Positions 1 through 64,000 of a DNA stretch of 64,000 bases are shown in pieces. How positions within the stretch are numbered: the stretch's first letter is position 1; every line of letters starts with the position of its first letter. The stretch spans positions 300,738 to 364,737 of the forward strand of contig NZ_CM001557.1 in NCBI RefSeq assembly GCF_000273375.1, read 5' to 3'. Origin of the DNA: Bartonella birtlesii IBS 325 (GTDB lineage Bacteria > Pseudomonadota > Alphaproteobacteria > Rhizobiales > Rhizobiaceae). A program made the position numbers and the translations under genes. The notes under the pieces were generated by a model. That model saw only the letters and a list, made by a program, of their open reading frames with translations, ran no database searches and was not told the DNA's origin.

Positions 1-356
1 TTTAGGATTTTAACCTCTGTAAAACAAAGAGCAATTTTACAACTCATCGCTGATCAGAATGAAAGTTTTTAATATCATTACGCGCCCCACAGGCTCTGTA
101 TATCTACATTCATACGCTATTTTTAGAAGCAACCATCAAAAAGCAATGCCTGAAAATTTATTTGGTCAATCTGGACATAGTGCCTACCGCATCATTTTAT
201 TTCGTATGTTAAGTATAAGCTGTAAGTACTCTTGGAAAGGATAGTAGTTTTAAAAAACCAATGAAAAAATACAGCTTGATTGGAAATCGGCATGTTGTTA
301 TAGTCATGAATAAAGATGTTCTCCTAATGTAAGAGGTTTTTCAGGAGAATGTAATA
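1..356. other. Left edge of window, no supported gene
   Basis: I see no convincing gene here. A 61-codon open frame (59-244, +) has no clear ribosome site and resembles nothing I recognise. An AGGAG sequence at 343-347 belongs to the next gene. Because the next gene looks like a conjugation gene, this stretch may be the decayed end of a transfer cluster that continues to the left, but nothing in the sequence proves it. Confidence 0.3.
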
Positions 357-776
357 ATGAGGGGAAATAAAATGTTAAAATATTTGTTGCTGCCACCGCT
401 TGTGTTAGCAGCGGGTTGTGCATCTGTAGGTGTTTATTCATCAAGTTATGTTGGTCAAGGTATTACAAAGAATACCGCAAAATTCATCGCTAATGATTAC
501 ATTCGCAATATCAAAAGACCTTTACCACCAGCTAAAACAACCGTTATTATACAGAAAAATAACGTTGAAGACAACTTTACTCCTTTATTTGTTGATCTGT
601 TAAAACGAGCTGGATATCGCGTGATCTATACAGATCAACCCCAAAAACAGCAAAACATGGGTGTAAGTTTGCTTTACAGACTAACGCCACAGAATGATGG
701 ACGTATAATGTCCGTTCTTCAGTATAATTGGTCTGGAGATCCAAGTTATTATATACGTATTTATGAAAATAAATAA
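357..776 (+). CDS. TrbH-like conjugal transfer lipoprotein (putative)
   Basis: This is a small secreted lipoprotein of 139 residues. A short basic start is followed by a hydrophobic stretch ending in the lipobox LAAGC, so the mature protein should be lipidated on the cysteine at residue 21 and anchored in a membrane. The mature part, with a segment starting TAKFIANDYI and an alternating beta-like stretch around TTVIIQKN, resembles TrbH, the small lipoprotein of Trb-type mating-pair formation systems. That assignment is by eye only. Two starts fit: 357 with AGGAG nine bases upstream, or 372 (MLKYLL) with GAGGGG seven bases upstream. No other trb gene is visible in the window, so it is either the last gene of a cluster to the left or an orphan. 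It could instead be an unrelated small lipoprotein. Confidence 0.45.
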   Translation: MRGNKMLKYLLLPPLVLAAGCASVGVYSSSYVGQGITKNTAKFIANDYIRNIKRPLPPAKTTVIIQKNNVEDNFTPLFVDLLKRAGYRVIYTDQPQKQQNMGVSLLYRLTPQNDGRIMSVLQYNWSGDPSYYIRIYENK

Positions 777-893
777 ATCCCCCTGTTTAATAACGTAAAG
801 ATCTAAAAGCTCTTGCGAAAGATAAAGAGAGTTACGCCTCAATAAAAACTCTTGTTTTTTAGCCAGAGTGCATAAATTTTGCTATATCTTGTA

Positions 894-910
894 ACGATAC
901 AAAGTATCGT
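894..910. promoter_or_regulatory. Short perfect inverted repeat, possible operator
   Basis: The arms ACGATAC and GTATCGT are perfect complements separated by three A residues. This could be an operator or a small hairpin. No intact regulator or target gene lies next to it, so the role is unknown. Confidence 0.25.
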
Positions 911-1090
911 AATTTATGGCTTTAAAAACAATAAAAAACTCCACACTTCAGCGAGCTAGTGCGTGGAAGTGTGGTCCACCTGTGGCTACAGCAGCTAAAT
1001 AGCTTGCTATATCTCGTATTGCTTGTTTAGGGTATTGGTAAAAGTCCAATATCTTGAGAGGTTTTTATTTTGCGCTATTTTCTCAACATT

Positions 1091-1160
1091 CAAAAACATC
1101 CCCAAAAACATCCCCAAAAACATCCCCAAAAACATCCCCAAAGACATCGCCAAAGACATT
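1091..1160. repeat. 12-bp tandem repeat, about 5.8 units
   Basis: The unit CAAAAACATCCC occurs four times perfectly (1091-1138) and then twice in a diverged form with G in place of A (1139-1160). The unit length is a multiple of three, and one frame gives a repeated Lys-Asn-Ile-Pro peptide that drifts to Lys-Asp-Ile-Ala and ends at a stop just after the array. That frame has no ATG start, only a possible TTG at 1035, so I do not call a gene. It is not a CRISPR: there are no spacers. Confidence 0.8.
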
Positions 1161-1703
1161 TATTAACAATACCATCATCAATATTTCAGCGTAATTTGGT
1201 AGAGCTAAAAGCAACTCCAATAATTGCCTAACATGTCGACAAAGGTTAATATCTTATTAATTCAAATTTTATTTTTAATAAAAAATGCGTTGAATTTTCT
1301 ATTCACGTTAGTCGTAAAGGATAATATGGTAAAGAATGTTATTTTTACTCTTTTGAAAATATTTTCTTTTCCACGAAGTAGAATTTTATACGAAAGCAAT
1401 CTGCCCCTTTGGGTAGATTTTATCAAAGAAGAACTGGCAAAACAAAGTACTCATATAAAACTATGCGCCCTTTTTTCGCCTTATTCAATGAGCAAAGCAG
1501 CAAAACGAGATGATACAAGCCTCACTTTGTTCAAAGGCAAAGCAAATTTCGTACCCCATCACACTGTATGATGTCAGATTTGTTAAAGCTACCTGTTTTA
1601 TGTTGCATTTTTGCTCCTTTGTTAACTTATAATTTAGTGCTTTATTATACCTTATGTTATAATATTTGATACTCTGCAAAAAATACAAAAATATGTATCA
1701 TAA

Positions 1704-1847
1704 TCTGAAATAGTACTTTTAGGTTATGCGAGAGTATCAACCAATCAACAAAAGCTAGCGCTTCAAATTGCTAAACTTAAAAATGCTAGAGTGCGCGAAA
1801 TTATTTATACAATCATATGCGCACATATGCGCAATAGTAGCAAATGA
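1704..1847 (+). pseudogene. Serine resolvase/invertase N-terminal fragment (headless remnant)
   Basis: In the frame that passes through 1722, the translation after a stop at 1701 reads LLGYARVSTNQQ, then KLALQIAKLKNARVREIIYT, and stops at TGA 1845. The block G-Y-A-R-V-S-T-x-x-Q is the hallmark of the catalytic N-terminus of small serine recombinases (resolvase/invertase family); its serine is the nucleophile that attacks DNA. There is no start codon in frame, and only about 40 residues of a protein normally near 190 remain, so the gene is dead. It marks this region as former transposon, plasmid or integrative-element DNA. It overlaps the upstream part of a longer open frame on the same strand, which argues that the next gene begins only at 1876. 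Confidence 0.75.
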
Positions 1848-1875
1848 TTTGGTTAAGTATGGCAATAACAAATCT

Positions 1876-2187
1876 ATGATAAGTAGCTTTAAGACAGCGT
1901 TAACTGAGATTGATCCTATTAGGAAGCATGTGGCGTTTGTAGAAAATTCTGAGAAATATCAGGTGATAAATAGGGGGCATAGTTTATCAAAGCACCGCAA
2001 AGGTGGTTTACCTTATGATGAAGCGCGAAAAGCAATGTTTTCTCATTATACACGACTAGGAAATCTCGACAAAGCCCGTTTAACAACGGTTGAAAAAGCA
2101 ATTATTGATACACGTCGTAACAATATGAAGGTGATGCGCAAGCTCTACGAAAAAATGCAAGGCAAACCGATACCAAAAATTTTATAA
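1876..2187 (+). CDS. Hypothetical protein, accessory region
   Basis: This encodes a charged protein of 103 residues that I do not recognise. It starts MISSFKTALTEIDPIRKHV and has a basic C-terminus with a conspicuous block KHRKGGLPYDEARKAM. No signal peptide or membrane segment is visible. The frame stays open upstream to a TTG at 1768, but that part overlaps the resolvase remnant in another frame, so ATG 1876 is the better start although no good ribosome site precedes it. The basic, helical composition and the neighbours (resolvase fragment, toxin-antitoxin genes) suggest a plasmid- or element-borne protein. It may itself be the shortened remainder of a longer gene. Confidence 0.4.
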   Translation: MISSFKTALTEIDPIRKHVAFVENSEKYQVINRGHSLSKHRKGGLPYDEARKAMFSHYTRLGNLDKARLTTVEKAIIDTRRNNMKVMRKLYEKMQGKPIPKIL

Positions 2188-2406
2188 AATGAAAGCCGCA
2201 TCTTCAAATGACATGACTTTCTTTACTTTTAAAAATCAAGCACTTCACGCGTCTTTATTGATGTTGCTTTGTTTTCAACAATTTTTGCAACATTATCATC
2301 TTCATAAACATTTATTCATATAACTCTTTTTTTAAAAGTAATTGAATTTTACATTACTTTTATTATATATATTCAATAGTTATACTTATAGTAAGAGGAT
2401 TTTTCT

Positions 2407-2658
2407 ATGCATTCATTAACTATTACAGCGAAAGGACAAGTTACACTGAAGCGGGATTTACTACAGCACCTTGGGGTTAAACCAGGTGAGAAAATCGAAT
2501 TTGACAAATTACCAAATGGTGAACTTCGTATAAAAGCAGCACAACCTACACGCACAATTGATAGCTTCATTGGACGATTTGCTGGAAAAGTAAAAAAAAC
2601 ACTGACTATTGAAGAAATGAATGAAATTGCTGCCTCTAGTTGGGCAGGGAAAAAATGA
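2407..2658 (+). CDS. AbrB/SpoVT-type antitoxin (VapB-like)
   Basis: This is an 83-residue protein with the swapped-hairpin AbrB DNA-binding fold at its start: the TITAKGQVTLKRDLLQHLGVK stretch continuing with PGEKIEF is the classic AbrB pattern. Such proteins bind their own promoter and neutralise a partner toxin through the C-terminal tail, here a Lys-rich stretch followed by TIEEMNEI. An AAGAGGA ribosome site (2393-2399) lies seven bases before the ATG, and a TATACT box at 2381 could be a -10 element. The stop codon overlaps the start of the next gene (ATGA), so antitoxin and toxin are translationally coupled. Both genes look complete, unlike the other toxin-antitoxin pair 600 bases downstream. 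Confidence 0.85.
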   Translation: MHSLTITAKGQVTLKRDLLQHLGVKPGEKIEFDKLPNGELRIKAAQPTRTIDSFIGRFAGKVKKTLTIEEMNEIAASSWAGKK

Positions 2659-3053
2659 AGATTTCTGTAGATACAAATGTTTTAGCTCGTGCTGTTTTAC
2701 AAGACGATAAAAGGCAGGGCAAGGTGGCAAGCAAGATTTTAAGAGAAGCTTCTCTAATAGCTATTTCTTTGCCTTGTTTATGCGAACTTGTTTGGATACT
2801 TCGTCGAGGTGCAAAATTATCAAAAGAAGATATAGCTGGAATGTTACATGATCTGCTAGCAACCAGTAATATAGTAATGAATAGACCAGCTGTTAAAGCA
2901 GGGCTTGCTATCCTTGAGGCTGGTGGAGATTTTGCTGATGGTATCATATCCTACGGGGGAAATTGGCTAGGCGGTGAAACCTTTGTTTCATTTGATAAAT
3001 TAGCAATTGAACTATTAACAAAAAACGGACAATCTACAAAACTTCTTTCTTAA
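2655..3053 (+). CDS. PIN-domain ribonuclease toxin (VapC family)
   Basis: This encodes a 132-residue PIN-domain protein, the expected length for a VapC toxin. The acidic residues that bind the catalytic metal are all present: Asp6 in the opening VDTN motif, Glu44 in CELVW, Asp95 in FADGII and Asp114 in SFDKLA. VapC toxins are metal-dependent ribonucleases, often cutting initiator tRNA or rRNA, and are held inactive by the partner antitoxin. The start is ATG 2655, which overlaps the antitoxin stop by the ATGA arrangement; a TTG start at 2640 would give five more residues but is unneeded. With the complete catalytic set and intact operon this is probably a functional module surviving in an otherwise decayed island. 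The actual RNA target cannot be told from sequence. Confidence 0.85.
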   Translation: MKISVDTNVLARAVLQDDKRQGKVASKILREASLIAISLPCLCELVWILRRGAKLSKEDIAGMLHDLLATSNIVMNRPAVKAGLAILEAGGDFADGIISYGGNWLGGETFVSFDKLAIELLTKNGQSTKLLS

Positions 3054-3227
3054 TGAATAATTTAAGGCCTCCCTATATTGCATTTTTTGTATCCCTCAAT
3101 TTCAACATGAAGAGAATGACCTTTATTGCGTGAAATCTCAATATCTATGGCTTTTTTAGCATATTCAAAGCAATTATTGAATAAATAATAAAATCTTTTA
3201 TATTGTAACAGATTACATGGTGGCAAA

Positions 3228-3508
3228 ATAGTTGAAACAACATTCACATTTCGCCTTGATGATGTCTTAAAAAGTGAATTTTCTAAAGCTGCAAAAGCAT
3301 ATGAGAGATCTGATGCACAACTCCTACAAGGTTATATGCGTGATATTATAAGAGAACAAAAGAAAAAAATACGTATGATTTATGGTTTAGGGAGCAAATC
3401 CAGCTTGGTATTAGTTCCGCTAATGCTGGTGATGTAATATCTGCTGAAGAAGTTGAAGCAGAAGCGGCGGTGTGGCGCCTTGAAACACAACGTAAGCTAA
3501 TAAGTTAA
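3228..3508 (+). pseudogene. Broken ribbon-helix-helix antitoxin (ParD/CopG-like)
   Basis: The translation from 3231 reads VETTFTFRLDDVLKSEF and continues through AYERSDAQLLQGYMRDI, which is the ribbon-helix-helix DNA-binding start of a CopG/ParD-like antitoxin. A frame change near 3377 is then needed to read on into YDLWFREQIQLGISSANAG and a Glu/Ala-rich tail ending at TAA 3506. At the expected start the codon is ATA, so the initiation codon seems to be lost as well. With a missing start and a frameshift the gene is very likely dead. Its stop lies four bases before the ATG of the equally broken toxin gene, which preserves the operon order antitoxin-toxin. Confidence 0.7.
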
Positions 3509-3512
3509 CTTT

Positions 3513-3780
3513 ATGAAGCTAATTTGGACGCGTATAGCGCACTTTGATCGTCAGAAAATACGTGAATATATAGCACAAGATAACTCTTCTGCCGCTCTAG
3601 CATTTGATAAATTTTTATCTAAAAAAGAGAAAGCTTGCTAAATTTCCTACTCTTGGTCGTCTTTGTAGAGTTGTAAATACACGTGAACTTGTCATTCATA
3701 CAAATTATATTGTGGTTTATGATCTTTCAAATGATGTTGTACGTAAGGCAAAAATTCACTTAATCAACTGTATTTTTATT
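3513..3780 (+). pseudogene. Broken RelE/ParE-family toxin
   Basis: From ATG 3513 the frame reads MKLIWTRIAHFDRQKIREYI and AQDNSSAALAFDKFL, the usual start of a ParE-type toxin, then stops at 3639. The remaining half is found one frame over: KLAKFPTLGRLCRVVNTREL followed by VIHTNYIVVYDL, the conserved core of the family. The break lies in the A6 run near 3620-3626. After about 3765 the similarity fades. ParE toxins poison DNA gyrase and RelE relatives cut mRNA; this copy should make neither. The matching antitoxin upstream is also broken, as expected if both lost selection together. Confidence 0.75.
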
Positions 3781-3909
3781 TTCCAATCTCCTGAAATTAT
3801 TTTACTGGTAAGCGAATATTTTGGTTATATACGCAACGATCAATATGGATTTGAAAGCCCTAAAGTTTGAACATGAAAATCGAACCCGCTTTGCGGTAAC
3901 TCCCGGAAT

Positions 3910-4240
3910 ATCAATGCGAGAGCGCTCGCTATCAGGGAGAACCTTGAAGGGCAAGATAAAATTCAACATTCCTATGATATTTCTGTAGGCAAAAAAATTC
4001 AATTGAAAAGAGAAATCTCAAGAATGTCTCAAAAAGAGTTAGGCACCCTTTTAGGCACAACTTTCCAACAAGTTCAAAAATACGAAAAAGAAATAAATCG
4101 TGTAAGTACAGACAGAAGAAAATATTTTGCACGCATATGACGAAGGAACATCTAGTAAAGATGAACATCAACTCCTGAAAAGTTTTAGAGAACTCAAATC
4201 TAAAAAACAAAAGACAATTTTGTGCTTAATTTCTAATTAG
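3910..4240 (+). pseudogene. Broken XRE/HTH-family transcription regulator
   Basis: One frame reads SVGKKIQLKREISRMSQKEL, then GTLLGTTFQQVQKYEKEINR, which is a complete helix-turn-helix of the XRE family with the FQQVQKYEKG-like recognition helix common in alphaproteobacterial regulators. It stops at TGA 4138. The usual C-terminal tail is in the next frame, EGTSSKDEHQLLKSFRELKS through to the TAG at 4238. A frameshift near 4120-4140 therefore splits the gene. Upstream, the same frame runs back to about 3910 without a convincing start. Such regulators often control prophages or toxin-antitoxin genes, which fits this island. Confidence 0.7.
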
Positions 4241-4421
4241 AATAAAAAATTTTAAATACCTTACTTACTAAATAATAAGTCATCATATATGTCCCTTGAT
4301 AAAGCAGTAAAGTCAAGTGTACATTTATAGTCTTTTTTCACAGGGATAACCCTCTAGCCCTGCTTGAAATGGTAAAAGAAAAATGTGAAAATTCTTAGAC
4401 TATGAGGAGGAGGAAACATCC

Positions 4422-5471
4422 ATGATACAAAGAAGCATGAAACTGCTTATCGTAGGAATGTTTTGCTTTGTCAGTACTGTCATTGATGCAAATTCCACCG
4501 AAATGACTGAAGAATCCTCAGATCTTGAACGTTCTTTGAATACGATTCAATCCCCTTCAAACACACAAGAATCTTTCCACCCCTTACAAGCTGGCGAATA
4601 TGATCAAGCCTATGACTATTACATCCAAGGCTATTATTTGAAAGCTTTTCGTGAGGCACTGCGGCGTGCTGAACAAAATGATCCCTTTGCCCAAACTCTG
4701 CTTGCTCGAATTTACTTAGAAGGATGCGCCGTTCCCATAGATGGTGCACGTGCAGCTTTGTGGTTTGGGCGTGCCGCAAAACAAGGCGAACCCCAAGCGC
4801 AATTGCGCTATGGTCTCATGTTATTTGATGGCAATTTTATTTCCCAAAACCAAGAGTTAGGGGAACAATTTATTCGCAAAGCTGTAGATGCTAAAGTAAA
4901 AGAGGCCTATTTTTATTATGGAGAATTGCTGCTTTATAAAGCTGCACGAGAAAAACAAATTCTTGCTGGTGTTACTTCACAAAGTCGCGAAAATGAAGCA
5001 ATCGAACAAGCCTTAAAATGGTTTTTAAAAGGTGCCGCTCTTGGTGACTCTGAAGCTGCTTTTTCTGCAGCAAAAATTCTCTCATTAGGAACCCTAACAC
5101 GACCAAAGGACGATCACAATGCACGCAAACTCATGGAAGTTGCTGCACAAAACAAACATTCCGCCGCACAAATTTTGCTGGCACAATGGCTCGTACAAGG
5201 CCGTGGCGGAGAAACAGATTACCCACGTGCTTTTCATTTACTCCTCAACAATGCCAGAAATATGATAGCACCAGCACAGGTTTCTCTTGCCAGGCTTTAC
5301 CGCGATGGAATAGGCACAAAAGGCGATATGATCAAAGCAGCAGCATGGTATATGCTCGCACAGCAAGCACACATACAGGCCCCTGATCTTGAACTCATGC
5401 TTGAAGGGATGGATAAAACACAATTGGAAAAAGCACGCAAAGAAGCCGCAAATCTTCTTACGATTTTTTAA
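4422..5471 (+). CDS. Secreted Sel1-repeat protein
   Basis: This is a 349-residue protein with an N-terminal signal peptide (MKLLIVGMFCFVSTVIDANS, counting from the inner methionine) followed by several Sel1-like helical repeats. Clear repeat cores are the stretch AQTLLARIYLEG, ALWFGRAAKQGEPQAQLRYG, ALKWFLKGAALGDSEAAF, and AQVSLARLYRDGIGTKGD. Sel1 repeats are about 36-residue helix pairs that act as protein-binding scaffolds, often in the periplasm or in envelope signalling. A strong GAGGAGG site precedes ATG 4422; ATG 4437 would give a more typical signal peptide. It stands alone between the accessory island and efp. A decayed second copy of its 3' end follows directly downstream. The exact partner is not deducible. 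Confidence 0.8.
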   Translation: MIQRSMKLLIVGMFCFVSTVIDANSTEMTEESSDLERSLNTIQSPSNTQESFHPLQAGEYDQAYDYYIQGYYLKAFREALRRAEQNDPFAQTLLARIYLEGCAVPIDGARAALWFGRAAKQGEPQAQLRYGLMLFDGNFISQNQELGEQFIRKAVDAKVKEAYFYYGELLLYKAAREKQILAGVTSQSRENEAIEQALKWFLKGAALGDSEAAFSAAKILSLGTLTRPKDDHNARKLMEVAAQNKHSAAQILLAQWLVQGRGGETDYPRAFHLLLNNARNMIAPAQVSLARLYRDGIGTKGDMIKAAAWYMLAQQAHIQAPDLELMLEGMDKTQLEKARKEAANLLTIF

Positions 5472-5485
5472 AATGCACCACCAAA

Positions 5486-5728
5486 ACAGGCTTCTCTTAC
5501 AACACCTTATCAGACAAGACTACATCAAGAAAGCAGAGGCACAAAAAGCCATAGAATAAAGAAAGCCGGATATGTTTGCACAGTAAGCAAACAATAAGCC
5601 TCTGATCTTAATGCTTGCAAGATAAGACAAAATATAATTAGCAAAAGCAAGCAAAGAAGCAGGAATGATATTCTTTGCCTTTAAAGAAGTAAAATCCCCA
5701 AAAAATCTTTACGCAAATTTTTAAAAAG
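5486..5728 (+). pseudogene. Decayed second copy of the Sel1-repeat gene 3' end
   Basis: The DNA behind the Sel1-repeat gene resembles the last 240 bases of that gene. Matching pieces in the same order are CAGGCTTCTCTTAC (gene: CAGGTTTCTCTTGC), GCACAGTAAGCA (gene: GCACAGCAAGCA), CCTCTGATCTT (gene: CCCCTGATCTT), AAGCAAGCAAAGAAGC (gene: AAGCACGCAAAGAAGC) and a final ACGCAAATTTTTAA (gene: ACGATTTTTTAA). Indels and stops have closed the frame. The simplest reading is an old tandem duplication that has been decaying since. From 5729 to the efp start at 6019 I see no further gene. Confidence 0.7.
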
Positions 5729-6018
5729 CTTGCGTCTGAACACTTTTTATGGTCTTGCAAAGAATTGAAAAGCAACAATCTTACAAAAGCTTTTCTTGCG
5801 GTACTGATCTAGACTTCTTTCTCTGCAAAAACCATGAGAAAGCTCCCCTAGACAGGGTAAGAGCAATATAATAGAGCATGCCACAAAGATCATAAGAAAG
5901 CCCACCTAAAACCACAAGGGGGCAAAAACAACAAAAGAGTACGCAACCAAGGATAACAAAGGATCGTTAGGGAAACAAACAGAGAGCTCTTTTGCAGGCA
6001 TAGAATTGGATAGAAACG

Positions 6019-6591
6019 ATGAAAATTAATGGCAATGAAATTCGCCCTGGGAATGTAATTGAACATCAAGGCAGCTTATGGGTTGCTGTAAAATGCAACG
6101 CTGTAAAACCAGGAAAAGGTGGTGCATTCAACCAAGTTGAAATGAAAAATTTGCTCGATGGTACAAAACTCAATGAACGCTTTCGTGCGGCTGAAACGGT
6201 AGAGCGGGTACGCCTTGAACAAAAAGATTTTACCTTTCTTTATCAACAAGGTGATGCTCTTGTTTTTATGGATTCAGAATCTTATGAACAATTGGAATTG
6301 CAAAAGGATTTTGTTGGTGAACGCGCTGCTTTCTTGCAAGATGGGATGACAGTGACCGTTGAACTCTATCAAGAAAAGCCTATTGGTATATCACTTCCTG
6401 ATCAGGTCACTGTAGCAATTGCTGAAGCAGATCCTGCCATCAAAGGGCAAACCGTCACATCTTCTTATAAACCTGCTATTCTTGAAAATGGTATTCGCAT
6501 CCTTGTACCACCTTTTATCAATACCGGTGAGCGTGTCATTGTCGACACCAACGAATTGACTTATTTGCGTCGTGCGAGTGATAAAGGATAA
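6019..6591 (+). CDS. efp: Elongation factor P
   Basis: This encodes EF-P (190 residues), a tRNA-shaped translation factor that binds between the ribosomal P and E sites and rescues ribosomes stalled on consecutive prolines. The N-terminal KOW-like domain contains the loop [12 protein letters not shown]; the lysine at residue 33 is the position that is modified by lysylation in many bacteria. Two OB-type domains follow, ending with the conserved stretch TGERVIVDT. The length is normal for the family. It sits 15 bases upstream of the inositol monophosphatase gene and probably shares its transcript. Confidence 0.97.
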
Positions 6592-6606
6592 ATAAAGGAA
6601 GAAAAT

Positions 6607-7398
6607 ATGGCCCATTCTGCAATCATGAATGTCATGGTGCAAGCTGTAATGAAAGCTGGACGCTCACTCGTGCGTGATTACGGTGAAGTGCAAAATTTGC
6701 AAGTGTCTTTGAAAGGGCCAGCCGATTATGTAAGCCAAGCAGATCGCAAAGCCGAAAAGATTATTTTCAATGAATTAAGCAAAGCACGACCAAAATTCGG
6801 TTTTCTCATGGAAGAGTCTGAAGAAATCATTGGAGAAGATTCACAACATCGTTTCATTATCGATCCTTTAGATGGCACAACAAATTTTCTCCATGGCATT
6901 CCTTTTTTTGCAGTTTCCATTGCCTTAGAAAGACAAGGAAAAATCGTTGCTGGTGTGATTTATAATCCCGTGAATGATGAGTTATTTACCGCTGAACGCG
7001 GTGGGGGTGCTTTTTTTAATGACCGGCGCTGTCGCGTTTCTGCACGACGCAAATTGGAAGATTGTGTCATTGCAACGGGCATGCCGCATTTTGGTCGTCC
7101 AAATCATGGCGCATATCTTATCGAATTGCGCAATGTCATGGCTGAAGTTGCTGGTCTGCGCCGTTTTGGCGCTGCCGCCCTTGATTTGGCTTATGTCGCG
7201 GCTGGCCGAACAGATGGCTTTTGGGAAGACAATCTGCAAATTTGGGATATAGCTGCTGGAATACTGATGGTTCGCGAAGCCGGTGGTTTTGTCACAGATA
7301 AAGAAGGTGGTAGCGATATATTTCGCAAAAAAAATATCATCGCTGGCAATGAACTTATTCGCATGAAATTAGAAAAAACCCTCAAAAAAGGCATTTGA
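6607..7398 (+). CDS. suhB: Inositol monophosphatase family protein
   Basis: This is a 263-residue member of the inositol monophosphatase/SuhB family. The Mg-binding residues are visible: Glu70 in the MEESEE segment, the IDPLDGTTNF motif with Asp86 and Asp89, and the second signature WDIAAGILMVREAGG near residue 214. Such enzymes hydrolyse inositol-1-phosphate and related sugar phosphates; in E. coli SuhB also takes part in rRNA transcription antitermination. The start ATG 6607 has an AAGGAAG site. The gene is likely cotranscribed with efp. The substrate in this organism cannot be fixed from sequence. Confidence 0.93.
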   Translation: MAHSAIMNVMVQAVMKAGRSLVRDYGEVQNLQVSLKGPADYVSQADRKAEKIIFNELSKARPKFGFLMEESEEIIGEDSQHRFIIDPLDGTTNFLHGIPFFAVSIALERQGKIVAGVIYNPVNDELFTAERGGGAFFNDRRCRVSARRKLEDCVIATGMPHFGRPNHGAYLIELRNVMAEVAGLRRFGAAALDLAYVAAGRTDGFWEDNLQIWDIAAGILMVREAGGFVTDKEGGSDIFRKKNIIAGNELIRMKLEKTLKKGI

Positions 7399-7486
7399 GA
7401 AAAAGAAGTAAGGCTGTAAACGCTGCCTTCAGTTTTCTCAAGACCAATAACGATAATTCGTATAATGCTGATTTTATACCAATTCC

Positions 7487-9275
7487 TTATTCAGGTGAGA
7501 ATTGGAGTTTTGCCAAATATGCATAAACCCCATTTTTTGCCACAAGTTCTGCATGGGTTCCTTCTTCAACAAGAGCGCCTTTATCCATCACGAGAATACG
7601 ATCAGCTTTTAAAATTGTTGCCAAACGGTGTGCAATCACCAGTGTTGTACGATTTTGCATCAATCCTTCCAAAGCGTCTTGCACTAACTTTTCACTATTT
7701 GCATCTAAAGCAGATGTTGCCTCATCAAGCAGCAACAAGGGCGCATTTCTTAAAATCGCACGTGCAATACCAATGCGTTGTTTTTGTCCACCAGAAAGCA
7801 TAGTACCACGTTCCCCTACTTGTGTATCAAAGCCGTTTGGTAAAGCTTCAATAAATTCAAGTGCGTTGGCTGCTTTAGCTGCAGCAATAATTTCCTCTTC
7901 ATTGCTCTTTTCTGTACCAAAAGTAATATTATCGCGCAGCGTGCCATCAAAGATAGCGACATCTTGTGGAACATAAGAGATTGCACTGCGTAAATCTTGC
8001 AGAGAAAGGCGATTAATCTCCACGCCATCAAAGCGAATTTGACCACTTGTCGGATCATAAAAACGAAGGATCAAAGAAAAAATGGTGCTTTTTCCTGCAC
8101 CAGAAGCGCCAACAAAAGCAACCGTTTCACCTTCTTTGATAGAAAAAGAAAGAGAACGCAAAATCTTCTCCTGTGGTCTAGAAGGATAAGTAAAATCAAC
8201 CTGATCAAAAACAAGTGCACCACGGACAGGTTGTGCCAACGGTAAAGGATTTTGAGGAACTAAAATTGTAGGTTTTTCTTGCAACAATTCGGCCAATCGT
8301 TCAGCAGCACCCACTGCTTGGATTAATTCTGCACCCAATTCCGATAATTGCGCAAAAGTTGAGGCTCCAAAAACGGCATAGAGAACAAATTGACCTAAGG
8401 TTCCCGCTGTCATGGTGCCATTCAAAACATCTCGAGAGCCAATCCATAAAACAGTAACCACACTACTAAAAACCAAAAAATTGCAAAACCGGTAAAAAGG
8501 AACGCAAGATCACAGAAGCACGGGCTGTTTGAAAAGCGCGTTCAACCAACTGTGCAAAACGTGTCGCAATAAGTTTTTCAGCGGTAAAGGCTTGCACCGT
8601 GCGAATGGCGCTTACTTGTTCGGTTGCCAAAGCATTGGCATCTGCAAGACGATCTTGCGCCGCGCGAGTGCGTGTACGAACCTTGCGCCCAAAAACAACT
8701 AATGGAATAGCCACAAAGGGGATAGCAAGCAGCACCAGTGCAGATAATTTAGCATTGGTGATAACCATCATCACAATTGCGCCAATCACCACAATCAGAT
8801 GACGCAAAGCCGTAGAAGCAGTTGAGCCAACAGCTAGTTTTATCTGTGTTGTATCGGTAAGGAGCCGCGACACAAGTTCGCCAGAATGGGACTTATCAAA
8901 AAAAGCAGGCGAAAGTCTCATAATATGGACAAAAACATCACACCGTAAATCGGCAACGATCCGTTCTCCCAAAGTGATGACACAATAATAACGGCAAGAC
9001 GAAGCAAGCGCAAGTAGCAAAGCTAAAGCGAACAAAATAAAGAAATAAAAATTGATGTGACCATGGCTTGAAGTGGAAAAACCATGATCAAACATTTTGC
9101 CGATAGCAACAGGCAAAGCCAGTGTGATAAGAGCAGCAACAGATAAAGCGACAAAAGCAAAGATAAACAACCAGCGATAACGCACAAGATAAGGACCGAA
9201 AGTTTTAAGCGAAGAGAATGAAGATTTTTTTGCTGAAGACTCGGTAGATTTTTCTGAATGATAGAGGAGATTCAT
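7487..9275 (-). pseudogene. ABC exporter (MsbA/lipid-A-exporter type), split by a frameshift
   Basis: Two adjoining frames together make one half-transporter with fused membrane and ATPase domains. The upstream part (9275 to 8466, 269 residues) carries the first membrane segments of an ABC type-1 exporter, for example FIFAFVALSVAALITLALPV. The downstream part (8476 to 7487) begins inside the last membrane region and contains the ATPase domain: Walker A GASGAGKST, signature LSGGQKQR, Walker B LLLLDEATS and the H-loop AHRLAT. The family would read RSFL-TGFAIF-LVFSS across the joint. To recover that, two single bases have to be restored, one near 8493 and one in the A6 run at 8475-8480 (T6 on the coding strand). 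Either the gene is inactive or the homopolymer was misread. Confidence 0.85.
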
Positions 9276-9463
9276 AAGGTTTCGCTCACTATATTAGGTT
9301 GTCTATAACACTTGATGTCATGATATATCTTGAACACTTGTTTTTTTATGCGTGCTCAGTTATAGAAGGGCTACTTTAATCAATTTATCAAAAAGACAAA
9401 AGAAGTGCACTGAAAAAAGTGAAAAAGTGCTATTTTGTTCTGTAAACGTAAAAGGTTTAACGC

Positions 9464-9685
9464 ATGAAAGCGAATATTCATCCCGACTATCATAAAATCA
9501 CTGTCGTTATGACGGATGGTAGCCAATATACAACGCGCTCTACTTGGGGAAAAGAAGGGGATATCCTTAATCTGGATATTGATCCAAGAACCCATCCAGC
9601 GTGGACAGGTGGCTCTCAAACACTTGTAGACCGTGGTGGTCGTGTTTCTAAATTTAAAAATCGTTTTGGTAATCTTGGCATGTAA
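9464..9685 (+). CDS. rpmE: 50S ribosomal protein bL31
   Basis: This encodes bL31 (73 residues), a large-subunit protein that bridges to the small subunit. The start [19 protein letters not shown] and the motif THPAWTGG are characteristic. The protein lacks the CxxC zinc-binding pair, so it is of the zinc-independent type usual in alphaproteobacteria. The gene is divergent from the broken ABC exporter and has its own upstream region. Confidence 0.97.
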
Positions 9686-9755
9686 CGGCCTCTTTAGGGT
9701 TGTAAAAAGCACAAAAACTCCAATAAAGTTATTGAAACATTGAAAACAATGTGTT

Positions 9756-9785
9756 GCCCCACTGTAAAGGAGGGCTTTTTGTTTG
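9756..9785 (+). terminator. Weak rho-independent terminator of rpmE
   Basis: A short GCCC/GGGC stem (9756-9759 with 9772-9775) is followed directly by TTTTTGTTTG. The stem is only four pairs, so this is a modest candidate lying 70 bases behind rpmE. Confidence 0.4.
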
Positions 9786-9805
9786 TTGAAAAAATAACAA
9801 CGGAT

Positions 9806-9843
9806 AAGGCTTCTTTAAATCACCATAATATAAAGAAAGCCTT
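9806..9843. repeat. Inverted repeat hairpin
   Basis: The arms AAGGCTTCTTTA (9806-9817) and TAAAGAAAGCCTT (9831-9843) pair over 12 bases with one bulged base, around a 13-base loop. It lies between rpmE and the fba remnant and has no T-run on the + strand. Confidence 0.5.
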
Positions 9844-9920
9844 AAGCCTCCGCCTATAAAACAAAAAAGGCTAAAACAGTAAAATAATCTGTAACCTCAG
9901 AAAAACGCAACGCTTCAATA

Positions 9921-9950
9921 ATTGGCATAACACCAATTGGCATAACACCT
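9921..9950. repeat. 15-bp tandem repeat, two units
   Basis: The unit ATTGGCATAACACC plus one base occurs twice in direct succession (9921-9935 and 9936-9950), differing only in the last base. It lies just ahead of the fba remnant. Confidence 0.75.
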
Positions 9951-9989
9951 GCGCTCCTCAGCAAAGCAGCAAAGAGGTAAAAATTTATG

Positions 9990-10230
9990 CATTTTTTCTC
10001 CTCTTATTGGCAGTATGTACGCCTCCATAGCAATCACCTAACAACCATTGAGCAAAACGCGCTGCCAAAGCAGCGTTGCCACTAAATGCCCACACAAAGA
10101 AACCCGCCCCTATATTTGCAACCCCCAATGTTGCTATCACCTGTGACACTTGAAACGATTCACGAAAAGCGTTCTTAAACCTTTCTCGTAACAGTTCCCA
10201 CCCACACACCACCCCCGCTTGCGACGAGCA
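9990..10230 (-). pseudogene. Decayed second copy of an internal part of fba
   Basis: This stretch lies downstream of the aldolase gene and resembles the gene's own codons for about residues 100-150. The minus-strand DNA GCGCGTTTTGCTCAATGG corresponds to GCACGTTTTGCTAAATGG in the gene (peptides ALAARFAQW and ALGARFAKW). The following CATACTGCCAATAAGAGG corresponds to CACTCTGCCAACAAGG in the gene, and AAAAAATGCA to GGCAAAATGCA. Upstream, GAACTGTTACGAGAAAGG parallels GGGTTGCGTGAGCGG. About 90 extra bases separate the last two blocks. A 90-codon frame happens to remain open here, but it begins and ends inside the remnant and I do not regard it as a gene. Confidence 0.55.
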
Positions 10231-10443
10231 AACCAATGGTTTTGATTGATTCAACATAAAAGAAACTTGAGATGAGAGAATCTAAAATATTCAGATCTCT
10301 CATTCAACATGCAAAATAATTAATGAATTGTCTTTATAAATCCATGCCCTATAAATTCATATCTTGTGAATTACATCCCTGTTCAACAACGGGCATACCC
10401 CCCACTTGCTCATACAAATCTGTGTCCATAAAACCCACTGTTT

Positions 10444-11487
10444 TTAAGCAAAAGATTGTTCATGCTCTTTTGTCCATTGCCCCAAAGCGGCCAAATGGTT
10501 CATGCGAGCACGATGATGAAAAGCTTTTTGAGCAACAGCAATATTATCATGTCTGCCAGCCCATGCCTTCAAAGCCGCCGCTTGCAACGCCCGCCCATAA
10601 GAAAAGGTCAATTTCCAAGGCAATGTTCCCAAAGCATTCCCCAAAGCATTCATAGCAGACAAATGCGCCGTTGCCTCTTCATCAGATTGCCCTCCAGAAA
10701 GGAAAGCAATTCCTGGAACAGCGGCCGGCACAGTCTGTTTAAGCACCTGAACTGTCTTTTCCGCCACCTCTTCAACAGAGGCTTTGCGTGCATCTTTTCC
10801 GTCAATCACCATATTAGGCTTTAAAATCATCCCCTCGAAAATAACACGCGCTTCAAACAATTCTTGAAATACCGCGGTTAAAACAGCCTGTGTCACCTCA
10901 AAGCAGCGCACAATCGAATGCGCGCGCGAAGTTCCATCCATCAGCACTTCCGGTTCAACAATAGGCACAATTTTGAGCTCTTGGCACAAAGCAGCATAAC
11001 GCGCAAGAGCCTGTGCATTTTGCCTAATCGCCCCCCTTGTTGGCAGAGTGTGTGCATCAATGGCAATTACCGCACGCCATTTAGCAAAACGTGCTCCCAG
11101 GGCATAATAGTCTTTTAACCGCTCACGCAACCCATCTAATCCCTCTGTAATTGTTTCGCAAGGAAAAGCCGCCAAGGATTTAGCACCAGTATCAACTTTA
11201 ATTCCTGGCAAAGCCCCCGCCTCACGGATAAGATCTGTCAACATTTTCCCAGATGCTGCCTTTTGACGAATGGTTTCATCAAATAAAATGACACCAGAAA
11301 TAGCACTTTCCATAGCTTCTTTTGCACTAAAAAGCATTTCACGATAAGCACGGCGATTATCCTCATGACATTCCACCCCAATGCTTTCAAAACGCTTGCC
11401 AATTGTTGCAGTACTTTCATCGGCTGCCAAAATACCCTTACCCGCACGCACCAGAGCAAATGCTATATCTTCAAGACGTTCATTCAT
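10444..11487 (-). CDS. fba: Fructose-bisphosphate aldolase class I
   Basis: This encodes a class I aldolase of 347 residues, which splits fructose-1,6-bisphosphate into dihydroxyacetone phosphate and glyceraldehyde-3-phosphate without a metal. Family blocks are AGKGILAADESTATIGKRF at the start, KVDTGAK, the Schiff-base stretch GMILKPNMV with its lysine, FLSGGQSDEEAT, and TFSYGRALQ near the end. ATG 11487 is preceded by AGAGGAA at a good distance, so it is preferred over an upstream start at 11520. It follows pgk and gap on the same strand, so the three glycolytic/gluconeogenic genes probably act and are expressed together. A decayed piece of the gene lies downstream at 9990-10230. Confidence 0.95.
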   Translation of the reverse strand: MNERLEDIAFALVRAGKGILAADESTATIGKRFESIGVECHEDNRRAYREMLFSAKEAMESAISGVILFDETIRQKAASGKMLTDLIREAGALPGIKVDTGAKSLAAFPCETITEGLDGLRERLKDYYALGARFAKWRAVIAIDAHTLPTRGAIRQNAQALARYAALCQELKIVPIVEPEVLMDGTSRAHSIVRCFEVTQAVLTAVFQELFEARVIFEGMILKPNMVIDGKDARKASVEEVAEKTVQVLKQTVPAAVPGIAFLSGGQSDEEATAHLSAMNALGNALGTLPWKLTFSYGRALQAAALKAWAGRHDNIAVAQKAFHHRARMNHLAALGQWTKEHEQSFA

Positions 11488-11596
11488 AAAAAATTCCTCT
11501 TTATTTTGTCTTATTTCCAAAACGAAGCGATATGATCATCACACTTCACAGTACTCAGAGCCTACAGCTTTTTAAACTTTCCTTTCAAAGGGAGCC

Positions 11597-12790
11597 TTAA
11601 GCCTGCATGAGAGCAAGAATACCTGGAAGCATCTTACCTTCCATCCATTCTAAAAAAGCACCTCCTGCAGTGGAAAGGTAAGTAAAATCACCAGCAACTC
11701 CAGCATGGTTAAGTGCAAAAACCGTATCTCCCCCTCCAGCAATTGAAACCAATTTTCCTGCCACACTGCGTTCTGCTACATGGCATGCCACTGCTATCGT
11801 TCCCTGATCAAAGGGAGGCATTTCAAAAACACCAAGGGGTCCATTCCAAACAAGAGTGGCAGCCTTATCAATAACCGTATTGATATGAGAAATGGAGCGT
11901 TTTCCAATATCGAAGATCATACCCTCCTGCGGAATATCTTCAATATCATAGAGACGGTGCGGCGCACCTTTTTCAAAGCGAAATCCAACGATTGCATCCA
12001 CAGGAAGCAAAATCTCACATTGGCACGCGCGTGCTTTTTCGATAATCTTCTTCACCGTTTCCATCAGCGTATGCTCACATAATGATTTGCCAACAGATAT
12101 GCCTTGCGCGGCTAAAAAACTGTTTGCCATTCCCCCACCAATCACCAAATAATTGACCTTTTCAACCAAATGATTGAGCACAAAAAGCTTACTAGAAACC
12201 TTCGCTCCTCCAACAACTGCAATAACTGGACGCGTTGGATTTCCGAGTCCTTTTTCTAACGCTTGCAATTCCCCCTGCAGAGAGCGTCCCGCATAAGAAG
12301 GCAATAAATGTGTTATTCCCTCCACCGAAGCGTGGGCACGATGAGAAACTGAAAAAGCATCATTAACATAAAGATCGCCATTATGGGCAAGAGCCTCAGC
12401 AAAAGAACAATCATTCTTCTCTTCACCAAGGTGAAAACGAACATTTTCAAGCAGCAAAACACCACCATTTTGCAAATCATCACCTGCTATCCGTGCTGCC
12501 TCACCAATACAATCTGCGGCAAAAGCCACCGGTTGATTAATGATTTTTTCCAACGCTTGCACAACAGGGCGGAGTGAAAATTCTGCCTCCACTTGCCCCT
12601 TAGGGCGTCCACAATGGGAAAGAAGAATAAGCTTCGCACCACGCTTTTGCAGTTCCACAAGTGTTTCTTTATGGCGTTGAAGACGCGTTACATCACAAAC
12701 TTCGCCCAGCGCCATGGGCACATTAAAATCCACCCGCACAAGGACACGTTTGCCCAAAACATCAACATCATCAAGCGTACGAAATCCCAT
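11597..12790 (-). CDS. pgk: Phosphoglycerate kinase
   Basis: This encodes phosphoglycerate kinase (397 residues, the normal length), which transfers phosphate between 1,3-bisphosphoglycerate and ADP. The N-domain signature RVLVRVDFNVPM, the HCGRP loop, the GGAKVSSKLFVL block and the nucleotide-binding SIAGGGDTVFAL block are all present. The start ATG 12790 gives the standard N-terminus MGFRTLDDVDV; an upstream ATG at 12826 would add twelve unrelated residues. It is 109 bases upstream of fba and downstream of gap. Confidence 0.97.
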   Translation of the reverse strand: MGFRTLDDVDVLGKRVLVRVDFNVPMALGEVCDVTRLQRHKETLVELQKRGAKLILLSHCGRPKGQVEAEFSLRPVVQALEKIINQPVAFAADCIGEAARIAGDDLQNGGVLLLENVRFHLGEEKNDCSFAEALAHNGDLYVNDAFSVSHRAHASVEGITHLLPSYAGRSLQGELQALEKGLGNPTRPVIAVVGGAKVSSKLFVLNHLVEKVNYLVIGGGMANSFLAAQGISVGKSLCEHTLMETVKKIIEKARACQCEILLPVDAIVGFRFEKGAPHRLYDIEDIPQEGMIFDIGKRSISHINTVIDKAATLVWNGPLGVFEMPPFDQGTIAVACHVAERSVAGKLVSIAGGGDTVFALNHAGVAGDFTYLSTAGGAFLEWMEGKMLPGILALMQA

Positions 12791-13211
12791 AACTGTTCTC
12801 TCTTCACTTTCTGTTGTTTCAAACAAAATACAACACCTCGCTTATACATCGTAGGCAATTCCTCAAAGAAAGCCAACCCGTATCCTCTCACGCATGAGAC
12901 AAAACACCTCAACCAAAACCCAACCATCTTTCCACGCAAACTCTTTTGCTTAAAAGCAAAAAACAAATACGCGGCCGTATTTTCTCAAACTTTGTTTCGT
13001 TCAAAAGCACACTCTTGCAAATTCTATTCTTTCATGAGGTTAAAAAAACACACATCCCCACAATACACAACACACCATCATGCAGGCACAGCAGCTTTTA
13101 TCCAGCTACGTAAAGAGCAATCTCTAGGTGTTTTTTTCAAACAAAATGCGTTTTTATTTTTCATCATAAAACTTAACTTTTCAATATAAAAAAGGACCCG
13201 AAGGCCCTCAT
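12791..13211. other. pgk-gap intergenic region
   Basis: These 420 bases contain the gap terminator at the right end and presumably the pgk promoter. A long plus-strand open frame that crosses this region (12593-13189) is mostly antisense to pgk, is Lys/His/Thr-rich without a domain, and is rejected as a gene. I see nothing else. Confidence 0.4.
13187..13208 (-). terminator. Rho-independent terminator of gap
   Basis: Read on the minus strand, AGGGCC-TTCG-GGTCCT forms a six-pair stem with one G-T pair, capped by the very stable TTCG tetraloop, followed by a run of T. It lies just behind the gap stop codon. Confidence 0.85.
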
Positions 13212-14219
13212 TTAGAGTGTTTTTGCAAAAGCCACTGCCGTATCACTCATGCGGTTTGAAAAACCCCATTCATTATCATACCACACCAAAACACGACAAA
13301 GCTGACCGTCGATGACCTTTGTTTGATCATTATGGAAAACGCCTGAATGCGGATTATGATTAAAATCACAACTCACAAGCTTTTCCTCTGTATAATCCAA
13401 AACTCCCTTAAGTGAACCTCGCGCAGCAGTACAAATGGCGCTATTAATTTCTTCAACCGTTGTGGAACGCTTAGCGGTAAATGTCAAATCCACCACAGAA
13501 ACATTTGGGGTTGGAACACGAATTGACACCCCATCGAGCAACCCTTTTAATTCTGGCAAAACCAGCCCGACAGCCTTCGCCGCCCCCGTTGAAGTAGGAA
13601 TCATAGAAAGAGCCGCAGCACGTGCCCGATACAGATCACGATGCATGGTATCCAATACCGGTTGATCACCCGTATAAGAATGGATTGTAGTCATAAAGCC
13701 CTTTTCAATACCCACCGTTTGATGCAAAACCTGCGCAACAGGCGCTAAACAATTGGTTGTACAAGAAGCATTAGAAACAACCCTATGCTCTTTGCTCAAA
13801 GACTGGTGATTCACCCCATAAACCACGGTAAGATCTGCACCCTCAGAGGGAGCAGAAACCAGAACACGCTTTGCCCCCGCATCCAAGTGAACACTCGCTT
13901 TATCACGTGCTGTAAAAATTCCGGTACATTCTAAAGCAATATCGATATCCAAAGCTTTCCATGGCAATTTTGCTGGATCACGCTCTGCCAATACCTTTAT
14001 CAAATTGCCCTCAACATCAATGGCATCACCCACCACCTTCACATAACCTGGAAAACGCCCATGAACAGAATCATAGCGCAACAAATGGGCATTGGTTTCC
14101 ACCGCTCCCAAATCATTAACAGCCACAACTTCAATATCGTGTCGTCCACTCTCCACAATGGCACGCAAAATATTGCGACCAATACGACCAAACCCATTAA
14201 TTGCAACGCGAACCGTCAT
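13212..14219 (-). CDS. gap: Glyceraldehyde-3-phosphate dehydrogenase
   Basis: This encodes GAPDH (335 residues), which oxidises glyceraldehyde-3-phosphate to 1,3-bisphosphoglycerate with NAD(P). The Rossmann start [17 protein letters not shown] and the catalytic block [11 protein letters not shown] with Cys153 are intact, as is the C-terminal [12 protein letters not shown]. Transketolase lies upstream and pgk and fba downstream, all on the same strand, so this is a central-carbon cluster. A small decayed copy of the first codons of the gene lies directly upstream (14252-14336). Confidence 0.97.
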
Positions 14220-14220
14220 T

Positions 14221-14340
14221 TTATATCCTCATCGTTTTTAAGCACAACCTCTGGGTATTCGCTTCCACCAACCCCAAATCATCAACCCCTTCTTTACAGT
14301 TGAACAGAAAATATTGTAGCCAATATGACCAGCCCCTTTC
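14221..14340 (-). pseudogene. Decayed copies of tkt 3' end and gap 5' end
   Basis: Between the gap start and the tkt stop, plus-strand TTATATCCTCATCGTTTTTA (from 14221) resembles the tkt end TTATTTTTCCTCATTGATTT (14355 onward). Next to it, TGGGTATTCGCTTCCACC and CCCAAATCATCAAC (from 14253) resemble TGGGCATTGGTTTCCACC and CCCAAATCATTAAC inside gap (14086 onward), and AAAATATTGTAGCCAATATGACCA resembles the gap stretch AAAATATTGCGACCAATACG. The order real gap 5', tkt 3' remnant, gap 5' remnant, real tkt 3' is exactly that left by a tandem duplication across the junction, followed by decay. Confidence 0.65.
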
Positions 14341-14357
14341 TTTGTAAAGCACAAGAG

Positions 14358-16358
14358 TTATTTTTCCTCATTGATTTTTTCAAGTTCTTTTTCAACGGTA
14401 GCAATTACATTCTCACAAGTGATGCCAAAATGTGCATAAAGTGAATCTATCGTCCCACTCGCACCAAAACCATCCATACCAATAAAGATACCATCACAGC
14501 CAATAAAACGCTCCCACCCTTGTCGAACGGCAGCTTCAATTGCAATTTTAATGGGTGCCTCGCCAATAAGAGCACGTTGATAGGAAAGAGATTGCTGTGC
14601 AAAAAGTTCAAAACAAGGCACAGAAACCACACGGGTTGGGATGCCCTTCTCTTCTAAAAGCGCATGTGCCTGTACCGCAATTTGCAATTCTGAACCGGAA
14701 GCAAACAGAGTCACCTGCACATCATCACTGGCTGTTAGTAATTCATAAGCGCCAAGCATACAAAGATTTTCTTCTTCATATTCTTGTCGCAAAAGTGGTA
14801 AATTTTGTCGGCTCAAAGCCAAAGTAGAAGGTGTCCCGCGTGCTTTCAAAGCCAATTGCCAACACTCAACTGTCTCCATAGCATCAGCAGGGCGAAAAAC
14901 AAGATGATTGGGCATTGCACGCAAAGAAGCCAAATGCTCCACGGGTTGATGCGTTGGTCCATCCTCACCAAGACCAATGGAATCATGAGTCATAACATAA
15001 ATCACCCGCAACCCCATAAGAGAAGAGAGACGCATGGCAGGACGCATATAGTCAGAAAAGCACAAAAAAGTTCCCCCATAAGGAATAAAACCACCATGAA
15101 GGGCCAGACCATTCATCACAGCTCCCATGGCATGTTCGCGAATTCCATAATGCAGATAGCGCCCGGAAAAATCTTCAGCAGAGATAGCTTTCATCTGGCT
15201 GCTTTTCGTGTTATTAGAGCCAGTCAAATCAGCAGAACCACCTATGGTTTCAACAACGATCTCATTGATAACCTCAAGCGCCATTTCCGAAGCTTTACGG
15301 GTAGCAACCATAGGGCGCTCTTCGATGAGTTTCTGCTTATAGACATCGATAGCGCCATCAAATCCACCCAAGAGATCGCCCCGCATTAATCTTTCAAACT
15401 CCACGCGTTCTGATACGGGAAGAGCAGCCAATTTTTCTTCCCACTTTTGGCGTTTTTTAGCAGCATTAAGACCAGCTAAACGCCAATTATCCAGAATCTC
15501 GGCAGGAATAACAAAAGGCTCCGCATCCCACCCCAAAGCAATACGAGTTTCAGTAATTTCCCGTGCTCCTAAAGGGGCACCATGAACTTTATTGCTTCCT
15601 GCTTTATTTGGTGCACCAAAGCCAATGGTTGTTTTACAAGCGATTAAAGTTGGTTTATCAGAATTTTGTGCCTCTTCAATAGCACGTATAATTGCTGTTT
15701 GATTATGTCCATCGACTTTTTGTGTATTCCAACCAGACGCCTTAAAACGCGCCATCTGATCTGTACTATCAGCAAGAGAAATCTCTCCATCGATAGAAAT
15801 ATTATTATCGTCCCACAACACAATAAGCCTATTGAGTTTCAAATGACCCGCCAAAGAAAGTGCTTCTTGAGAAATCCCTTCCATAAGACAGCCATCGCCA
15901 ACCAACGCATAAGTATAATGGTTAATAAGATCGCCAAAACGGGCATTCTGTAGGCGCTCAGCAATTGCCATTCCCACGGCATTTGCCAGACCTTGCCCAA
16001 GTGGCCCAGTAGTTGTTTCAATACCAACAATGTGCCCATATTCTGGATGTCCAGCAAGCTTTGATCCTAATTGGCGGAAATTTTTGAGATCCTCAAGAGA
16101 GATATCTTCATAACCGGAAAGATAGAGTAAAGCGTAGAGCAACATCGACCCATGTCCAGCCGATAATACAAAACGATCACGATCTGGCCAATGAGGATTT
16201 TTCGGATCATGAGCAAGGAACTTTGTATAAAGAACGGTAGCAATATCGGCAGCGCCCATTGGCAAGCCCGGATGACCAGAATTCGCTTTTTCAATCGCAT
16301 CAATGGCAAGAAAACGAATAGCATTAGCCATCTGATTCTGTTGTTCAGTATTTGTCAT
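14358..16358 (-). CDS. tkt: Transketolase
   Basis: This encodes transketolase (666 residues), the thiamine-diphosphate enzyme of the pentose phosphate pathway that moves two-carbon units between sugar phosphates. The N-terminal signature [16 protein letters not shown], the cofactor-binding stretch [15 protein letters not shown] with the downstream DDNNISIDG, and the central-domain [11 protein letters not shown] are intact. The protein ends in a Glu/Lys-rich tail. It heads the minus-strand tkt-gap-pgk-fba cluster, which links the pentose pathway to lower glycolysis. Confidence 0.97.
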
Positions 16359-16683
16359 AAATGATAGACCATTTCGTTAAACGGGTTATTTTATTGCTTT
16401 GTGCATATCTCTTATTAGAGAAAGACTTTTTCATCCTCAGGGCAAAATTTTTCATCACGTAAGTAATTAATACATTCCCCTCACACAATCCTTATTTACA
16501 CATAATCATTTATGCCAATACTCTCAAAAAATCCAGCTTTTAATTAACATGTATTTTCTGCCTTGCTTGCTAAAATATTCTACATACCTAAAAATAAAAT
16601 TCACGCAAGAAAAGAAAAGGATTGATTCGTTTTTGTATAAAAAACTGTTATAAAGATATAATCATCCAAAGGAAAAAAATGTC
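16359..16683. other. Divergent promoter region tkt / DUF4164 gene
   Basis: This A+T-rich stretch separates two divergent transcription units, so it should carry both promoters. I could not pin down convincing -35/-10 pairs. The ribosome site AAAGGA for the right-hand gene lies at about 16669. Confidence 0.4.
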
Positions 16684-16959
16684 ATGAATCAAGAAACTAC
16701 GGTTTTCCCACACGCTTTAGAGCAATTGGAAAAAGCATTAAGAACCTTAGAAATCACTATTATAAACCGCAATGCTGTTATTGATAAAAACAACGAATGG
16801 GAAGAAGAAATACAACGTATGAATGCTGATCGTAGCCACCTTGCCCAAGCACTTGACAAAGCAGAAGCCCGAGTTGAGCGGCTGGAGGCTGTCAACAAAG
16901 AAGTCTCCAAACGTTTGATTAAAGCGATGGAAACGATTCGTGTTGTCATTGATAGATAG
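16684..16959 (+). CDS. DUF4164 coiled-coil protein
   Basis: This is a 91-residue, almost wholly helical protein. After a short start it shows heptad-like spacing in ALEQLEKALRTLEITII and again in LDKAEARVERLEAVNKEVSK, so it should form a coiled coil. In alphaproteobacteria a DUF4164 gene commonly precedes zapA, as here, with 13 bases between them. A role with ZapA near the division apparatus is plausible from position only. ATG 16684 follows AAAGGA. Confidence 0.85.
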   Translation: MNQETTVFPHALEQLEKALRTLEITIINRNAVIDKNNEWEEEIQRMNADRSHLAQALDKAEARVERLEAVNKEVSKRLIKAMETIRVVIDR

Positions 16960-16972
16960 AAGGTTTGGATAT

Positions 16973-17350
16973 ATGGAAACTGTTTCTGTCACCATTGATG
17001 GTAAAGTTTATCGCATGGCTTGCAATAAAGGGCAAGAGGAGCATCTTATTGAACTTGCAGGACGACTAGATCAATATATCACACATTTGAAGAAAAATTT
17101 CGGTGAAATTGGCGACCATCGTTTATCGGTCATGGCCGGCATTATGATTATCGATGAAATGGAAGAAATACAACAAGAAAATAAAAAGCTACAAGAAGAT
17201 TATCAGGCTCTTTTGCGGCTACACCATGAAAGAGAGCGTACTATGGGCAAAATTGTACGAAACACCACAGAACGCATTGAAAAACTCACCAATCAATTGC
17301 TTCAAGACAACCAAACCAGCTTTGATATTCAAGAACCAGAAAATTCATAA
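16973..17350 (+). CDS. zapA: Cell division protein ZapA
   Basis: This encodes a ZapA-family protein (125 residues). ZapA binds FtsZ and bundles its filaments at mid-cell. The family start METVSVTIDGKVYRMACNKG, the central block HRLSVMAGIMIIDEM, and a C-terminal coiled coil (QQENKKLQEDYQALLRLHHE) are present. The start ATG 16973 with AAGG upstream is preferred over an in-frame alternative at 16940 that would overlap the previous gene. It is cotranscribed with the DUF4164 gene. In related bacteria 6S RNA and a 5-formyltetrahydrofolate cyclo-ligase gene often follow; I see neither here. Confidence 0.92.
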   Translation: METVSVTIDGKVYRMACNKGQEEHLIELAGRLDQYITHLKKNFGEIGDHRLSVMAGIMIIDEMEEIQQENKKLQEDYQALLRLHHERERTMGKIVRNTTERIEKLTNQLLQDNQTSFDIQEPENS

Positions 17351-17619
17351 AAGCACATCAATCCTGATCTTGACCAGCAATACAAATCTCAAAGAAAAAC
17401 GGCATACCAACAAAATAGCAACAGCCTCATGCGTATTGCAAAAGCGGTAAATGAAGAAAAATATTCTCCCCTTAAAAAAGCAGTATTTATATTTTCTATA
17501 AACTCCTGCTCTCCGATCAAAAAGCCCTTTCATAAATAAGATCAGACAAAATCCATCTTCGCCCCTATTTTACACTCAATGAACGGCCCTGCCTCACCTT
17601 CCTTTTTACCTGCTGCCAA

Positions 17620-17985
17620 TTTTTCTTCCCACACAAGGTACAGCCCTAAACCAAAGCCAAGCGCTATGTTGTTTACACGATAGCTGATAAAGCAATAATA
17701 TCTGTTCGGGATCTCCCGTAAAATACACATACCCCGAATACCTAAAGCAGTGTACAACGATAGCAGCTAGCAACTGCTCCAATATTCTGTCGCACAAGTG
17801 AGAAAAATAGCATCAGTTCCCGTTAACTCTAGAAAAAGATTACCCTCATCTAAACAACATAAATTTGATGTTATCCGATGTAGGGAACAATAAGACCTCT
17901 CATCAACACACCTTCTTCAAAACAAAGAACAGAAGCAGATTCAGCAGACAACACCACAGCATCACAACAGCAGCACTGAACGCAT
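17620..17985 (-). pseudogene. Decayed second copy of pyk (C-terminal part)
   Basis: Downstream of pyk, plus-strand blocks repeat the gene in order. AAACCAAAGCCAAGCGC occurs both here (17650) and in pyk (18291). GCAGTGTACAACGATAGC parallels GCAGTGTAAGCAACGATAGC, GCATCAGTTCCCGTTAACT parallels GCATCCGTTCCCGTTGACT, and AGATTCAGCAGACAACACC parallels GGATTCAGCAGACAACATC. The copy spans roughly codons 260-420 of pyk but is shortened and full of indels and stops. Flanks 17351-17619 and 17986-18086 hold no gene that I can see; 6S RNA, expected near zapA, was not recognised. Confidence 0.8.
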
Positions 17986-18086
17986 AAATAATTGTATGAG
18001 CATCAAAAACCCATGCCTATCTCAAACGACAAACAAACACAATGTCATAGTCAAAACATAAAAAACACCATACTGAAACGTTTCTG

Positions 18087-19523
18087 TTAAAGCCCCTTTG
18101 TTCCATCTTGAGAAACCGTAGCAATACGCAAGAGATTTGTCGCACCAGGCGTGCCAAGAGGCACACCTGCTGTTACAAGAAATTGATCTCCTGCTTGGCA
18201 AAAACCTTCTCGAAAAGTAATTGCTGCCGCACGATCAACCATATCCTCCAAATCGCGTGCATCATCGGTTACCACACAATGCAGCCCCCAAACCAAAGCC
18301 AAGCGCCGTGCTGTCTGCACAATAGGTGATAAGGCAATAATGGGTCTGTTTGGGCGCTCGCGTGAGGCACGCACACCCGTGGTTCCTGAAGCAGTGTAAG
18401 CAACGATAGCTGCTAATGCAAGTGTTTCAGCAATCTGTCGTGCCGCCAAAGAAATGGCATCCGTTCCCGTTGACTGAGGTGCAGGATGCGCAGCTCCAAC
18501 CTGAGCCGCATAGGTGCGATCTTGTTCGATATACCGAGCAATGCGATCCATCATCAATACAGCCTCTTCAGGATAAAGACCAGAAGCGGATTCAGCAGAC
18601 AACATCACAGCATCACTGCCCGCATACACCGCTGTAGCAACATCAGAAACTTCTGCGCGTGTTGGAACAGAAGAAGTAATCATAGATTCGAGCATTTGTG
18701 TTGCTACCACCACTGGTTTCCCGGCTAAACGACAGGCCTTGATCAATTCTATCTGAAGTGCAGGAATCTTTTCCAAGGGCATTTCCACACCAAGATCTCC
18801 CCGTGCAATCATAATAGCATCAGAGACATCAATAATCTTTTCTATGTGCTCTAAAGCTTGAGGCTTTTCGATTTTAGCCATCAACAACACTTTATTTTTC
18901 GTCAATTGGCGCACCGCGACAATATCTTCTGGACATTGAATAAAAGAAAGTGCCACCCAATCCACAGGTTGTTGCAAAACAGCCTGAAGATCAATCTTAT
19001 CCTTTTGTGTCATCGAACCAAAAGGCAAAATGGTATCGGGAAAACTCACACCTTTTCGATCAGAAATATGGGTTCCAGCAACCACACGGCACTCAACCAA
19101 ATGGCCATCACACAGCTGTGCACGTAGTTCCAACTTTCCATCATCGATCAACAGCCGATCTCCTGGTTTCACAGCCGCTAACACATCCTTATGGGGAAAA
19201 TAAACCCGCTGAGCATCACCTGGCACATCACGATCATCCAAGGTAAAGCTTTGACCAATATGCAAATCCTCTTGCCCTTTAGCAAAATGCCCAATACGCA
19301 ATTTTGGTCCTTGTAAATCCACCAAGATACCGATGGGGCGTTGAACGATTTTTTCAACCTCCCGTATATGCGCGATCACATCCCTCATTGTTTCACAGTC
19401 GGTATGGCTCATATTCAAACGAAAAACATCTGCCCCTGCTCTAAACAGCTTTTCAATCATCTCAAGGGAAAAAGAAGAAGGACCAAGAGTAGCAATAATT
19501 TTTACTTTACGGGCACGCTTCAA
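18087..19523 (-). CDS. pyk: Pyruvate kinase
   Basis: This encodes pyruvate kinase (478 residues), which makes pyruvate and ATP from phosphoenolpyruvate and ADP. Conserved blocks are ATLGPSS and RLNMSHTD near the start, the MIARGDLGVEMP active-site segment, VVATQMLESMI and the TRAEVSDVATAVYAGSD block. The start appears to be TTG at 19523, which overlaps the stop of the upstream DUF1036 gene (TTGA), indicating translational coupling. A decayed partial copy lies immediately downstream (17620-17985). Confidence 0.96.
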   Translation of the reverse strand: MKRARKVKIIATLGPSSFSLEMIEKLFRAGADVFRLNMSHTDCETMRDVIAHIREVEKIVQRPIGILVDLQGPKLRIGHFAKGQEDLHIGQSFTLDDRDVPGDAQRVYFPHKDVLAAVKPGDRLLIDDGKLELRAQLCDGHLVECRVVAGTHISDRKGVSFPDTILPFGSMTQKDKIDLQAVLQQPVDWVALSFIQCPEDIVAVRQLTKNKVLLMAKIEKPQALEHIEKIIDVSDAIMIARGDLGVEMPLEKIPALQIELIKACRLAGKPVVVATQMLESMITSSVPTRAEVSDVATAVYAGSDAVMLSAESASGLYPEEAVLMMDRIARYIEQDRTYAAQVGAAHPAPQSTGTDAISLAARQIAETLALAAIVAYTASGTTGVRASRERPNRPIIALSPIVQTARRLALVWGLHCVVTDDARDLEDMVDRAAAITFREGFCQAGDQFLVTAGVPLGTPGATNLLRIATVSQDGTKGL

Positions 19524-20014
19524 GGTTGCATCCTTCCTGAAAGAGTAGGAGTATTGACAACCGAATCATCCAACAAAGACTCCTCGGTTAACTGCACCAT
19601 CCAGCTGCTTTGATTACCGGTATCAATTTCCTTAAACTCAGCCTTTTGATAACCTCGAGGAAAACAATCATGAACCCCTTGAATAATAAATTGGCTATCT
19701 TGTACACACATGGTTACAGAACCCGACCAATTACTTTTTTTCTGTGCAGCTTCTGCATAAAAATAATAAAACCGTGAAAAAAGCGGTCCTTCAATTAAAG
19801 TCTTACACCCTGTCTCTGGGACCACCCACCATCCTTCACTCACCCAGCCTGAAAGCGTGCGATAGCCAAGGGCAACACCAACGGACTGTTGGGTGCTATT
19901 ACAAACTCTAAAATCAGCTTTCGCCAAAACAGCAAATGAGCACGACAGCAAAATGCTCACGAAAAAAACCTTCAGTTTCTTCTTTCCTTCCCATTTTTGT
20001 TTTTTAACAACCAC
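19520..20014 (-). CDS. DUF1036 secreted protein
   Basis: This is a DUF1036 protein of about 164 residues with an N-terminal signal peptide (VFFVSILLSCSFAVLAKA). The mature part begins DFRVCNSTQQSVGVALGYR and contains the Trp/Gly-rich block GWVSEGWWVVPETGC, which is the family signature; several cysteines could form disulfides in the periplasm. The function is unknown. I prefer a GTG start at 20014, four bases behind a strong AAAGGAGG, over an ATG at 20053. In many Hyphomicrobiales DUF1036 sits upstream of pyk as it does here. Confidence 0.88.
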   Translation of the reverse strand: MVVKKQKWEGKKKLKVFFVSILLSCSFAVLAKADFRVCNSTQQSVGVALGYRTLSGWVSEGWWVVPETGCKTLIEGPLFSRFYYFYAEAAQKKSNWSGSVTMCVQDSQFIIQGVHDCFPRGYQKAEFKEIDTGNQSSWMVQLTEESLLDDSVVNTPTLSGRMQP

Positions 20015-20282
20015 AAGACCTCCTTTATCATGCAAGTGATTAAAACAAAGCACACAGCCCTTTTCTTTTTTAAAAACCTTTCAATTTATAGAGGTATTTT
20101 TTATCCTTTTTTACTTCTAGTGTCTTTTTATCAATGCATATATTTCAAAATTTTACAAAATATTTAAAGTCAATTTGTAAAAAAACAGTACAGCTTGATT
20201 GACCGGGTGTTTTTCAAGCTTTTCCAACAAAAATTTATCACTGAAAAAAACAACTTGTATATAAAGTCCGGAGAAAAATGCA

Positions 20283-20540
20283 ATGAACACAGTAACTGAT
20301 GAAACACATGCTATATCGGTAAACCAATTGCGTGCTTTTATCGAACGTATTGAACGATTAGAAGAAGAGAAAAAAACCATTTCTGAGGATATTAAAGAAG
20401 TCTATGCCGAACTTAAGAGCTCTGGTTTTGATGGTAAAGCTGTTCGGAGCATTATACGGTTACGCAAAAAAGAAGAACATAAACGCATGGAAGAAGAAGC
20501 CATCATCCAGCTTTATAAAGAAGCACTTGGTATGAGTTAG
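20283..20540 (+). CDS. gapR: DUF2312 / GapR-family DNA-binding protein
   Basis: This encodes an 85-residue helical protein of the DUF2312 family, of which Caulobacter GapR is the studied member. GapR encircles overtwisted DNA ahead of replication and transcription machinery and stimulates topoisomerases. The family core is visible: [19 protein letters not shown] followed by [20 protein letters not shown]. Length and composition are standard. It is divergent from the DUF1036-pyk pair, a neighbourhood usual in alphaproteobacteria. GGAG precedes ATG 20283. Confidence 0.92.
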
Positions 20541-21001
20541 CAGATAAATTTTTGCTAAAGATGAGCAATGCATATCATTTGTGACAAAAATAGAGGCAAC
20601 ATGTTGCATTAAGGGCGAATATGCCTCCATGCAAAATAAAGCGCATAGAATGCCCTCATGTTGCCAATTTAGGCACTTGATTTTAAAATACTTATCTTGA
20701 AAGAAAGACCCTCAACAAATCTTAACTCATTTCATGCCAGCACTCGTAAATAGCGCCTAAATGATCTCATGAGTCCTTCTGAACAATTTTTAAATAGTCT
20801 CATGAATGCTATAATGATCTTTACGTTTAATCAAAATGCTCTCCCATTATGTATAACTTTCCCCCTCATTCTATACCTGTAGGCAAAAGCTGCTGCCTTT
20901 ATTCAAAGTTCCTTGTTAATTTCTCCACCTTTTGAAATAAATTTTCCTAAACAAAAAAAGCATGTAAAAAAACATGAAAGAGATGAGGAAAATATATTTC
21001 T
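20541..21001. other. Intergenic region with long inverted repeat
   Basis: No gene is seen in these 460 bases. The main structure is the inverted repeat at 20595-20665. Further on, ATCTCATGAGTCC and GTCTCATGAATGC (about 20763 and 20807) form a loose direct repeat. Confidence 0.4.
20595..20665. repeat. Long inverted repeat, possible structured RNA
   Basis: GGCAACATG (20595-20603) pairs perfectly with CATGTTGCC (20657-20665), and after an 8-base bulge AGGGC pairs with GCCCT (20652-20656). This gives a 14-pair stem around a loop of about 35 bases. There is no T-run, so it is not a standard terminator; it may be an RNA gene, an attenuated remnant or an old duplication in inverted order. Confidence 0.6.
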
Positions 21002-21577
21002 ATGGGGAAGAAAACTATGGGAATTACAACAAAACGCACAATTTCTACCTTGATTTGTTTAGAAGATGCAGCGGAACTCTCTTCCTATTACCTGCGCAAT
21101 GCGAACTATTTACGTCCCTTTGAACCAATAAAATCTGATGATTACAACGCTCTAACAGCTTGGAAAATACGAGCAAATGCATTCGCTTGTGAGAATATTC
21201 AAGAACGAGCATATCGATATGCCGTACGATTGAAAAATGAGAGCAGAATCATCGCCGTGGTAAATTTTACAAATGTGGTTCGTGGTGTTTTTCAAGCCTG
21301 TCATCTTGGTTTTTCTCTTGATGAACAACAACAAGGTAAAGGCCTCATGTTCGAGATTTTATCTGCTCTCATACACCATATCTTTGATGTTTACCACTTG
21401 CATAGAGTAATGGCCAATTATATGCCAGAGAATATCAAAAGCGGAAATTTATTGAAACGTCTTAATTTTGAAAAAGAAGGATACGCCAGAGATTATCTGA
21501 TGATTGCCGGAAAATGGAGAGATCACATTCTCACTTCTCGAATTCATGATCCTTATAACCCAAAAAAAACAGCATAA
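21002..21577 (+). CDS. GNAT acetyltransferase, RimJ/RimL-like
   Basis: This is a 191-residue GNAT-family protein similar to ribosomal-protein alanine acetyltransferases. Visible blocks are the substrate-side NANYLRPFEP, the acetyl-CoA-binding region EQQQGKGLMFEIL, which matches the Q/R-x-x-G-x-G/A pyrophosphate loop, and the C-terminal LLKRLNFEKEGYARDYLMI. RimJ/RimL acetylate N-termini of ribosomal proteins; the substrate here is open. The start may be ATG 21002 or, with GGGGAAG at a better distance, ATG 21017. Confidence 0.88.
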   Translation: MGKKTMGITTKRTISTLICLEDAAELSSYYLRNANYLRPFEPIKSDDYNALTAWKIRANAFACENIQERAYRYAVRLKNESRIIAVVNFTNVVRGVFQACHLGFSLDEQQQGKGLMFEILSALIHHIFDVYHLHRVMANYMPENIKSGNLLKRLNFEKEGYARDYLMIAGKWRDHILTSRIHDPYNPKKTA

Positions 21578-21838
21578 AATATCATAAGGATTTTTACCTG
21601 TTGCGGTAATATTACCACCTCTTTGTGAAGACATTTTCTACACAATCTTCTATATCCCCGATGCATTCACTCTCTTTATACAACAATGCAAATTTGAATC
21701 ATTGTTTTGTGCGCAGAGCTCTTTTTTCTCTCCAGTGCCACACATATATCTTATAAAAAATACAAAGAGAGAACGAGGGTAAAATATGACTCAAAATCTA
21801 TAACAACATTCTTGCAAGAAATTAACGCTAAAGCGTTT

Positions 21839-23704
21839 TTATGATTGCATACACTCTATATCTTCACGCAACAATTCAAGTTCTAACCATTCTTCTTCTT
21901 TGCTCATACAATTCTTTTTCTTCTCTTCTAGCATTATTGATAAACGCTCAAAATGCTCTCTATCGTTGCAATAGAGTGCAGGATCAGAGAGTTCTTGTTC
22001 AATTTTTTTGATTTCATCCTGCAAAGCAGCGATTTGTTCAGGCAATTTTTCCAACGCATAAACCTGCTTATAAGAAAGTTTGCGCGGCTTGTTTTTCTCC
22101 TGCCGCTCCATAGAGCCATGATTTGTTGACGCGTTGGGATTTTCATTTTCCGATACACGAGAATTTGTAGGCACTTGACGCTGTGATAATGCCTTCCCTT
22201 TGTGCCTCAACAATGCAGCTTGTTTGTTTTGTGCAATCATATCACTATAACCGCCAGCATATAAAACCCAATGGCCATCGCCTTGGGGCGCCAACATATG
22301 GGTCACAGTGCGATCTAAAAAGTCTCTGTCATGGCTCACCAACAACACTGTTCCAGCAAAATCGGCAATAAATTCCTGTAACAAATCCAATGTTTCCATA
22401 TCCAAATCATTGGTCGGTTCATCAAGAATCAAAAAATTTGCCGGACGCGAAAGCAATCGGGCAAGCATGAGTCGCGCTCTTTCTCCACCTGAGAACTCTT
22501 TGAGTGGTGTTCGTGCTTGTTCTGGTAAAAATAAAAAATCTTTCATATAAGAAACCACATGGCGCTCTTGCCCATTGATAACGAGAGTATCACCCCGCCC
22601 CCCTGTGAGATAATGCGCTAAAGTTTCTTCTTCATTTAAAATACGTTGTTGATCAAGCAAAGCCATGGAAAGGTTATATCCATGCCTTACCGTTCCACTA
22701 TCCACCGCTTCTTGCCCAATTAAAGTGGAAAGCAGTGTTGTTTTTCCAATACCATTAGGCCCCACCAAACCAATTCGATCACCACGTTGAATCCGCAAAG
22801 AGAAATCTTTTACAACAACGTGATCACCATAAGATTTTGAAATTCGTTTTGCTTCAAGCACCAATTGACCGGAATTATGGCTTTTAGCAGCTGTCAAAAG
22901 TGCATTTCCCGGTTGCCCTGTATAGGTTTGATGCTGCTGTCTCAATTCTTTTAACGCCCCCAAACGGCGCACATTACGTTTACGCCGTGCACTTACCCCA
23001 TAGCGCAACCATTGTTCTTCGCGGGCAATCTGTCGCCCTAATTTATGTTGCTCGAGAGCTTCTTCTTGCAACACCTTATCACGCCAATTTTCAAACTCCG
23101 AAAAACGCTTCTCCAGTCTTTTTGTAACACCTCGATCAAGCCATAGCGTTGAATGGGTAACATTTTCCAAAAATCGCCGATCATGCGAAATCACCACAAT
23201 CGCTGAACGTAACGAGCATAACACACCTTCCAACCATTCAATGGTTGGCAAATCAAGATGATTTGTTGGTTCATCGAGCAGAAGAATATCGGGTTTTGCA
23301 GCAATGGCGCGCAACAGAGAAAGGCGGCGCCTTTCTCCCCCAGAAAGCGTGGTTAATTTTTCAGTTCCCACAAAGCCCAAGTTGGTACGAAGTTTGTGTA
23401 TCCACGCCACATCAGGGTTATTATCCAGCCCTGCTTCCATATAAGCGTTAATATCTTCAAAACCTGCACAATCAGGATTCTGCGCAACATAACGCAGCGT
23501 GGCATGGGGGTGGCGAAAAATTTCGCCCCCACTCGGCTCACGCATTCCTGCAGCAATTTTTAACAGCGTTGATTTTCCACAACCATTACGGCCTACCAAA
23601 GCGATACGCGCTCCCTGCTCAACCGACAAGCAAGCTTGGTTGAGCAAAGGCGTTGTTCCAAAGGTTAGGAAAACGCGGTCAAGCCGCAAGAGCGGCACCG
23701 CCAT
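21839..23704 (-). CDS. uup: ABC-F family ATPase (Uup-like)
   Basis: This is a soluble protein of 621 residues with two ATPase domains and no membrane segments, so it is an ABC-F factor that acts on ribosomes, most like Uup. Domain one has GRNGCGKST, LSGGERRR and LLLDEPTNHLD; domain two has GPNGIGKTT, FSGGERAR and ILDEPTNDLD. The C-terminal 80 residues form a Lys/Glu-rich coiled coil (KLPEQIAALQDEIKKIEQEL), as in Uup. The preferred start is ATG 23704, which overlaps the stop of the upstream lipoprotein gene (TAATG) and implies coupled translation. An upstream start at 23725 is possible. Confidence 0.9.
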   Translation of the reverse strand: MAVPLLRLDRVFLTFGTTPLLNQACLSVEQGARIALVGRNGCGKSTLLKIAAGMREPSGGEIFRHPHATLRYVAQNPDCAGFEDINAYMEAGLDNNPDVAWIHKLRTNLGFVGTEKLTTLSGGERRRLSLLRAIAAKPDILLLDEPTNHLDLPTIEWLEGVLCSLRSAIVVISHDRRFLENVTHSTLWLDRGVTKRLEKRFSEFENWRDKVLQEEALEQHKLGRQIAREEQWLRYGVSARRKRNVRRLGALKELRQQHQTYTGQPGNALLTAAKSHNSGQLVLEAKRISKSYGDHVVVKDFSLRIQRGDRIGLVGPNGIGKTTLLSTLIGQEAVDSGTVRHGYNLSMALLDQQRILNEEETLAHYLTGGRGDTLVINGQERHVVSYMKDFLFLPEQARTPLKEFSGGERARLMLARLLSRPANFLILDEPTNDLDMETLDLLQEFIADFAGTVLLVSHDRDFLDRTVTHMLAPQGDGHWVLYAGGYSDMIAQNKQAALLRHKGKALSQRQVPTNSRVSENENPNASTNHGSMERQEKNKPRKLSYKQVYALEKLPEQIAALQDEIKKIEQELSDPALYCNDREHFERLSIMLEEKKKNCMSKEEEWLELELLREDIECMQS

Positions 23705-24105
23705 TAACGAACGTGGCGCGGACAAGGCGCTTGATACATCGCACCTCTTCCATCACGGTAAGTACACAATTGCGGCGTGTGAACTTTTTGCGAACAAGGA
23801 GCTTTATAATAGCGCCCTTTATGCCCACGATAAGTGCACATTGGTGTTGACTGGTGAATAATGATTTGTCTTTCTTGTCTTTGCTGATTTACAGCAGCTC
23901 CTGTTACTGTTCCTGTCAAAGCACCCAATGCTGCACCGGTGAGTGCTGCTCCAGGAGTACCTCCTGTAAGCGCTGTTCCTGCCAAAGCACCTATTGCTGC
24001 TCCTCCCACGCCATAACGTGCAACGCGCTGATCATTTGTGGTACAAGCCACGGTGCTTAAACCAATGGCTGAAACAACTGCCACTTTCAAAAATGATTTT
24101 AACAT
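23704..24105 (-). CDS. Glycine-zipper lipoprotein with C-terminal CTYR repeats
   Basis: This encodes a 133-residue lipoprotein. The signal peptide ends in the lipobox STVAC, so the mature protein starts with a lipidated cysteine. It is followed by a glycine-zipper segment (GVGGAAIGALAGTALTGG) of the type found in outer-membrane lipoproteins. The C-terminus holds two similar units, CTYRGHKGRYYKAPC and CTYRDGRGAMYQAPC, spaced about 25 residues apart, each bracketed by cysteines that could form disulfides in the periplasm. The start ATG 24105 is preferred over 24141. It shares a TAATG junction with the ABC-F gene. The function is unknown. Confidence 0.85.
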   Translation of the reverse strand: MLKSFLKVAVVSAIGLSTVACTTNDQRVARYGVGGAAIGALAGTALTGGTPGAALTGAALGALTGTVTGAAVNQQRQERQIIIHQSTPMCTYRGHKGRYYKAPCSQKVHTPQLCTYRDGRGAMYQAPCPRHVR

Positions 24106-24201
24106 ATAAAACCTCTCTTTATCAATACATAGATATATCATTCATGCCAGCACTTCATTACTATGTCCCCTCCTACCTTATTCAAATATACCGGAAGAGT
24201 T

Positions 24202-24837
24202 TTATAGAATAGGTACAGACACCAACAATATAGCTTTTCCAGAACCTAAATAGCAAGAAAAGGTTCCACAAATACGGTTAGAAAGTGTCAAAGAAGAACC
24301 AAAAGGCACATTTTTATCACAAATCGGCCATTTAACTCCTGAAAGTGTTAATCCTTGTAAATCAGAAAAACCGATAACACTAAACAAACACCCATCGGGT
24401 AAATCATAGGATACAATTTTTGGCAAAACCGGCCATCCTTCCTCAAAACCACTTGTCAACAACACTGTAATGCCTTTGTCGGCCATCGCCAATGCCAGTG
24501 TCATATGAGAAAGACTATGATCACTTCTTTCTCCTCCAAAAGCACCACACAAAATAAGTTTTTTGGCGCCCTTTTGCAGAGCTCTTTCACATGCCAAAGC
24601 ACTATCGGTCATATCTTTATCAGAAGGAAAAACCTCACGCGCAACATGACGATATTGGCTTATCAATGTTTGATTCGATGAATCAAAATCTCCCAGCCAC
24701 AACTCCGGCATCACATGAAGTGCAGCTGCATGACGCATTCCACCATCGGCAGCAATCACCCGACTATTATGAATTTGAGTGAGCAAACGATCAGTGATAC
24801 AAACATCTCCATTTAACAATATTGTAAATGTTGTCAT
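24202..24837 (-). CDS. thiN: Thiamine pyrophosphokinase
   Basis: This encodes thiamine pyrophosphokinase (211 residues), which makes thiamine diphosphate from thiamine and ATP. The conserved stretches AADGGMRH, LGDFDS and FPSDKDMTDSALA form the nucleotide- and metal-binding site; a beta-rich C-terminal thiamine-binding domain follows. The enzyme supplies the cofactor of transketolase encoded in the same window. It is transcribed on its own, upstream of the lipoprotein/ABC-F pair. Confidence 0.92.
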   Translation of the reverse strand: MTTFTILLNGDVCITDRLLTQIHNSRVIAADGGMRHAAALHVMPELWLGDFDSSNQTLISQYRHVAREVFPSDKDMTDSALACERALQKGAKKLILCGAFGGERSDHSLSHMTLALAMADKGITVLLTSGFEEGWPVLPKIVSYDLPDGCLFSVIGFSDLQGLTLSGVKWPICDKNVPFGSSLTLSNRICGTFSCYLGSGKAILLVSVPIL

Positions 24838-25024
24838 GCTATGCCCTGCTTTCCGTAATGTTTCCCAAACATTTTTTTATAAACAAGTATTTTTTCATAA
24901 AAAAGAGCCATTTCTTGTAAACAAGAACCATGCTATAGTTGAAAGCACCCCACTCGAGGAAACTCAAAAGAATCCTTGTCAAAAAATTTCTTCTTACTTG
25001 TAAAAAACACGTACAAAAATACAA

Positions 25025-26563
25025 ATGAAATTTGCCAAAATACAGCTCAAAAACAAAGTATATAAAAATCGTCGACTCCCAATTTTTCAACGAAACTTTT
25101 GTTTCTGCAGCAAAATTTATAGAGCATCTCTCATAAGCCTCACTCTTCTCCTTTCTGCTTGTCATACGCATCTTCCCCAAAATGATATGCTTTCTTCTGA
25201 TTCTTCTGGAACAATCAGACGTGCCAGCAAAGACAATATCTATGTCACATTAAGCGCTCTACAACACCCGCATATTTTGCAAAAATATGGAGGTGCCTAT
25301 CATAATGCAAAACTTGAACGCCTCCTGGCAAAGATTGTACAAAAACTGGCTGCTACCCTTTCACAAAAAGATCCTCGGCAACATTACTCTGTCACAATCT
25401 TAAACTCAGAGAATGTCAATGCATTTGCCCTCCCCAATGGTTCTATTTACATCACCCGTGGCATGCTTGCATTAGCCAATGATTGTTCAGAAGTTGCGGC
25501 AATTTTGGCTCATGAAATAGCACATATTACTGCCAATCACGGCATTTTGCGCCTGCAAAAGCAAGCTGAATTAAAAAATACAAAACACATGCCATCACGC
25601 CTTCTCACCCATGAGGGAAACAAACTTTACAATCCCATAAAAGAGCAGCAACAATTAGCACAATTTTCACGCAATCAGGAACTTCAAGCCGATTCCATTG
25701 CCCTAGAGATGCTCAAGCAAGCAGGATATGATCCGTTTGCCTCTCCACATTTTCTCCAATCAATGGAAGCCTATAGCATTTTTCGTCATCTCTCGGGCAC
25801 AACAAATACCTCCTTAGACTTTCTAGCAAATCATCCAACCACTCCACAACGGATTCACCTTGCGAGAAAAAAAGCACGTAAAATCAGTGTAGGACACAGA
25901 GAAAAAACAGATCGTGATTCTTTTCTAAAAAGCATCGATGGCATGATCTTTGGTGGGAGTCCCCAAACAGGTTTCGTACGAGAAAATCGCTTTATCCACC
26001 CGCAATTGCGTGTAAGTTTTTCCGTTCCCCACAATTTCACAATAGAAAATTCAGCGTACACAGTTTGGGCAAGTGGACCAGAAAAAATTGCCATTCGTTT
26101 TGATTCTCTACCACGATCTTTTGAAAGGTCTGCCAATAATTATTTGAAAAGTGGTTGGATTGCAGGATTAGACGAATCATCTATCCAACCCATCACCCTG
26201 CAAGGGCTATCTGGAGCACGTGCTCGAGCAGCCAATGAACAATGGCAATTTGATGTTATTGCCATTTTACTCAACAACCATATTTTCCGTTTTTTGATTG
26301 CAGCACCACATGATTCTAAAAATTTTGCAGCAATTGCTGCACAAACAGTCCAAAGTTTTCACACCCTTTCATTCTCACAGTTAAAAAAGCTGAAACCCTT
26401 GAAAATCCGTGTGGTGCAGGTTAAACGGGGAGAAAGCGTTGCAAGCCTTGCCAAGCAAATGCAAAACACCGCACATAAAGAAAAACTCTTTCGCATTCTC
26501 AACGCTCTCTCCCCCACGCAAACCCTACGCGCAGGAACAAACGTCAAAATCATCACAGAATAA
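25025..26563 (+). CDS. M48-family metalloprotease lipoprotein (BepA-like) with LysM-like tail
   Basis: This is a 512-residue exported zinc protease. Hydrophobic residues 33-45 end in LLLSAC, a lipobox with Cys46, after an unusually long basic N-terminus; translation may really begin further in. The active site is HEIAH at 163-167, and a third zinc ligand is expected from the glutamate of NQELQADSIA. Residues 450-512 (VKRGESVASLAKQMQ and onward to LRAGTNVKII) resemble a LysM peptidoglycan-binding unit. Relatives such as BepA/YfgC control the quality of outer-membrane proteins. It is convergent with the sigma-factor gene downstream. Confidence 0.88.
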   Translation: MKFAKIQLKNKVYKNRRLPIFQRNFCFCSKIYRASLISLTLLLSACHTHLPQNDMLSSDSSGTIRRASKDNIYVTLSALQHPHILQKYGGAYHNAKLERLLAKIVQKLAATLSQKDPRQHYSVTILNSENVNAFALPNGSIYITRGMLALANDCSEVAAILAHEIAHITANHGILRLQKQAELKNTKHMPSRLLTHEGNKLYNPIKEQQQLAQFSRNQELQADSIALEMLKQAGYDPFASPHFLQSMEAYSIFRHLSGTTNTSLDFLANHPTTPQRIHLARKKARKISVGHREKTDRDSFLKSIDGMIFGGSPQTGFVRENRFIHPQLRVSFSVPHNFTIENSAYTVWASGPEKIAIRFDSLPRSFERSANNYLKSGWIAGLDESSIQPITLQGLSGARARAANEQWQFDVIAILLNNHIFRFLIAAPHDSKNFAAIAAQTVQSFHTLSFSQLKKLKPLKIRVVQVKRGESVASLAKQMQNTAHKEKLFRILNALSPTQTLRAGTNVKIITE

Positions 26564-26705
26564 ACGGTACAAAAGCGAGTTTTTCATCATTTTTACCCTT
26601 TTGATTCTTTCCTACCCTCTACTCTCTGAAGCATTTTTCACCCCAATCTTAATCAAGCGCCAATAACACCCCCATACACCTCATATCCCCTGCCCCCTTT
26701 AACGC

Positions 26706-27617
26706 TTATATCTCATAAGCATCTGCCGAATGAACGGTAAGGAGAGCAGAACGAAGTTTTTGTAAAGCGCGTGCTTCAATTTGGCGCACACGTTCCTTCG
26801 AGATTCCCAATTTTTCACCCAAAACTTCGAGTGTCGCTCCCTCTTCATTCAAGCGACGAAAACGAATAATTTCAAGCTCTCGTTCATTGAGAATTTGCAA
26901 AGCATCATAAAGCCATTGTGTACGCCGTTGTCCATCAATTGTTTGCTCAATTAAAGCATCAGGAAGAGGATTTTCATCTACCAGGACATCCATTTTAGCA
27001 ACAGGATTATCACTGTTTTCAGAAACAGACACACTTAAAGAATTATCAGAACTGGAAAAACGAAAATCCATCGTTTCCACATCACGCACAGACACACCAA
27101 GCTTCTCAGCGATTGTGCGAAAAATATCTTGTTTTGAAAGAGCACTATCATCTTGCACCAATTTTGCTCGCAAGCGGCGAAGATTAAAGAAAAGAGCTTT
27201 TTGCGAAGAACTGGTTCCCCCTCGAACTATAGACCAATTTCGTAAAATATAATCTTGAATAGAAGCGCGTATCCACCATGTTGCATAGGTTGAAAAACGT
27301 ACCTCGCGATCAGGTTCAAAACGCGCAGCAGCTTCCAAAAGCCCCACATAACCTTCTTGTACCAGATCCCCCAATGGCATTTTGAAACGTTTAAAACGGT
27401 TCGCAATCGCAATGACCAAACGCATATGTGCCGCTGCAATTTGGTGCATAGCCTCATCATCGCGTTTATCTTTCCACCGCAAAGCCAAATCATGCTCTTT
27501 TTGTCGTTCAAGATAAGGTGCTTGCATAGCAGAACGTATCATATCACGTCCTAAGCTTTTATCCGCGTCGCCATAATTTTTGCTGCCTTTGTAAACAGCA
27601 TTTGAAAGATTACCCAT
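26706..27617 (-). CDS. rpoH: RNA polymerase sigma-32 family factor
   Basis: This encodes a heat-shock type sigma factor (303 residues). Region 2 (HMRLVIAIANRFKRFKMPLG, then GDLVQEGYVGLLEAAARFEP, then FSTYATWWIRASIQDYILRN) and region 4 (LEVLGEKLGISKERVRQIEA) are complete. The stretch SSQKALFFNLRRLR is the RpoH box that separates sigma-32 from other sigma-70 proteins. Many Hyphomicrobiales have two rpoH genes; this may be the rpoH2 type, but I cannot settle that without comparison. A perfect 10-base inverted repeat lies about 75-110 bases upstream. Confidence 0.93.
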   Translation of the reverse strand: MGNLSNAVYKGSKNYGDADKSLGRDMIRSAMQAPYLERQKEHDLALRWKDKRDDEAMHQIAAAHMRLVIAIANRFKRFKMPLGDLVQEGYVGLLEAAARFEPDREVRFSTYATWWIRASIQDYILRNWSIVRGGTSSSQKALFFNLRRLRAKLVQDDSALSKQDIFRTIAEKLGVSVRDVETMDFRFSSSDNSLSVSVSENSDNPVAKMDVLVDENPLPDALIEQTIDGQRRTQWLYDALQILNERELEIIRFRRLNEEGATLEVLGEKLGISKERVRQIEARALQKLRSALLTVHSADAYEI

Positions 27618-28187
27618 AATAACCCCTTGCGATTAAAATTATCAAAATTGATTTGGTAACGACATCACTGTTCTTTCTCAAAAAAAGAACGCTAAAGTTG
27701 TTTGTTTGCACGGCACTACTTTAGCGTGTAATTTTATAATCGCAATGTTTTTTTTATTATCATCGCAAAACTTATTGTTATAAGATGATAATTTTACTTA
27801 CAAAACAGCAGAGAATACCCCTATTATCGGCAAAAGATGCACGAAAAAACTTCCTTTTCATATTTTTGTGACAAAACAAAAAAGGAAAAAGATCAGAGAA
27901 AATAAATGCTGTTTTTTAACTATCAACTTACTTTTCCTTTAAATAAAAAGTTCATTATATGCTTTTATCTTTACATTACAACCAATACGTGTAATTACCC
28001 TCTATAAAACATTACAAGGTAAATGAAAAAATAAAGAAAATATTTAAAGTTAAGAAAGCAAAAAGAAGCATCAAAAAACGACAAGAATGATTGAAGCGAA
28101 CGCAACAAACGTGTTAAAGGGAGGGCATAATGACGCAATTGCAAGAATAAGCTTTTTACCAGTCTAGAACTGAGAAAGAAAATACCC
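27618..28187. other. Divergent region between rpoH and helicase fragment
   Basis: This 570-base A+T-rich stretch contains the rpoH promoter and the inverted repeat at 27689-27727. It is where the missing ATPase half of the helicase would lie, yet I find no Walker A, DEAD-like or other helicase motif in any frame, so that part has been removed rather than merely frameshifted. Confidence 0.5.
27689..27727. promoter_or_regulatory. Perfect 10-bp inverted repeat upstream of rpoH
   Basis: ACGCTAAAGT (27689-27698) and ACTTTAGCGT (27718-27727) are exact complements with a 19-base spacer. The position, 72-110 bases ahead of the rpoH start codon, suggests either an operator or an mRNA leader hairpin, the latter attractive because rpoH translation is structure-controlled in other bacteria. 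This is inference. Confidence 0.5.
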
Positions 28188-29735
28188 ATGGATAGCAAGA
28201 TTGTTCAACAGAATAATATTTTTCAGGATGATATTCTTATCGAAAAACATGGCAATGGAAAATTTGAAGGTTTTCGTTTTTATGCCAACAAGACCAAAAA
28301 TGATCAAGAAAAAGATGCACAAAACTCTATAGAGAATGAAAATTTGATTCTTGCTTTTTCCAAACGTGCAATGCGTTTTTCTGCTTGTGCTAATAAAGAT
28401 TTTACCCTTAGTTCTGATGGAATTGTGCGCTGGATTGGCCAACCCGTAGGGCAACTTGCTGCGGGGCAAGATTTTTTAAAACCCAAACTCATTGTCTTAG
28501 CAGATGCGCAATTAACCGGAGAAGCCCGCGATAGCGTAGTAAAACGCTTAGAACGTTTTGTGATCTTTCATTTCGAAACCACTCTACAACCACTCTTTGA
28601 TTTACGCAATGCTGATAGTTTAACAGAGTCAATGAGCACTCTTGTCTCAAAATTGATTCATTCTTTAGGAATTTTACCACGTCGAGAGGTCGCTGAAATC
28701 GTCAAAGGTCTGGACCAAGAATCACGTTCTGTCCTGCGGCGGCTAGGTGTACGTTTTGGGGCTTTTCATATCTATATCGCAGGAATGCTAAAACCAGCAC
28801 CAGTCCAAGCTATTACACTGCTATGGAATCTTCAAAATGAGGGGCATGATCAAACTGGTTCAGAAGAAATTTTTTCAGCATTATCTGCTGGCCGAACCTC
28901 GTTGGCTGTTGATCCTAGTTATAATCGGCAATTTTATCAGTTAGCGGGTTACAGAATTTTAGGGCAGCGAGCTGTACGCATTGATATTTTGGAACGTCTT
29001 GCAAATCTCATCCGCCCCACACTTCATTGGAAACAAGGCAGCGAACCAAAGCCTGAAGGCACCTATGATGGAAAAAGTTTTTTTGTCACGCCAGCCATGA
29101 TGTCGATTCTTGGAGCCAACGGAGCGGATATGGAAGAAATTCTCAAAGCACTTGGCTATCAATCGCATGCCATAAGCAGCGCTGCTCTTAAAAAACATCT
29201 CTTGGCACACGCCTCTACCCATAGCCGTACAGCACAAGATATTCCTGCAGCAGAATGCGTTGGTGATCAATGGCAAACAATGCCAACCACCACACAAGAA
29301 GAAACAAGCGCTATTTCTCCTTATCTTGAAACACAATCCCATACCATAGATAATTTACCAGCAGCAGAGCCTGTTGGCGATTTTGCCAAGCAAAAACGCA
29401 TTGCAGAAGAAGAAAAAATTGTTTTACTATGGCGCTATAACTACCAATTTCACCATAATACACAAAAAAAGCGTGATAAATCTGGGCATAAATGGCAAAA
29501 TAAACCGAAAAAAATTTTCAAAAAGGGGGAAGGTACAAGTGAAAAGAGCCCCCGAAGCGCCATATCACAAAGGAAAGATTCTTATAAGTTTAACAAACAT
29601 CACACTAAACATGGAAACAATAAATCACTTCAAAGAGAAAAGCTCCCTAATCCTGATTCACCTTTTGCAAAATTAGCGGCACTTCGTGATCAACTCACGA
29701 ACAATAAAGACATAATTTCCTCCAAAGATCACTAA
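28188..29735 (+). pseudogene. C-terminal half of an alphaproteobacterial helicase, motor domain missing
   Basis: These 515 residues match the part of the large alphaproteobacterial 'helicase-related' protein that follows the ATPase domains: the stretch GKFEGFRFYANK, then FTLSSDGIVRWIGQPVGQL, QLTGEARDSVVKRLERFVIF, and the closing NPDSPFAKLAALRDQL. Full-length relatives are about twice as long and begin with an SF2 helicase motor containing GPTNTGKT; no such motif is present here or upstream. The tail (residues 405-490) is a very basic Lys-rich linker. ATG 28188 has only a weak GAGAAAG site. The fragment may be a dead remainder or a retained RNA/DNA-binding module, since the frame has stayed open for 515 codons. 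Confidence 0.65.
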
Positions 29736-29755
29736 AATAAAAATGGAGTTCGATC

Positions 29756-30097
29756 TTGACCCACGTAGTAACCGACAACTGCATTCACTGCAAATATACG
29801 GATTGCGTTGAAGTCTGCCCCGTTGATTGTTTTTATGAAGGTGAAAACATGCTTGTCATTCACCCCGATGAATGCATCGATTGTGGTGTTTGTGTGCCAG
29901 AATGCCCAGCAGAAGCCATTCTCCCTGATACAGAACCAGGATTAGAAAAGTGGTTAGAACTTAATCTTCGTTATGCCCAAAAATGGCCCAATTTAACCGC
30001 AAAAAAAGACCCTCTACCTCAAGCAAAAGAAATGGATGGCGTTCCCAATAAATTAGAGAAGTATTTTTCAGAAAATCCAGGAAGCGGCGACGAATAA
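29756..30097 (+). CDS. fdxA: Ferredoxin FdxA, 7Fe/8Fe type
   Basis: This encodes a 113-residue ferredoxin with two iron-sulfur clusters. The first half shows [18 protein letters not shown] and the second [16 protein letters not shown], the cysteine patterns of a seven-iron ferredoxin in which one cluster is 3Fe-4S. It shuttles electrons in the cytoplasm. The start is TTG 29756, seven bases behind GGAG (29745-29748); no ATG fits. It lies 20 bases behind the helicase fragment, whereas relatives have an S4-domain gene in between; that gene is gone. carD follows, as is usual. Confidence 0.94.
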
Positions 30098-30235
30098 AGA
30101 TACAAAGCGCACCACACATTTGCGAAAATTAAGAGCATTTTCTTCTAACCATAAAAATTCTTAAGCGAAATGATTGATTCTTTTGAATTTTGATGTTAAT
30201 GTTCCTTTAATAAGATCATCTTTCTAAGTATTGTT

Positions 30236-30272
30236 CTTTGCTTTTTTTTAAAAAAAGCAAAGTATTTTTTGT
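30236..30272 (+). terminator. Rho-independent terminator behind fdxA
   Basis: CTTTGCTTTTTTT and AAAAAAAGCAAAG form an almost perfect 13-pair stem with a minimal loop, followed by TATTTTTTG. Because it is near-palindromic it could act in both directions. It lies between fdxA and carD. Confidence 0.65.
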
Positions 30273-30403
30273 TGGATTTAAAAGTACTCAACTTTTATGC
30301 TCATTCAATTAGTGTAATATACTTGGTGAAAGAATATTCAACCCTCAGGTTTATAGCCTGTTTTCCGATATATTTGTTGGTCATAAAGGGAGTAAACTAA
30401 GAT

Positions 30404-30988
30404 ATGGCATCCCAACACGGAACATCCTCCAAGGCTAAAGGTTTTGCAACTTCTGAATATATTGTCTATCCAACCCATGGAGTAGGACAAATTATAGCAA
30501 TTGAAGATCAAGAAGTTGCAGGACATAAATTAAAACTTTTCGTTATTCATTTTGCAAAAGATAAAATGGATGTTAAAGTCCCCATTGCAAAAGCTATATC
30601 CGTTGGAATGCGCAAATTATCTGCTGTTGATTCTGTTGAACGCGCATTAAAAGTCCTACACGGAAAAGCACGTGTTAAACGCACCATGTGGTCACGTCGT
30701 GCTCAAGAATATGATGCTAAAATCAATTCGGGAGATCTCATTTGTATCGCAGAAGTGGTGCGCGATCTTTTTCGCTCTAACCTACAGCCTGAACAATCTT
30801 ACTCTGAACGTCAACTTTATACTGCTGCACTTGAAAGAATGGCCCGTGAGATTGCTGTTATTAATAGTCTTTCTGAAACGGAAGCTATCAATCTCATAGA
30901 GATGCATCTCTCAAACAAACCAAAGCGTGAATTTAAAACAAAAAGAGATGAAGCAACCACAAATGACGAAGCTGTTTGTGCTGCATAA
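30404..30988 (+). CDS. carD: CarD-family transcription regulator
   Basis: This encodes a CarD/CdnL-type protein of 194 residues. The N-terminal RNA-polymerase-interacting domain is recognisable from YIVYPTHGVGQIIAIEDQEV, and the rest is a helical DNA-binding domain (RAQEYDAKINSGDLICIAEV, then LERMAREIAVINSLSETEAI). CarD stabilises open promoter complexes, notably at rRNA genes, and is essential in several alphaproteobacteria. AAGGGAG precedes ATG 30404. A strong hairpin follows the gene. Confidence 0.94.
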   Translation: MASQHGTSSKAKGFATSEYIVYPTHGVGQIIAIEDQEVAGHKLKLFVIHFAKDKMDVKVPIAKAISVGMRKLSAVDSVERALKVLHGKARVKRTMWSRRAQEYDAKINSGDLICIAEVVRDLFRSNLQPEQSYSERQLYTAALERMAREIAVINSLSETEAINLIEMHLSNKPKREFKTKRDEATTNDEAVCAA

Positions 30989-31001
30989 TAAAATACTTTT
31001 C

Positions 31002-31040
31002 CATAAAATAAAATCGGCAACATGTCGGTTTTATTTTATG
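31002..31040 (+). terminator. Strong hairpin behind carD
   Basis: CATAAAATAAAATCG (31002-31016) pairs with CGGTTTTATTTTATG (31026-31040) over 15 positions with one G-T pair, 14 bases behind the carD stop. The right arm is itself T-rich, so it probably terminates carD transcription, though a separate T-run is lacking. Confidence 0.6.
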
Positions 31041-31485
31041 CTATCAGGCTTTTTGTGAAAAAAATATTTGGTAAAAATTTCACCAAATATTTCCACCTTA
31101 ATGTTACGTGATCGAAATAAGTACAGTCTAAGTATTATTGCAATTTTATGCTTCCAAGAAAAGATTGATATCTTATCATCTTATGTCTTCAACCTCTTTA
31201 TTACAAAAAGAGTTTTCTAAAAGACTTACTTACTAACTACGAAAGAAGAGTATTTCACGACATTCTCTCAACAAACGATACAGCACAGACAAAGCATAGA
31301 GAAGAGATCAACTTATCTCTCAAGATAACAAGACAATCTCACTTCACCACACGAGAAGAAAACTTTGCATTTCAACATTTCCATGAAGAAAAATAAGTAA
31401 AAATCACACAGGAATCGCGTACATGCTCACGCCCAAATGCATATATTAAAAAGAGACCTTATCACTTCATAAAAAGAGAAAATAC
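31041..31485. other. carD-rpmF intergenic region
   Basis: I see no gene, RNA or clear repeat in these 445 bases. Both flanking genes end here, so selection is probably weak. Confidence 0.4.
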
Positions 31486-31665
31486 TCAATCTTTAGGCGC
31501 TAAAACAACACGCCCGCGATACATCCCTGTTTTTAAATCAATATGATGAGGGCGACGCAATTCACCAGAATTTTTATCCTCGATATAAGTTGGCACCTTA
31601 AGGGCATCAGCCGAACGGCGCATACCCCGCTTCGATGGAGAGGTTTTTCGTTTAGGTACAGCCAT
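31486..31665 (-). CDS. rpmF: 50S ribosomal protein bL32
   Basis: This encodes bL32 (59 residues). The basic start [20 protein letters not shown] is characteristic; the protein lacks the zinc-binding cysteines found in some relatives. The frame is open further upstream to 31785, but ATG 31665, with GGAG nine bases before it, gives the normal protein. It is divergent from the isoprenoid gene at 32071. Confidence 0.96.
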
Positions 31666-31697
31666 AAAGAGATACTCCAAATCCATTAAAACAGAAA

Positions 31698-31880
31698 AAG
31701 CAATGTCAAAAATGACAATGCTTTTTAAAAACACCATGAAATCTGAAACCTTTATACACTGATTAAACAAAAGAGGCAATGTCAAAATGATAATACTCTT
31801 ATCACAATTACAAAATTGATATTAGAAGAGACAATAGCATGCCCCCAAACTTGAGAGTTTTATACATTGATTAAAAACCT
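31698..31880. repeat. Imperfect tandem direct repeat upstream of rpmF
   Basis: GCAATGTCAAAAATGACAATGCT (first copy from about 31698) recurs as GCAATGTCAAAATGATAATAC (from about 31783). Downstream of each copy, TTTATACACTGATTAAA and TTTATACATTGATTAAA match with one change. The two units are about 85-100 bases each. This looks like another decayed tandem duplication, here of the rpmF leader. Confidence 0.6.
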
Positions 31881-32070
31881 TTAATTGAGTCTTTTACACA
31901 ATTTTTGTTTGGCTTTAGCAGAGACTCTCGCATAAAGTGGCCATAAGAAGTAAAAGGGCAATTGATTTTTTCATAAATTTTGAAGCAAATTGATTTAAAA
32001 AAACAAGAAAAAGCAACAGCCTTTTTTGTAAATGCCAAGATTTTATTTTGCCAAACCAAAGGAAGCAAGA

Positions 32071-32973
32071 ATGCACGAATTTACTACCCTTCTTGCAAAA
32101 CACGGCCAAAGTGTTGAAAATCGGCTTAACACACTGCTTAGTAGTCAACCACAAAATGGTGAAATTTCCCGCCCTGAGATGTTGATTAAAGCCATGCGTT
32201 ATGGTGTATTGAATGGCGGAAAACGCCTACGTCCTTTTCTTGTACTTCAAAGCAGTGCCCTTTTTGATATCCCTGCAGAAAACGTTCTCGATGTTGCCTG
32301 TGCTTTAGAGTGTGTTCACTGTTATTCCCTTATTCATGATGATCTCCCCGCCATGGATAACGACATACTTCGCCGTGGCAAGCCCACCCTCCACAAAGCA
32401 TTCGATGAAGCAACAGCAATTCTGGCAGGCAATGCCCTTTTGACATTTGCCTTTGAAACCATTGCCCATAAAGCCTGTACACTTTCTTTTGACACAAAAA
32501 TAAAGCTAATCACAGCACTTGCACAAGCATCAGGACTTGGTGGTATGATAGGCGGTCAGATGCTTGACATTGAAGCAGAAAAAAAATTGCAAAAAAGCAA
32601 AGATATTATCACACTACAACGCATGAAAACAGCTGCTCTTATAAGCTTTGCTTGCCAAGCAGGAGCACTCATCGCCAATGCTTCGAAAGAATTAACAGAA
32701 AAACTTGCTACTTTTGGAACTTATCTTGGTTTAGCCTTTCAATTAACGGATGATCTTCTTGATTTCACCACCAGCAGCGAAGTTCTTGGCAAAACCGCTG
32801 GTAAAGATGAATCCGCGCAAAAAGCCACTTTTGTTCGTCTTTATGGCATTGAAGAAACACAAAAAAAACGAGATGAATTCATTGCTAAAGCAGAAACACT
32901 TCTACTCCCTTTTGGTGCCAAAGCAAAACCACTCCTACACGCTGCCCATTTTAGTGCAACACGTAAAAATTAA
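32071..32973 (+). CDS. ispA: Polyprenyl (farnesyl) diphosphate synthase
   Basis: This encodes a short-chain trans-prenyl transferase (300 residues) that condenses isopentenyl with allylic diphosphates to farnesyl or geranyl diphosphate. The first aspartate-rich motif is DDLPAMDND and the second is QLTDDLLD; GGKRLRP and GGMIGGQMLDIEAE are further family blocks. The pattern at the first motif, with two residues inserted between the aspartates, is typical of bacterial farnesyl diphosphate synthases. ATG 32071 follows AAGGAAG, so the upstream start at 32032 is not needed. The next gene, ispG, belongs to the same isoprenoid pathway but runs in the opposite direction. Confidence 0.93.
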   Translation: MHEFTTLLAKHGQSVENRLNTLLSSQPQNGEISRPEMLIKAMRYGVLNGGKRLRPFLVLQSSALFDIPAENVLDVACALECVHCYSLIHDDLPAMDNDILRRGKPTLHKAFDEATAILAGNALLTFAFETIAHKACTLSFDTKIKLITALAQASGLGGMIGGQMLDIEAEKKLQKSKDIITLQRMKTAALISFACQAGALIANASKELTEKLATFGTYLGLAFQLTDDLLDFTTSSEVLGKTAGKDESAQKATFVRLYGIEETQKKRDEFIAKAETLLLPFGAKAKPLLHAAHFSATRKN

Positions 32974-33088
32974 CGCCTCCATAAACCCTCACACATATCA
33001 TAAACAAAACATAAGAGTGATAACAGGCAAAAATGAAAACCCACCAGCAATAGAATATATAAAGCTTTTTTTATTTCAGTTTATAGAA

Positions 33089-34342
33089 CTAATTTTTTCC
33101 AGTTTGCCCAAAGCGTGTATGAATATAATCATTCAAAATTGTTTCAAACTCTTCAGCAATGTGATCACCGCGCAAAATTTTTACCTTTTTTCCTTCGATA
33201 AAAACAGGTGCTGCTGGACTCTCACCCACCCCGGGTAATGAAATGCCAATATCAGCATGTTTTGATTCTCCCGGTCCATTAACGATACAACCCATCACAG
33301 CAACCTTTAAACTTTCAACACCAGGATATTTTTCACGCCAGACAGGCATATTTTTGTGCAAATCCGCTTCAATTTTTTGCGCCAATTGCTGAAACACTGT
33401 CGAGGTTGTGCGACCACATCCAGGGCAAGCAGCAACAACAGGCAAAAATTGCTGAAACCCCATCACTTGCAAAAGCTCTTGCCCCACCTTTACTTCTCGT
33501 GTCCGATCTCCACCAGGTTCAGGCGTTAAGGAAATACGAATGGTATCGCCAATTCCTTGTTGTAACAAAATTCCCAAAGCCACAGCAGAAGCAACAACAC
33601 CCTTTGTTCCCATTCCTGCTTCGGTCAATCCCAAATGGAGCGCATAATCACAACGCCCTGCCAAACTGCTATAAACAGCAATAAGATCTTGCACATCACT
33701 CACCTTAGCAGAAAGAATAATTTTATCACGCTCCAACCCAAGCTCTTCCGCAAAAGCAGCTGAAAGCAAAGCCGACTGAACAACCGTTTCCCGCATAACT
33801 TCAGCAACAGATAAAGGATTTTCCTGCTTTGCATTTTCATCCATAAGCCGTGTCAACAACACATTATCAAGAGATCCCCAATTCACACCAATGCGAATAG
33901 CTTTACCATACCGACAAGCGATTTCGATAATTTCTGCAAACTGGCGATCCTTTTTTGCACCAAAACCGACATTACCAGGATTAATTCGATATTTTGCCAG
34001 CGCCTGTGCACAAGCAGGATGTTCTGATAAAAGCTTATGTCCAATATAATGAAAATCCCCCACCAATGGTATAAAAAAGCCTAATCGCTCCAATCGCTCA
34101 CGTATTTTAGGCACAGCAGCAGCAGCTTCATCACGATCAACAGTGATGCGCACCAATCGGGAACCAGCTTGCCAAAGAGCTGCAACTTGTGCAACGGTTG
34201 CATCAATATCAGCAGTATCAGTATTGGTCATTGACTGCACAACAATCGGATGATGACCACCAACCATCACATCACCAACTGCAACTCCAACAGACCAGCG
34301 ACGTTCAAGAGGTTTAGATAAAAAATACGCTGTGTTCATCAA
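33089..34342 (-). CDS. ispG: 4-Hydroxy-3-methylbut-2-enyl diphosphate synthase
   Basis: This encodes IspG (GcpE, 417 residues), which makes hydroxymethylbutenyl diphosphate in the MEP pathway of isoprenoid synthesis using a 4Fe-4S cluster. The cluster ligands are in [10 protein letters not shown] and in [16 protein letters not shown]. The N-terminal TIM-barrel block [19 protein letters not shown] is typical. It faces the prenyl-transferase gene convergently, so the precursor-making and chain-building steps are adjacent. Confidence 0.96.
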
Positions 34343-34439
34343 GTCCTCAAATTTTCAAAATCTAGCACTTATCGACTATCATTTCATTGACTCATCTCTG
34401 TCCCCTTAAGGATGAAAATTCCTTCAAATTGCCAATCTC

Positions 34440-34690
34440 TTTACGGATGAGGCTTTCTCAAGATGCTCTCATCTTATTCATCACTTCTGTGATTTATTTG
34501 AGCTGTCTATTCACTTCATGGAATCATTGGATAAGCCTTATCCTAAATATCCCGTTTAATTTTACACTTTTACACCGGGTTTATTCAAAAGAAAACTGAA
34601 ATGAGACAAAGGACAAGTCTGTATGCTTATCACACCTTCCCCCTTAAAAGATAATTTTTTACAGCATGACAAATAATGCTTATGGCAATA
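34440..34690. repeat. Left copy of diverged direct repeat flanking DUF883 gene
   Basis: Two anchors in this stretch recur in the same order behind the DUF883 gene. TTACGGATGAGGCTTTCTC (from about 34440) matches TAACGGATGAGGGATCTC, and GCTTATCACACC plus TTAAAAGATAATTTTTTACA (from about 34624) matches GCTTATATCAGCACC plus CTAAAAGATAATATTTTACA. A 70-codon plus-strand frame (34387-34599) overlaps but has no support. The region 34343-34853 shows nothing else. Confidence 0.55.
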
Positions 34691-34853
34691 TAATGTAAAA
34701 GACACCGTTTCATTCAATCAAAGCATTTGTCTTTTTACATCAGCGACAAAGAGCGCCATTAATGCAACCTTTCAATTTCCAAACCGTTATAGCAAAGCCC
34801 CACACACAATTCCAATTCTTATAAAACAATATCATACATGAAGGAGTCAACAA

Positions 34854-35141
34854 ATGTATCTATTTTCAACCCACGCCAAAAATGCTAAAATTAAGAAACG
34901 CATTGCAAAATTAAAAAGTGAACTTATCCCTGTCAGCCAATGGGGCTCCTCTCATAATGACAGCTTTGAAAATATCTCTGATATGCTTAACACATGGAAA
35001 CAAAAAGGCCGTCACGCGCTTTACCACCTCAATGAGCACGCCACAGAATTGAAGAAAAAAGTAAAAGAACACCCTAAAACAACCTTCGCCTTAGCTGCTG
35101 GATTAGCTTTAGCTGGTTTTTTGCTGGTACGCAAAAACTAA
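34854..35141 (+). CDS. DUF883 (ElaB/YqjD-like) membrane-anchored protein
   Basis: This is a 95-residue protein with a long charged helix (ATELKKKVKEHPKTTFALAA) leading into a single C-terminal membrane segment, TFALAAGLALAGFLLV, and ending RKN. That layout defines the DUF883/YqjD family, whose E. coli members bind ribosomes and dock them at the inner membrane in stationary phase. The N-terminal 40 residues are basic. AAGGAG precedes ATG 34854. The gene stands alone and is flanked by diverged direct repeats. Confidence 0.85.
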   Translation: MYLFSTHAKNAKIKKRIAKLKSELIPVSQWGSSHNDSFENISDMLNTWKQKGRHALYHLNEHATELKKKVKEHPKTTFALAAGLALAGFLLVRKN

Positions 35142-35264
35142 CCAGAAAACCAGTTTTTTTAACGTATCCCCGCCCCTTTTAATGCCTGTTTTATATCGGG
35201 CATTTTCCTCTATTTTAAAAACCATAACGTTAAAAAACGTGATAAATCACCATAATCATCTCGA

Positions 35265-35420
35265 TAAAATCACATCGCACCCTAACGGATGAGGGATCTC
35301 CCACACCACCAATCTGATGACAGATCGCTTTTTTCGAGCAGATGAAAAAGCTTATATCAGCACCCTAAAAGATAATATTTTACAATAGTGCAGCTACCAG
35401 CTTAAAGAGATGTATCATGA
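35265..35420. repeat. Right copy of diverged direct repeat flanking DUF883 gene
   Basis: This is the partner of the repeat at 34440-34690: TAACGGATGAGGG near 35284 and CTAAAAGATAATATTTTACA near 35368 are the shared anchors, closer together than on the left side because of deletions. No gene is visible in 35142-35503. Confidence 0.55.
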
Positions 35421-35503
35421 TAAACCAAACAAAATCCTCTAAAGTGAATATCCACTTGCTATAAGAAAAAGGTATAAAGAGCAAACTCAAAAAACCCAAA
35501 ATT

Positions 35504-36520
35504 CTACCCTCCAGAGTCGGCACGCTGTGAAGTATCTACATATGTAACAACAGACATACCAGGAATGAGCTTTTCAACCCCTTCCTGTCCAGGATCTATT
35601 GCAATACGCACTGAAATACGTTGGGCAATTTTAATAAAATTGCCCATTGTTGTATCTGTTTTTAACAAAGAAAATTCTGAACCTGTTGCAGGCGCGAATC
35701 GAACCACACGCCCTTTTAATTTCTTATTGTTCAATGCATCAACAGAAAAAATAACCGGTTGCCCAACACGCATTTGAAAAAGCTGTGTTTCCTTGTAATT
35801 GGCAATAATCCAAATATCATCAGAAATGACAGAGACCAATTGCGTACCAGGCAAAACATATTGCCCTACCCGCGCACCAACCAGCCCAACATACCCTGTT
35901 TTAGGAGATAAAATCTTGGTATGATCCAGATTAAGTTTAGCCAATTCAACACTAACCTTTGCGCTCGCCACCTCTGACTGTAAACTTTGTCGTTCAAGAT
36001 CCAACTGCTTTTGCAATTGGCGTTTTGTTTCAAGCGCCGCCAACAATTGTGGGAGAGGGCGAAAAACAGAACTGGAAGTATCAGTAAAACTCAGCTTTTT
36101 GTTTTCAGGAAGAACATTGGAAAATGCTTTTGAGCGCGCTAATTCTGCTTCTGCAGCATTAACTTCTCCCTGTAAAATCTGAGCTTGCAACACAACACTT
36201 GCAAGTTTTGCATTTTTTGAATCAAGAACAGCCTGTGCTCGTGCCAACTGTTGGCGAAACAAGGCATCATCGAGTTCAAACAAGAGCATTCCCTTTTCAA
36301 CGCGTTGATAATCTTGCACATAAATTCGTGAAACCACACCTGAAATTTGTGAACTAACCAAAGTCACATTGCCTTTAATGGAAGCATTATCGGTTATTTG
36401 AATGGTACTAACAAAAGGAGGCAACCTCCACGCCCATAAAATCAGCAAAATACCAGTAATACCTGCAAGGAATGCAATAAGCGTTGCTCTCGATCGTAAT
36501 GCTTTTATCACTTTTTGCAC
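35504..36520 (-). CDS. emrA: HlyD/EmrA-family membrane fusion protein
   Basis: This encodes a periplasmic adaptor (338 residues) with one N-terminal membrane anchor (LIAFLAGITGILLILWAW), two lipoyl half-motifs around a long coiled-coil hairpin, and the beta-barrel region IWIIANYKETQLFQMRVGQP. The block VTLVSSQISGVVSRIYVQDYQ and DHTKILSPKTGYVG are family hallmarks of EmrA. Such adaptors join an MFS or ABC pump to an outer-membrane channel and export toxic compounds. It overlaps the end of the pump gene upstream by 13 bases. Since that pump is frameshifted, the adaptor may have lost its partner. Confidence 0.9.
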   Translation of the reverse strand: MQKVIKALRSRATLIAFLAGITGILLILWAWRLPPFVSTIQITDNASIKGNVTLVSSQISGVVSRIYVQDYQRVEKGMLLFELDDALFRQQLARAQAVLDSKNAKLASVVLQAQILQGEVNAAEAELARSKAFSNVLPENKKLSFTDTSSSVFRPLPQLLAALETKRQLQKQLDLERQSLQSEVASAKVSVELAKLNLDHTKILSPKTGYVGLVGARVGQYVLPGTQLVSVISDDIWIIANYKETQLFQMRVGQPVIFSVDALNNKKLKGRVVRFAPATGSEFSLLKTDTTMGNFIKIAQRISVRIAIDPGQEGVEKLIPGMSVVTYVDTSQRADSGG

Positions 36521-38168
36521 CCCTTTTCACGAACATGAAATTGCTTTGTGAATGTATAAAAAGAACATAACTTTATAGATATTTTGACAAGAAAAACAGC
36601 AAAAGCAAGCATGGCAATATAAAAATACAGTCGAAAAACATCATCATAAGCAAAAATATTTGCCGTTAACTTAAACTTTTCAATCAGCCCAGATGTACCT
36701 TGCTCATCCGCCAAAAACTGAGAAACAGAAGCACCATAATGGGAAGAAAATAAAGTATTGACCTCCCCTGAAATAAGCGGATCGGTAACAACAATATTTT
36801 GCGTTAAAGATTCAAAGTTTTTATGGGCGAAAAAAAACTGTAAACTGCCAAAAAAAGCCGCTCCCATTAATCCCCCTGTCACTTGTGTCAACAAAAAGAC
36901 AGCAATAAAACTTAAAACATAACGTGGTCCTCTCTCGCCAGATATCACAAACCCTCTGCAAAGAGCAGGCGGTAAAAAAAGTGCATAACTAAAACTCACC
37001 AAACCTTGACTAAGCATCATATCTTGAGGCTGTGTTAAATAGTTCACATGGCTGTCCAAATATGTCCCAATCGCCAAACAGCCCAAAGAGACAAGATAAA
37101 AATAATCTTCACGCCCAACACGTAAAAAAACACACAAACTGCTCCCCCTAAAAGGGTCCCCAATATGATCGCAAGATACATGGGTGCCATCTCACGATTT
37201 AGCAAACCAAAAAGATTAAAAAAACCTACTGCTAAAGTTGACCGCTCCAGTAAAAAAACATGAAAAATCAATAAAATGAGAACAGATTGCACCATTTCTT
37301 TACTGAAAAGCCAACGTAAATCAATCAAGGGCTTTTCTCTATTAAGTTCAATAATAATAGCGATAGTCAAAGAAAAAACGGCAAAGGCCAACCCCCAACC
37401 AATCCATGGCGCTTCATACCACCAATATAATATACCAACAGACATAATCACCGCATTGAGTCCAAGTCCCAGTGCAATTAAACCATAACTTACCCAGTCT
37501 AATTTCTGAATAACCTTATTGCGTACCACAGGGGTTAGCGGAAGGGCATAGATACATCCCAAACTGATAAGAACCAACCCCATTTCCAATGCTGAAAGAC
37601 TTGAAAATCCACCACTTTCCAATAAACCAGGCGAGATCAACCGTGATAGAGGCGCTGCTAGGGCAGCATTCATATAATTCAAACTCAAAGCAACAGTAAA
37701 CTTTTTTGCTGGTGCAAAAGCTTCCATCATATAAAGAAGCGCGAGTGAAGCCATGGGTGCCGCAGCAATCCCAGCAAAAAAGCGAATAATCAATGCGGAA
37801 CGCAAATCCGTAACAAAGAGCTGCAAAATACAAACAAAAACAAATCCAAGAATTGATAATTCAGCAAAAGCGCGAAGCCCAAACTGGTAGCGAATTTTGA
37901 TCAACATGATAGCAACGCTCACATTAGGCGCCATATAGGCAGCAACCAACCATGTCGTTTCGGTTAAAGTTGCATGAAAACCGCCAGTAAGATGAACGAT
38001 GTTAGACTGAACAACATTTGCCCCTAAACCATAAGCCCACTGCAAAATAAACGAGGCAAAAATATACACAAAACACTTTGGCAAAGGTCCCGCAAAAACG
38101 CGACCTGGATGAGGAAAAGGTTTTCCTCCTCTTTTAGCAGACATAACCGTACTCTTTTTTCCGCTCAT
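36508..38168 (-). pseudogene. emrB: EmrB-like MFS drug transporter, split by a frameshift
   Basis: Two overlapping frames together make one DHA2-type MFS transporter of about 550 residues. The first (38168 to 37044) carries the N-terminal ten or so membrane helices, starting near FASFILQWAYGLGANVVQSN. The second (from about 37137 to 36508) carries the rest, including the block REDYFYLVSLGCLAIGTYLD. Both read through VCVF at the joint, so the break lies in the A7 run at 37124-37130 (T7 on the coding strand). One added or lost base would restore a single protein. It is followed by emrA in the order emrB-emrA. The unusual periplasmic loop near NTLFSSHYGASVSQF is typical of these pumps. Confidence 0.85.
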
Positions 38169-38192
38169 GTCGCTTTATTCCTGTATAACCCT

Positions 38193-38609
38193 TTACGCCT
38201 CTGCTACCCTAAGATCTGCAGCCATTAATTGATGAAAAAACTCCTCGATCTTATGATTTGTTTCATCACCTGTTCCCCCTGCCAAGCTTGCTTGTACTTG
38301 CAAAATTTTCTGCTCCAACGCATCAAAAGAAAGCTGTTCCACAGCAACAACATGCTCCACCAAAAGAGAGCACCCCAAGGAGGTAATATTCGCAACACCC
38401 CCGCAAACAGCAAAGAGCCTTTCCCCTGCAGAAGTATGAATACGAACACTGCCCAATACAATGCTCGCCACCAGCGGTGCATGATGTGCCATCACTGTCA
38501 ACGCGCCTGACGCTGAAGGAAGAACAACAGATCTCACCTGTTCTGAAAAGACAATTTTTTCAGGCGACACCAATTCAAACAAAAAATGCTCTTCTCTATT
38601 GTGTTCCAC
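38193..38609 (-). CDS. atpC: ATP synthase F1 subunit epsilon
   Basis: This encodes epsilon (138 residues), the rotor-tip subunit that connects gamma to the membrane ring and can inhibit hydrolysis. The start HFLFELVSPEKIVFSEQVRS and the block VLPSASGALTVMAHHAPLV are characteristic. I choose GTG 38609 because GGAG lies six bases before it; a GTG at 38621 would put four extra residues in front. It is the last gene of atpHAGDC. Confidence 0.93.
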   Translation of the reverse strand: MEHNREEHFLFELVSPEKIVFSEQVRSVVLPSASGALTVMAHHAPLVASIVLGSVRIHTSAGERLFAVCGGVANITSLGCSLLVEHVVAVEQLSFDALEQKILQVQASLAGGTGDETNHKIEEFFHQLMAADLRVAEA

Positions 38610-38683
38610 AAAAATCTCCACGAGGCCACATAAGACCTCTTGCTGTGTTTATTGACAACAAGCATTCATTGACGGATATCTTC

Positions 38684-40300
<1,617 letters not shown>

Positions 40301-40313
40301 TTACCTTTTCAAT

Positions 40314-41225
40314 TTACAGCGCTTCAGCGCCCGCAATAATTTCGATCAATTCTGTTGTGATCTGCGCCTGACGCTGACGATTATAAGCCACCGTCAATTT
40401 ATTAATCATTTCACCTGCATTGCGCGATGCATTGTCCATAGCCGTCATCTTCGCACCCATTTCACCAGCGATATTTTCTAACAAAGCGCGAAAGACTTGC
40501 ACAGAAAGATTACGCGGAACAAGTTCATCCAAAAGAGAGACAGCATCGGGTTCATATTCATAAATAATAGGCTGTGAAGCTTCACTTTTATCTGCTTTCC
40601 CGAAAACATCACTTTCCTCCACCGCTTCTTTTGGAGAAAGCGTTGGAATTAAACAAAAAGTCATTGGGCGTTGATTAATCACGGAAACAAATTCAGAATA
40701 AAACAGCGTACAAACATCAAATGCTCCTTCATTGAATAAATCAATGATTCGTTGACTAATCATAGCAGCTTCAGGAAATCCAATGCGCTTTACAGCATGC
40801 AAATCGATGTGATCAATCATCAATTCCTTGTAATCACGTGATAAAATATCAGCACCTTTTTTGCCCACTGTCAAAATCTTAACAATTTTACCAGCAGCAA
40901 GCAGTGTTTTAATCTGTTCACGAGCACGACGTGCAATCTGCACATTAAAAGCACCACAAAGCCCACGCTCAGCAGTACAAACCACCAAAAGATGCACATC
41001 ATCTCGTCCCGTACCCCGCATAAGAGGCGGAGCATCAATCCCATCAACATCAGCTGCAACACTTGTTAAAATAGCAGCCATCCGCTGTGCATAAGGGCGC
41101 GCAGAATGCGCAGCTTCTTGTGCACGGTGCAATCTTGCTGCCGCAACCATTTGCATGGCTTTGGTAATCTTCTGTGTTGCCTTAACCGAGGCGATACGGT
41201 CTCTAAGATCCTTCAACGACGCCAT
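40314..41225 (-). CDS. atpG: ATP synthase F1 subunit gamma
   Basis: This encodes gamma (303 residues), the central shaft of the enzyme. The N-terminal helix [20 protein letters not shown] and the C-terminal helix [20 protein letters not shown] form the coiled shaft; the Rossmann-like middle contains [10 protein letters not shown] stretch near residues 190-235 rich in Glu/Asp is an insertion also seen in alphaproteobacterial gamma subunits. It is third in the operon. Confidence 0.97.
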
Positions 41226-41246
41226 TTAAGCATTCCATCACTTCCA

Positions 41247-42782
41247 TTACGAAAAATTCTTCGCATAAGACTTAAGAACTGTAAGCAATTTATCCTTGAG
41301 TTCATCGGTTAGTTGTTTTTGCTCAGCAATCGCCTTTAAGAGATCTTGATAATCACTGCGTAAAAGTGTCAAAAGTCCCTGTTCAAAGCGCGCGACATCA
41401 GCAATAGCCAAAGAATCAAGATAACCATTCACTCCAGCAAAAATGACAGCAACCTGCTCTTCTGTTTTCAGAGGAGAAAATTGTGGCTGCTTTAAAAGCT
41501 CTGTCAAACGTGCCCCACGATTTAAAAGACGCTGGGTTGAAGCATCCAAATCAGAACCAAATTGGGCAAAAGCAGCCATTTCTCGATATTGCGCCAATTC
41601 ACCTTTGATCGAACCAGCCACTTGCTTCATTGCTTTAATCTGCGCAGCAGAACCAACACGCGACACAGAAAGACCAACATTCACAGCAGGACGAATCCCC
41701 TGATAAAACAAATTGGTTTCCAAGAAAATCTGCCCATCGGTAATAGAAATCACATTTGTAGGAATATAAGCAGAAACGTCATTTGCCTGTGTTTCAATGA
41801 CAGGCAAGGCTGTCAAAGATCCAGACCCATTTTCAGCATTCAGCTTAGCAGCACGCTCCAAAAGACGCGAATGAAGATAGAAAACATCACCAGGATAAGC
41901 TTCACGTCCAGGAGGACGACGAAGCAAAAGAGACATTTGACGATACGCAACAGCCTGTTTCGACAGATCATCATAACCGATCAAAGCATGCTGCCCATTG
42001 TCGCGGAAATATTCACCCATAGCACATCCAGCAAGAGGCGCAATAAATTGCAAGGGAGCAGGATCAGAAGCAGTTGCCGCAACGATAATGGAATATTCGA
42101 GGGCTCCGCGTTCTTCTAGAATTTTCACAAACTGTGCTACCGTTGAACGTTTTTGACCAATAGCTACATAAATACAATAAACCTTATCCTGCTCGCGCCC
42201 AGAATCTTTTTCGTGGAAAGATTTCTGGTTCAAAAATGTGTCGAGCAAAATCGCTGTTTTCCCTGTTTGCCGATCACCGATCACTAACTCACGCTGTCCA
42301 CGCCCAATGGGAATGAGAGCATCAATAGCTTTCAATCCGGTTGACATTGGTTCATGCACAGATTGACGTGGAATAATTCCCGGAGCTTTAACATCAACAC
42401 GACGGCGCTCTGTCGCCTTAAGAGGTCCCTTACCATCTATAGGATTTCCCAGTGCATCGACAACACGCCCAAGCAAAGCGGGTCCCACAGGAACATCAAC
42501 AATAGCACCCAACCGTTTAACGGTATCACCTTCACGGATATCACGATCAGAGCCAAAAATCACAACCCCAACATTATCGACTTCCAGATTAAGAGCCATA
42601 CCACGCACGCCATTTGAAAAGGCAACCATTTCACCAGCTTGGACATTATCCAAACCATAAACGCGGGCGATACCATCTCCAACAGAGAGAACCCAACCAA
42701 TTTCTGAAACTTCAGCCTTTTGGTCAAAGTCTCTGATTTGTTCTTTTAAAATTTTTGAAATTTCAGATGGTCTAATATCCAT
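41247..42782 (-). CDS. atpA: ATP synthase F1 subunit alpha
   Basis: This encodes the alpha subunit (511 residues), which binds non-catalytic nucleotide. The P-loop GDRQTGKT is at 169-176, and [19 protein letters not shown] near residue 370 is the alpha signature. The N-terminus [16 protein letters not shown] contacts subunit delta. Its start overlaps the atpH stop by one base. Confidence 0.98.
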
Positions 42783-43366
42783 CAGCTGACCTCTTTTTTC
42801 AATGCAAGCTTAAGCGAAGATAATTTTGTTAAAAGAGACGTATCAATCTGATACGCCCCCACACGAACGATCAATCCACCAAGAATTGTTGGATCAACAA
42901 GGATATGTAGTAAAATTTTTCCCCCAACAACACCTTCCAAAGCCACGCGCAACTCTTTTTCCTGTTGAGGATTCAATGGGCGCGCAGAAACAATCTGTGC
43001 AGAAACTTCTCCACGAGAGAGAGCAACACGACGTTGGAAAGCATGTAAAATACCAGTCAAGGCACAAAGCCGACTGTTTAGTGCAATAACACGCAAAAAA
43101 TTGCCAACAATCTGACCAGCGCCCTCATCAGCAAATTTGATGTGCTCACAAACAGAATGCATCACCTTAACCTGCTCTTTTATTGAAAAAAATGGGCTCT
43201 GCACAAAGCGTTTTAAATCTTCATTTTGATCCAAGACAAGCAAAAAAGATGCCACTGCCTTTTCAACCCCTTCAACGTTTCCTGCCTCTTGAACGAGGTC
43301 AAAAAGCGCTTGCGCATAGCGCTGATCTACCAATGGCAGCGGTATAAGAGAAAATGAATCCGACAC
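42782..43366 (-). CDS. atpH: ATP synthase F1 subunit delta
   Basis: This encodes delta (194 residues), which ties the F1 head to the peripheral stalk. The start [20 protein letters not shown] and the C-terminal block [20 protein letters not shown] match the family. It is the first gene of atpHAGDC. The F0 genes are not in this window; in alphaproteobacteria they form a separate operon. Confidence 0.95.
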
Positions 43367-43897
43367 GAAATACCGCCTCTTTCCCTTGAGCGACTCTCTG
43401 ATAGTTATCAGATGAAATACAAAAGATATCCCGAATTTTAAGAATCTCTTTCTTAAAACCCAGAACGAAAAACTTTTGGGTTTCTAGCATAGACATCATC
43501 GACTCGCAACACCACAAACCTACGCTTTTTGAAAATTTTAAATAAAATATTCAAAATATTTTTAAACAAGGATTTTTCAGAGAACCATCAGTTTTTCTAC
43601 ATTTTCTTTTGACATTCTCTGATAGATTTTTCAAGCTTTTTTTCTTCGCTCCATAAAGGCACATAAACAAACTGCAAAAGCTCTCCCTTGCTGAAATATT
43701 AAATTCGTTTTTGAGATTTTTTTTCTACCACTACCGAAAAAATGTATTATTTCAAGCTTATAAGCAAAAAATAATAACAGATATTTGCCTTAAAATAGGG
43801 AGAAAGTTGATTTTCCCTCTTTTAAGAACATCTCGCCAAGTATATTTCCTCTTAAAATGCACCCATTAAGCATCCCTCTTCATTTTATACCGCGTTG
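43367..43897. other. Region upstream of the atp operon
   Basis: This 530-base A+T-rich region separates priA from atpH, both on the minus strand, and must hold the atp promoter. A 72-codon minus-strand frame near 43299-43517 overlaps atpH and is rejected. I see no terminator, RNA or remnant with confidence. Confidence 0.35.
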
Positions 43898-46108
43898 CTA
43901 AAGAAAACTTTGTGGATCAATATCAATCTGAACCCGAACTGAAGAAGGCATTTTGGGAGCATTTGCAAGCATCGTGCGAATAAAGCCTTGTATATCAAAA
44001 GAACGCAGCCCTTGTAATAAAAGTCGAAAACGATAACGCCCTCGAATGAGAGCCAATGGAGCTTCCGCTGGCCCCATGACCGAGATATTTTTTACTCCTG
44101 GTGCAACTTGGCGCAACACCCGTGCATAATGTTCTGCCGCTTGACGTTTTTCTGAAGACACTATCAAAGAGGCGAACCGCCCATAAGGAGGAAGATGATA
44201 ATGCTGACGCATAGCAATCTCATGCGTGTAAAAATTCTCACGCTGGCGTGAAAGCAAAGCTTGTATCACTGGATGATCGGGTTGATAAGTTTGCAATAAT
44301 CCTAAGCTTTCCAATCCCATACGCCCTGCTCTCCCAGTCACCTGAGACAAAAGCTGAAAAGTGCGCTCAGCAGCACGTAGATCGCCATTGGCAAGACCAA
44401 GATCAGCATCGAGTACCCCCACGAGAGAAAGTCCTGGAAAATGATGCCCTTTAGCAACCAACTGTGTTCCAATAATAATATCAACCTCACCATTGGCAAT
44501 TGCTTGCAATTCGCTTCGCAACTGACCAATACCGCCTTTCAGATCCGTTGAAAGAATCAATAACCGCGCCTGTGGAAAAAGCACGCCTATTTCTTCGGCA
44601 ATTCTTTCCACACCAGGTCCACAAGCCACAAGATGGTCTAATGTCCCACATTCAGGACAAGCTTCTGGAAGCGATTGATGATATCCACAATGATGGCATT
44701 TAAGCTGTCCTTGCGCGCGATGTTCAACCAACCAACTCGAACAATCACTACAATGAAAGCGATGGCCGCAAACACGGCACAAGGTTAAAGGTGCATAACC
44801 ACGACGATTAAGAAAAAGCAACGCCTGTTCGCCTTTCTCAAGCGTTTGTTTTAAAGCATTCTCAAGAACAGAGGAAATAAAACGCCCCTTTTCTACCCCC
44901 CCTTTACGCATATCAATAACCCGCAACTGTGGCAGTGCAGCCTCTTGAAAACGCGATGGTAAATGCACCTTTTGATAACGTCCCCACAAAACATTTACCT
45001 GACTCTCAATCGAAGGTGTTGCTGAAGATAAAATAACAGGAAAATGCTCAAAAGACCCCCGTGCAACAGCCATATCACGCGCATGATAAAAGACACGTTC
45101 TTCTTGTTTATAAGCAGTATCATGTTCTTCATCAACCACAATCAATCCAAGGTCATGAAAGGGTAAAAAAAGTGCTGAACGCGCTCCTGCCACCACCCGC
45201 ACACGCCCTTCTGCCACCTGGCGCCATACGCGTTCCCGACGACGCGGTGCCAAATCAGAATGCCATTCCGCCGCCGCTGCACCAAAACGTGCATGAAAGC
45301 GATCTAAAAATTGTTGTGTTAAAGCAATTTCCGGCAATAAAATCAAAACCTGCTTACCACCTGTAAGCGCTTGAGCAACTGCTTCAAAATAAACTTCTGT
45401 TTTTCCTGACCCTGTCACACCATCCAGCAAAAAAACCTGAAACTGAGAAGACAAAACACCCTCCCGCAACAGATGCGCTGCTTCACTCTGTGCCCCCTCT
45501 AATTGAGGGGGACAAAAATTCGGATTAGGCAGCCCCACAAGAGCAGGAGCAGGTACCATAACCTCTTCAAAAATCCCCAGTGCTTTTAAACCTTCAACAA
45601 CGGAAATAGAAGTTCCTGCAGCATGTGCAAGCCCAGAACGTGTCCAAACCTCACCATCGCGTGCCAACTCTAAAACCTTTATACGTGCTGGTGTTAAACG
45701 TTCCACATCCCCCCCACAATAGCGCAAGCCCTGTAATTGTGCTTCTGGCTCTAAAGCTGCCGGGACTCCTAAAACCAATCGTGCAACAAGACCAACAGGA
45801 GTCATCGTATAGCGGCTAACAAACCGCAAGAATGCGATCATCTCTGCCTTTAATGGCGGACAATCAAAAACATGAAGCAAAGGGCGTAATTTTTTACCCA
45901 CTATTTGCCTATCTTTTATCGTTTGCTCTCCCATATCAACGACAATGCCACAAACTTGCCGCCCCATCACTGGAACACGAACAAAAGAGCCAACCTCACA
46001 CACCATAGACAAAGGAACCTCATAACTATAAGCATGCGCAACAGGAAGAGGCACCAATACTGCAACAATTTTTCTCTCCCTTACATCTTCCATCACACTT
46101 GGCTTCAT
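43898..46108 (-). CDS. priA: Primosomal protein N' (replication restart helicase PriA)
   Basis: This encodes PriA (736 residues), the 3'-to-5' helicase that recognises stalled forks and reloads the replisome. Walker A is in LDGVTGSGKTEVYFEA, Walker B is VDEEHD, and the inserted zinc-binding cysteines are seen in CRVCGHRFHCSDC and CHHCG...CPECG. The C-terminal helicase block GTQLVAKGHHFPGLSLV is intact. An N-terminal DNA-binding domain with YSYEVP precedes. The gene is transcribed towards the atp operon. Confidence 0.96.
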   Translation of the reverse strand: MKPSVMEDVRERKIVAVLVPLPVAHAYSYEVPLSMVCEVGSFVRVPVMGRQVCGIVVDMGEQTIKDRQIVGKKLRPLLHVFDCPPLKAEMIAFLRFVSRYTMTPVGLVARLVLGVPAALEPEAQLQGLRYCGGDVERLTPARIKVLELARDGEVWTRSGLAHAAGTSISVVEGLKALGIFEEVMVPAPALVGLPNPNFCPPQLEGAQSEAAHLLREGVLSSQFQVFLLDGVTGSGKTEVYFEAVAQALTGGKQVLILLPEIALTQQFLDRFHARFGAAAAEWHSDLAPRRRERVWRQVAEGRVRVVAGARSALFLPFHDLGLIVVDEEHDTAYKQEERVFYHARDMAVARGSFEHFPVILSSATPSIESQVNVLWGRYQKVHLPSRFQEAALPQLRVIDMRKGGVEKGRFISSVLENALKQTLEKGEQALLFLNRRGYAPLTLCRVCGHRFHCSDCSSWLVEHRAQGQLKCHHCGYHQSLPEACPECGTLDHLVACGPGVERIAEEIGVLFPQARLLILSTDLKGGIGQLRSELQAIANGEVDIIIGTQLVAKGHHFPGLSLVGVLDADLGLANGDLRAAERTFQLLSQVTGRAGRMGLESLGLLQTYQPDHPVIQALLSRQRENFYTHEIAMRQHYHLPPYGRFASLIVSSEKRQAAEHYARVLRQVAPGVKNISVMGPAEAPLALIRGRYRFRLLLQGLRSFDIQGFIRTMLANAPKMPSSVRVQIDIDPQSFL

Positions 46109-46189
46109 CTTTTATCTCAAATTTTATATGAACTTCTCTATCGCAGATTTTTTTATAAAGGATCTCTTGCTGATCTTATCATTCTAGCC

Positions 46190-46369
46190 CTACCAATCAC
46201 CCCTTAACCGCTGTACCACCCACCACAAAATCATAAAAAAGCTACAGCTCCCGCAAAGAGTTATACCTCCTCCATAGCGGATAAAGATCAAAAACGATAA
46301 GCCCATACAGAAAAAAACACCCCAATAGAAGTAATTTTCCCCTCTGTTACATATTCTATTATTTTCCAC
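46190..46369 (-). CDS. Possible small membrane protein, 59 residues
   Basis: A GTG-started minus-strand frame of 59 codons encodes two hydrophobic stretches, YFYWGVFFCMGLSFLIFI and LCGSCSFFMILWWVVQRL, and ends GDW. The first 13 residues are polar, which fits a small two-pass membrane protein. It lies 81 bases upstream of priA on the same strand. No clear ribosome site precedes the GTG, and I do not recognise a family. It may be real, a fragment of a larger membrane protein or chance. Confidence 0.3.
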   Translation of the reverse strand: MENNRICNRGENYFYWGVFFCMGLSFLIFIRYGGGITLCGSCSFFMILWWVVQRLRGDW

Positions 46370-46827
46370 AGCAACTTTATATCAGCCCTTTTATAAAACC
46401 AGTATTTTCATCTTTAATATTTTCGCAGTAATATTTTCGCAGTAATATTTTCATAGACAACCTTTTGGATGTAGAAAATGATTGATCCAATTTATTTCAT
46501 TCTAATTTCCCAAACCTTTTCACACGCCCCCATTATTGATAAACATATCAAACAAGCAACTTCATCCTCTATAAAAAATGGAACTCTATAATTATTAAGC
46601 ATTGCATAAAAAACACTAAGCGCTAGCAGCCATTTCCCATATTTATTCTCCCTGCGCCTATTTTTCTTATCCAACAGCGAATTTTTTCCCCTTGCCGATT
46701 TATGCTATTGCCTATTCTGTAAGATTGCCACACGCCCTCTTGCTTTTGCCATAAACAATAGCGCATAACAAAAACAAGTTACAACATGAGAGACTTTGAA
46801 TAAAAAGCACAACCAAGGAGATGAGAG
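46370..46827. other. Intergenic region upstream of the transaldolase gene
   Basis: No supported gene is present. A TTG-started minus-strand frame of 60 codons (46492-46674) is moderately hydrophobic, LLALSVFYAMLNNY, but has no ribosome site. The short tandem repeat at 46416 is described separately. AAGGAG just before 46828 is the ribosome site of the next gene. Confidence 0.35.
46416..46456. repeat. 14-bp tandem repeat, about 2.9 units
   Basis: AATATTTTCGCAGT occurs twice in direct succession (46416-46429 and 46430-46443), followed by a diverged third unit AATATTTTCATAG. Confidence 0.85.
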
Positions 46828-47481
46828 ATGAAATTTTTTGTGGACAGCGCCAATATTGAAGAAATCCGAGAATTACAAAATTTAAATCTCGTTGATGGTG
46901 TGACCACCAACCCCTCACTCATCTTAAAATCAGGACGCAATATTCTTGAAGTGACAAAAGAAATTTGTAGCCTTGTTAATGGACCTGTTTCTGCCGAAGT
47001 TGCAGCAACAAAATTTGAAGATATGATGAAAGAAGCAGCTGTTTTAGCAAAAATTGCCGACAATATCTGTATCAAGCTTCCCTTAACATTTGATGGATTA
47101 AAAGCCTGTAAAGCCCTGACAGCAAAAGGATTAAAAACCAATCTCACCCTCTGTTTTTCTGCCAATCAAGCTGTATTAGCTGCCAAAGCAGGCGCAACAT
47201 TTGTTTCACCATTTGTTGGCAGAATCGACGATTGTGGAAGTGATGGCATTGCACTGTTGCATGAAATCCGCACAATTTATGACAACTACAACTTTGCAAC
47301 GCGAATTTTGGCAGCTTCCATTCGTACCGTTAATCATGTCAAAGAAGCAGCATTAAGTGGTGCAGATGTTGCAACCATTCCACCGGCAATCTTAAAAGCA
47401 CTGGTGAGCCATCCTCTAACCGATAAAGGGTTACAAATCTTCCTCGAAGATTGGAAAAAAACCGGACAAAATATCGTTTAA
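46828..47481 (+). CDS. tal: Transaldolase, TalC/Fsa-type small form
   Basis: This encodes a small transaldolase (217 residues) of the MipB/TalC family. It moves a three-carbon unit between sugar phosphates in the pentose phosphate pathway; close relatives instead cleave fructose-6-phosphate. The family start [25 protein letters not shown], and NICIKLPLT with the Schiff-base lysine Lys83 are intact. AAGGAG precedes the ATG. With tkt elsewhere in the window it completes the non-oxidative branch. A decayed copy of its 3' end lies at 47660-47757. Confidence 0.94.
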
Positions 47482-47645
47482 TATTTTGCAAGAACTCAAA
47501 ACAACACAAAAATCTGTACCGATAAGTTCTCTAACCACATGCTCTCGCGCGTCTTTTCCATAATATATTCTTGAATAACAACCATACATAAAGACGCGCT
47601 CATGGTCCTCATGCTCTTAGAGCTCCGTCGCAAACATTTCCCCAT
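47482..47645 (-). pseudogene. Decayed copy of the lptE 3' end
   Basis: Plus-strand DNA right behind the transaldolase stop matches the end of lptE, about 270 bases further right. The matches in order are AATCTGTACCGATAAGTTC (lptE: AATCTGTTCGGCTAATTC), CCACATGCTCTCGCGCGTCTT (lptE: CCACACGCTTCCGCGCATCTT; here only partly quoted), and AAGACGCGCTCATGGTCC (lptE: AAGACGCGCTCACAGTTCC). Stops and indels close the frame. It is the first half of a duplicated tal-lptE junction. Confidence 0.8.
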
Positions 47646-47659
47646 ACTGTCTCTCAAAC

Positions 47660-47757
47660 TTATCCCATCAGCAATCTTAGAAACGCTGATGAGCTGCCTC
47701 ACCGATTAAAGGATACAAACCTTGACCAAAACGATTGATCAAAAAACTATTTAATGT
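47660..47757 (+). pseudogene. Decayed copy of the transaldolase 3' end
   Basis: CCATCAGCAATCTTAG, CTGATGAGC, CTCACCGATTAAAGGATAC and a final TATTTAATGTTTTG run parallel to CCACCGGCAATCTTAA, CTGGTGAGC, CTAACCGATAAAGGGTTAC and CGTTTAATATTTTG at the end of the transaldolase gene. Its last bases overlap the stop codon of lptE. Together with the lptE remnant just before it, this is the second half of a duplicated junction. Confidence 0.85.
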
Positions 47758-48341
47758 TTTGTCAAATCTCTTGAAAGCAACATGAGAATCTGTTCGGCTA
47801 ATTCCTCAGCCACACGCTTCCGCGCATCTTCTTCTGCTTGCATTGTTGCATACTCTTGGCGCAACCGTTCAAAAGACGCGCTCACAGTTCCCATACCGTC
47901 AGCAACAGGCATATTTTTCATATCCTGCAAGATATAGGAAGCTTTTCCCACCACAGTTCCAACAGAAGGTCGCCCCTCCTTTTTCCTATCGAGATCAACC
48001 TCGATCTGTACAGAGCTCCTTGTAAACAGAGATGTTTGCAATGTTAATTGATAAGCTGGAGAAGCTACTTTACTGCCATTTCCGTACAGAAGAAATAACA
48101 GATGATTACGCACCATTTGCCCAAAACGATCTGAAGGCTCTGCAACAACAATGGAAGCTAGTTTTTCGGAAAGATTCAAAGATTTTTGTTTTGAAGACGA
48201 ATCATCAAAAACAGAATCTACAGAACCTATTGTTGTCGAAATCCCAGATGCGTGATGATAAAGCGGTTCAACTATACATCCACACAAAAGCGTGGACAAA
48301 CCAGCTAAGCCCACAAGAACAAAATTTTTAAACAACGACAT
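47751..48341 (-). CDS. lptE: LPS-assembly lipoprotein LptE
   Basis: This encodes an outer-membrane lipoprotein of 196 residues that acts as a plug in the LptD barrel and helps insert lipopolysaccharide. The signal peptide ends LLCGC, a good lipobox. The mature part shows the LptE/RlpB pattern [20 protein letters not shown] and a C-terminal helix rich in Glu and Arg. It overlaps the end of leuS by 14 bases, the usual alphaproteobacterial order leuS-lptE. Its 3' end takes part in an old tandem duplication with the transaldolase gene. Confidence 0.88.
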
Positions 48342-50970
48342 TCACAATCCTTTTTGGAACAATAATTATTTTTTTTACCGATTTCTCGCCCAAATGCGCC
48401 TTTACAAAATCAAGAGCTAGAACAGTTTCTTCAATCATCGCTACAGTTGCCGTTGCTGCCACAGTAACCTCACCGCGCTTTTTACCATTAATCTGTACCG
48501 GCAAAATATAGGAATCTTCAACAATTAATGCGGTATCATAAACAGGCCAGGCAAGCTCACAAATCAAATTTTTTCCTCCCAAAACAGCATGACACTCCTC
48601 TGCCAAATGCGGCATGATAGGTGCAATCATAGCAAGGAAAAAATCCACTGCTTGGCGCAAAGCTGCCTTCATTTCATCCTCAACATCTGCTACCTTATTT
48701 AACAAAGGTGCCATAATATTCAAAAATTCATAAAGGCGTGCAATTGCCCGATTAAAAGCAAATTTTTCCAAATCATCTTCCACGGCATAGAGTGTTCGAT
48801 GCGTCACTTTTGAGAGTTCCAAAGCCGCCCCCTGGTGCCCAGCACGGGGTGCCACTTCTCTTAACAGTGGAGCACTCAAAGCCACATGGCGCCAAACACG
48901 TTGCACAAAACGATGCGCTCCTTCAACACCCGATTCGGTCCAAATAACATCTCGCTCAGGAGGAGAATCGGACAAAACAAACCAGCGCACAGTATCGGCT
49001 CCATAGGAGGCAATAATATCATCAGGATCCACGACATTCTTTTTTGATTTGGACATTTTTTCAATCAAACCAATCGTCACCTCGCTTTGATCGGTTAATT
49101 TATAAGCCTGCCGCTTTCCATCCTTTTCAACAATAGTAATTTCTGCTGGAGAAACCCACCCCTGATCATCCCGATAAGTTTCATGCACCACCATACCCTG
49201 GGTAAACAGCCCCTTAAAAGGCTCGTCGATCTTCACATAACCCAACAATTTCATGGCACGCATAAAAAAGCGCGCATAAAGAAGATGAAGAATGGCATGC
49301 TCAATTCCGCCTATATATTGTTGCACGGGCAACCATTCCTCTGTCGCTTGGCAATCAACAGGTTCCTGTGCAAAAGGAGCAGTAAAACGGGCATAATACC
49401 AAGAAGAGTCCACAAAAGTATCCATAGTATCGGTTTCGCGTTTGGCAGTCTTTCCACAAACAGGACAAGCAACAGTTTGCCATGTTTCATGACGCGCAAG
49501 AGGATTTCCAGGCTGATCAAAAGTGACATCATCGGGCAACACAACAGGCAAATCAGCACGCGGAACAGGAACCACCCCACAAGATGTACAATGGATAATT
49601 GGGATAGGGCACCCCCAATAACGTTGACGCGAAATCCCCCAATCACGCAAGCGAAATTGCACAGTCTTTTTTCCCTGTGGCTGCCCCCCAAATATTTGCT
49701 CCTCAAGCCTTTTAGCTGCTGCTTCAAAAGCTTGTTGCGGTGTCAAGCCATCCAAAAAGCTGGAATTGATCATCACGCCATCACCAACATAAGCTGTTTC
49801 AGCAATCACAAAATCTTCCCTCTCAACCCCCTTTGGCAAAACCACCGGTCGCACGGGAAGATCATATTTACGTGCAAAATCCAAATCTCTCTGATCATGG
49901 GCAGGACAGCCAAAAACAGCCCCCGTTCCATAGTCCATCAACACAAAATTAGCAATATAAACAGGAATATGCACCGCCACATCAAAGGGATGAACAGCCA
50001 AAAGCGATGTACGAAATCCTTGCTTTTCAGCGGTTTCAAGTGCCTCAGTTGTTGTTCCACCACTCCGACAACTCTCGACAAAAACCTCCAGCTCCTTATC
50101 TTTCTTTGCAAGAGCCTGGGCAATGGGATGATCAACAGACAGCGCCAAAAAGGAAGCGCCAAACAGCGTATCAGGTCGTGTTGAATAACAGACAACCTCA
50201 CGAAATTCTTCACAAACCTCATCGGCTCCTTCTATGGATTTCAAAGCCCAACGAATCAAGAGTCCCTGCGATTTACCGATCCAATTTTTTTGCATAATGC
50301 GGACTTTTTCGGGCCACTGTTCAAGTTCTTCAAGCCCTGCCAGTAAATCTTCACCAAAGTCACTAATTTTGAAAAACCACTGGGTCAATTCCCGCTGTTC
50401 AACCAACGCACCAGAACGCCAACCCCGTCCATCAACAACCTGTTCATTTGCCAAAACCGTGTGGTCAACGGGGTCCCAATTCACCTTAGCCACTTTGCGC
50501 GCCACCAACCCCTTTTGATAAAAATCAAGAAACAGCATTTGCTGGCGATGATAATAATCCACATCACAAGTCGCAAATTCCCGTGTCCAATCTAGTGAGA
50601 GCCCTAATTGCTTTAATTGCCCACGCATCACAGCAATATTTTGATAAGTCCAAGTTTTGGGATGCACCTTATTTTGCATAGCAGCATTTTCAGCCGGCAT
50701 ACCAAAAGCATCCCACCCCATAGGATGGAGCACATTAAAGCCCTTTGCACGTTTATAGCGTGCAACAACATCTCCCATAGCATAATTACGCACATGCCCC
50801 ATATGAATACGCCCTGAGGGATAAGGAAACATTTCCAAAACATAATATTTTTCACGTCCATCTTCTTGGGCAGTCTGAAAAATCTTTTTTTCATCCCAAA
50901 TCTTTTGCCATTTTTGTTCACGGGCATGTGGATTATAGCGTTCACCTATATTATAACGTTCAATCGTCAT
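48328..50970 (-). CDS. leuS: Leucyl-tRNA synthetase
   Basis: This encodes leucyl-tRNA synthetase (880 residues), a class I enzyme that charges tRNA-Leu. The HIGH-type motif is HMGH at 56-59 within [15 protein letters not shown], and the second motif is [14 protein letters not shown]. The CP1 editing domain, with [12 protein letters not shown] and the [16 protein letters not shown] block, is present. The start ATG 50970 gives the usual N-terminus. lptE follows in overlap. Confidence 0.97.
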
Positions 50971-51124
50971 TTCTATGATACTCTTTTACAAAATTGAACT
51001 AAAAAATGTTTTATTATGCTTGACCATGGATTAACCTCATCGTCAATATTTTCCATAAATATTTCATGAAGTATTTTACAAATAACAACGCAATCACTAA
51101 ATTAAAGAGACAAAGTACGAAAAT

Positions 51125-51826
51125 ATGAACACACACACCAACCCATCCGATCTTTCCCCCGATCCTTCCATTAACGCATGGCAAAATCTACAAAAAGACA
51201 TTATTGAAACATGTAAAGAATACCACCGCCCTCCAGAAAAGGTACAACTGATTGCTGTTTCAAAAACCGTTTCCATAGAGAATATACGCCCTCTTTTACA
51301 AGCAGGTCAAACTGTCTTTGCAGAAAACCGCGTGCAAGAAGCCGCGAAAAAATGGCCTGATTTGCGTCAACAGTTTGAAAATATTGAACTTCATCTTATT
51401 GGTCCTTTACAATCGAACAAAACAGCACAGGCCATCAAAATTTTTGATGTCATTCAAACAGTTGATCGTGAAAAAATAGCAAAAAGCTTAGCCGAAGAAA
51501 TGCAAAAACAACAAAAACATCTCCCTTGCTACGTTCAAGTCAATATTGGTTTAGAATCGCAAAAAACTGGCATTTCACCGCAAGAAGTGGTCCCTTTTGT
51601 TGCCCAGTGTAAAAATCACTATGGACTTGACATAATTGGTTTAATGGCCATTCCCCCCATACAAGAGAATCCCGGACCCTATTTTGCCTTGCTAGCCAAA
51701 CTAGCAAAACAAGCCGATCTCCCAAAGCTTTCCATGGGCATGTCCAATGATTTTAAAACAGCTCTACAATTTGGTTCGAATGTTCTTCGCATTGGCTCTG
51801 CTTTATTTGGAAAACGTCCTGTGTAA
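51125..51826 (+). CDS. yggS: YggS-family PLP homeostasis protein
   Basis: This encodes a 233-residue pyridoxal-phosphate-binding protein of the YggS/PROSC family, which buffers cellular PLP without a known enzymatic reaction. The PLP lysine is Lys47 in LIAVSKTVS; further blocks are FAENRVQEAAKKWPDL, HLIGPLQSNK and SMGMSNDFKTAL near the end. The gene is divergent from leuS. A decayed copy of its 3' end follows at about 51865-52020. Confidence 0.94.
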   Translation: MNTHTNPSDLSPDPSINAWQNLQKDIIETCKEYHRPPEKVQLIAVSKTVSIENIRPLLQAGQTVFAENRVQEAAKKWPDLRQQFENIELHLIGPLQSNKTAQAIKIFDVIQTVDREKIAKSLAEEMQKQQKHLPCYVQVNIGLESQKTGISPQEVVPFVAQCKNHYGLDIIGLMAIPPIQENPGPYFALLAKLAKQADLPKLSMGMSNDFKTALQFGSNVLRIGSALFGKRPV

Positions 51827-51864
51827 AGCAATTTCTTCTCATGCCAATTCATTCCCCCTTTAAT

Positions 51865-52020
51865 ATAAATTCATTCCCATTAAAAAATCTACCAAAAGCC
51901 AAAAACAACAAACATGAGAAAAAAAGCTAAGCTTCCAAAACTCTTCACCAACATGTACAATAACTTCAAAACAGCCCTGCAATTTTTTTCTCATATTTTC
52001 ATACTTTGATTTTACCTTGC
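51865..52020 (+). pseudogene. Decayed copy of the yggS 3' end
   Basis: CTTCCAAAACTCTTCACC, ATGTACAATAACTTCAAAAC and AGCCCTGCAATTT follow in the order of the gene's CTCCCAAAGCTTTCCATG, ATGTCCAATGATTTTAAAAC and AGCTCTACAATTT. Further right the match weakens through CATATTTTCATACTTTG. Upstream, CCAAAAGCCAAAAACAAC parallels the CTAGCAAAACAAGCC stretch. The frame is closed by stops. It is a partial second copy in the same orientation about 190 bases behind the original. Confidence 0.7.
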
Positions 52021-52472
52021 AAAATATCCCCCCTAACCACCTCATCACCAAAAACATATTCAATATGATTATCGCGACGATTTTTATGGAAATTCACGAA
52101 TTCTTTTAACTTCTCCGATAGGCATTAAAAAATTTCAACGACACTTCAATTTTCGTATAGCTTCTTGGCATCATAAGCACTTCAAATGCACAAGAAAACA
52201 CTAAGAGTCATACTCCCAACATAATAGCAATCATAAGAACAACGAAAGCTATTTAAAAAATCTAATTTTTCAGGAACTTAAAAAAATTTTATAATATAAA
52301 TACACAAAGCAGCACAAAATACTCTCTTCAACATAATGACATCAGATTTTAAAATTGACTATTCCAATCTTTGTCATTTAATCTAATCTCAAAATGAAAA
52401 GCTTACGGGGAAGTTTTGCCTAAAAAGATCATGGCTAATTTTTCCCTTACAATAAATGAAAAGAGGGAACTT
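52021..52472. other. Upstream region of acs
   Basis: These 450 A+T-rich bases contain no supported gene. The acs promoter should lie here; I could not define it. An in-frame start at 52416 exists, but 52473 is preferred for acs. Confidence 0.35.
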
Positions 52473-54431
52473 ATGTCTGAAAAAATCTATCCAATACCAG
52501 AGGATATAAAAAAAAATGCTCTCATCAATGAGAAAACTTATCATCAGTGGTATCAAGAAAGCATCAATGATCCAGAAAGCTTCTGGGCAAAACAGGGGCA
52601 ATGCATTGAATGGTTTAAACCTTTTACAAAAGTAAAAAATACTTCCTTTCATGATGATGTATCAATTCAATGGTACGAGGATGGAATAACAAATGTTGCC
52701 TATAATTGCATTGATCGCCACCTAAAAAACCATGGTGAAAAAATAGCCCTAATCTGGGAAGGGGATAATCCTTATCATGATAAAAAAATCACTTATAACG
52801 AACTTTATGAACATGTTTGCCGTTTTTCCAATATTTTAAAAAACCACGGCATCAAAAAAGGGGACAGAGTCACCATTTACTTAACCATGATTCCCGAAGC
52901 AGCCTATGCCATGCTTGCTTGTGCCCGCATTGGTGCCATTCATTCGGTAATTTTCGCAGGCTTTTCTCCTGAAGCAATAGCAGGACGCATTGTTGACTGT
53001 GAATCGACTTTCATCATTACCGCTGATCACGGTTTGCGTGGCGGCAAACGAATTAACTTAAAAGACAATGTTGATCATGCTATTGAGATTGCAGCCCGCC
53101 AGAATGTACATGTGGATCAAGTCATGGTCATACGGCGCACCTGTGGACCAATCGATTGGGTAGAGGAACGGGATTTTTGGTACCATGAAGAAATTGCTTA
53201 TGCAAAAACAGACTGTCCAGTAGAAAAGATGAATGCTGAAGATCCGCTTTTTATTCTTTACACCTCAGGCTCGACAGGCAAACCCAAAGGTGTTTTGCAT
53301 ACGACAGCGGGCTATCTTGTTTATGCCGCGATAACCCATCAATATGTTTTTGATTATCATGCTGATGAAATTTACTGGTGTACCGCTGATATTGGCTGGA
53401 TTACGGGGCATTCTTATTTGATTTATGGACCTTTATGCAACGGCGCCACTACTTTAATGTTTGAAGGCACTCCAACCTTTCCTGACAAAGGCAGATTTTG
53501 GGAAATTGTTGATAAACACAAAGTCAATATATTCTACACTGCACCAACAGCTATTCGGGCCTTAATGGGGGCAGGCAATTCATTTGTTGAACGCTCGAAA
53601 AGAACATCCCTACGCTTGTTAGGTACCGTGGGCGAACCCATTAATCCAGAAGCATGGGAGTGGTTTTATCATACGGTTGGTAACAATCACTGCCCCATTC
53701 TTGATACATGGTGGCAAACAGAAACAGGAGGGCATATGATCACCCCCCTCCCCGGAGCCACACCCCTTAAAGCAGGCTCGGCGACACGTCCTTTCTTTGG
53801 GGTTCAACTGCAAATTACAGATGAACAAGGAAATATTCTAGAAGGAGAAGCAGAAGGCAATCTATGTATTATTGACTCATGGCCAGGACAAATGCGCACG
53901 CTCTATAATGATCACGAGCGCTTTATCCAAACCTATTTTTCCACCTATAAAGGAAAATATTTTACAGGCGATGGCTGTAGACGTGATAGTGATGGCTATT
54001 ATTGGATTACAGGACGGGTAGATGACATTCTCAATGTTTCTGGACACAGGCTAGGTACAGCAGAAATTGAATCAGCACTTGTTTCTCATCCTGCCGTTTC
54101 AGAAGCTGCTATCGTTGGTTACCCTCATCCCATTAAAGGGCAAGGAATCTACAGTTTTGTCACCTTAATGGAAGGAACAGCGCCAAGTGAAGAATTGCAC
54201 AAAGACCTGATTAAACATGTCAGAAAAGAAATAGGCTCCATTGCCATATTGGATAAAATTCAATTTGCCCCTCAACTTCCCAAAACACGATCAGGAAAAA
54301 TTATGAGACGCATTTTACGCAAAATTGCTGAAAATAATTTTGATGATTTAGGAGATACTTCAACCCTTGCTGAACCACAAGTAGTTGATGATCTTATTAC
54401 CAACCGCCAAAATAAAGAAACCATGGTCTAA
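52473..54431 (+). CDS. acs: Acetyl-coenzyme A synthetase
   Basis: This encodes acetyl-CoA synthetase (652 residues), which activates acetate with ATP and coenzyme A. The adenylate-forming signature [11 protein letters not shown], the WWQTETGG block and the [17 protein letters not shown] hinge (here [13 protein letters not shown]) are intact. The C-terminal [11 protein letters not shown] contains Lys609, the residue that is acetylated to switch the enzyme off in Salmonella. ATG 52473 has GAGGGA before it and gives the standard length; the frame extends 19 codons further upstream. The gene stands alone, with a strong hairpin behind it. Confidence 0.97.
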
Positions 54432-54447
54432 GACACAACAACACCAC

Positions 54448-54476
54448 GAGGGCTTTAGCGTCTTGCTAAAGCCCTC
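54448..54476. terminator. Perfect 12-bp hairpin behind acs
   Basis: GAGGGCTTTAGC (54448-54459) and GCTAAAGCCCTC (54465-54476) pair perfectly around GTCTT. It lies 17 bases behind the acs stop. What follows on the plus strand is A-rich rather than T-rich, so it is probably an mRNA-end hairpin or rho-assisted terminator rather than a textbook intrinsic terminator. Confidence 0.7.
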
Positions 54477-55069
54477 AGTAAAAAAATAAGCTAATACTAT
54501 TATTCTGCCAATATTGTTATTCCTGTTTGTCAACTCAAAATCCAACTCAAAATATTGTCACCATTCTTAATCTATATTGAAATCCTTCATAAAAGATATT
54601 TTGACACTTCAGATGTTTTTATCCACGCATGCATTTCCAGCGCAAATGAATGATTTATATTCATAATAAAAAGGCTTGCCATGGGTAAATTTTACTATTT
54701 GTAAAAATTTTTTATCAAACTATTTTAGCAAAATAAAAAACCACAAAGACTAAAATTATAAAAGATGCATTTTAATGCACATTGAAGCGAAAAATGCCCA
54801 AACCTCATCAATCACAAAACGAATAAGATCGAGGTTAAGCCCAAACAACAGGTAGAGCAATGCTCATGTTTCTGCTAGAAACACCTTGGAATTCCTGCTA
54901 AAATCATAAATAAAGGTAAAATAAAGAAATATAAGAGATATTTTACAAACAATATTTCTCAAGCATAAATGAGAAATATTGCATATTATGAGCCATGAAT
55001 AAGATTGAAAACAATAGGAGCAAAAATCCTGAAAATGATACACTATAAAAGCAGAAGTGGTAACGAAAA
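54477..55069. other. acs-ftsE intergenic region
   Basis: Nothing gene-like is supported in these roughly 590 bases. CAACTCAAAAT is repeated in tandem near 54531-54553, and a hairpin lies at 54951-54980. A stop-free minus-strand stretch near 54750-54850 encodes hydrophobic residues (LYLLFGLNLDLIRFVIDEVW) without a start codon; it could be a gene fragment but I cannot name it. Confidence 0.35.
54951..54980. repeat. Perfect 10-bp inverted repeat upstream of ftsE
   Basis: AATATTTCTC (54951-54960) and GAGAAATATT (54971-54980) are exact complements around a 10-base loop, about 90 bases before the ftsE start. It could be an operator or a leader hairpin. Confidence 0.55.
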
Positions 55070-55729
55070 GTGATTCATTTTGAAAATGTCGGTCTGCGCT
55101 ATGGAATGGGGCCTGAGGTTCTTCGTGATATTAGTTTTCATATTCCTGCTGGCTCATTTCAATTTCTCACCGGTGCCTCGGGAGCAGGGAAAACATCATT
55201 GATGCGTCTGATGTTTTTAGCGCTTAAACCAACACGCGGTCACATTGATTTATTTGGAATGGATACGGCATTGCTCAAACGGCAAGAACTTCCAGCATTA
55301 CGAAGGCGTATTGGTGTGGTCTTTCAAGATTTTCGTCTCCTTGATCACATGACCACCTATGAAAATGTTTCTTTACCCTTACGCATTAAAGGGCAAGAAG
55401 AAGCAACCTATCGCAGTGAAGTGGAAGATCTTCTCTGTTGGGTAGGCCTAGGCGATCATATTCATGTTTTACCACCAGTTCTCTCTGGCGGAGAAAAACA
55501 AAGGGTAGCCATTGCCCGCGCACTCATTGACCAACCTGAAATTTTGCTTGCTGATGAACCAACAGGAAACGTTGATCCACCTTTGGCAAAACGTCTGCTC
55601 CGTTTGTTTATTGAATTAAACCGTTTTGGAACAGCTGTTGTCATTGCCACCCATGATATCGCCCTGATGGAACAAGTCGCAGCACGGCGTATGCTTCTCC
55701 ATAATGGACGGATGACAATTCATGAATAA
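55070..55729 (+). CDS. ftsE: Cell division ATP-binding protein FtsE
   Basis: This encodes FtsE (219 residues), the ATPase of the FtsEX complex that activates cell-wall hydrolases at the division site. Walker A GASGAGKTS is at 35-43, the signature is LSGGEKQR and Walker B is ILLADEPTG. The start is GTG 55070; no ATG fits the family N-terminus MIHFENVGLRYG. It overlaps ftsX by eight bases, so the two are translationally coupled. Confidence 0.96.
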   Translation: MIHFENVGLRYGMGPEVLRDISFHIPAGSFQFLTGASGAGKTSLMRLMFLALKPTRGHIDLFGMDTALLKRQELPALRRRIGVVFQDFRLLDHMTTYENVSLPLRIKGQEEATYRSEVEDLLCWVGLGDHIHVLPPVLSGGEKQRVAIARALIDQPEILLADEPTGNVDPPLAKRLLRLFIELNRFGTAVVIATHDIALMEQVAARRMLLHNGRMTIHE

Positions 55730-56675
55730 GCCTTTCCCTATTTTTACCAGCAATCAAAAAAACACCACGGCTATTATTCCCAGCAGCAATATTTCTAGGC
55801 AAGCACTGGTTGCAGTCATTGCTATTATGACATTTCTCTCAAGTCTCACATTAATCAGTGTTGATTTAGTTCAACGTGCAGCTTATAGCTGGAGTCATCA
55901 AATTAGCTATGAAGCAACCATTCAAATACGCCCCATGGAAAATGTTGATATCGAAAAATCTCTTCATGATGCAGTAACATTGGTTAAAACATTTCATGGT
56001 GTAGAAGATGCAACAATTGTTGACCAAACAGCCACAGAAAAATTGCTCGAGCCATGGCTTGGAACAGGTTTTAATTTAAATGAATTGCCCCTTCCCCGTC
56101 TCATCATCGTTACCCTAAAAGACAAGGAAGAAATTGATTTTTATGCCATCAATCAAGCAATCAAAACACAAATTCCAGGAGGTCAGTTTGACGATCACCG
56201 TATTTGGGTCAAGCGTTTTACAACCATGGCTCATACCACTGTTTTGATTGGTTTTGCAATTTTAATACTGGTTTTAGGCTCATTGATACTCACCATTATT
56301 TTTGCTACACGCAATGCACTGGCAGAAAATGCACATATTATCAATGTGTTATATTTTCTTGGCACAGAAACCCTTTTCATTGCGCGACAATTTGACTGGC
56401 ATTTTTTTAAAACTGCGCTGCGTGGTGCATTATATGGTGGTATCATAAGCGCAGTTCTCTTTCTTATTTTTGCTTTTTGGACAAACTATAACTTAGGGAA
56501 AGTAGAAGTGAGTCAAATAACCGCTTTACTTGGACATCTTTCCATAAGTTCTCTGCCTTATGGAAAAATCATTGGTCTCATAGTTTTTGTTTCTTTTCTC
56601 ACCATGTTTACAAACCGCATGACCATTCTTGCACAACTTAAAAAAATGGATCAATGCGAAAACGGCCTCTTTTAA
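55722..56675 (+). CDS. ftsX: Cell division protein FtsX
   Basis: This encodes the membrane partner of FtsE (317 residues). One N-terminal helix (ALVAVIAIMTFLSSLTLISV) is followed by a periplasmic domain of about 130 residues and then three helices (VLIGFAILILVLGSLILTII, ALYGGIISAVLFLIFAFW, IIGLIVFVSFLTMF), which is the FtsX layout. The periplasmic part passes the ATP-driven signal to amidase activators. Confidence 0.93.
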   Translation: MNKPFPIFTSNQKNTTAIIPSSNISRQALVAVIAIMTFLSSLTLISVDLVQRAAYSWSHQISYEATIQIRPMENVDIEKSLHDAVTLVKTFHGVEDATIVDQTATEKLLEPWLGTGFNLNELPLPRLIIVTLKDKEEIDFYAINQAIKTQIPGGQFDDHRIWVKRFTTMAHTTVLIGFAILILVLGSLILTIIFATRNALAENAHIINVLYFLGTETLFIARQFDWHFFKTALRGALYGGIISAVLFLIFAFWTNYNLGKVEVSQITALLGHLSISSLPYGKIIGLIVFVSFLTMFTNRMTILAQLKKMDQCENGLF

Positions 56676-56679
56676 TTTT

Positions 56680-57348
56680 ATGATTCACAACGTCTGTAGT
56701 TCTTATTCAATGATACAAGACACTTCCAAACTCTCTTTTAAAAAGTATAACCTATACCACCCATGGCGCCGCTTGTTTCGCTACTTTCCTCCAACAGCAC
56801 TTATCCTTTTGATAATCGTTCTGCTCTTCTGTATTGGTTTTATTATTTTTTCTGAAAAAACCGAGCGACTTCAACCGCCAAATCCTTTACCCAAAGCTGA
56901 TGCAATCATTGTTCTGACAGGAGGAGAAAACCGCATAGAGACAGGACTTAATCTTTTACGAAAAAAACTTGGTTCACGGCTTTTAATCAGTGGAGTAAAT
57001 ACAACCACCAATCTGAAAAGTTTCATGCACAGCACATATATTACGCCCCAGCTTTTTACCTGTTGCGTCGATATCGGGTATAAAGCCACGAATACCAAAG
57101 GAAATGCCGAAGAAAGCGCTATTTGGATCAAAAAACACCATTATAAAACAGTGTATATAGTTACCCATGATTACCACATGTGGCGCTCAATACGTGAACT
57201 CAAACACTTAATGCCTAATATCAATTTTATTGCTTATCCTGTTAAAAAAAACGGTGATGAAAGCATGATACAACAGATCAATCAAACCCGAATTCTTGCA
57301 TTTCAATATATCAAAACCATTGAAGTATACATAAGAACGGCATTCTAA
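56680..57348 (+). CDS. YdcF/SanA-like DUF218 membrane protein
   Basis: This is a DUF218-family protein of about 222 residues with one N-terminal membrane helix (TALILLIIVLLFCIGFIIFS) and an extracytoplasmic domain. The core blocks are KADAIIVLTGGENRIETGLNLL, LLISGVN, NTKGNAEESAIWIK and IVTHDYHMWRSIREL, as in YdcF and ElyC. Related proteins influence envelope precursor metabolism. ATG 56680 lies four bases behind the ftsX stop; ATG 56710 is an alternative. The order ftsE-ftsX-ydcF is usual in Hyphomicrobiales, where an acyltransferase gene often follows; here it does not. Confidence 0.87.
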   Translation: MIHNVCSSYSMIQDTSKLSFKKYNLYHPWRRLFRYFPPTALILLIIVLLFCIGFIIFSEKTERLQPPNPLPKADAIIVLTGGENRIETGLNLLRKKLGSRLLISGVNTTTNLKSFMHSTYITPQLFTCCVDIGYKATNTKGNAEESAIWIKKHHYKTVYIVTHDYHMWRSIRELKHLMPNINFIAYPVKKNGDESMIQQINQTRILAFQYIKTIEVYIRTAF

Positions 57349-57814
57349 CCTTTTCACACTATTTTTCTAAAAATTTTGCTATTTGGCTGATCACGCCATG
57401 CACTTCACTCTATAAGCCTCAACAAGCAAACCCTGCGCTCATGGAAAGCAAAATACTCCCCCAAAATACACTTGTGTTGCACATTCATAATCTTGTGTTA
57501 AAAAGAGACATTCAAAGCTCATCTCAAGGCACTCTCCATGCATAATATCTCCCAAGAATAATAACTTTCCAGACTGCTATAAATTCCATTTTACGTTTCT
57601 ATAAAATGCAAGCAGCACTCTCAAATAATAATGCCCCAATCTCGCAATAGCTTTATCTAAGGAAATAATTTTTATTTCTGCAATCTAAACAGATTTAAAA
57701 TGAGAAACTTCTGTATTTGTCCTGAGAACTCACCCCACACTCTCACAAAAAAACCAGCATCACGCCTCATATAATAAAGTTTCAGCTGCTTTCTATCACC
57801 ACCTCGATGCTATT
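57349..57814. other. Intergenic region between ydcF and the restriction gene
   Basis: No gene is supported. In relatives a lysophospholipid acyltransferase gene often follows ftsEX-ydcF; I find no acyltransferase HxxxxD motif in this stretch. It is convergent space between the divison genes and the large restriction gene. Confidence 0.4.
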
Positions 57815-60800
57815 TTACAGCACAATGGATAAATGAACATTTTCAGTTTCTCTCACTTCCAATTTTGGCAGACTGCGAACAGTTTTCATTGTTTCCAAAC
57901 TTACAGTAATAACCCGCTGAAACAATTCCAATGGATAAGCCGGATTACCCACCGTCTCAACAGCATAGCGATTAGCATCATTAACAAGACCACTCGCTTT
58001 ATCCGTTTTGACAACCTGCCGTTCCATAACCCATTCAAGAGCAGACCTGCCATTGATCACATAATCATAAGCTTCAAGAGGAATATTCTGCATCGTGATA
58101 TATGCATTATAAACCACTGTACTTTTATCAATGGCACCACGCCTACCAGCAAATTTCATCGCTTCAACACGGTAAAAACGCACCGCATCAGAAATCATCA
58201 AAGTGCGTGGATCGCCCTGTTTATAGGTAACAGGATAGGGCTCAACCTCTTCATAATTCATATGCAAATCACCAAGCTTTCGCCCCGCTGTTACAAAAGC
58301 CCAAAAATCCTCTACCTTTTTCACTGTCGGAATTCGTGGCAATTGTCTAGAAAGATTATGCGCATAACGCGCACGATATTCTTCAGAATGCAAGATCCCG
58401 TAAACATAATAAAATAAATCATCCTTTGTAATCATTTCACCAGGATAGGCAGCCTTAAAATAATTTAACCCTTCATCCGTGAGTGCATCACGCCGCTCTA
58501 AACCAGCTTTTTTGCTTTCCTCTGCAAAATTTGCAAACAAATGAACCTGATCTTCCTCTGTACCTCCTAAGGACTCAGCATTTTCATAAACATACCGTGG
58601 AAAACATTGTCCATTATCTATTGTACAGTAATCTGGCAGAATTTTAGTCATAAGAACAGAAAAACCGCTTCTTGCTCCAGTTCCTGTAACTTGTATCACT
58701 TTATTTTCAACGGCTTTTCCCATAGGGAATATACGCGGCATTTGGTAAACGCTATCATTAAGAGCTCGATTATAATAAAGCCACTGTCGTATAAAAGGAC
58801 GATAAAGACTTTGTGTTAAGCAATCTCTCTCAAAGTTAAAAGACTTTCCTTTTACTAAATTTTGTTTGAGAGAATAATTCCAGCTAATCTTTTTAGCATC
58901 TGTATCAAAAAAATCGTCTACAGCTCCTATACGTGTTTTGCGATCAGAATGTAGATGCGCAGCATTAAAACGCTCTACTTCGCTATTATAGAAAGCAATC
59001 ATGTGACTCATATTGTTCGCTAGAGCTTGACTATTAAAGTTATATGCCCAAGCATCACGACTGGTTTTAAGACCAAGTGAAAAATTTTCAAAGAGTCTTT
59101 TACCTTCACCCTTCTTATCACCTAAGGCTAAAAATTTTTCAAAATCACTGTTGCGCTGATCCAACCAATCACCATGTTCATCTGGTGTAATTATCTGCCA
59201 GCCATGTTCATGCTTGATACCACCAATACTGCCCAACCGCTGAAGCTCACGTAGTTTCTCTTTTGTCGAGAGATTATCACCAATATCATGATAGTAAATT
59301 TTACAATGCTCCGTGACATTTGGATTTTTAACAAATAATGTCACAGCAATTCCTGTCATGCTTCCACTACCGAAAACATTTTGCCCTTCTTGAGCGCGCC
59401 CCTTGCTCAACATATTTTTGCGAATATCACCCCGCAAATTGAAAACATAAATGCTCGAAAATTCCTCACACAAATTTTTTCTGATTCCATCCATTGATAA
59501 TTTTTCAATATAACCCGAACCAGTCACAAAACCAATAACACCACAGTCTTTTATGCGGTCACTTGCCCAGCGAATGGCACGAATATAACTGTCATAAAGT
59601 TTATTAAAATTGCTCGCACTAGATTGAGCAGCATAGGTTTCACGAATACGACGATCCAATTTAGAATAGCTTATATTCTGCGCATTATCGTTTTCGCTTT
59701 TTTGCCCTACAGAATAAGGAGGATTGCCAACAATAACACGAATATCTAACTCTTTCTGGCGCACCCGACGTGTGCTGTTATCCACCAGCAAATCACTGAT
59801 CAGGTCTTTTTCTTGCTCATAAAGCTGAAATGTATCGGTCAGACAAATTTTTTCGAACGGAACATAATCTCCCCCCATAAGACCATGATATGTCATCTCA
59901 ATATTAATAGCTGCGATATAATAGGCTAAAAGTACAATCTCATTGGCATGAATCTCATGACAAAATTTGTGCTTCATCTCCTCTGGTGTAATCAACCCCG
60001 ACTGTAAAAGCCGCGTGATAAAAGTTCCCGTTCCTGTAAAGGGATCCATGATGTGAATACCAGATGAGCCAAGCGTTTGCCCAAATTCTTGCTCTAAGAC
60101 ATCATTAACAGAGTGCAAAATAAAATCCACAACCTCAACGGGGGTATAAACAATGCCTAGTTTTTCTACAGTACGTGGAAAAGCATAACGAAAAAACTTA
60201 TCGTAAAGCTCTATAATCAACCTCTGTTTTGCTTTTGGATCCGTAATTCCACTGGCGCGTAATTCTACACTTGCATAAAATTTCTCGAGATCTTTAGATT
60301 CCTTATCAAGATTCGCCTCATCAAGCACATCAAGCATACACTGCATAGCACGCGATATAGGATTCTCACGTATGAATTGATACCCTTCAAACAACACCTG
60401 AAAGACAGGACGCGTGATAATATGCTGTGCCAACATCTCAATCGCATCAGCCTCTGTAATCGTATCGTTTAAATCATCACGCAGTTCTGCCACAAACCTG
60501 TCAAAGGCTTGACGTGCCTCAGTATCTGGCTCTGCAAGTATGCCTGTTAAGCGCGTGATATGATTCTTAGCAATCTCAGCAATGTTGCTGGCCCAATCCT
60601 CCCAATAATCACGTGTTCCACATTTCTTGACGATCTTTGCCATAATCGCACGAGCAAGTTCATCCACTGGGAAAGAAAGCTCTCCTTGTGCTTCATCTGT
60701 AAGAGTGAAATCATATCCCGGTGCTCCAATTCCCGCTCGTGCCGGTTGTGCGCGTAATGGAAAATTGTCTACAACAGCTGTAACAGCCTGTAACTCAGTA

Positions 60801-62773
60801 CTCTGCGTGACGCCAATAATCTCAATCTTACTGCTGATATCCTGCCCCAAAGATGCCTTATTAATCGTCGCATCAAAACGATCATCATGTGCCCGCAAAG
60901 CATTTAAAATTTGCCAAACAACCCGATATTTATCATTGTTGTTCAAAGCCTGTTCTACTGGAGTCCCAGAGGGAATGCCAATCGGCAAAATGACATACCC
61001 CATCTTTTTGCCCTCAGAACGACGCATCACCCGCCCAACGGACTGAACAACATCAATCTGACTCTTGCGTGGATTTAAAAACATGATCGCATCAAGAGCC
61101 GGAACATCCACCCCCTCAGACAAACAACGGGCATTGGTCAAAATACGACAAACATCATCCTCGCCATCAGCTTTCAACCAATCAAGCAAAGCACCACGAT
61201 CCTTCGCATTGAAAGTGCCATCAACATGCTCGACTTCACACTTCAGAAATGACTCATTTTCCGTATTTTTTTTCGTATACTCAAGATATTCTTTAACAAC
61301 CGCAAAAAATTCATCACGCACCACTTTAGAACTTTGAATAGTCTTACAAAACGCCAAAGCACGATGCATAGGATATGGATCCGCACCAACATCAGCCTTC
61401 AGATCTTGTTTTGTCAGTGCCTTATAACAGCCGATAATCTTTGTGGCATCATCAAGAACAAGTTCAGATTTGCCATCACTAAGACGCTTCTGAACAGCTG
61501 AACTGACCAATTGTTCATCCACTGCTAAGACAATAACCTTATAATCTGTTAAAAGATCATGTTGTACTGCCCATGAAAAACCCCGATAAAAAACTGTTTT
61601 TCCAAAAAGCTTTTCATCATCCATCGAAGCGAGAACCGCATTAACTTCATGAGCGCGACTTTTTACGTTATCACCAAAAATGCGAGGTGTCGCTGTCATA
61701 TAAAGGCGCTTCTTGGCACAAATAACATCATTAGAATGCACCTTAACAAAATTGGATTCATCCTCTCCTACCAGTGTTGCCCCTGTTGTACGGTGTGCCT
61801 CATCACAGATGATAAGATCAAATGTTGGTAAACCATACTTTTTCTGGGCATCAGAAACCACCTGAATAGATTGATAGGTTGCAAACACAACGGTCATCCT
61901 ATCTGCAACATCACCGCTCGCACGTTCTGCAAGTTTAGCAGCATCAGTTGTCGCCGGGAAAGCAAGATCAAACACATCGATTTCAGCAACATCATCACTA
62001 CTCTTGCGGCGCTTTCCCACTTGTGTATCTGAACAGACAGCAAAGGAGCGTAATCCCATTTCTGTATCCGTTGTCCATTCACGGACCGTCTGTGACATCA
62101 GCGCAAGGGAAGGAACAAGAAACAAGACAAACTTGCCTTCACCCGCCAAATCCTCAGCAATTTTAAGACTAGTAAATGTCTTACCGGTACCACAAGCCAT
62201 GATGAGCTTACCACGATCTGCTTCCATAAGCCCAGCACGCACATCACGCAATGCCTCCACTTGATGTGGACGCAGCGTCTTTTTATCTTCCAGTACAATT
62301 TTGTCTTTGGCTGCAAAAATTTCCCAACAGATCGGACTTTGCCGTATATTAGAAAGACCGATCCGTATAACAGGAATACTCTGTCCCCGTATCATTGTTT
62401 CAGCGTTATCACTCCAAGCATTTTGAGTACTGTCTATAATAACACGTCGCTTGAATGGTTCTTTCCCTGATGCTGAAATAAAACTATCAATATCTGCTTT
62501 TTTAATCCGATATGCTGCATCATAAAATTTACATTGGATTGCCGCAAAACCCTCTTCATCACGAATCTTTGCTACAAGATCAATACCAGTATCACGACCA
62601 TCCCAGCCATTTTCATGAGCCCAATCTTTAAAGGTCTGAACCTTTTCATACTGATCAAACTGAAGAGGATCATGCCTCAAATAAGCAAGAGCAAAACGCT
62701 CAAAATATGTACCTTTGTCTCGTTCGGTACGTGCTTCATTACGATATGTCTGTAAAAGTGACTGCAGTGTCAT
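57815..62773 (-). CDS. Single-chain type ISP restriction-modification enzyme (LlaGI-like)
   Basis: One frame of 1652 residues holds every part of a restriction-modification system. First comes an Mrr-like nuclease: Asp65 in the GIDLVAK stretch and Gln80-Cys-Lys82 in the IQCKFYD strand. Next is an SF2 translocase with ACGTGKT (193-199), DEAH (324-327), TATPRIFG and the arginine motif QSVGRVMRR (577-585). An N6-adenine methyltransferase follows with DPFTGTG (910-916) and NPPY (1017-1020), and the last 400 residues should recognise the target site. This order and length match LlaGI and LlaBIII. Such enzymes methylate one strand of an asymmetric site and cut after head-to-head collision of two translocating enzymes. 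A purine-rich AAGGGGGG precedes the ATG. No separate methylase or specificity gene is present or needed. Confidence 0.92.
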   Translation of the reverse strand: MTLQSLLQTYRNEARTERDKGTYFERFALAYLRHDPLQFDQYEKVQTFKDWAHENGWDGRDTGIDLVAKIRDEEGFAAIQCKFYDAAYRIKKADIDSFISASGKEPFKRRVIIDSTQNAWSDNAETMIRGQSIPVIRIGLSNIRQSPICWEIFAAKDKIVLEDKKTLRPHQVEALRDVRAGLMEADRGKLIMACGTGKTFTSLKIAEDLAGEGKFVLFLVPSLALMSQTVREWTTDTEMGLRSFAVCSDTQVGKRRKSSDDVAEIDVFDLAFPATTDAAKLAERASGDVADRMTVVFATYQSIQVVSDAQKKYGLPTFDLIICDEAHRTTGATLVGEDESNFVKVHSNDVICAKKRLYMTATPRIFGDNVKSRAHEVNAVLASMDDEKLFGKTVFYRGFSWAVQHDLLTDYKVIVLAVDEQLVSSAVQKRLSDGKSELVLDDATKIIGCYKALTKQDLKADVGADPYPMHRALAFCKTIQSSKVVRDEFFAVVKEYLEYTKKNTENESFLKCEVEHVDGTFNAKDRGALLDWLKADGEDDVCRILTNARCLSEGVDVPALDAIMFLNPRKSQIDVVQSVGRVMRRSEGKKMGYVILPIGIPSGTPVEQALNNNDKYRVVWQILNALRAHDDRFDATINKASLGQDISSKIEIIGVTQSTELQAVTAVVDNFPLRAQPARAGIGAPGYDFTLTDEAQGELSFPVDELARAIMAKIVKKCGTRDYWEDWASNIAEIAKNHITRLTGILAEPDTEARQAFDRFVAELRDDLNDTITEADAIEMLAQHIITRPVFQVLFEGYQFIRENPISRAMQCMLDVLDEANLDKESKDLEKFYASVELRASGITDPKAKQRLIIELYDKFFRYAFPRTVEKLGIVYTPVEVVDFILHSVNDVLEQEFGQTLGSSGIHIMDPFTGTGTFITRLLQSGLITPEEMKHKFCHEIHANEIVLLAYYIAAINIEMTYHGLMGGDYVPFEKICLTDTFQLYEQEKDLISDLLVDNSTRRVRQKELDIRVIVGNPPYSVGQKSENDNAQNISYSKLDRRIRETYAAQSSASNFNKLYDSYIRAIRWASDRIKDCGVIGFVTGSGYIEKLSMDGIRKNLCEEFSSIYVFNLRGDIRKNMLSKGRAQEGQNVFGSGSMTGIAVTLFVKNPNVTEHCKIYYHDIGDNLSTKEKLRELQRLGSIGGIKHEHGWQIITPDEHGDWLDQRNSDFEKFLALGDKKGEGKRLFENFSLGLKTSRDAWAYNFNSQALANNMSHMIAFYNSEVERFNAAHLHSDRKTRIGAVDDFFDTDAKKISWNYSLKQNLVKGKSFNFERDCLTQSLYRPFIRQWLYYNRALNDSVYQMPRIFPMGKAVENKVIQVTGTGARSGFSVLMTKILPDYCTIDNGQCFPRYVYENAESLGGTEEDQVHLFANFAEESKKAGLERRDALTDEGLNYFKAAYPGEMITKDDLFYYVYGILHSEEYRARYAHNLSRQLPRIPTVKKVEDFWAFVTAGRKLGDLHMNYEEVEPYPVTYKQGDPRTLMISDAVRFYRVEAMKFAGRRGAIDKSTVVYNAYITMQNIPLEAYDYVINGRSALEWVMERQVVKTDKASGLVNDANRYAVETVGNPAYPLELFQRVITVSLETMKTVRSLPKLEVRETENVHLSIVL

Positions 62774-63317
62774 GTCCCCCCCTTCAAAACACCTCTAACT
62801 ATCGAGTCTAGTCAATTTCGTCAATGTCTACTTCTCTATCCAAAAGATTTTAGACTGTATTCACTCAATATATTCATAACAGAATACGACTCTCCGCAAA
62901 ACAAGCAGAATAAATTGAAAAAAATACTTATCAGAAAAAGAATGGAATTTGCTTTTCAAGCACAAAATCCCATGCATTTAACACATTCGCTCATCAATCT
63001 ATATGGCAAATATCTTTTTTACGAAAATGATTTACAGCTTAAACCTATAGCTTTCTCAAACTACTTCATATTTTTTCAAATGCACAAAAACACACTGATA
63101 AATATTATGCAAAGTAACAGTAGAAGACCAATTTACATACCATTCCATAATCTATTTTTCACTTTTTTTACTAATATATCATCCACTACATAAAACTGCT
63201 TGAGAGAACTTAACAAGTATTTCCCTATCCACGCCCCTTTTGCACAAATACTTTTCCAATAAGCGCCTCATTCCCTATGAACGGAACAACAATACCTATG
63301 CCTCAATCGATGAACAC
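62774..63317. other. Upstream region of the restriction gene, behind the macB-like gene
   Basis: This A+T-rich stretch carries the promoter of the restriction gene. A 92-codon plus-strand frame (62915-63193) lacks a ribosome site and a known domain and is rejected. Near 63255 the sequence TTTTCCAATAAGCG resembles TATTCCAATAAGCG inside the macB-like gene (63389), a hint of another decayed copy. Confidence 0.35.
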
Positions 63318-64000
63318 CTAATCACGCGAGAGAGCAACAACAGGATCAAGCCGTGAAGCTTGCCGTGCAGGCGAAAAGCCGAAACATATTCCAATAAGCG
63401 TTGAAAAAGTAAGAGATATAATGATTGAATCAATCGTATAAACGAGGTGGATAGGTGCCTTAAACAGCAAAAACAAACCACCAATAGACAGCCCAAAGAG
63501 AACTCCTACTCCACCACCGATGACACAAACCAAAATTGCTTCAATGAGAAATTGCTGTAAAATATCACTTTGGCGAGCCCCCACTGCCATACGCACCCCA
63601 ATTTCATTAATCCGCTCTGAAACAGTAACCAGCATAATATTCATCACCCCAATACCACCCACAATCAGAGAAATAGCGGCAATTGAAGACACCAAAAGTG
63701 TTAAAATATGTGTGCTTTCCGTAATACGATCACGAAAGAACTGAGAATTTCTAATGAAAAAATCTTCTCCACCATGACGCATAATAAGGAAATGCTTCAC
63801 CATCTTCTCCGCTAAATGTGAATCAATATGATCCGCAACCTTCACGGTAATTGCCCGAACTTGTGTTGTTCCAAGAAAACGCGTTTGTAAGGTTGTATAA
63901 GGCAAATAAACCTGCAACGTATTTGAAGTACCTCCCCCCATATGTTGCGGATCCACCACCCCAATAACACGCACGGGAACATTACCTACCTGAACAACTT
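63318..64000 (-). CDS. macB: MacB-like ABC transporter permease, C-terminal part (cut by window end)
   Basis: The frame is open to the right edge, so the N-terminal part lies outside the window. What is present is the end of a periplasmic domain (VRVIGVVDPQHMGGGTSN) followed by the FtsX-type permease domain with three helices, including TLLVSSIAAISLIVGGIGVM and the loop SERINEIGVRMAVGARQSDI. That loop and the closing PARQASRLDPVVALSRD are the MacB signature. MacB exports peptides, macrolides or siderophores together with a MacA adaptor and a TolC channel. Neither partner is visible here. I cannot tell whether the ATPase domain is fused, as in true MacB. Confidence 0.88.
   Translation of the reverse strand, partial: VVQVGNVPVRVIGVVDPQHMGGGTSNTLQVYLPYTTLQTRFLGTTQVRAITVKVADHIDSHLAEKMVKHFLIMRHGGEDFFIRNSQFFRDRITESTHILTLLVSSIAAISLIVGGIGVMNIMLVTVSERINEIGVRMAVGARQSDILQQFLIEAILVCVIGGGVGVLFGLSIGGLFLLFKAPIHLVYTIDSIIISLTFSTLIGICFGFSPARQASRLDPVVALSRD

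Follow-up and report, generated by a model that had tools for sequence, protein, structure and literature searches.

In Bartonella, spacers between genes carry partial copies of the adjacent gene in the same orientation. The young copies lie head to tail with their source, the copies decay neutrally, the same gene ends have been duplicated repeatedly among species, and the copies are concentrated around a run-off replication origin (ROR). We consider it probable that these are partial tandem duplications which have decayed neutrally and which are several times commoner around the ROR through over-replication; the causal step is suggested by a correlation seen within one clade, in three to four genomes. 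The window analyzed is a stretch of 64,000 nucleotides of Bartonella birtlesii IBS 325 (G000:C1:300738-364737, where G000 is the present genome, a single contig of 1.83 Mb). It lies about 58–122 kb from the ROR on the side of the chromosomal origin (ori), which the GC skew of sampled stretches places near 475 kb, and many copies are visible in it because of this position. Most of the window genes that could be assigned to a family are housekeeping genes. The window pyruvate kinase shares 87% identity with the Bartonella senegalensis enzyme, and of 40 relatives compared, 24 are assigned to the same genus. Gene calls throughout were made with a custom script.

A sequence-only reading of the window had noted that, at six places, the DNA between genes resembles an adjacent gene (sel1, fba, gap/tkt, pyk, lptE/tal, and yggS) in the same orientation. 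We aligned the 26 spacers of at least 60 bp with their flanking genes (52 comparisons), using 400 dinucleotide shuffles for each. Seven same-orientation matches and no inverted ones reached p < 1e-3 (at p < 0.02, 10 and 2), a count that is itself selected since the finding picked the window. For non-adjacent genes, the mean number of spacers (of 28) passing the detection threshold was 0.00. All six places stood, with significant copies of sel1, fba, pyk, lptE/tal, yggS, and gap; the proposed tkt copy in the gap/tkt spacer did not, its best match being 21 bp (p = 1.6e-3). In a self-comparison of the window, the pyk, sel1, tal/lptE, fba, and yggS pairs ranked 1, 2, 3, 5, and 9 among the ten matches listed, the other five being four palindromes and one intragenic repeat. 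That such copies "fill the intergenic space" was an overstatement, as they make up 829 of 16,960 spacer bp (4.9%).

The pyk pair has a score of 197, with p below the floor of the fit: nucleotides 908–1255 of the gene, its 3′ part (18269..18616, minus strand), recur at 17626..17965 (minus; offset 643–651) with 72% identity, indels, and stops. The 3′ part of sel1 (5312..5459, plus) has a decayed copy at 5537..5675 (plus; offset 225; SW score 88, p = 3.3e-16; 71% by blastn). An internal part of fba (11033..11099, minus) has one downstream at 10000..10067 (minus; offset 1033; score 49, p = 7.7e-7), and the 3′ part of yggS (51697..51772, plus) one at 51909..51985 (plus; offset 212; score 45, p = 6.7e-6). 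The weakest pair of the set is that of gap, in which a 5′ part (14075..14120, minus) has a short decayed copy of 46 bp upstream at 14241..14286 (minus; offset 166; score 37, p = 5.5e-5). The genes tal and lptE are convergent, and their spacer carries a 3′ piece of each. The tal 3′ end (47377..47462, plus; score 49, p = 1.7e-7) has a decayed copy at 47662..47747 (plus; offset 285), and the lptE 3′ end (47757..47884, minus; score 48, p = 3.5e-7) has one at 47484..47602 (minus; offset 273). The two matches are joined by blastn (47377–47555 against 47662–47830), and their near-equal offsets indicate one head-to-tail unit, shared by tal and lptE, that spans both gene ends.

From their sequence, the pieces in the window look like partial tandem duplications. 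The proposal that short tandem duplications including gene ends arise here is supported by the adjacent same-strand copies and by the tal/lptE double-end unit. Overlapping self-alignments of the head-to-tail array type were obtained in four young cases (G001 pyk, G062 fba, G072 fba, and G051 lptE); the arrangement can be resolved in young cases but not in most old pairs. Copies in the zone around the ROR (38 matches in four genomes) have a median offset of 356 bp and a median identity of 0.77. Local repeats 50–2500 bp apart and scoring at least 41 bits were counted in 464 kb of G000 (the window and 20 stretches); 31 were direct and none inverted, and nine were gene–spacer pairs. The direct/inverted counts were 19/0 in G021 and 27/1 in genomes of other families, with 0 and 2 gene–spacer pairs. 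A direct-repeat excess by itself is therefore not special, since it is also seen where gene–spacer pairs are rare. Copies were found at 30/221 gene 3′ ends versus 8/217 5′ ends (29 and 8 for copies of at least 40 bp). Tandem duplication in the absence of selection does not predict this 3′ excess; about equal numbers of 5′ and 3′ pieces would be expected from it.

Decay was followed in 45 gene–copy pairs from 153 gene–locus combinations of six genes (fba 11/30, lptE 4/30, yggS 5/30, suhB 15/30, pyk 8/21, and sel1 2/12). The loci were the best 30 among the 60 or 61 genomes with a match (for pyk, same-genus genomes), a choice biased to close relatives. Mismatches between gene and copy at codon positions 1/2/3 were 0.24/0.21/0.26 in the oldest class, 0.16/0.13/0.19 in the next, and 0.047/0.048/0.078 and 0.008/0.013/0.025 in the two younger classes, the last being the youngest; orthologous genes gave 0.107/0.063/0.329. 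When changes were polarized with the nearest ortholog, the copy branch carried 313/295/276 and the gene branch 26/18/117. A slight rise at third positions is expected in the young classes, because the gene branch adds mainly third-position changes. Stops and frameshifts, together with near-equal change across codon positions, show that the copies are dead and decaying neutrally. The near-equal rates on the copy branch do not support a functional donor cassette kept by selection. Within aligned copies, indels were balanced (100 deletions totaling 186 bp versus 116 insertions totaling 299 bp), a count to which large deletions are invisible because they would end the alignment. The decay at many ages that had been suggested is supported; it is neutral, and surviving aligned copies show no deletion bias within them.

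The ends of fba, pyk, suhB, lptE, and yggS have each been duplicated more than once among Bartonella species. Break points differ: they lie near nucleotides 1131, 1190, and 907 in pyk, at 377–830 in fba, and near 102, 500, and 655 in suhB. B. senegalensis has an overlapping pyk duplication with an offset of 643 (L002); in 79 of 80 pyk loci tested, it alone had a downstream score of at least 50 (78, with the next at 41, 40, and 38). L003, the only other Bartonella locus among them, had no local direct repeat. The suhB copies that start at 655 are 0.84–0.88 identical to one another in four genomes and 0.74–0.77 identical to their own genes, which indicates that some duplications predate species splits. 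The idea that similarity records age fared poorly: some copies that share a junction match their own gene at about 98% in one species and at 79–87% in others. For example, the pyk-1131 copy has an identity of 0.98 in G001 versus 0.79 in G011, and the junction sequence is almost identical in the two. Copy identity is therefore a minimum age at best. The G072 suhB copy is 0.986 identical to its own gene over 281 bp and, by eye, strongly decayed just outside this core. Such refreshed copies appear to reflect gene conversion from the intact gene, which is the simplest reading; any given case could also be a fresh duplication, and it is conversion rather than re-duplication that we infer.

The ROR and the gene transfer agent (BaGTA) were located by homology only. 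In G000, portal and terminase genes lie at 212–215 kb, the exonuclease at 239.6–240.2 kb, and a DUF1376 gene, standing where the O-like gene would be, together with a primase/helicase at 242.8–246.5 kb. Two further exonuclease-family genes lie elsewhere; the one that neighbors the portal and helicase clusters was taken as marking the ROR. No match to Terminase_6N was obtained in the genome, the terminase being found by other models. In the sections of PMC2697382 and PMC3610622 considered here, the ROR/BaGTA plasticity zone of Bartonella likewise has exonuclease, primase/helicase, portal, and terminase genes clustered, a GC3 peak at the cluster, and an extent of a few hundred kb towards ori. 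A GC3 peak at the ROR is reported in part of PMC3610622, a paper that also describes this segment of B. bacilliformis as inverted across ori. In G000, GC3 and the number of local repeat pairs peak together at 210–250 kb, the site of the portal/terminase and exonuclease/primase-helicase genes; a single stretch far away, at 1,570 kb, likewise has a high GC3 (0.33). The ROR is presumably active in B. birtlesii, judging from these homologies.

Spacers within 220 kb of the ROR were compared with those beyond, leaving out 347 spacers shorter than 80 bp, 8 longer than 4000 bp, and 2 with masked bases. In G000, 14/105 spacers within this distance held a copy versus 1/146 beyond (p = 3e-5). This count, and that of 1/167 in the 20 stretches first sampled, contradict, for this genome, the earlier view of a genome-wide process. 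Neighboring stretches of G000, fetched after the window test, gave 9/58 versus 1/167 (p = 2e-5); two of these nine copies are in adjacent spacers of one small-gene array (L317). When four genomes were pooled (G000, G013, G072, and the near part of G051), copies were found in 36/219 spacers within 220 kb and 14/388 beyond (p = 1e-7). The rates are 16.4% and 3.6%, a difference of about 4.6 times. Inverted matches in the pool numbered 3 near and 0 far. G051 adds near spacers only and its controls are high (2 inverted matches and, on average, 1.5 non-adjacent ones versus 7 direct, in 27 spacers), and one of its seven direct matches is only 19 bp; without it the counts are 29/192 versus 14/388 (p = 2e-6). 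The 220-kb cut is post hoc; it comes near to half the length of the plastic zone of B. grahamii, 461 kb, given in part of PMC2697382. Rank tests without a cut gave p = 4e-5 (G000), 0.043 (G013), and 0.029 (G072).

The copy-rich zone lies on both sides of the ROR and does not continue past ori. In three genomes, copies were found in 24/161 spacers from the ROR to ori, 7/42 beyond the ROR, 0/47 in the 220 kb beyond ori, and 12/330 elsewhere. The 0/47 count does not support the chromosomal origin as the center of the zone. Far copies occur in 7/122 spacers of G013 and 6/120 of G072, some at ordinary metabolic genes; among the far copies scanned, two are in adhesin-type genes and the rest in metabolic, other, or family-less genes. 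An effect of head-on forks was not seen at gene 3′ ends (co-oriented 15/86 versus head-on 11/109, p = 0.14). Detectable copies account for 3.6% of the spacer DNA in the zone, which does not support the proposal that they explain much of the low coding density. The zone is distinct in other ways too, having imported genes and long spacers.

Outside this group of genomes, copies were found in 2/171 spacers of G021, a single Bartonella genome of another lineage without a match to the ROR exonuclease. They were found in 4/169 spacers of Rhizobiales of other families, with 1 inverted match (16 stretches of one genome and 4 of three others), and in 0/18 spacers of one 50-kb stretch of Escherichia coli K-12. 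At the protein level, fba gives more than one match in 15 of 61 genomes of the genus, and in 12 the extra match lies beside the gene on the same contig; in the exceptions (G048, G050, and G070), pieces are on other contigs or the gene is incomplete. An ROR is not sufficient for extra fba copies, as G004, G022, G016, and G049 have the ROR exonuclease and a single fba match. For other genes of the zone, extra matches were found in 2/61 genomes (lptE), 1/61 (yggS), and 0/61 (EF-P, with a match in 60). For far genes, counted after setting aside distant paralogs and a two-piece gene in G041, there were none (rluC 0/61, pyrC 0/61, and tgt 0/61, the last with a match in 60, two of them in stop-broken pieces). 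The contrast between near and far genes rests mainly on fba, because extra matches to lptE, yggS, and EF-P are few or absent. Of the 34 genomes closest to G000 by lptE, 14 have extra fba matches, versus 1 of the 27 others (p = 7e-4), although several of these 27 carry the ROR exonuclease.

The same tandem duplication and neutral decay could operate with the zone being rich through weak selection or deletion, rather than through formation driven by the ROR. We regard this as rather unlikely. Spacers in the zone are somewhat longer (medians for successive distance classes of 385–544 bp within 220 kb, and 492 and 316 bp beyond), and the excess in G013 and G072 taken alone, seen with all spacers (p = 0.029 and 0.027), is lost when only spacers of at least 300 bp are kept (not significant, p = 0.21 and 0.38). 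With the same length limit, however, the excess persists in the pool (28/149 near versus 13/212 far, p = 3e-4), in the pool without G051 (22/126 versus 13/212, p = 1.5e-3), and in G000 (13/72 versus 1/66, p = 1e-3). Copies with an identity of at least 0.85 over at least 40 bp are enriched as well, at 10/219 near versus 1/388 far (7/192 versus 1/388 without G051, p = 2e-3), which points to origin over retention, with the qualification that homogenization could also keep copies young.

It is improbable that the copies are imported homologous fragments, brought for example by the gene transfer agent and joined beside the resident gene after diverging elsewhere. The differences are not dominated by third positions, the own gene is the best match in 18/18 pairs of at least 90% identity, and the suhB-655 copies, and mostly those of yggS-541, resemble one another across species more than the gene beside them, which is expected of decaying copies passed on by descent. 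In favor of import, BaGTA-like portal and terminase genes lie within the zone, and in 16/27 pairs below 90% (with 1 further tie) the gene of another species scores above the own gene. On codon positions, import of diverged working copies was rejected as the main source; it may account for a minority. Integrative elements that insert at gene 3′ ends, bring a replacement end, and are later deleted would produce the 3′ excess. They are a very improbable source given in-gene start points that vary as widely as those of fba, the existence of 5′ copies and of the tal/lptE double-end unit, and the overlapping self-alignments of young cases, which indicate head-to-tail joining free of intervening sequence. 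Chance similarity or low-complexity sequence is scarcely credible: single matches are short (46–86 bp), but none of the shuffle, inverted, and non-adjacent controls favors chance for the seven matches in the window.

In the reading we prefer, partial tandem duplication around the ROR, duplications of mostly a few hundred bp would leave each gene one intact copy. A unit running from inside a gene to past its end would place the full gene in front and a headless 3′ piece in the spacer, and the duplicates would then decay neutrally. Such duplications would arise, or become fixed, several times more often around the phage-derived ROR, where repeated firing might yield additional forks and sister copies as well as broken ends, and so more duplications. 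The gene transfer agent perhaps moves such DNA between cells, and copies may sometimes be overwritten from the intact gene. A bolder statement, that a domesticated phage origin acts as a local generator of duplications over some 400 kb and that the density of dead gene ends is a fossil record of the place and strength of its firing, partly reset by conversion, is more tentative, and we hold the arguments for and against it to be nearly in balance. In mitochondria, tandem duplication followed by random loss removes whole genes and changes gene order. It is alike in leaving adjacent remnants and differs in that the working gene of the present cases stays where it was.

Remnants, islands, amplification, and tandem duplications of host-interaction genes have been described already in the parts of the literature covered here (PMC2697382, PMC3610622, PMC6044324, PMC3483213, PMC3428342, PMC3411829). 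The sections of PMC2697382 that we consulted list 236 pseudogene remnant sequences in Bartonella, most of them from full-length genes. These are gene remnants as here, to which the present analysis adds adjacency, tandem origin, neutral decay, and the relation to the ROR. In the same sections and those of PMC3610622, islands, secretion systems, GC, and synteny are treated, and no density of partial tandem copies of housekeeping gene ends is mentioned. Frequent spontaneous duplications in growing bacteria, such as we propose, are described for Salmonella cultures in a portion of PMC3411829, where the junctions confirmed had short direct repeats, about 10 bp long or longer. Here, the alignments absorb junction homology and older ends have decayed, and the manner of junction formation would have to be inferred. 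A zone tied to the ROR and rich in partial tandem copies of housekeeping gene ends was not found in the portions of the open-licence literature surveyed, a scope that excludes older subscription papers on B. henselae.

A recombination survey of B. henselae (PMC3483213) posed the same question of a mutational imprint in the amplified region, and its relevant part describes only a minor rise in synonymous substitution, whereas the imprint seen here is in duplications. Whether run-off replication leaves a lasting chromosomal mark was left open in that part of the survey, and the several-fold excess of remnants near the ROR bears on it. If the link is causal, past over-replication would be readable from sequence alone, the zone would be a naturally occurring test of the idea that bacteria form duplications more often when DNA is over-replicated, and a source would be at hand for a small part of the spacer DNA. 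Extra 3′ pieces, those of fba among them, can pass for genes and may interrupt assemblies.

Among the gene ends lying within 220 kb of the phage-derived run-off replication origin (ROR) in four genomes (B. birtlesii, G013, G072, and the near part of G051), 3′ pieces were found at 30 of 221 and 5′ pieces at 8 of 217, an approximately fourfold 3′ excess. At the fba locus of G072, another Bartonella (stretch L262), fba 3′ units are arranged head-to-tail. Two additional fba copies are present there, each within an open frame of 206 amino acids, and these could be annotated as genes. Even within the ROR and gene transfer agent (BaGTA) clusters, the portal and O-like genes are accompanied by decayed copies of their own 3′ parts in the adjoining spacer (L313:2287-4161 and L314:12692-14005).

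In the match table, tgt (tRNA-guanine transglycosylase) is represented solely by stop-containing pieces in genomes G016 and G067 and by a single unbroken match in the remaining 58 genomes having a match. Self-comparison of the window revealed palindromic sequences within spacers (30236-30262, 31002-31040, and 31062-31092) and inside the hlyD-like gene (35622-35646). A type ISP restriction-modification enzyme gene lies at 57815-62773 of the window.
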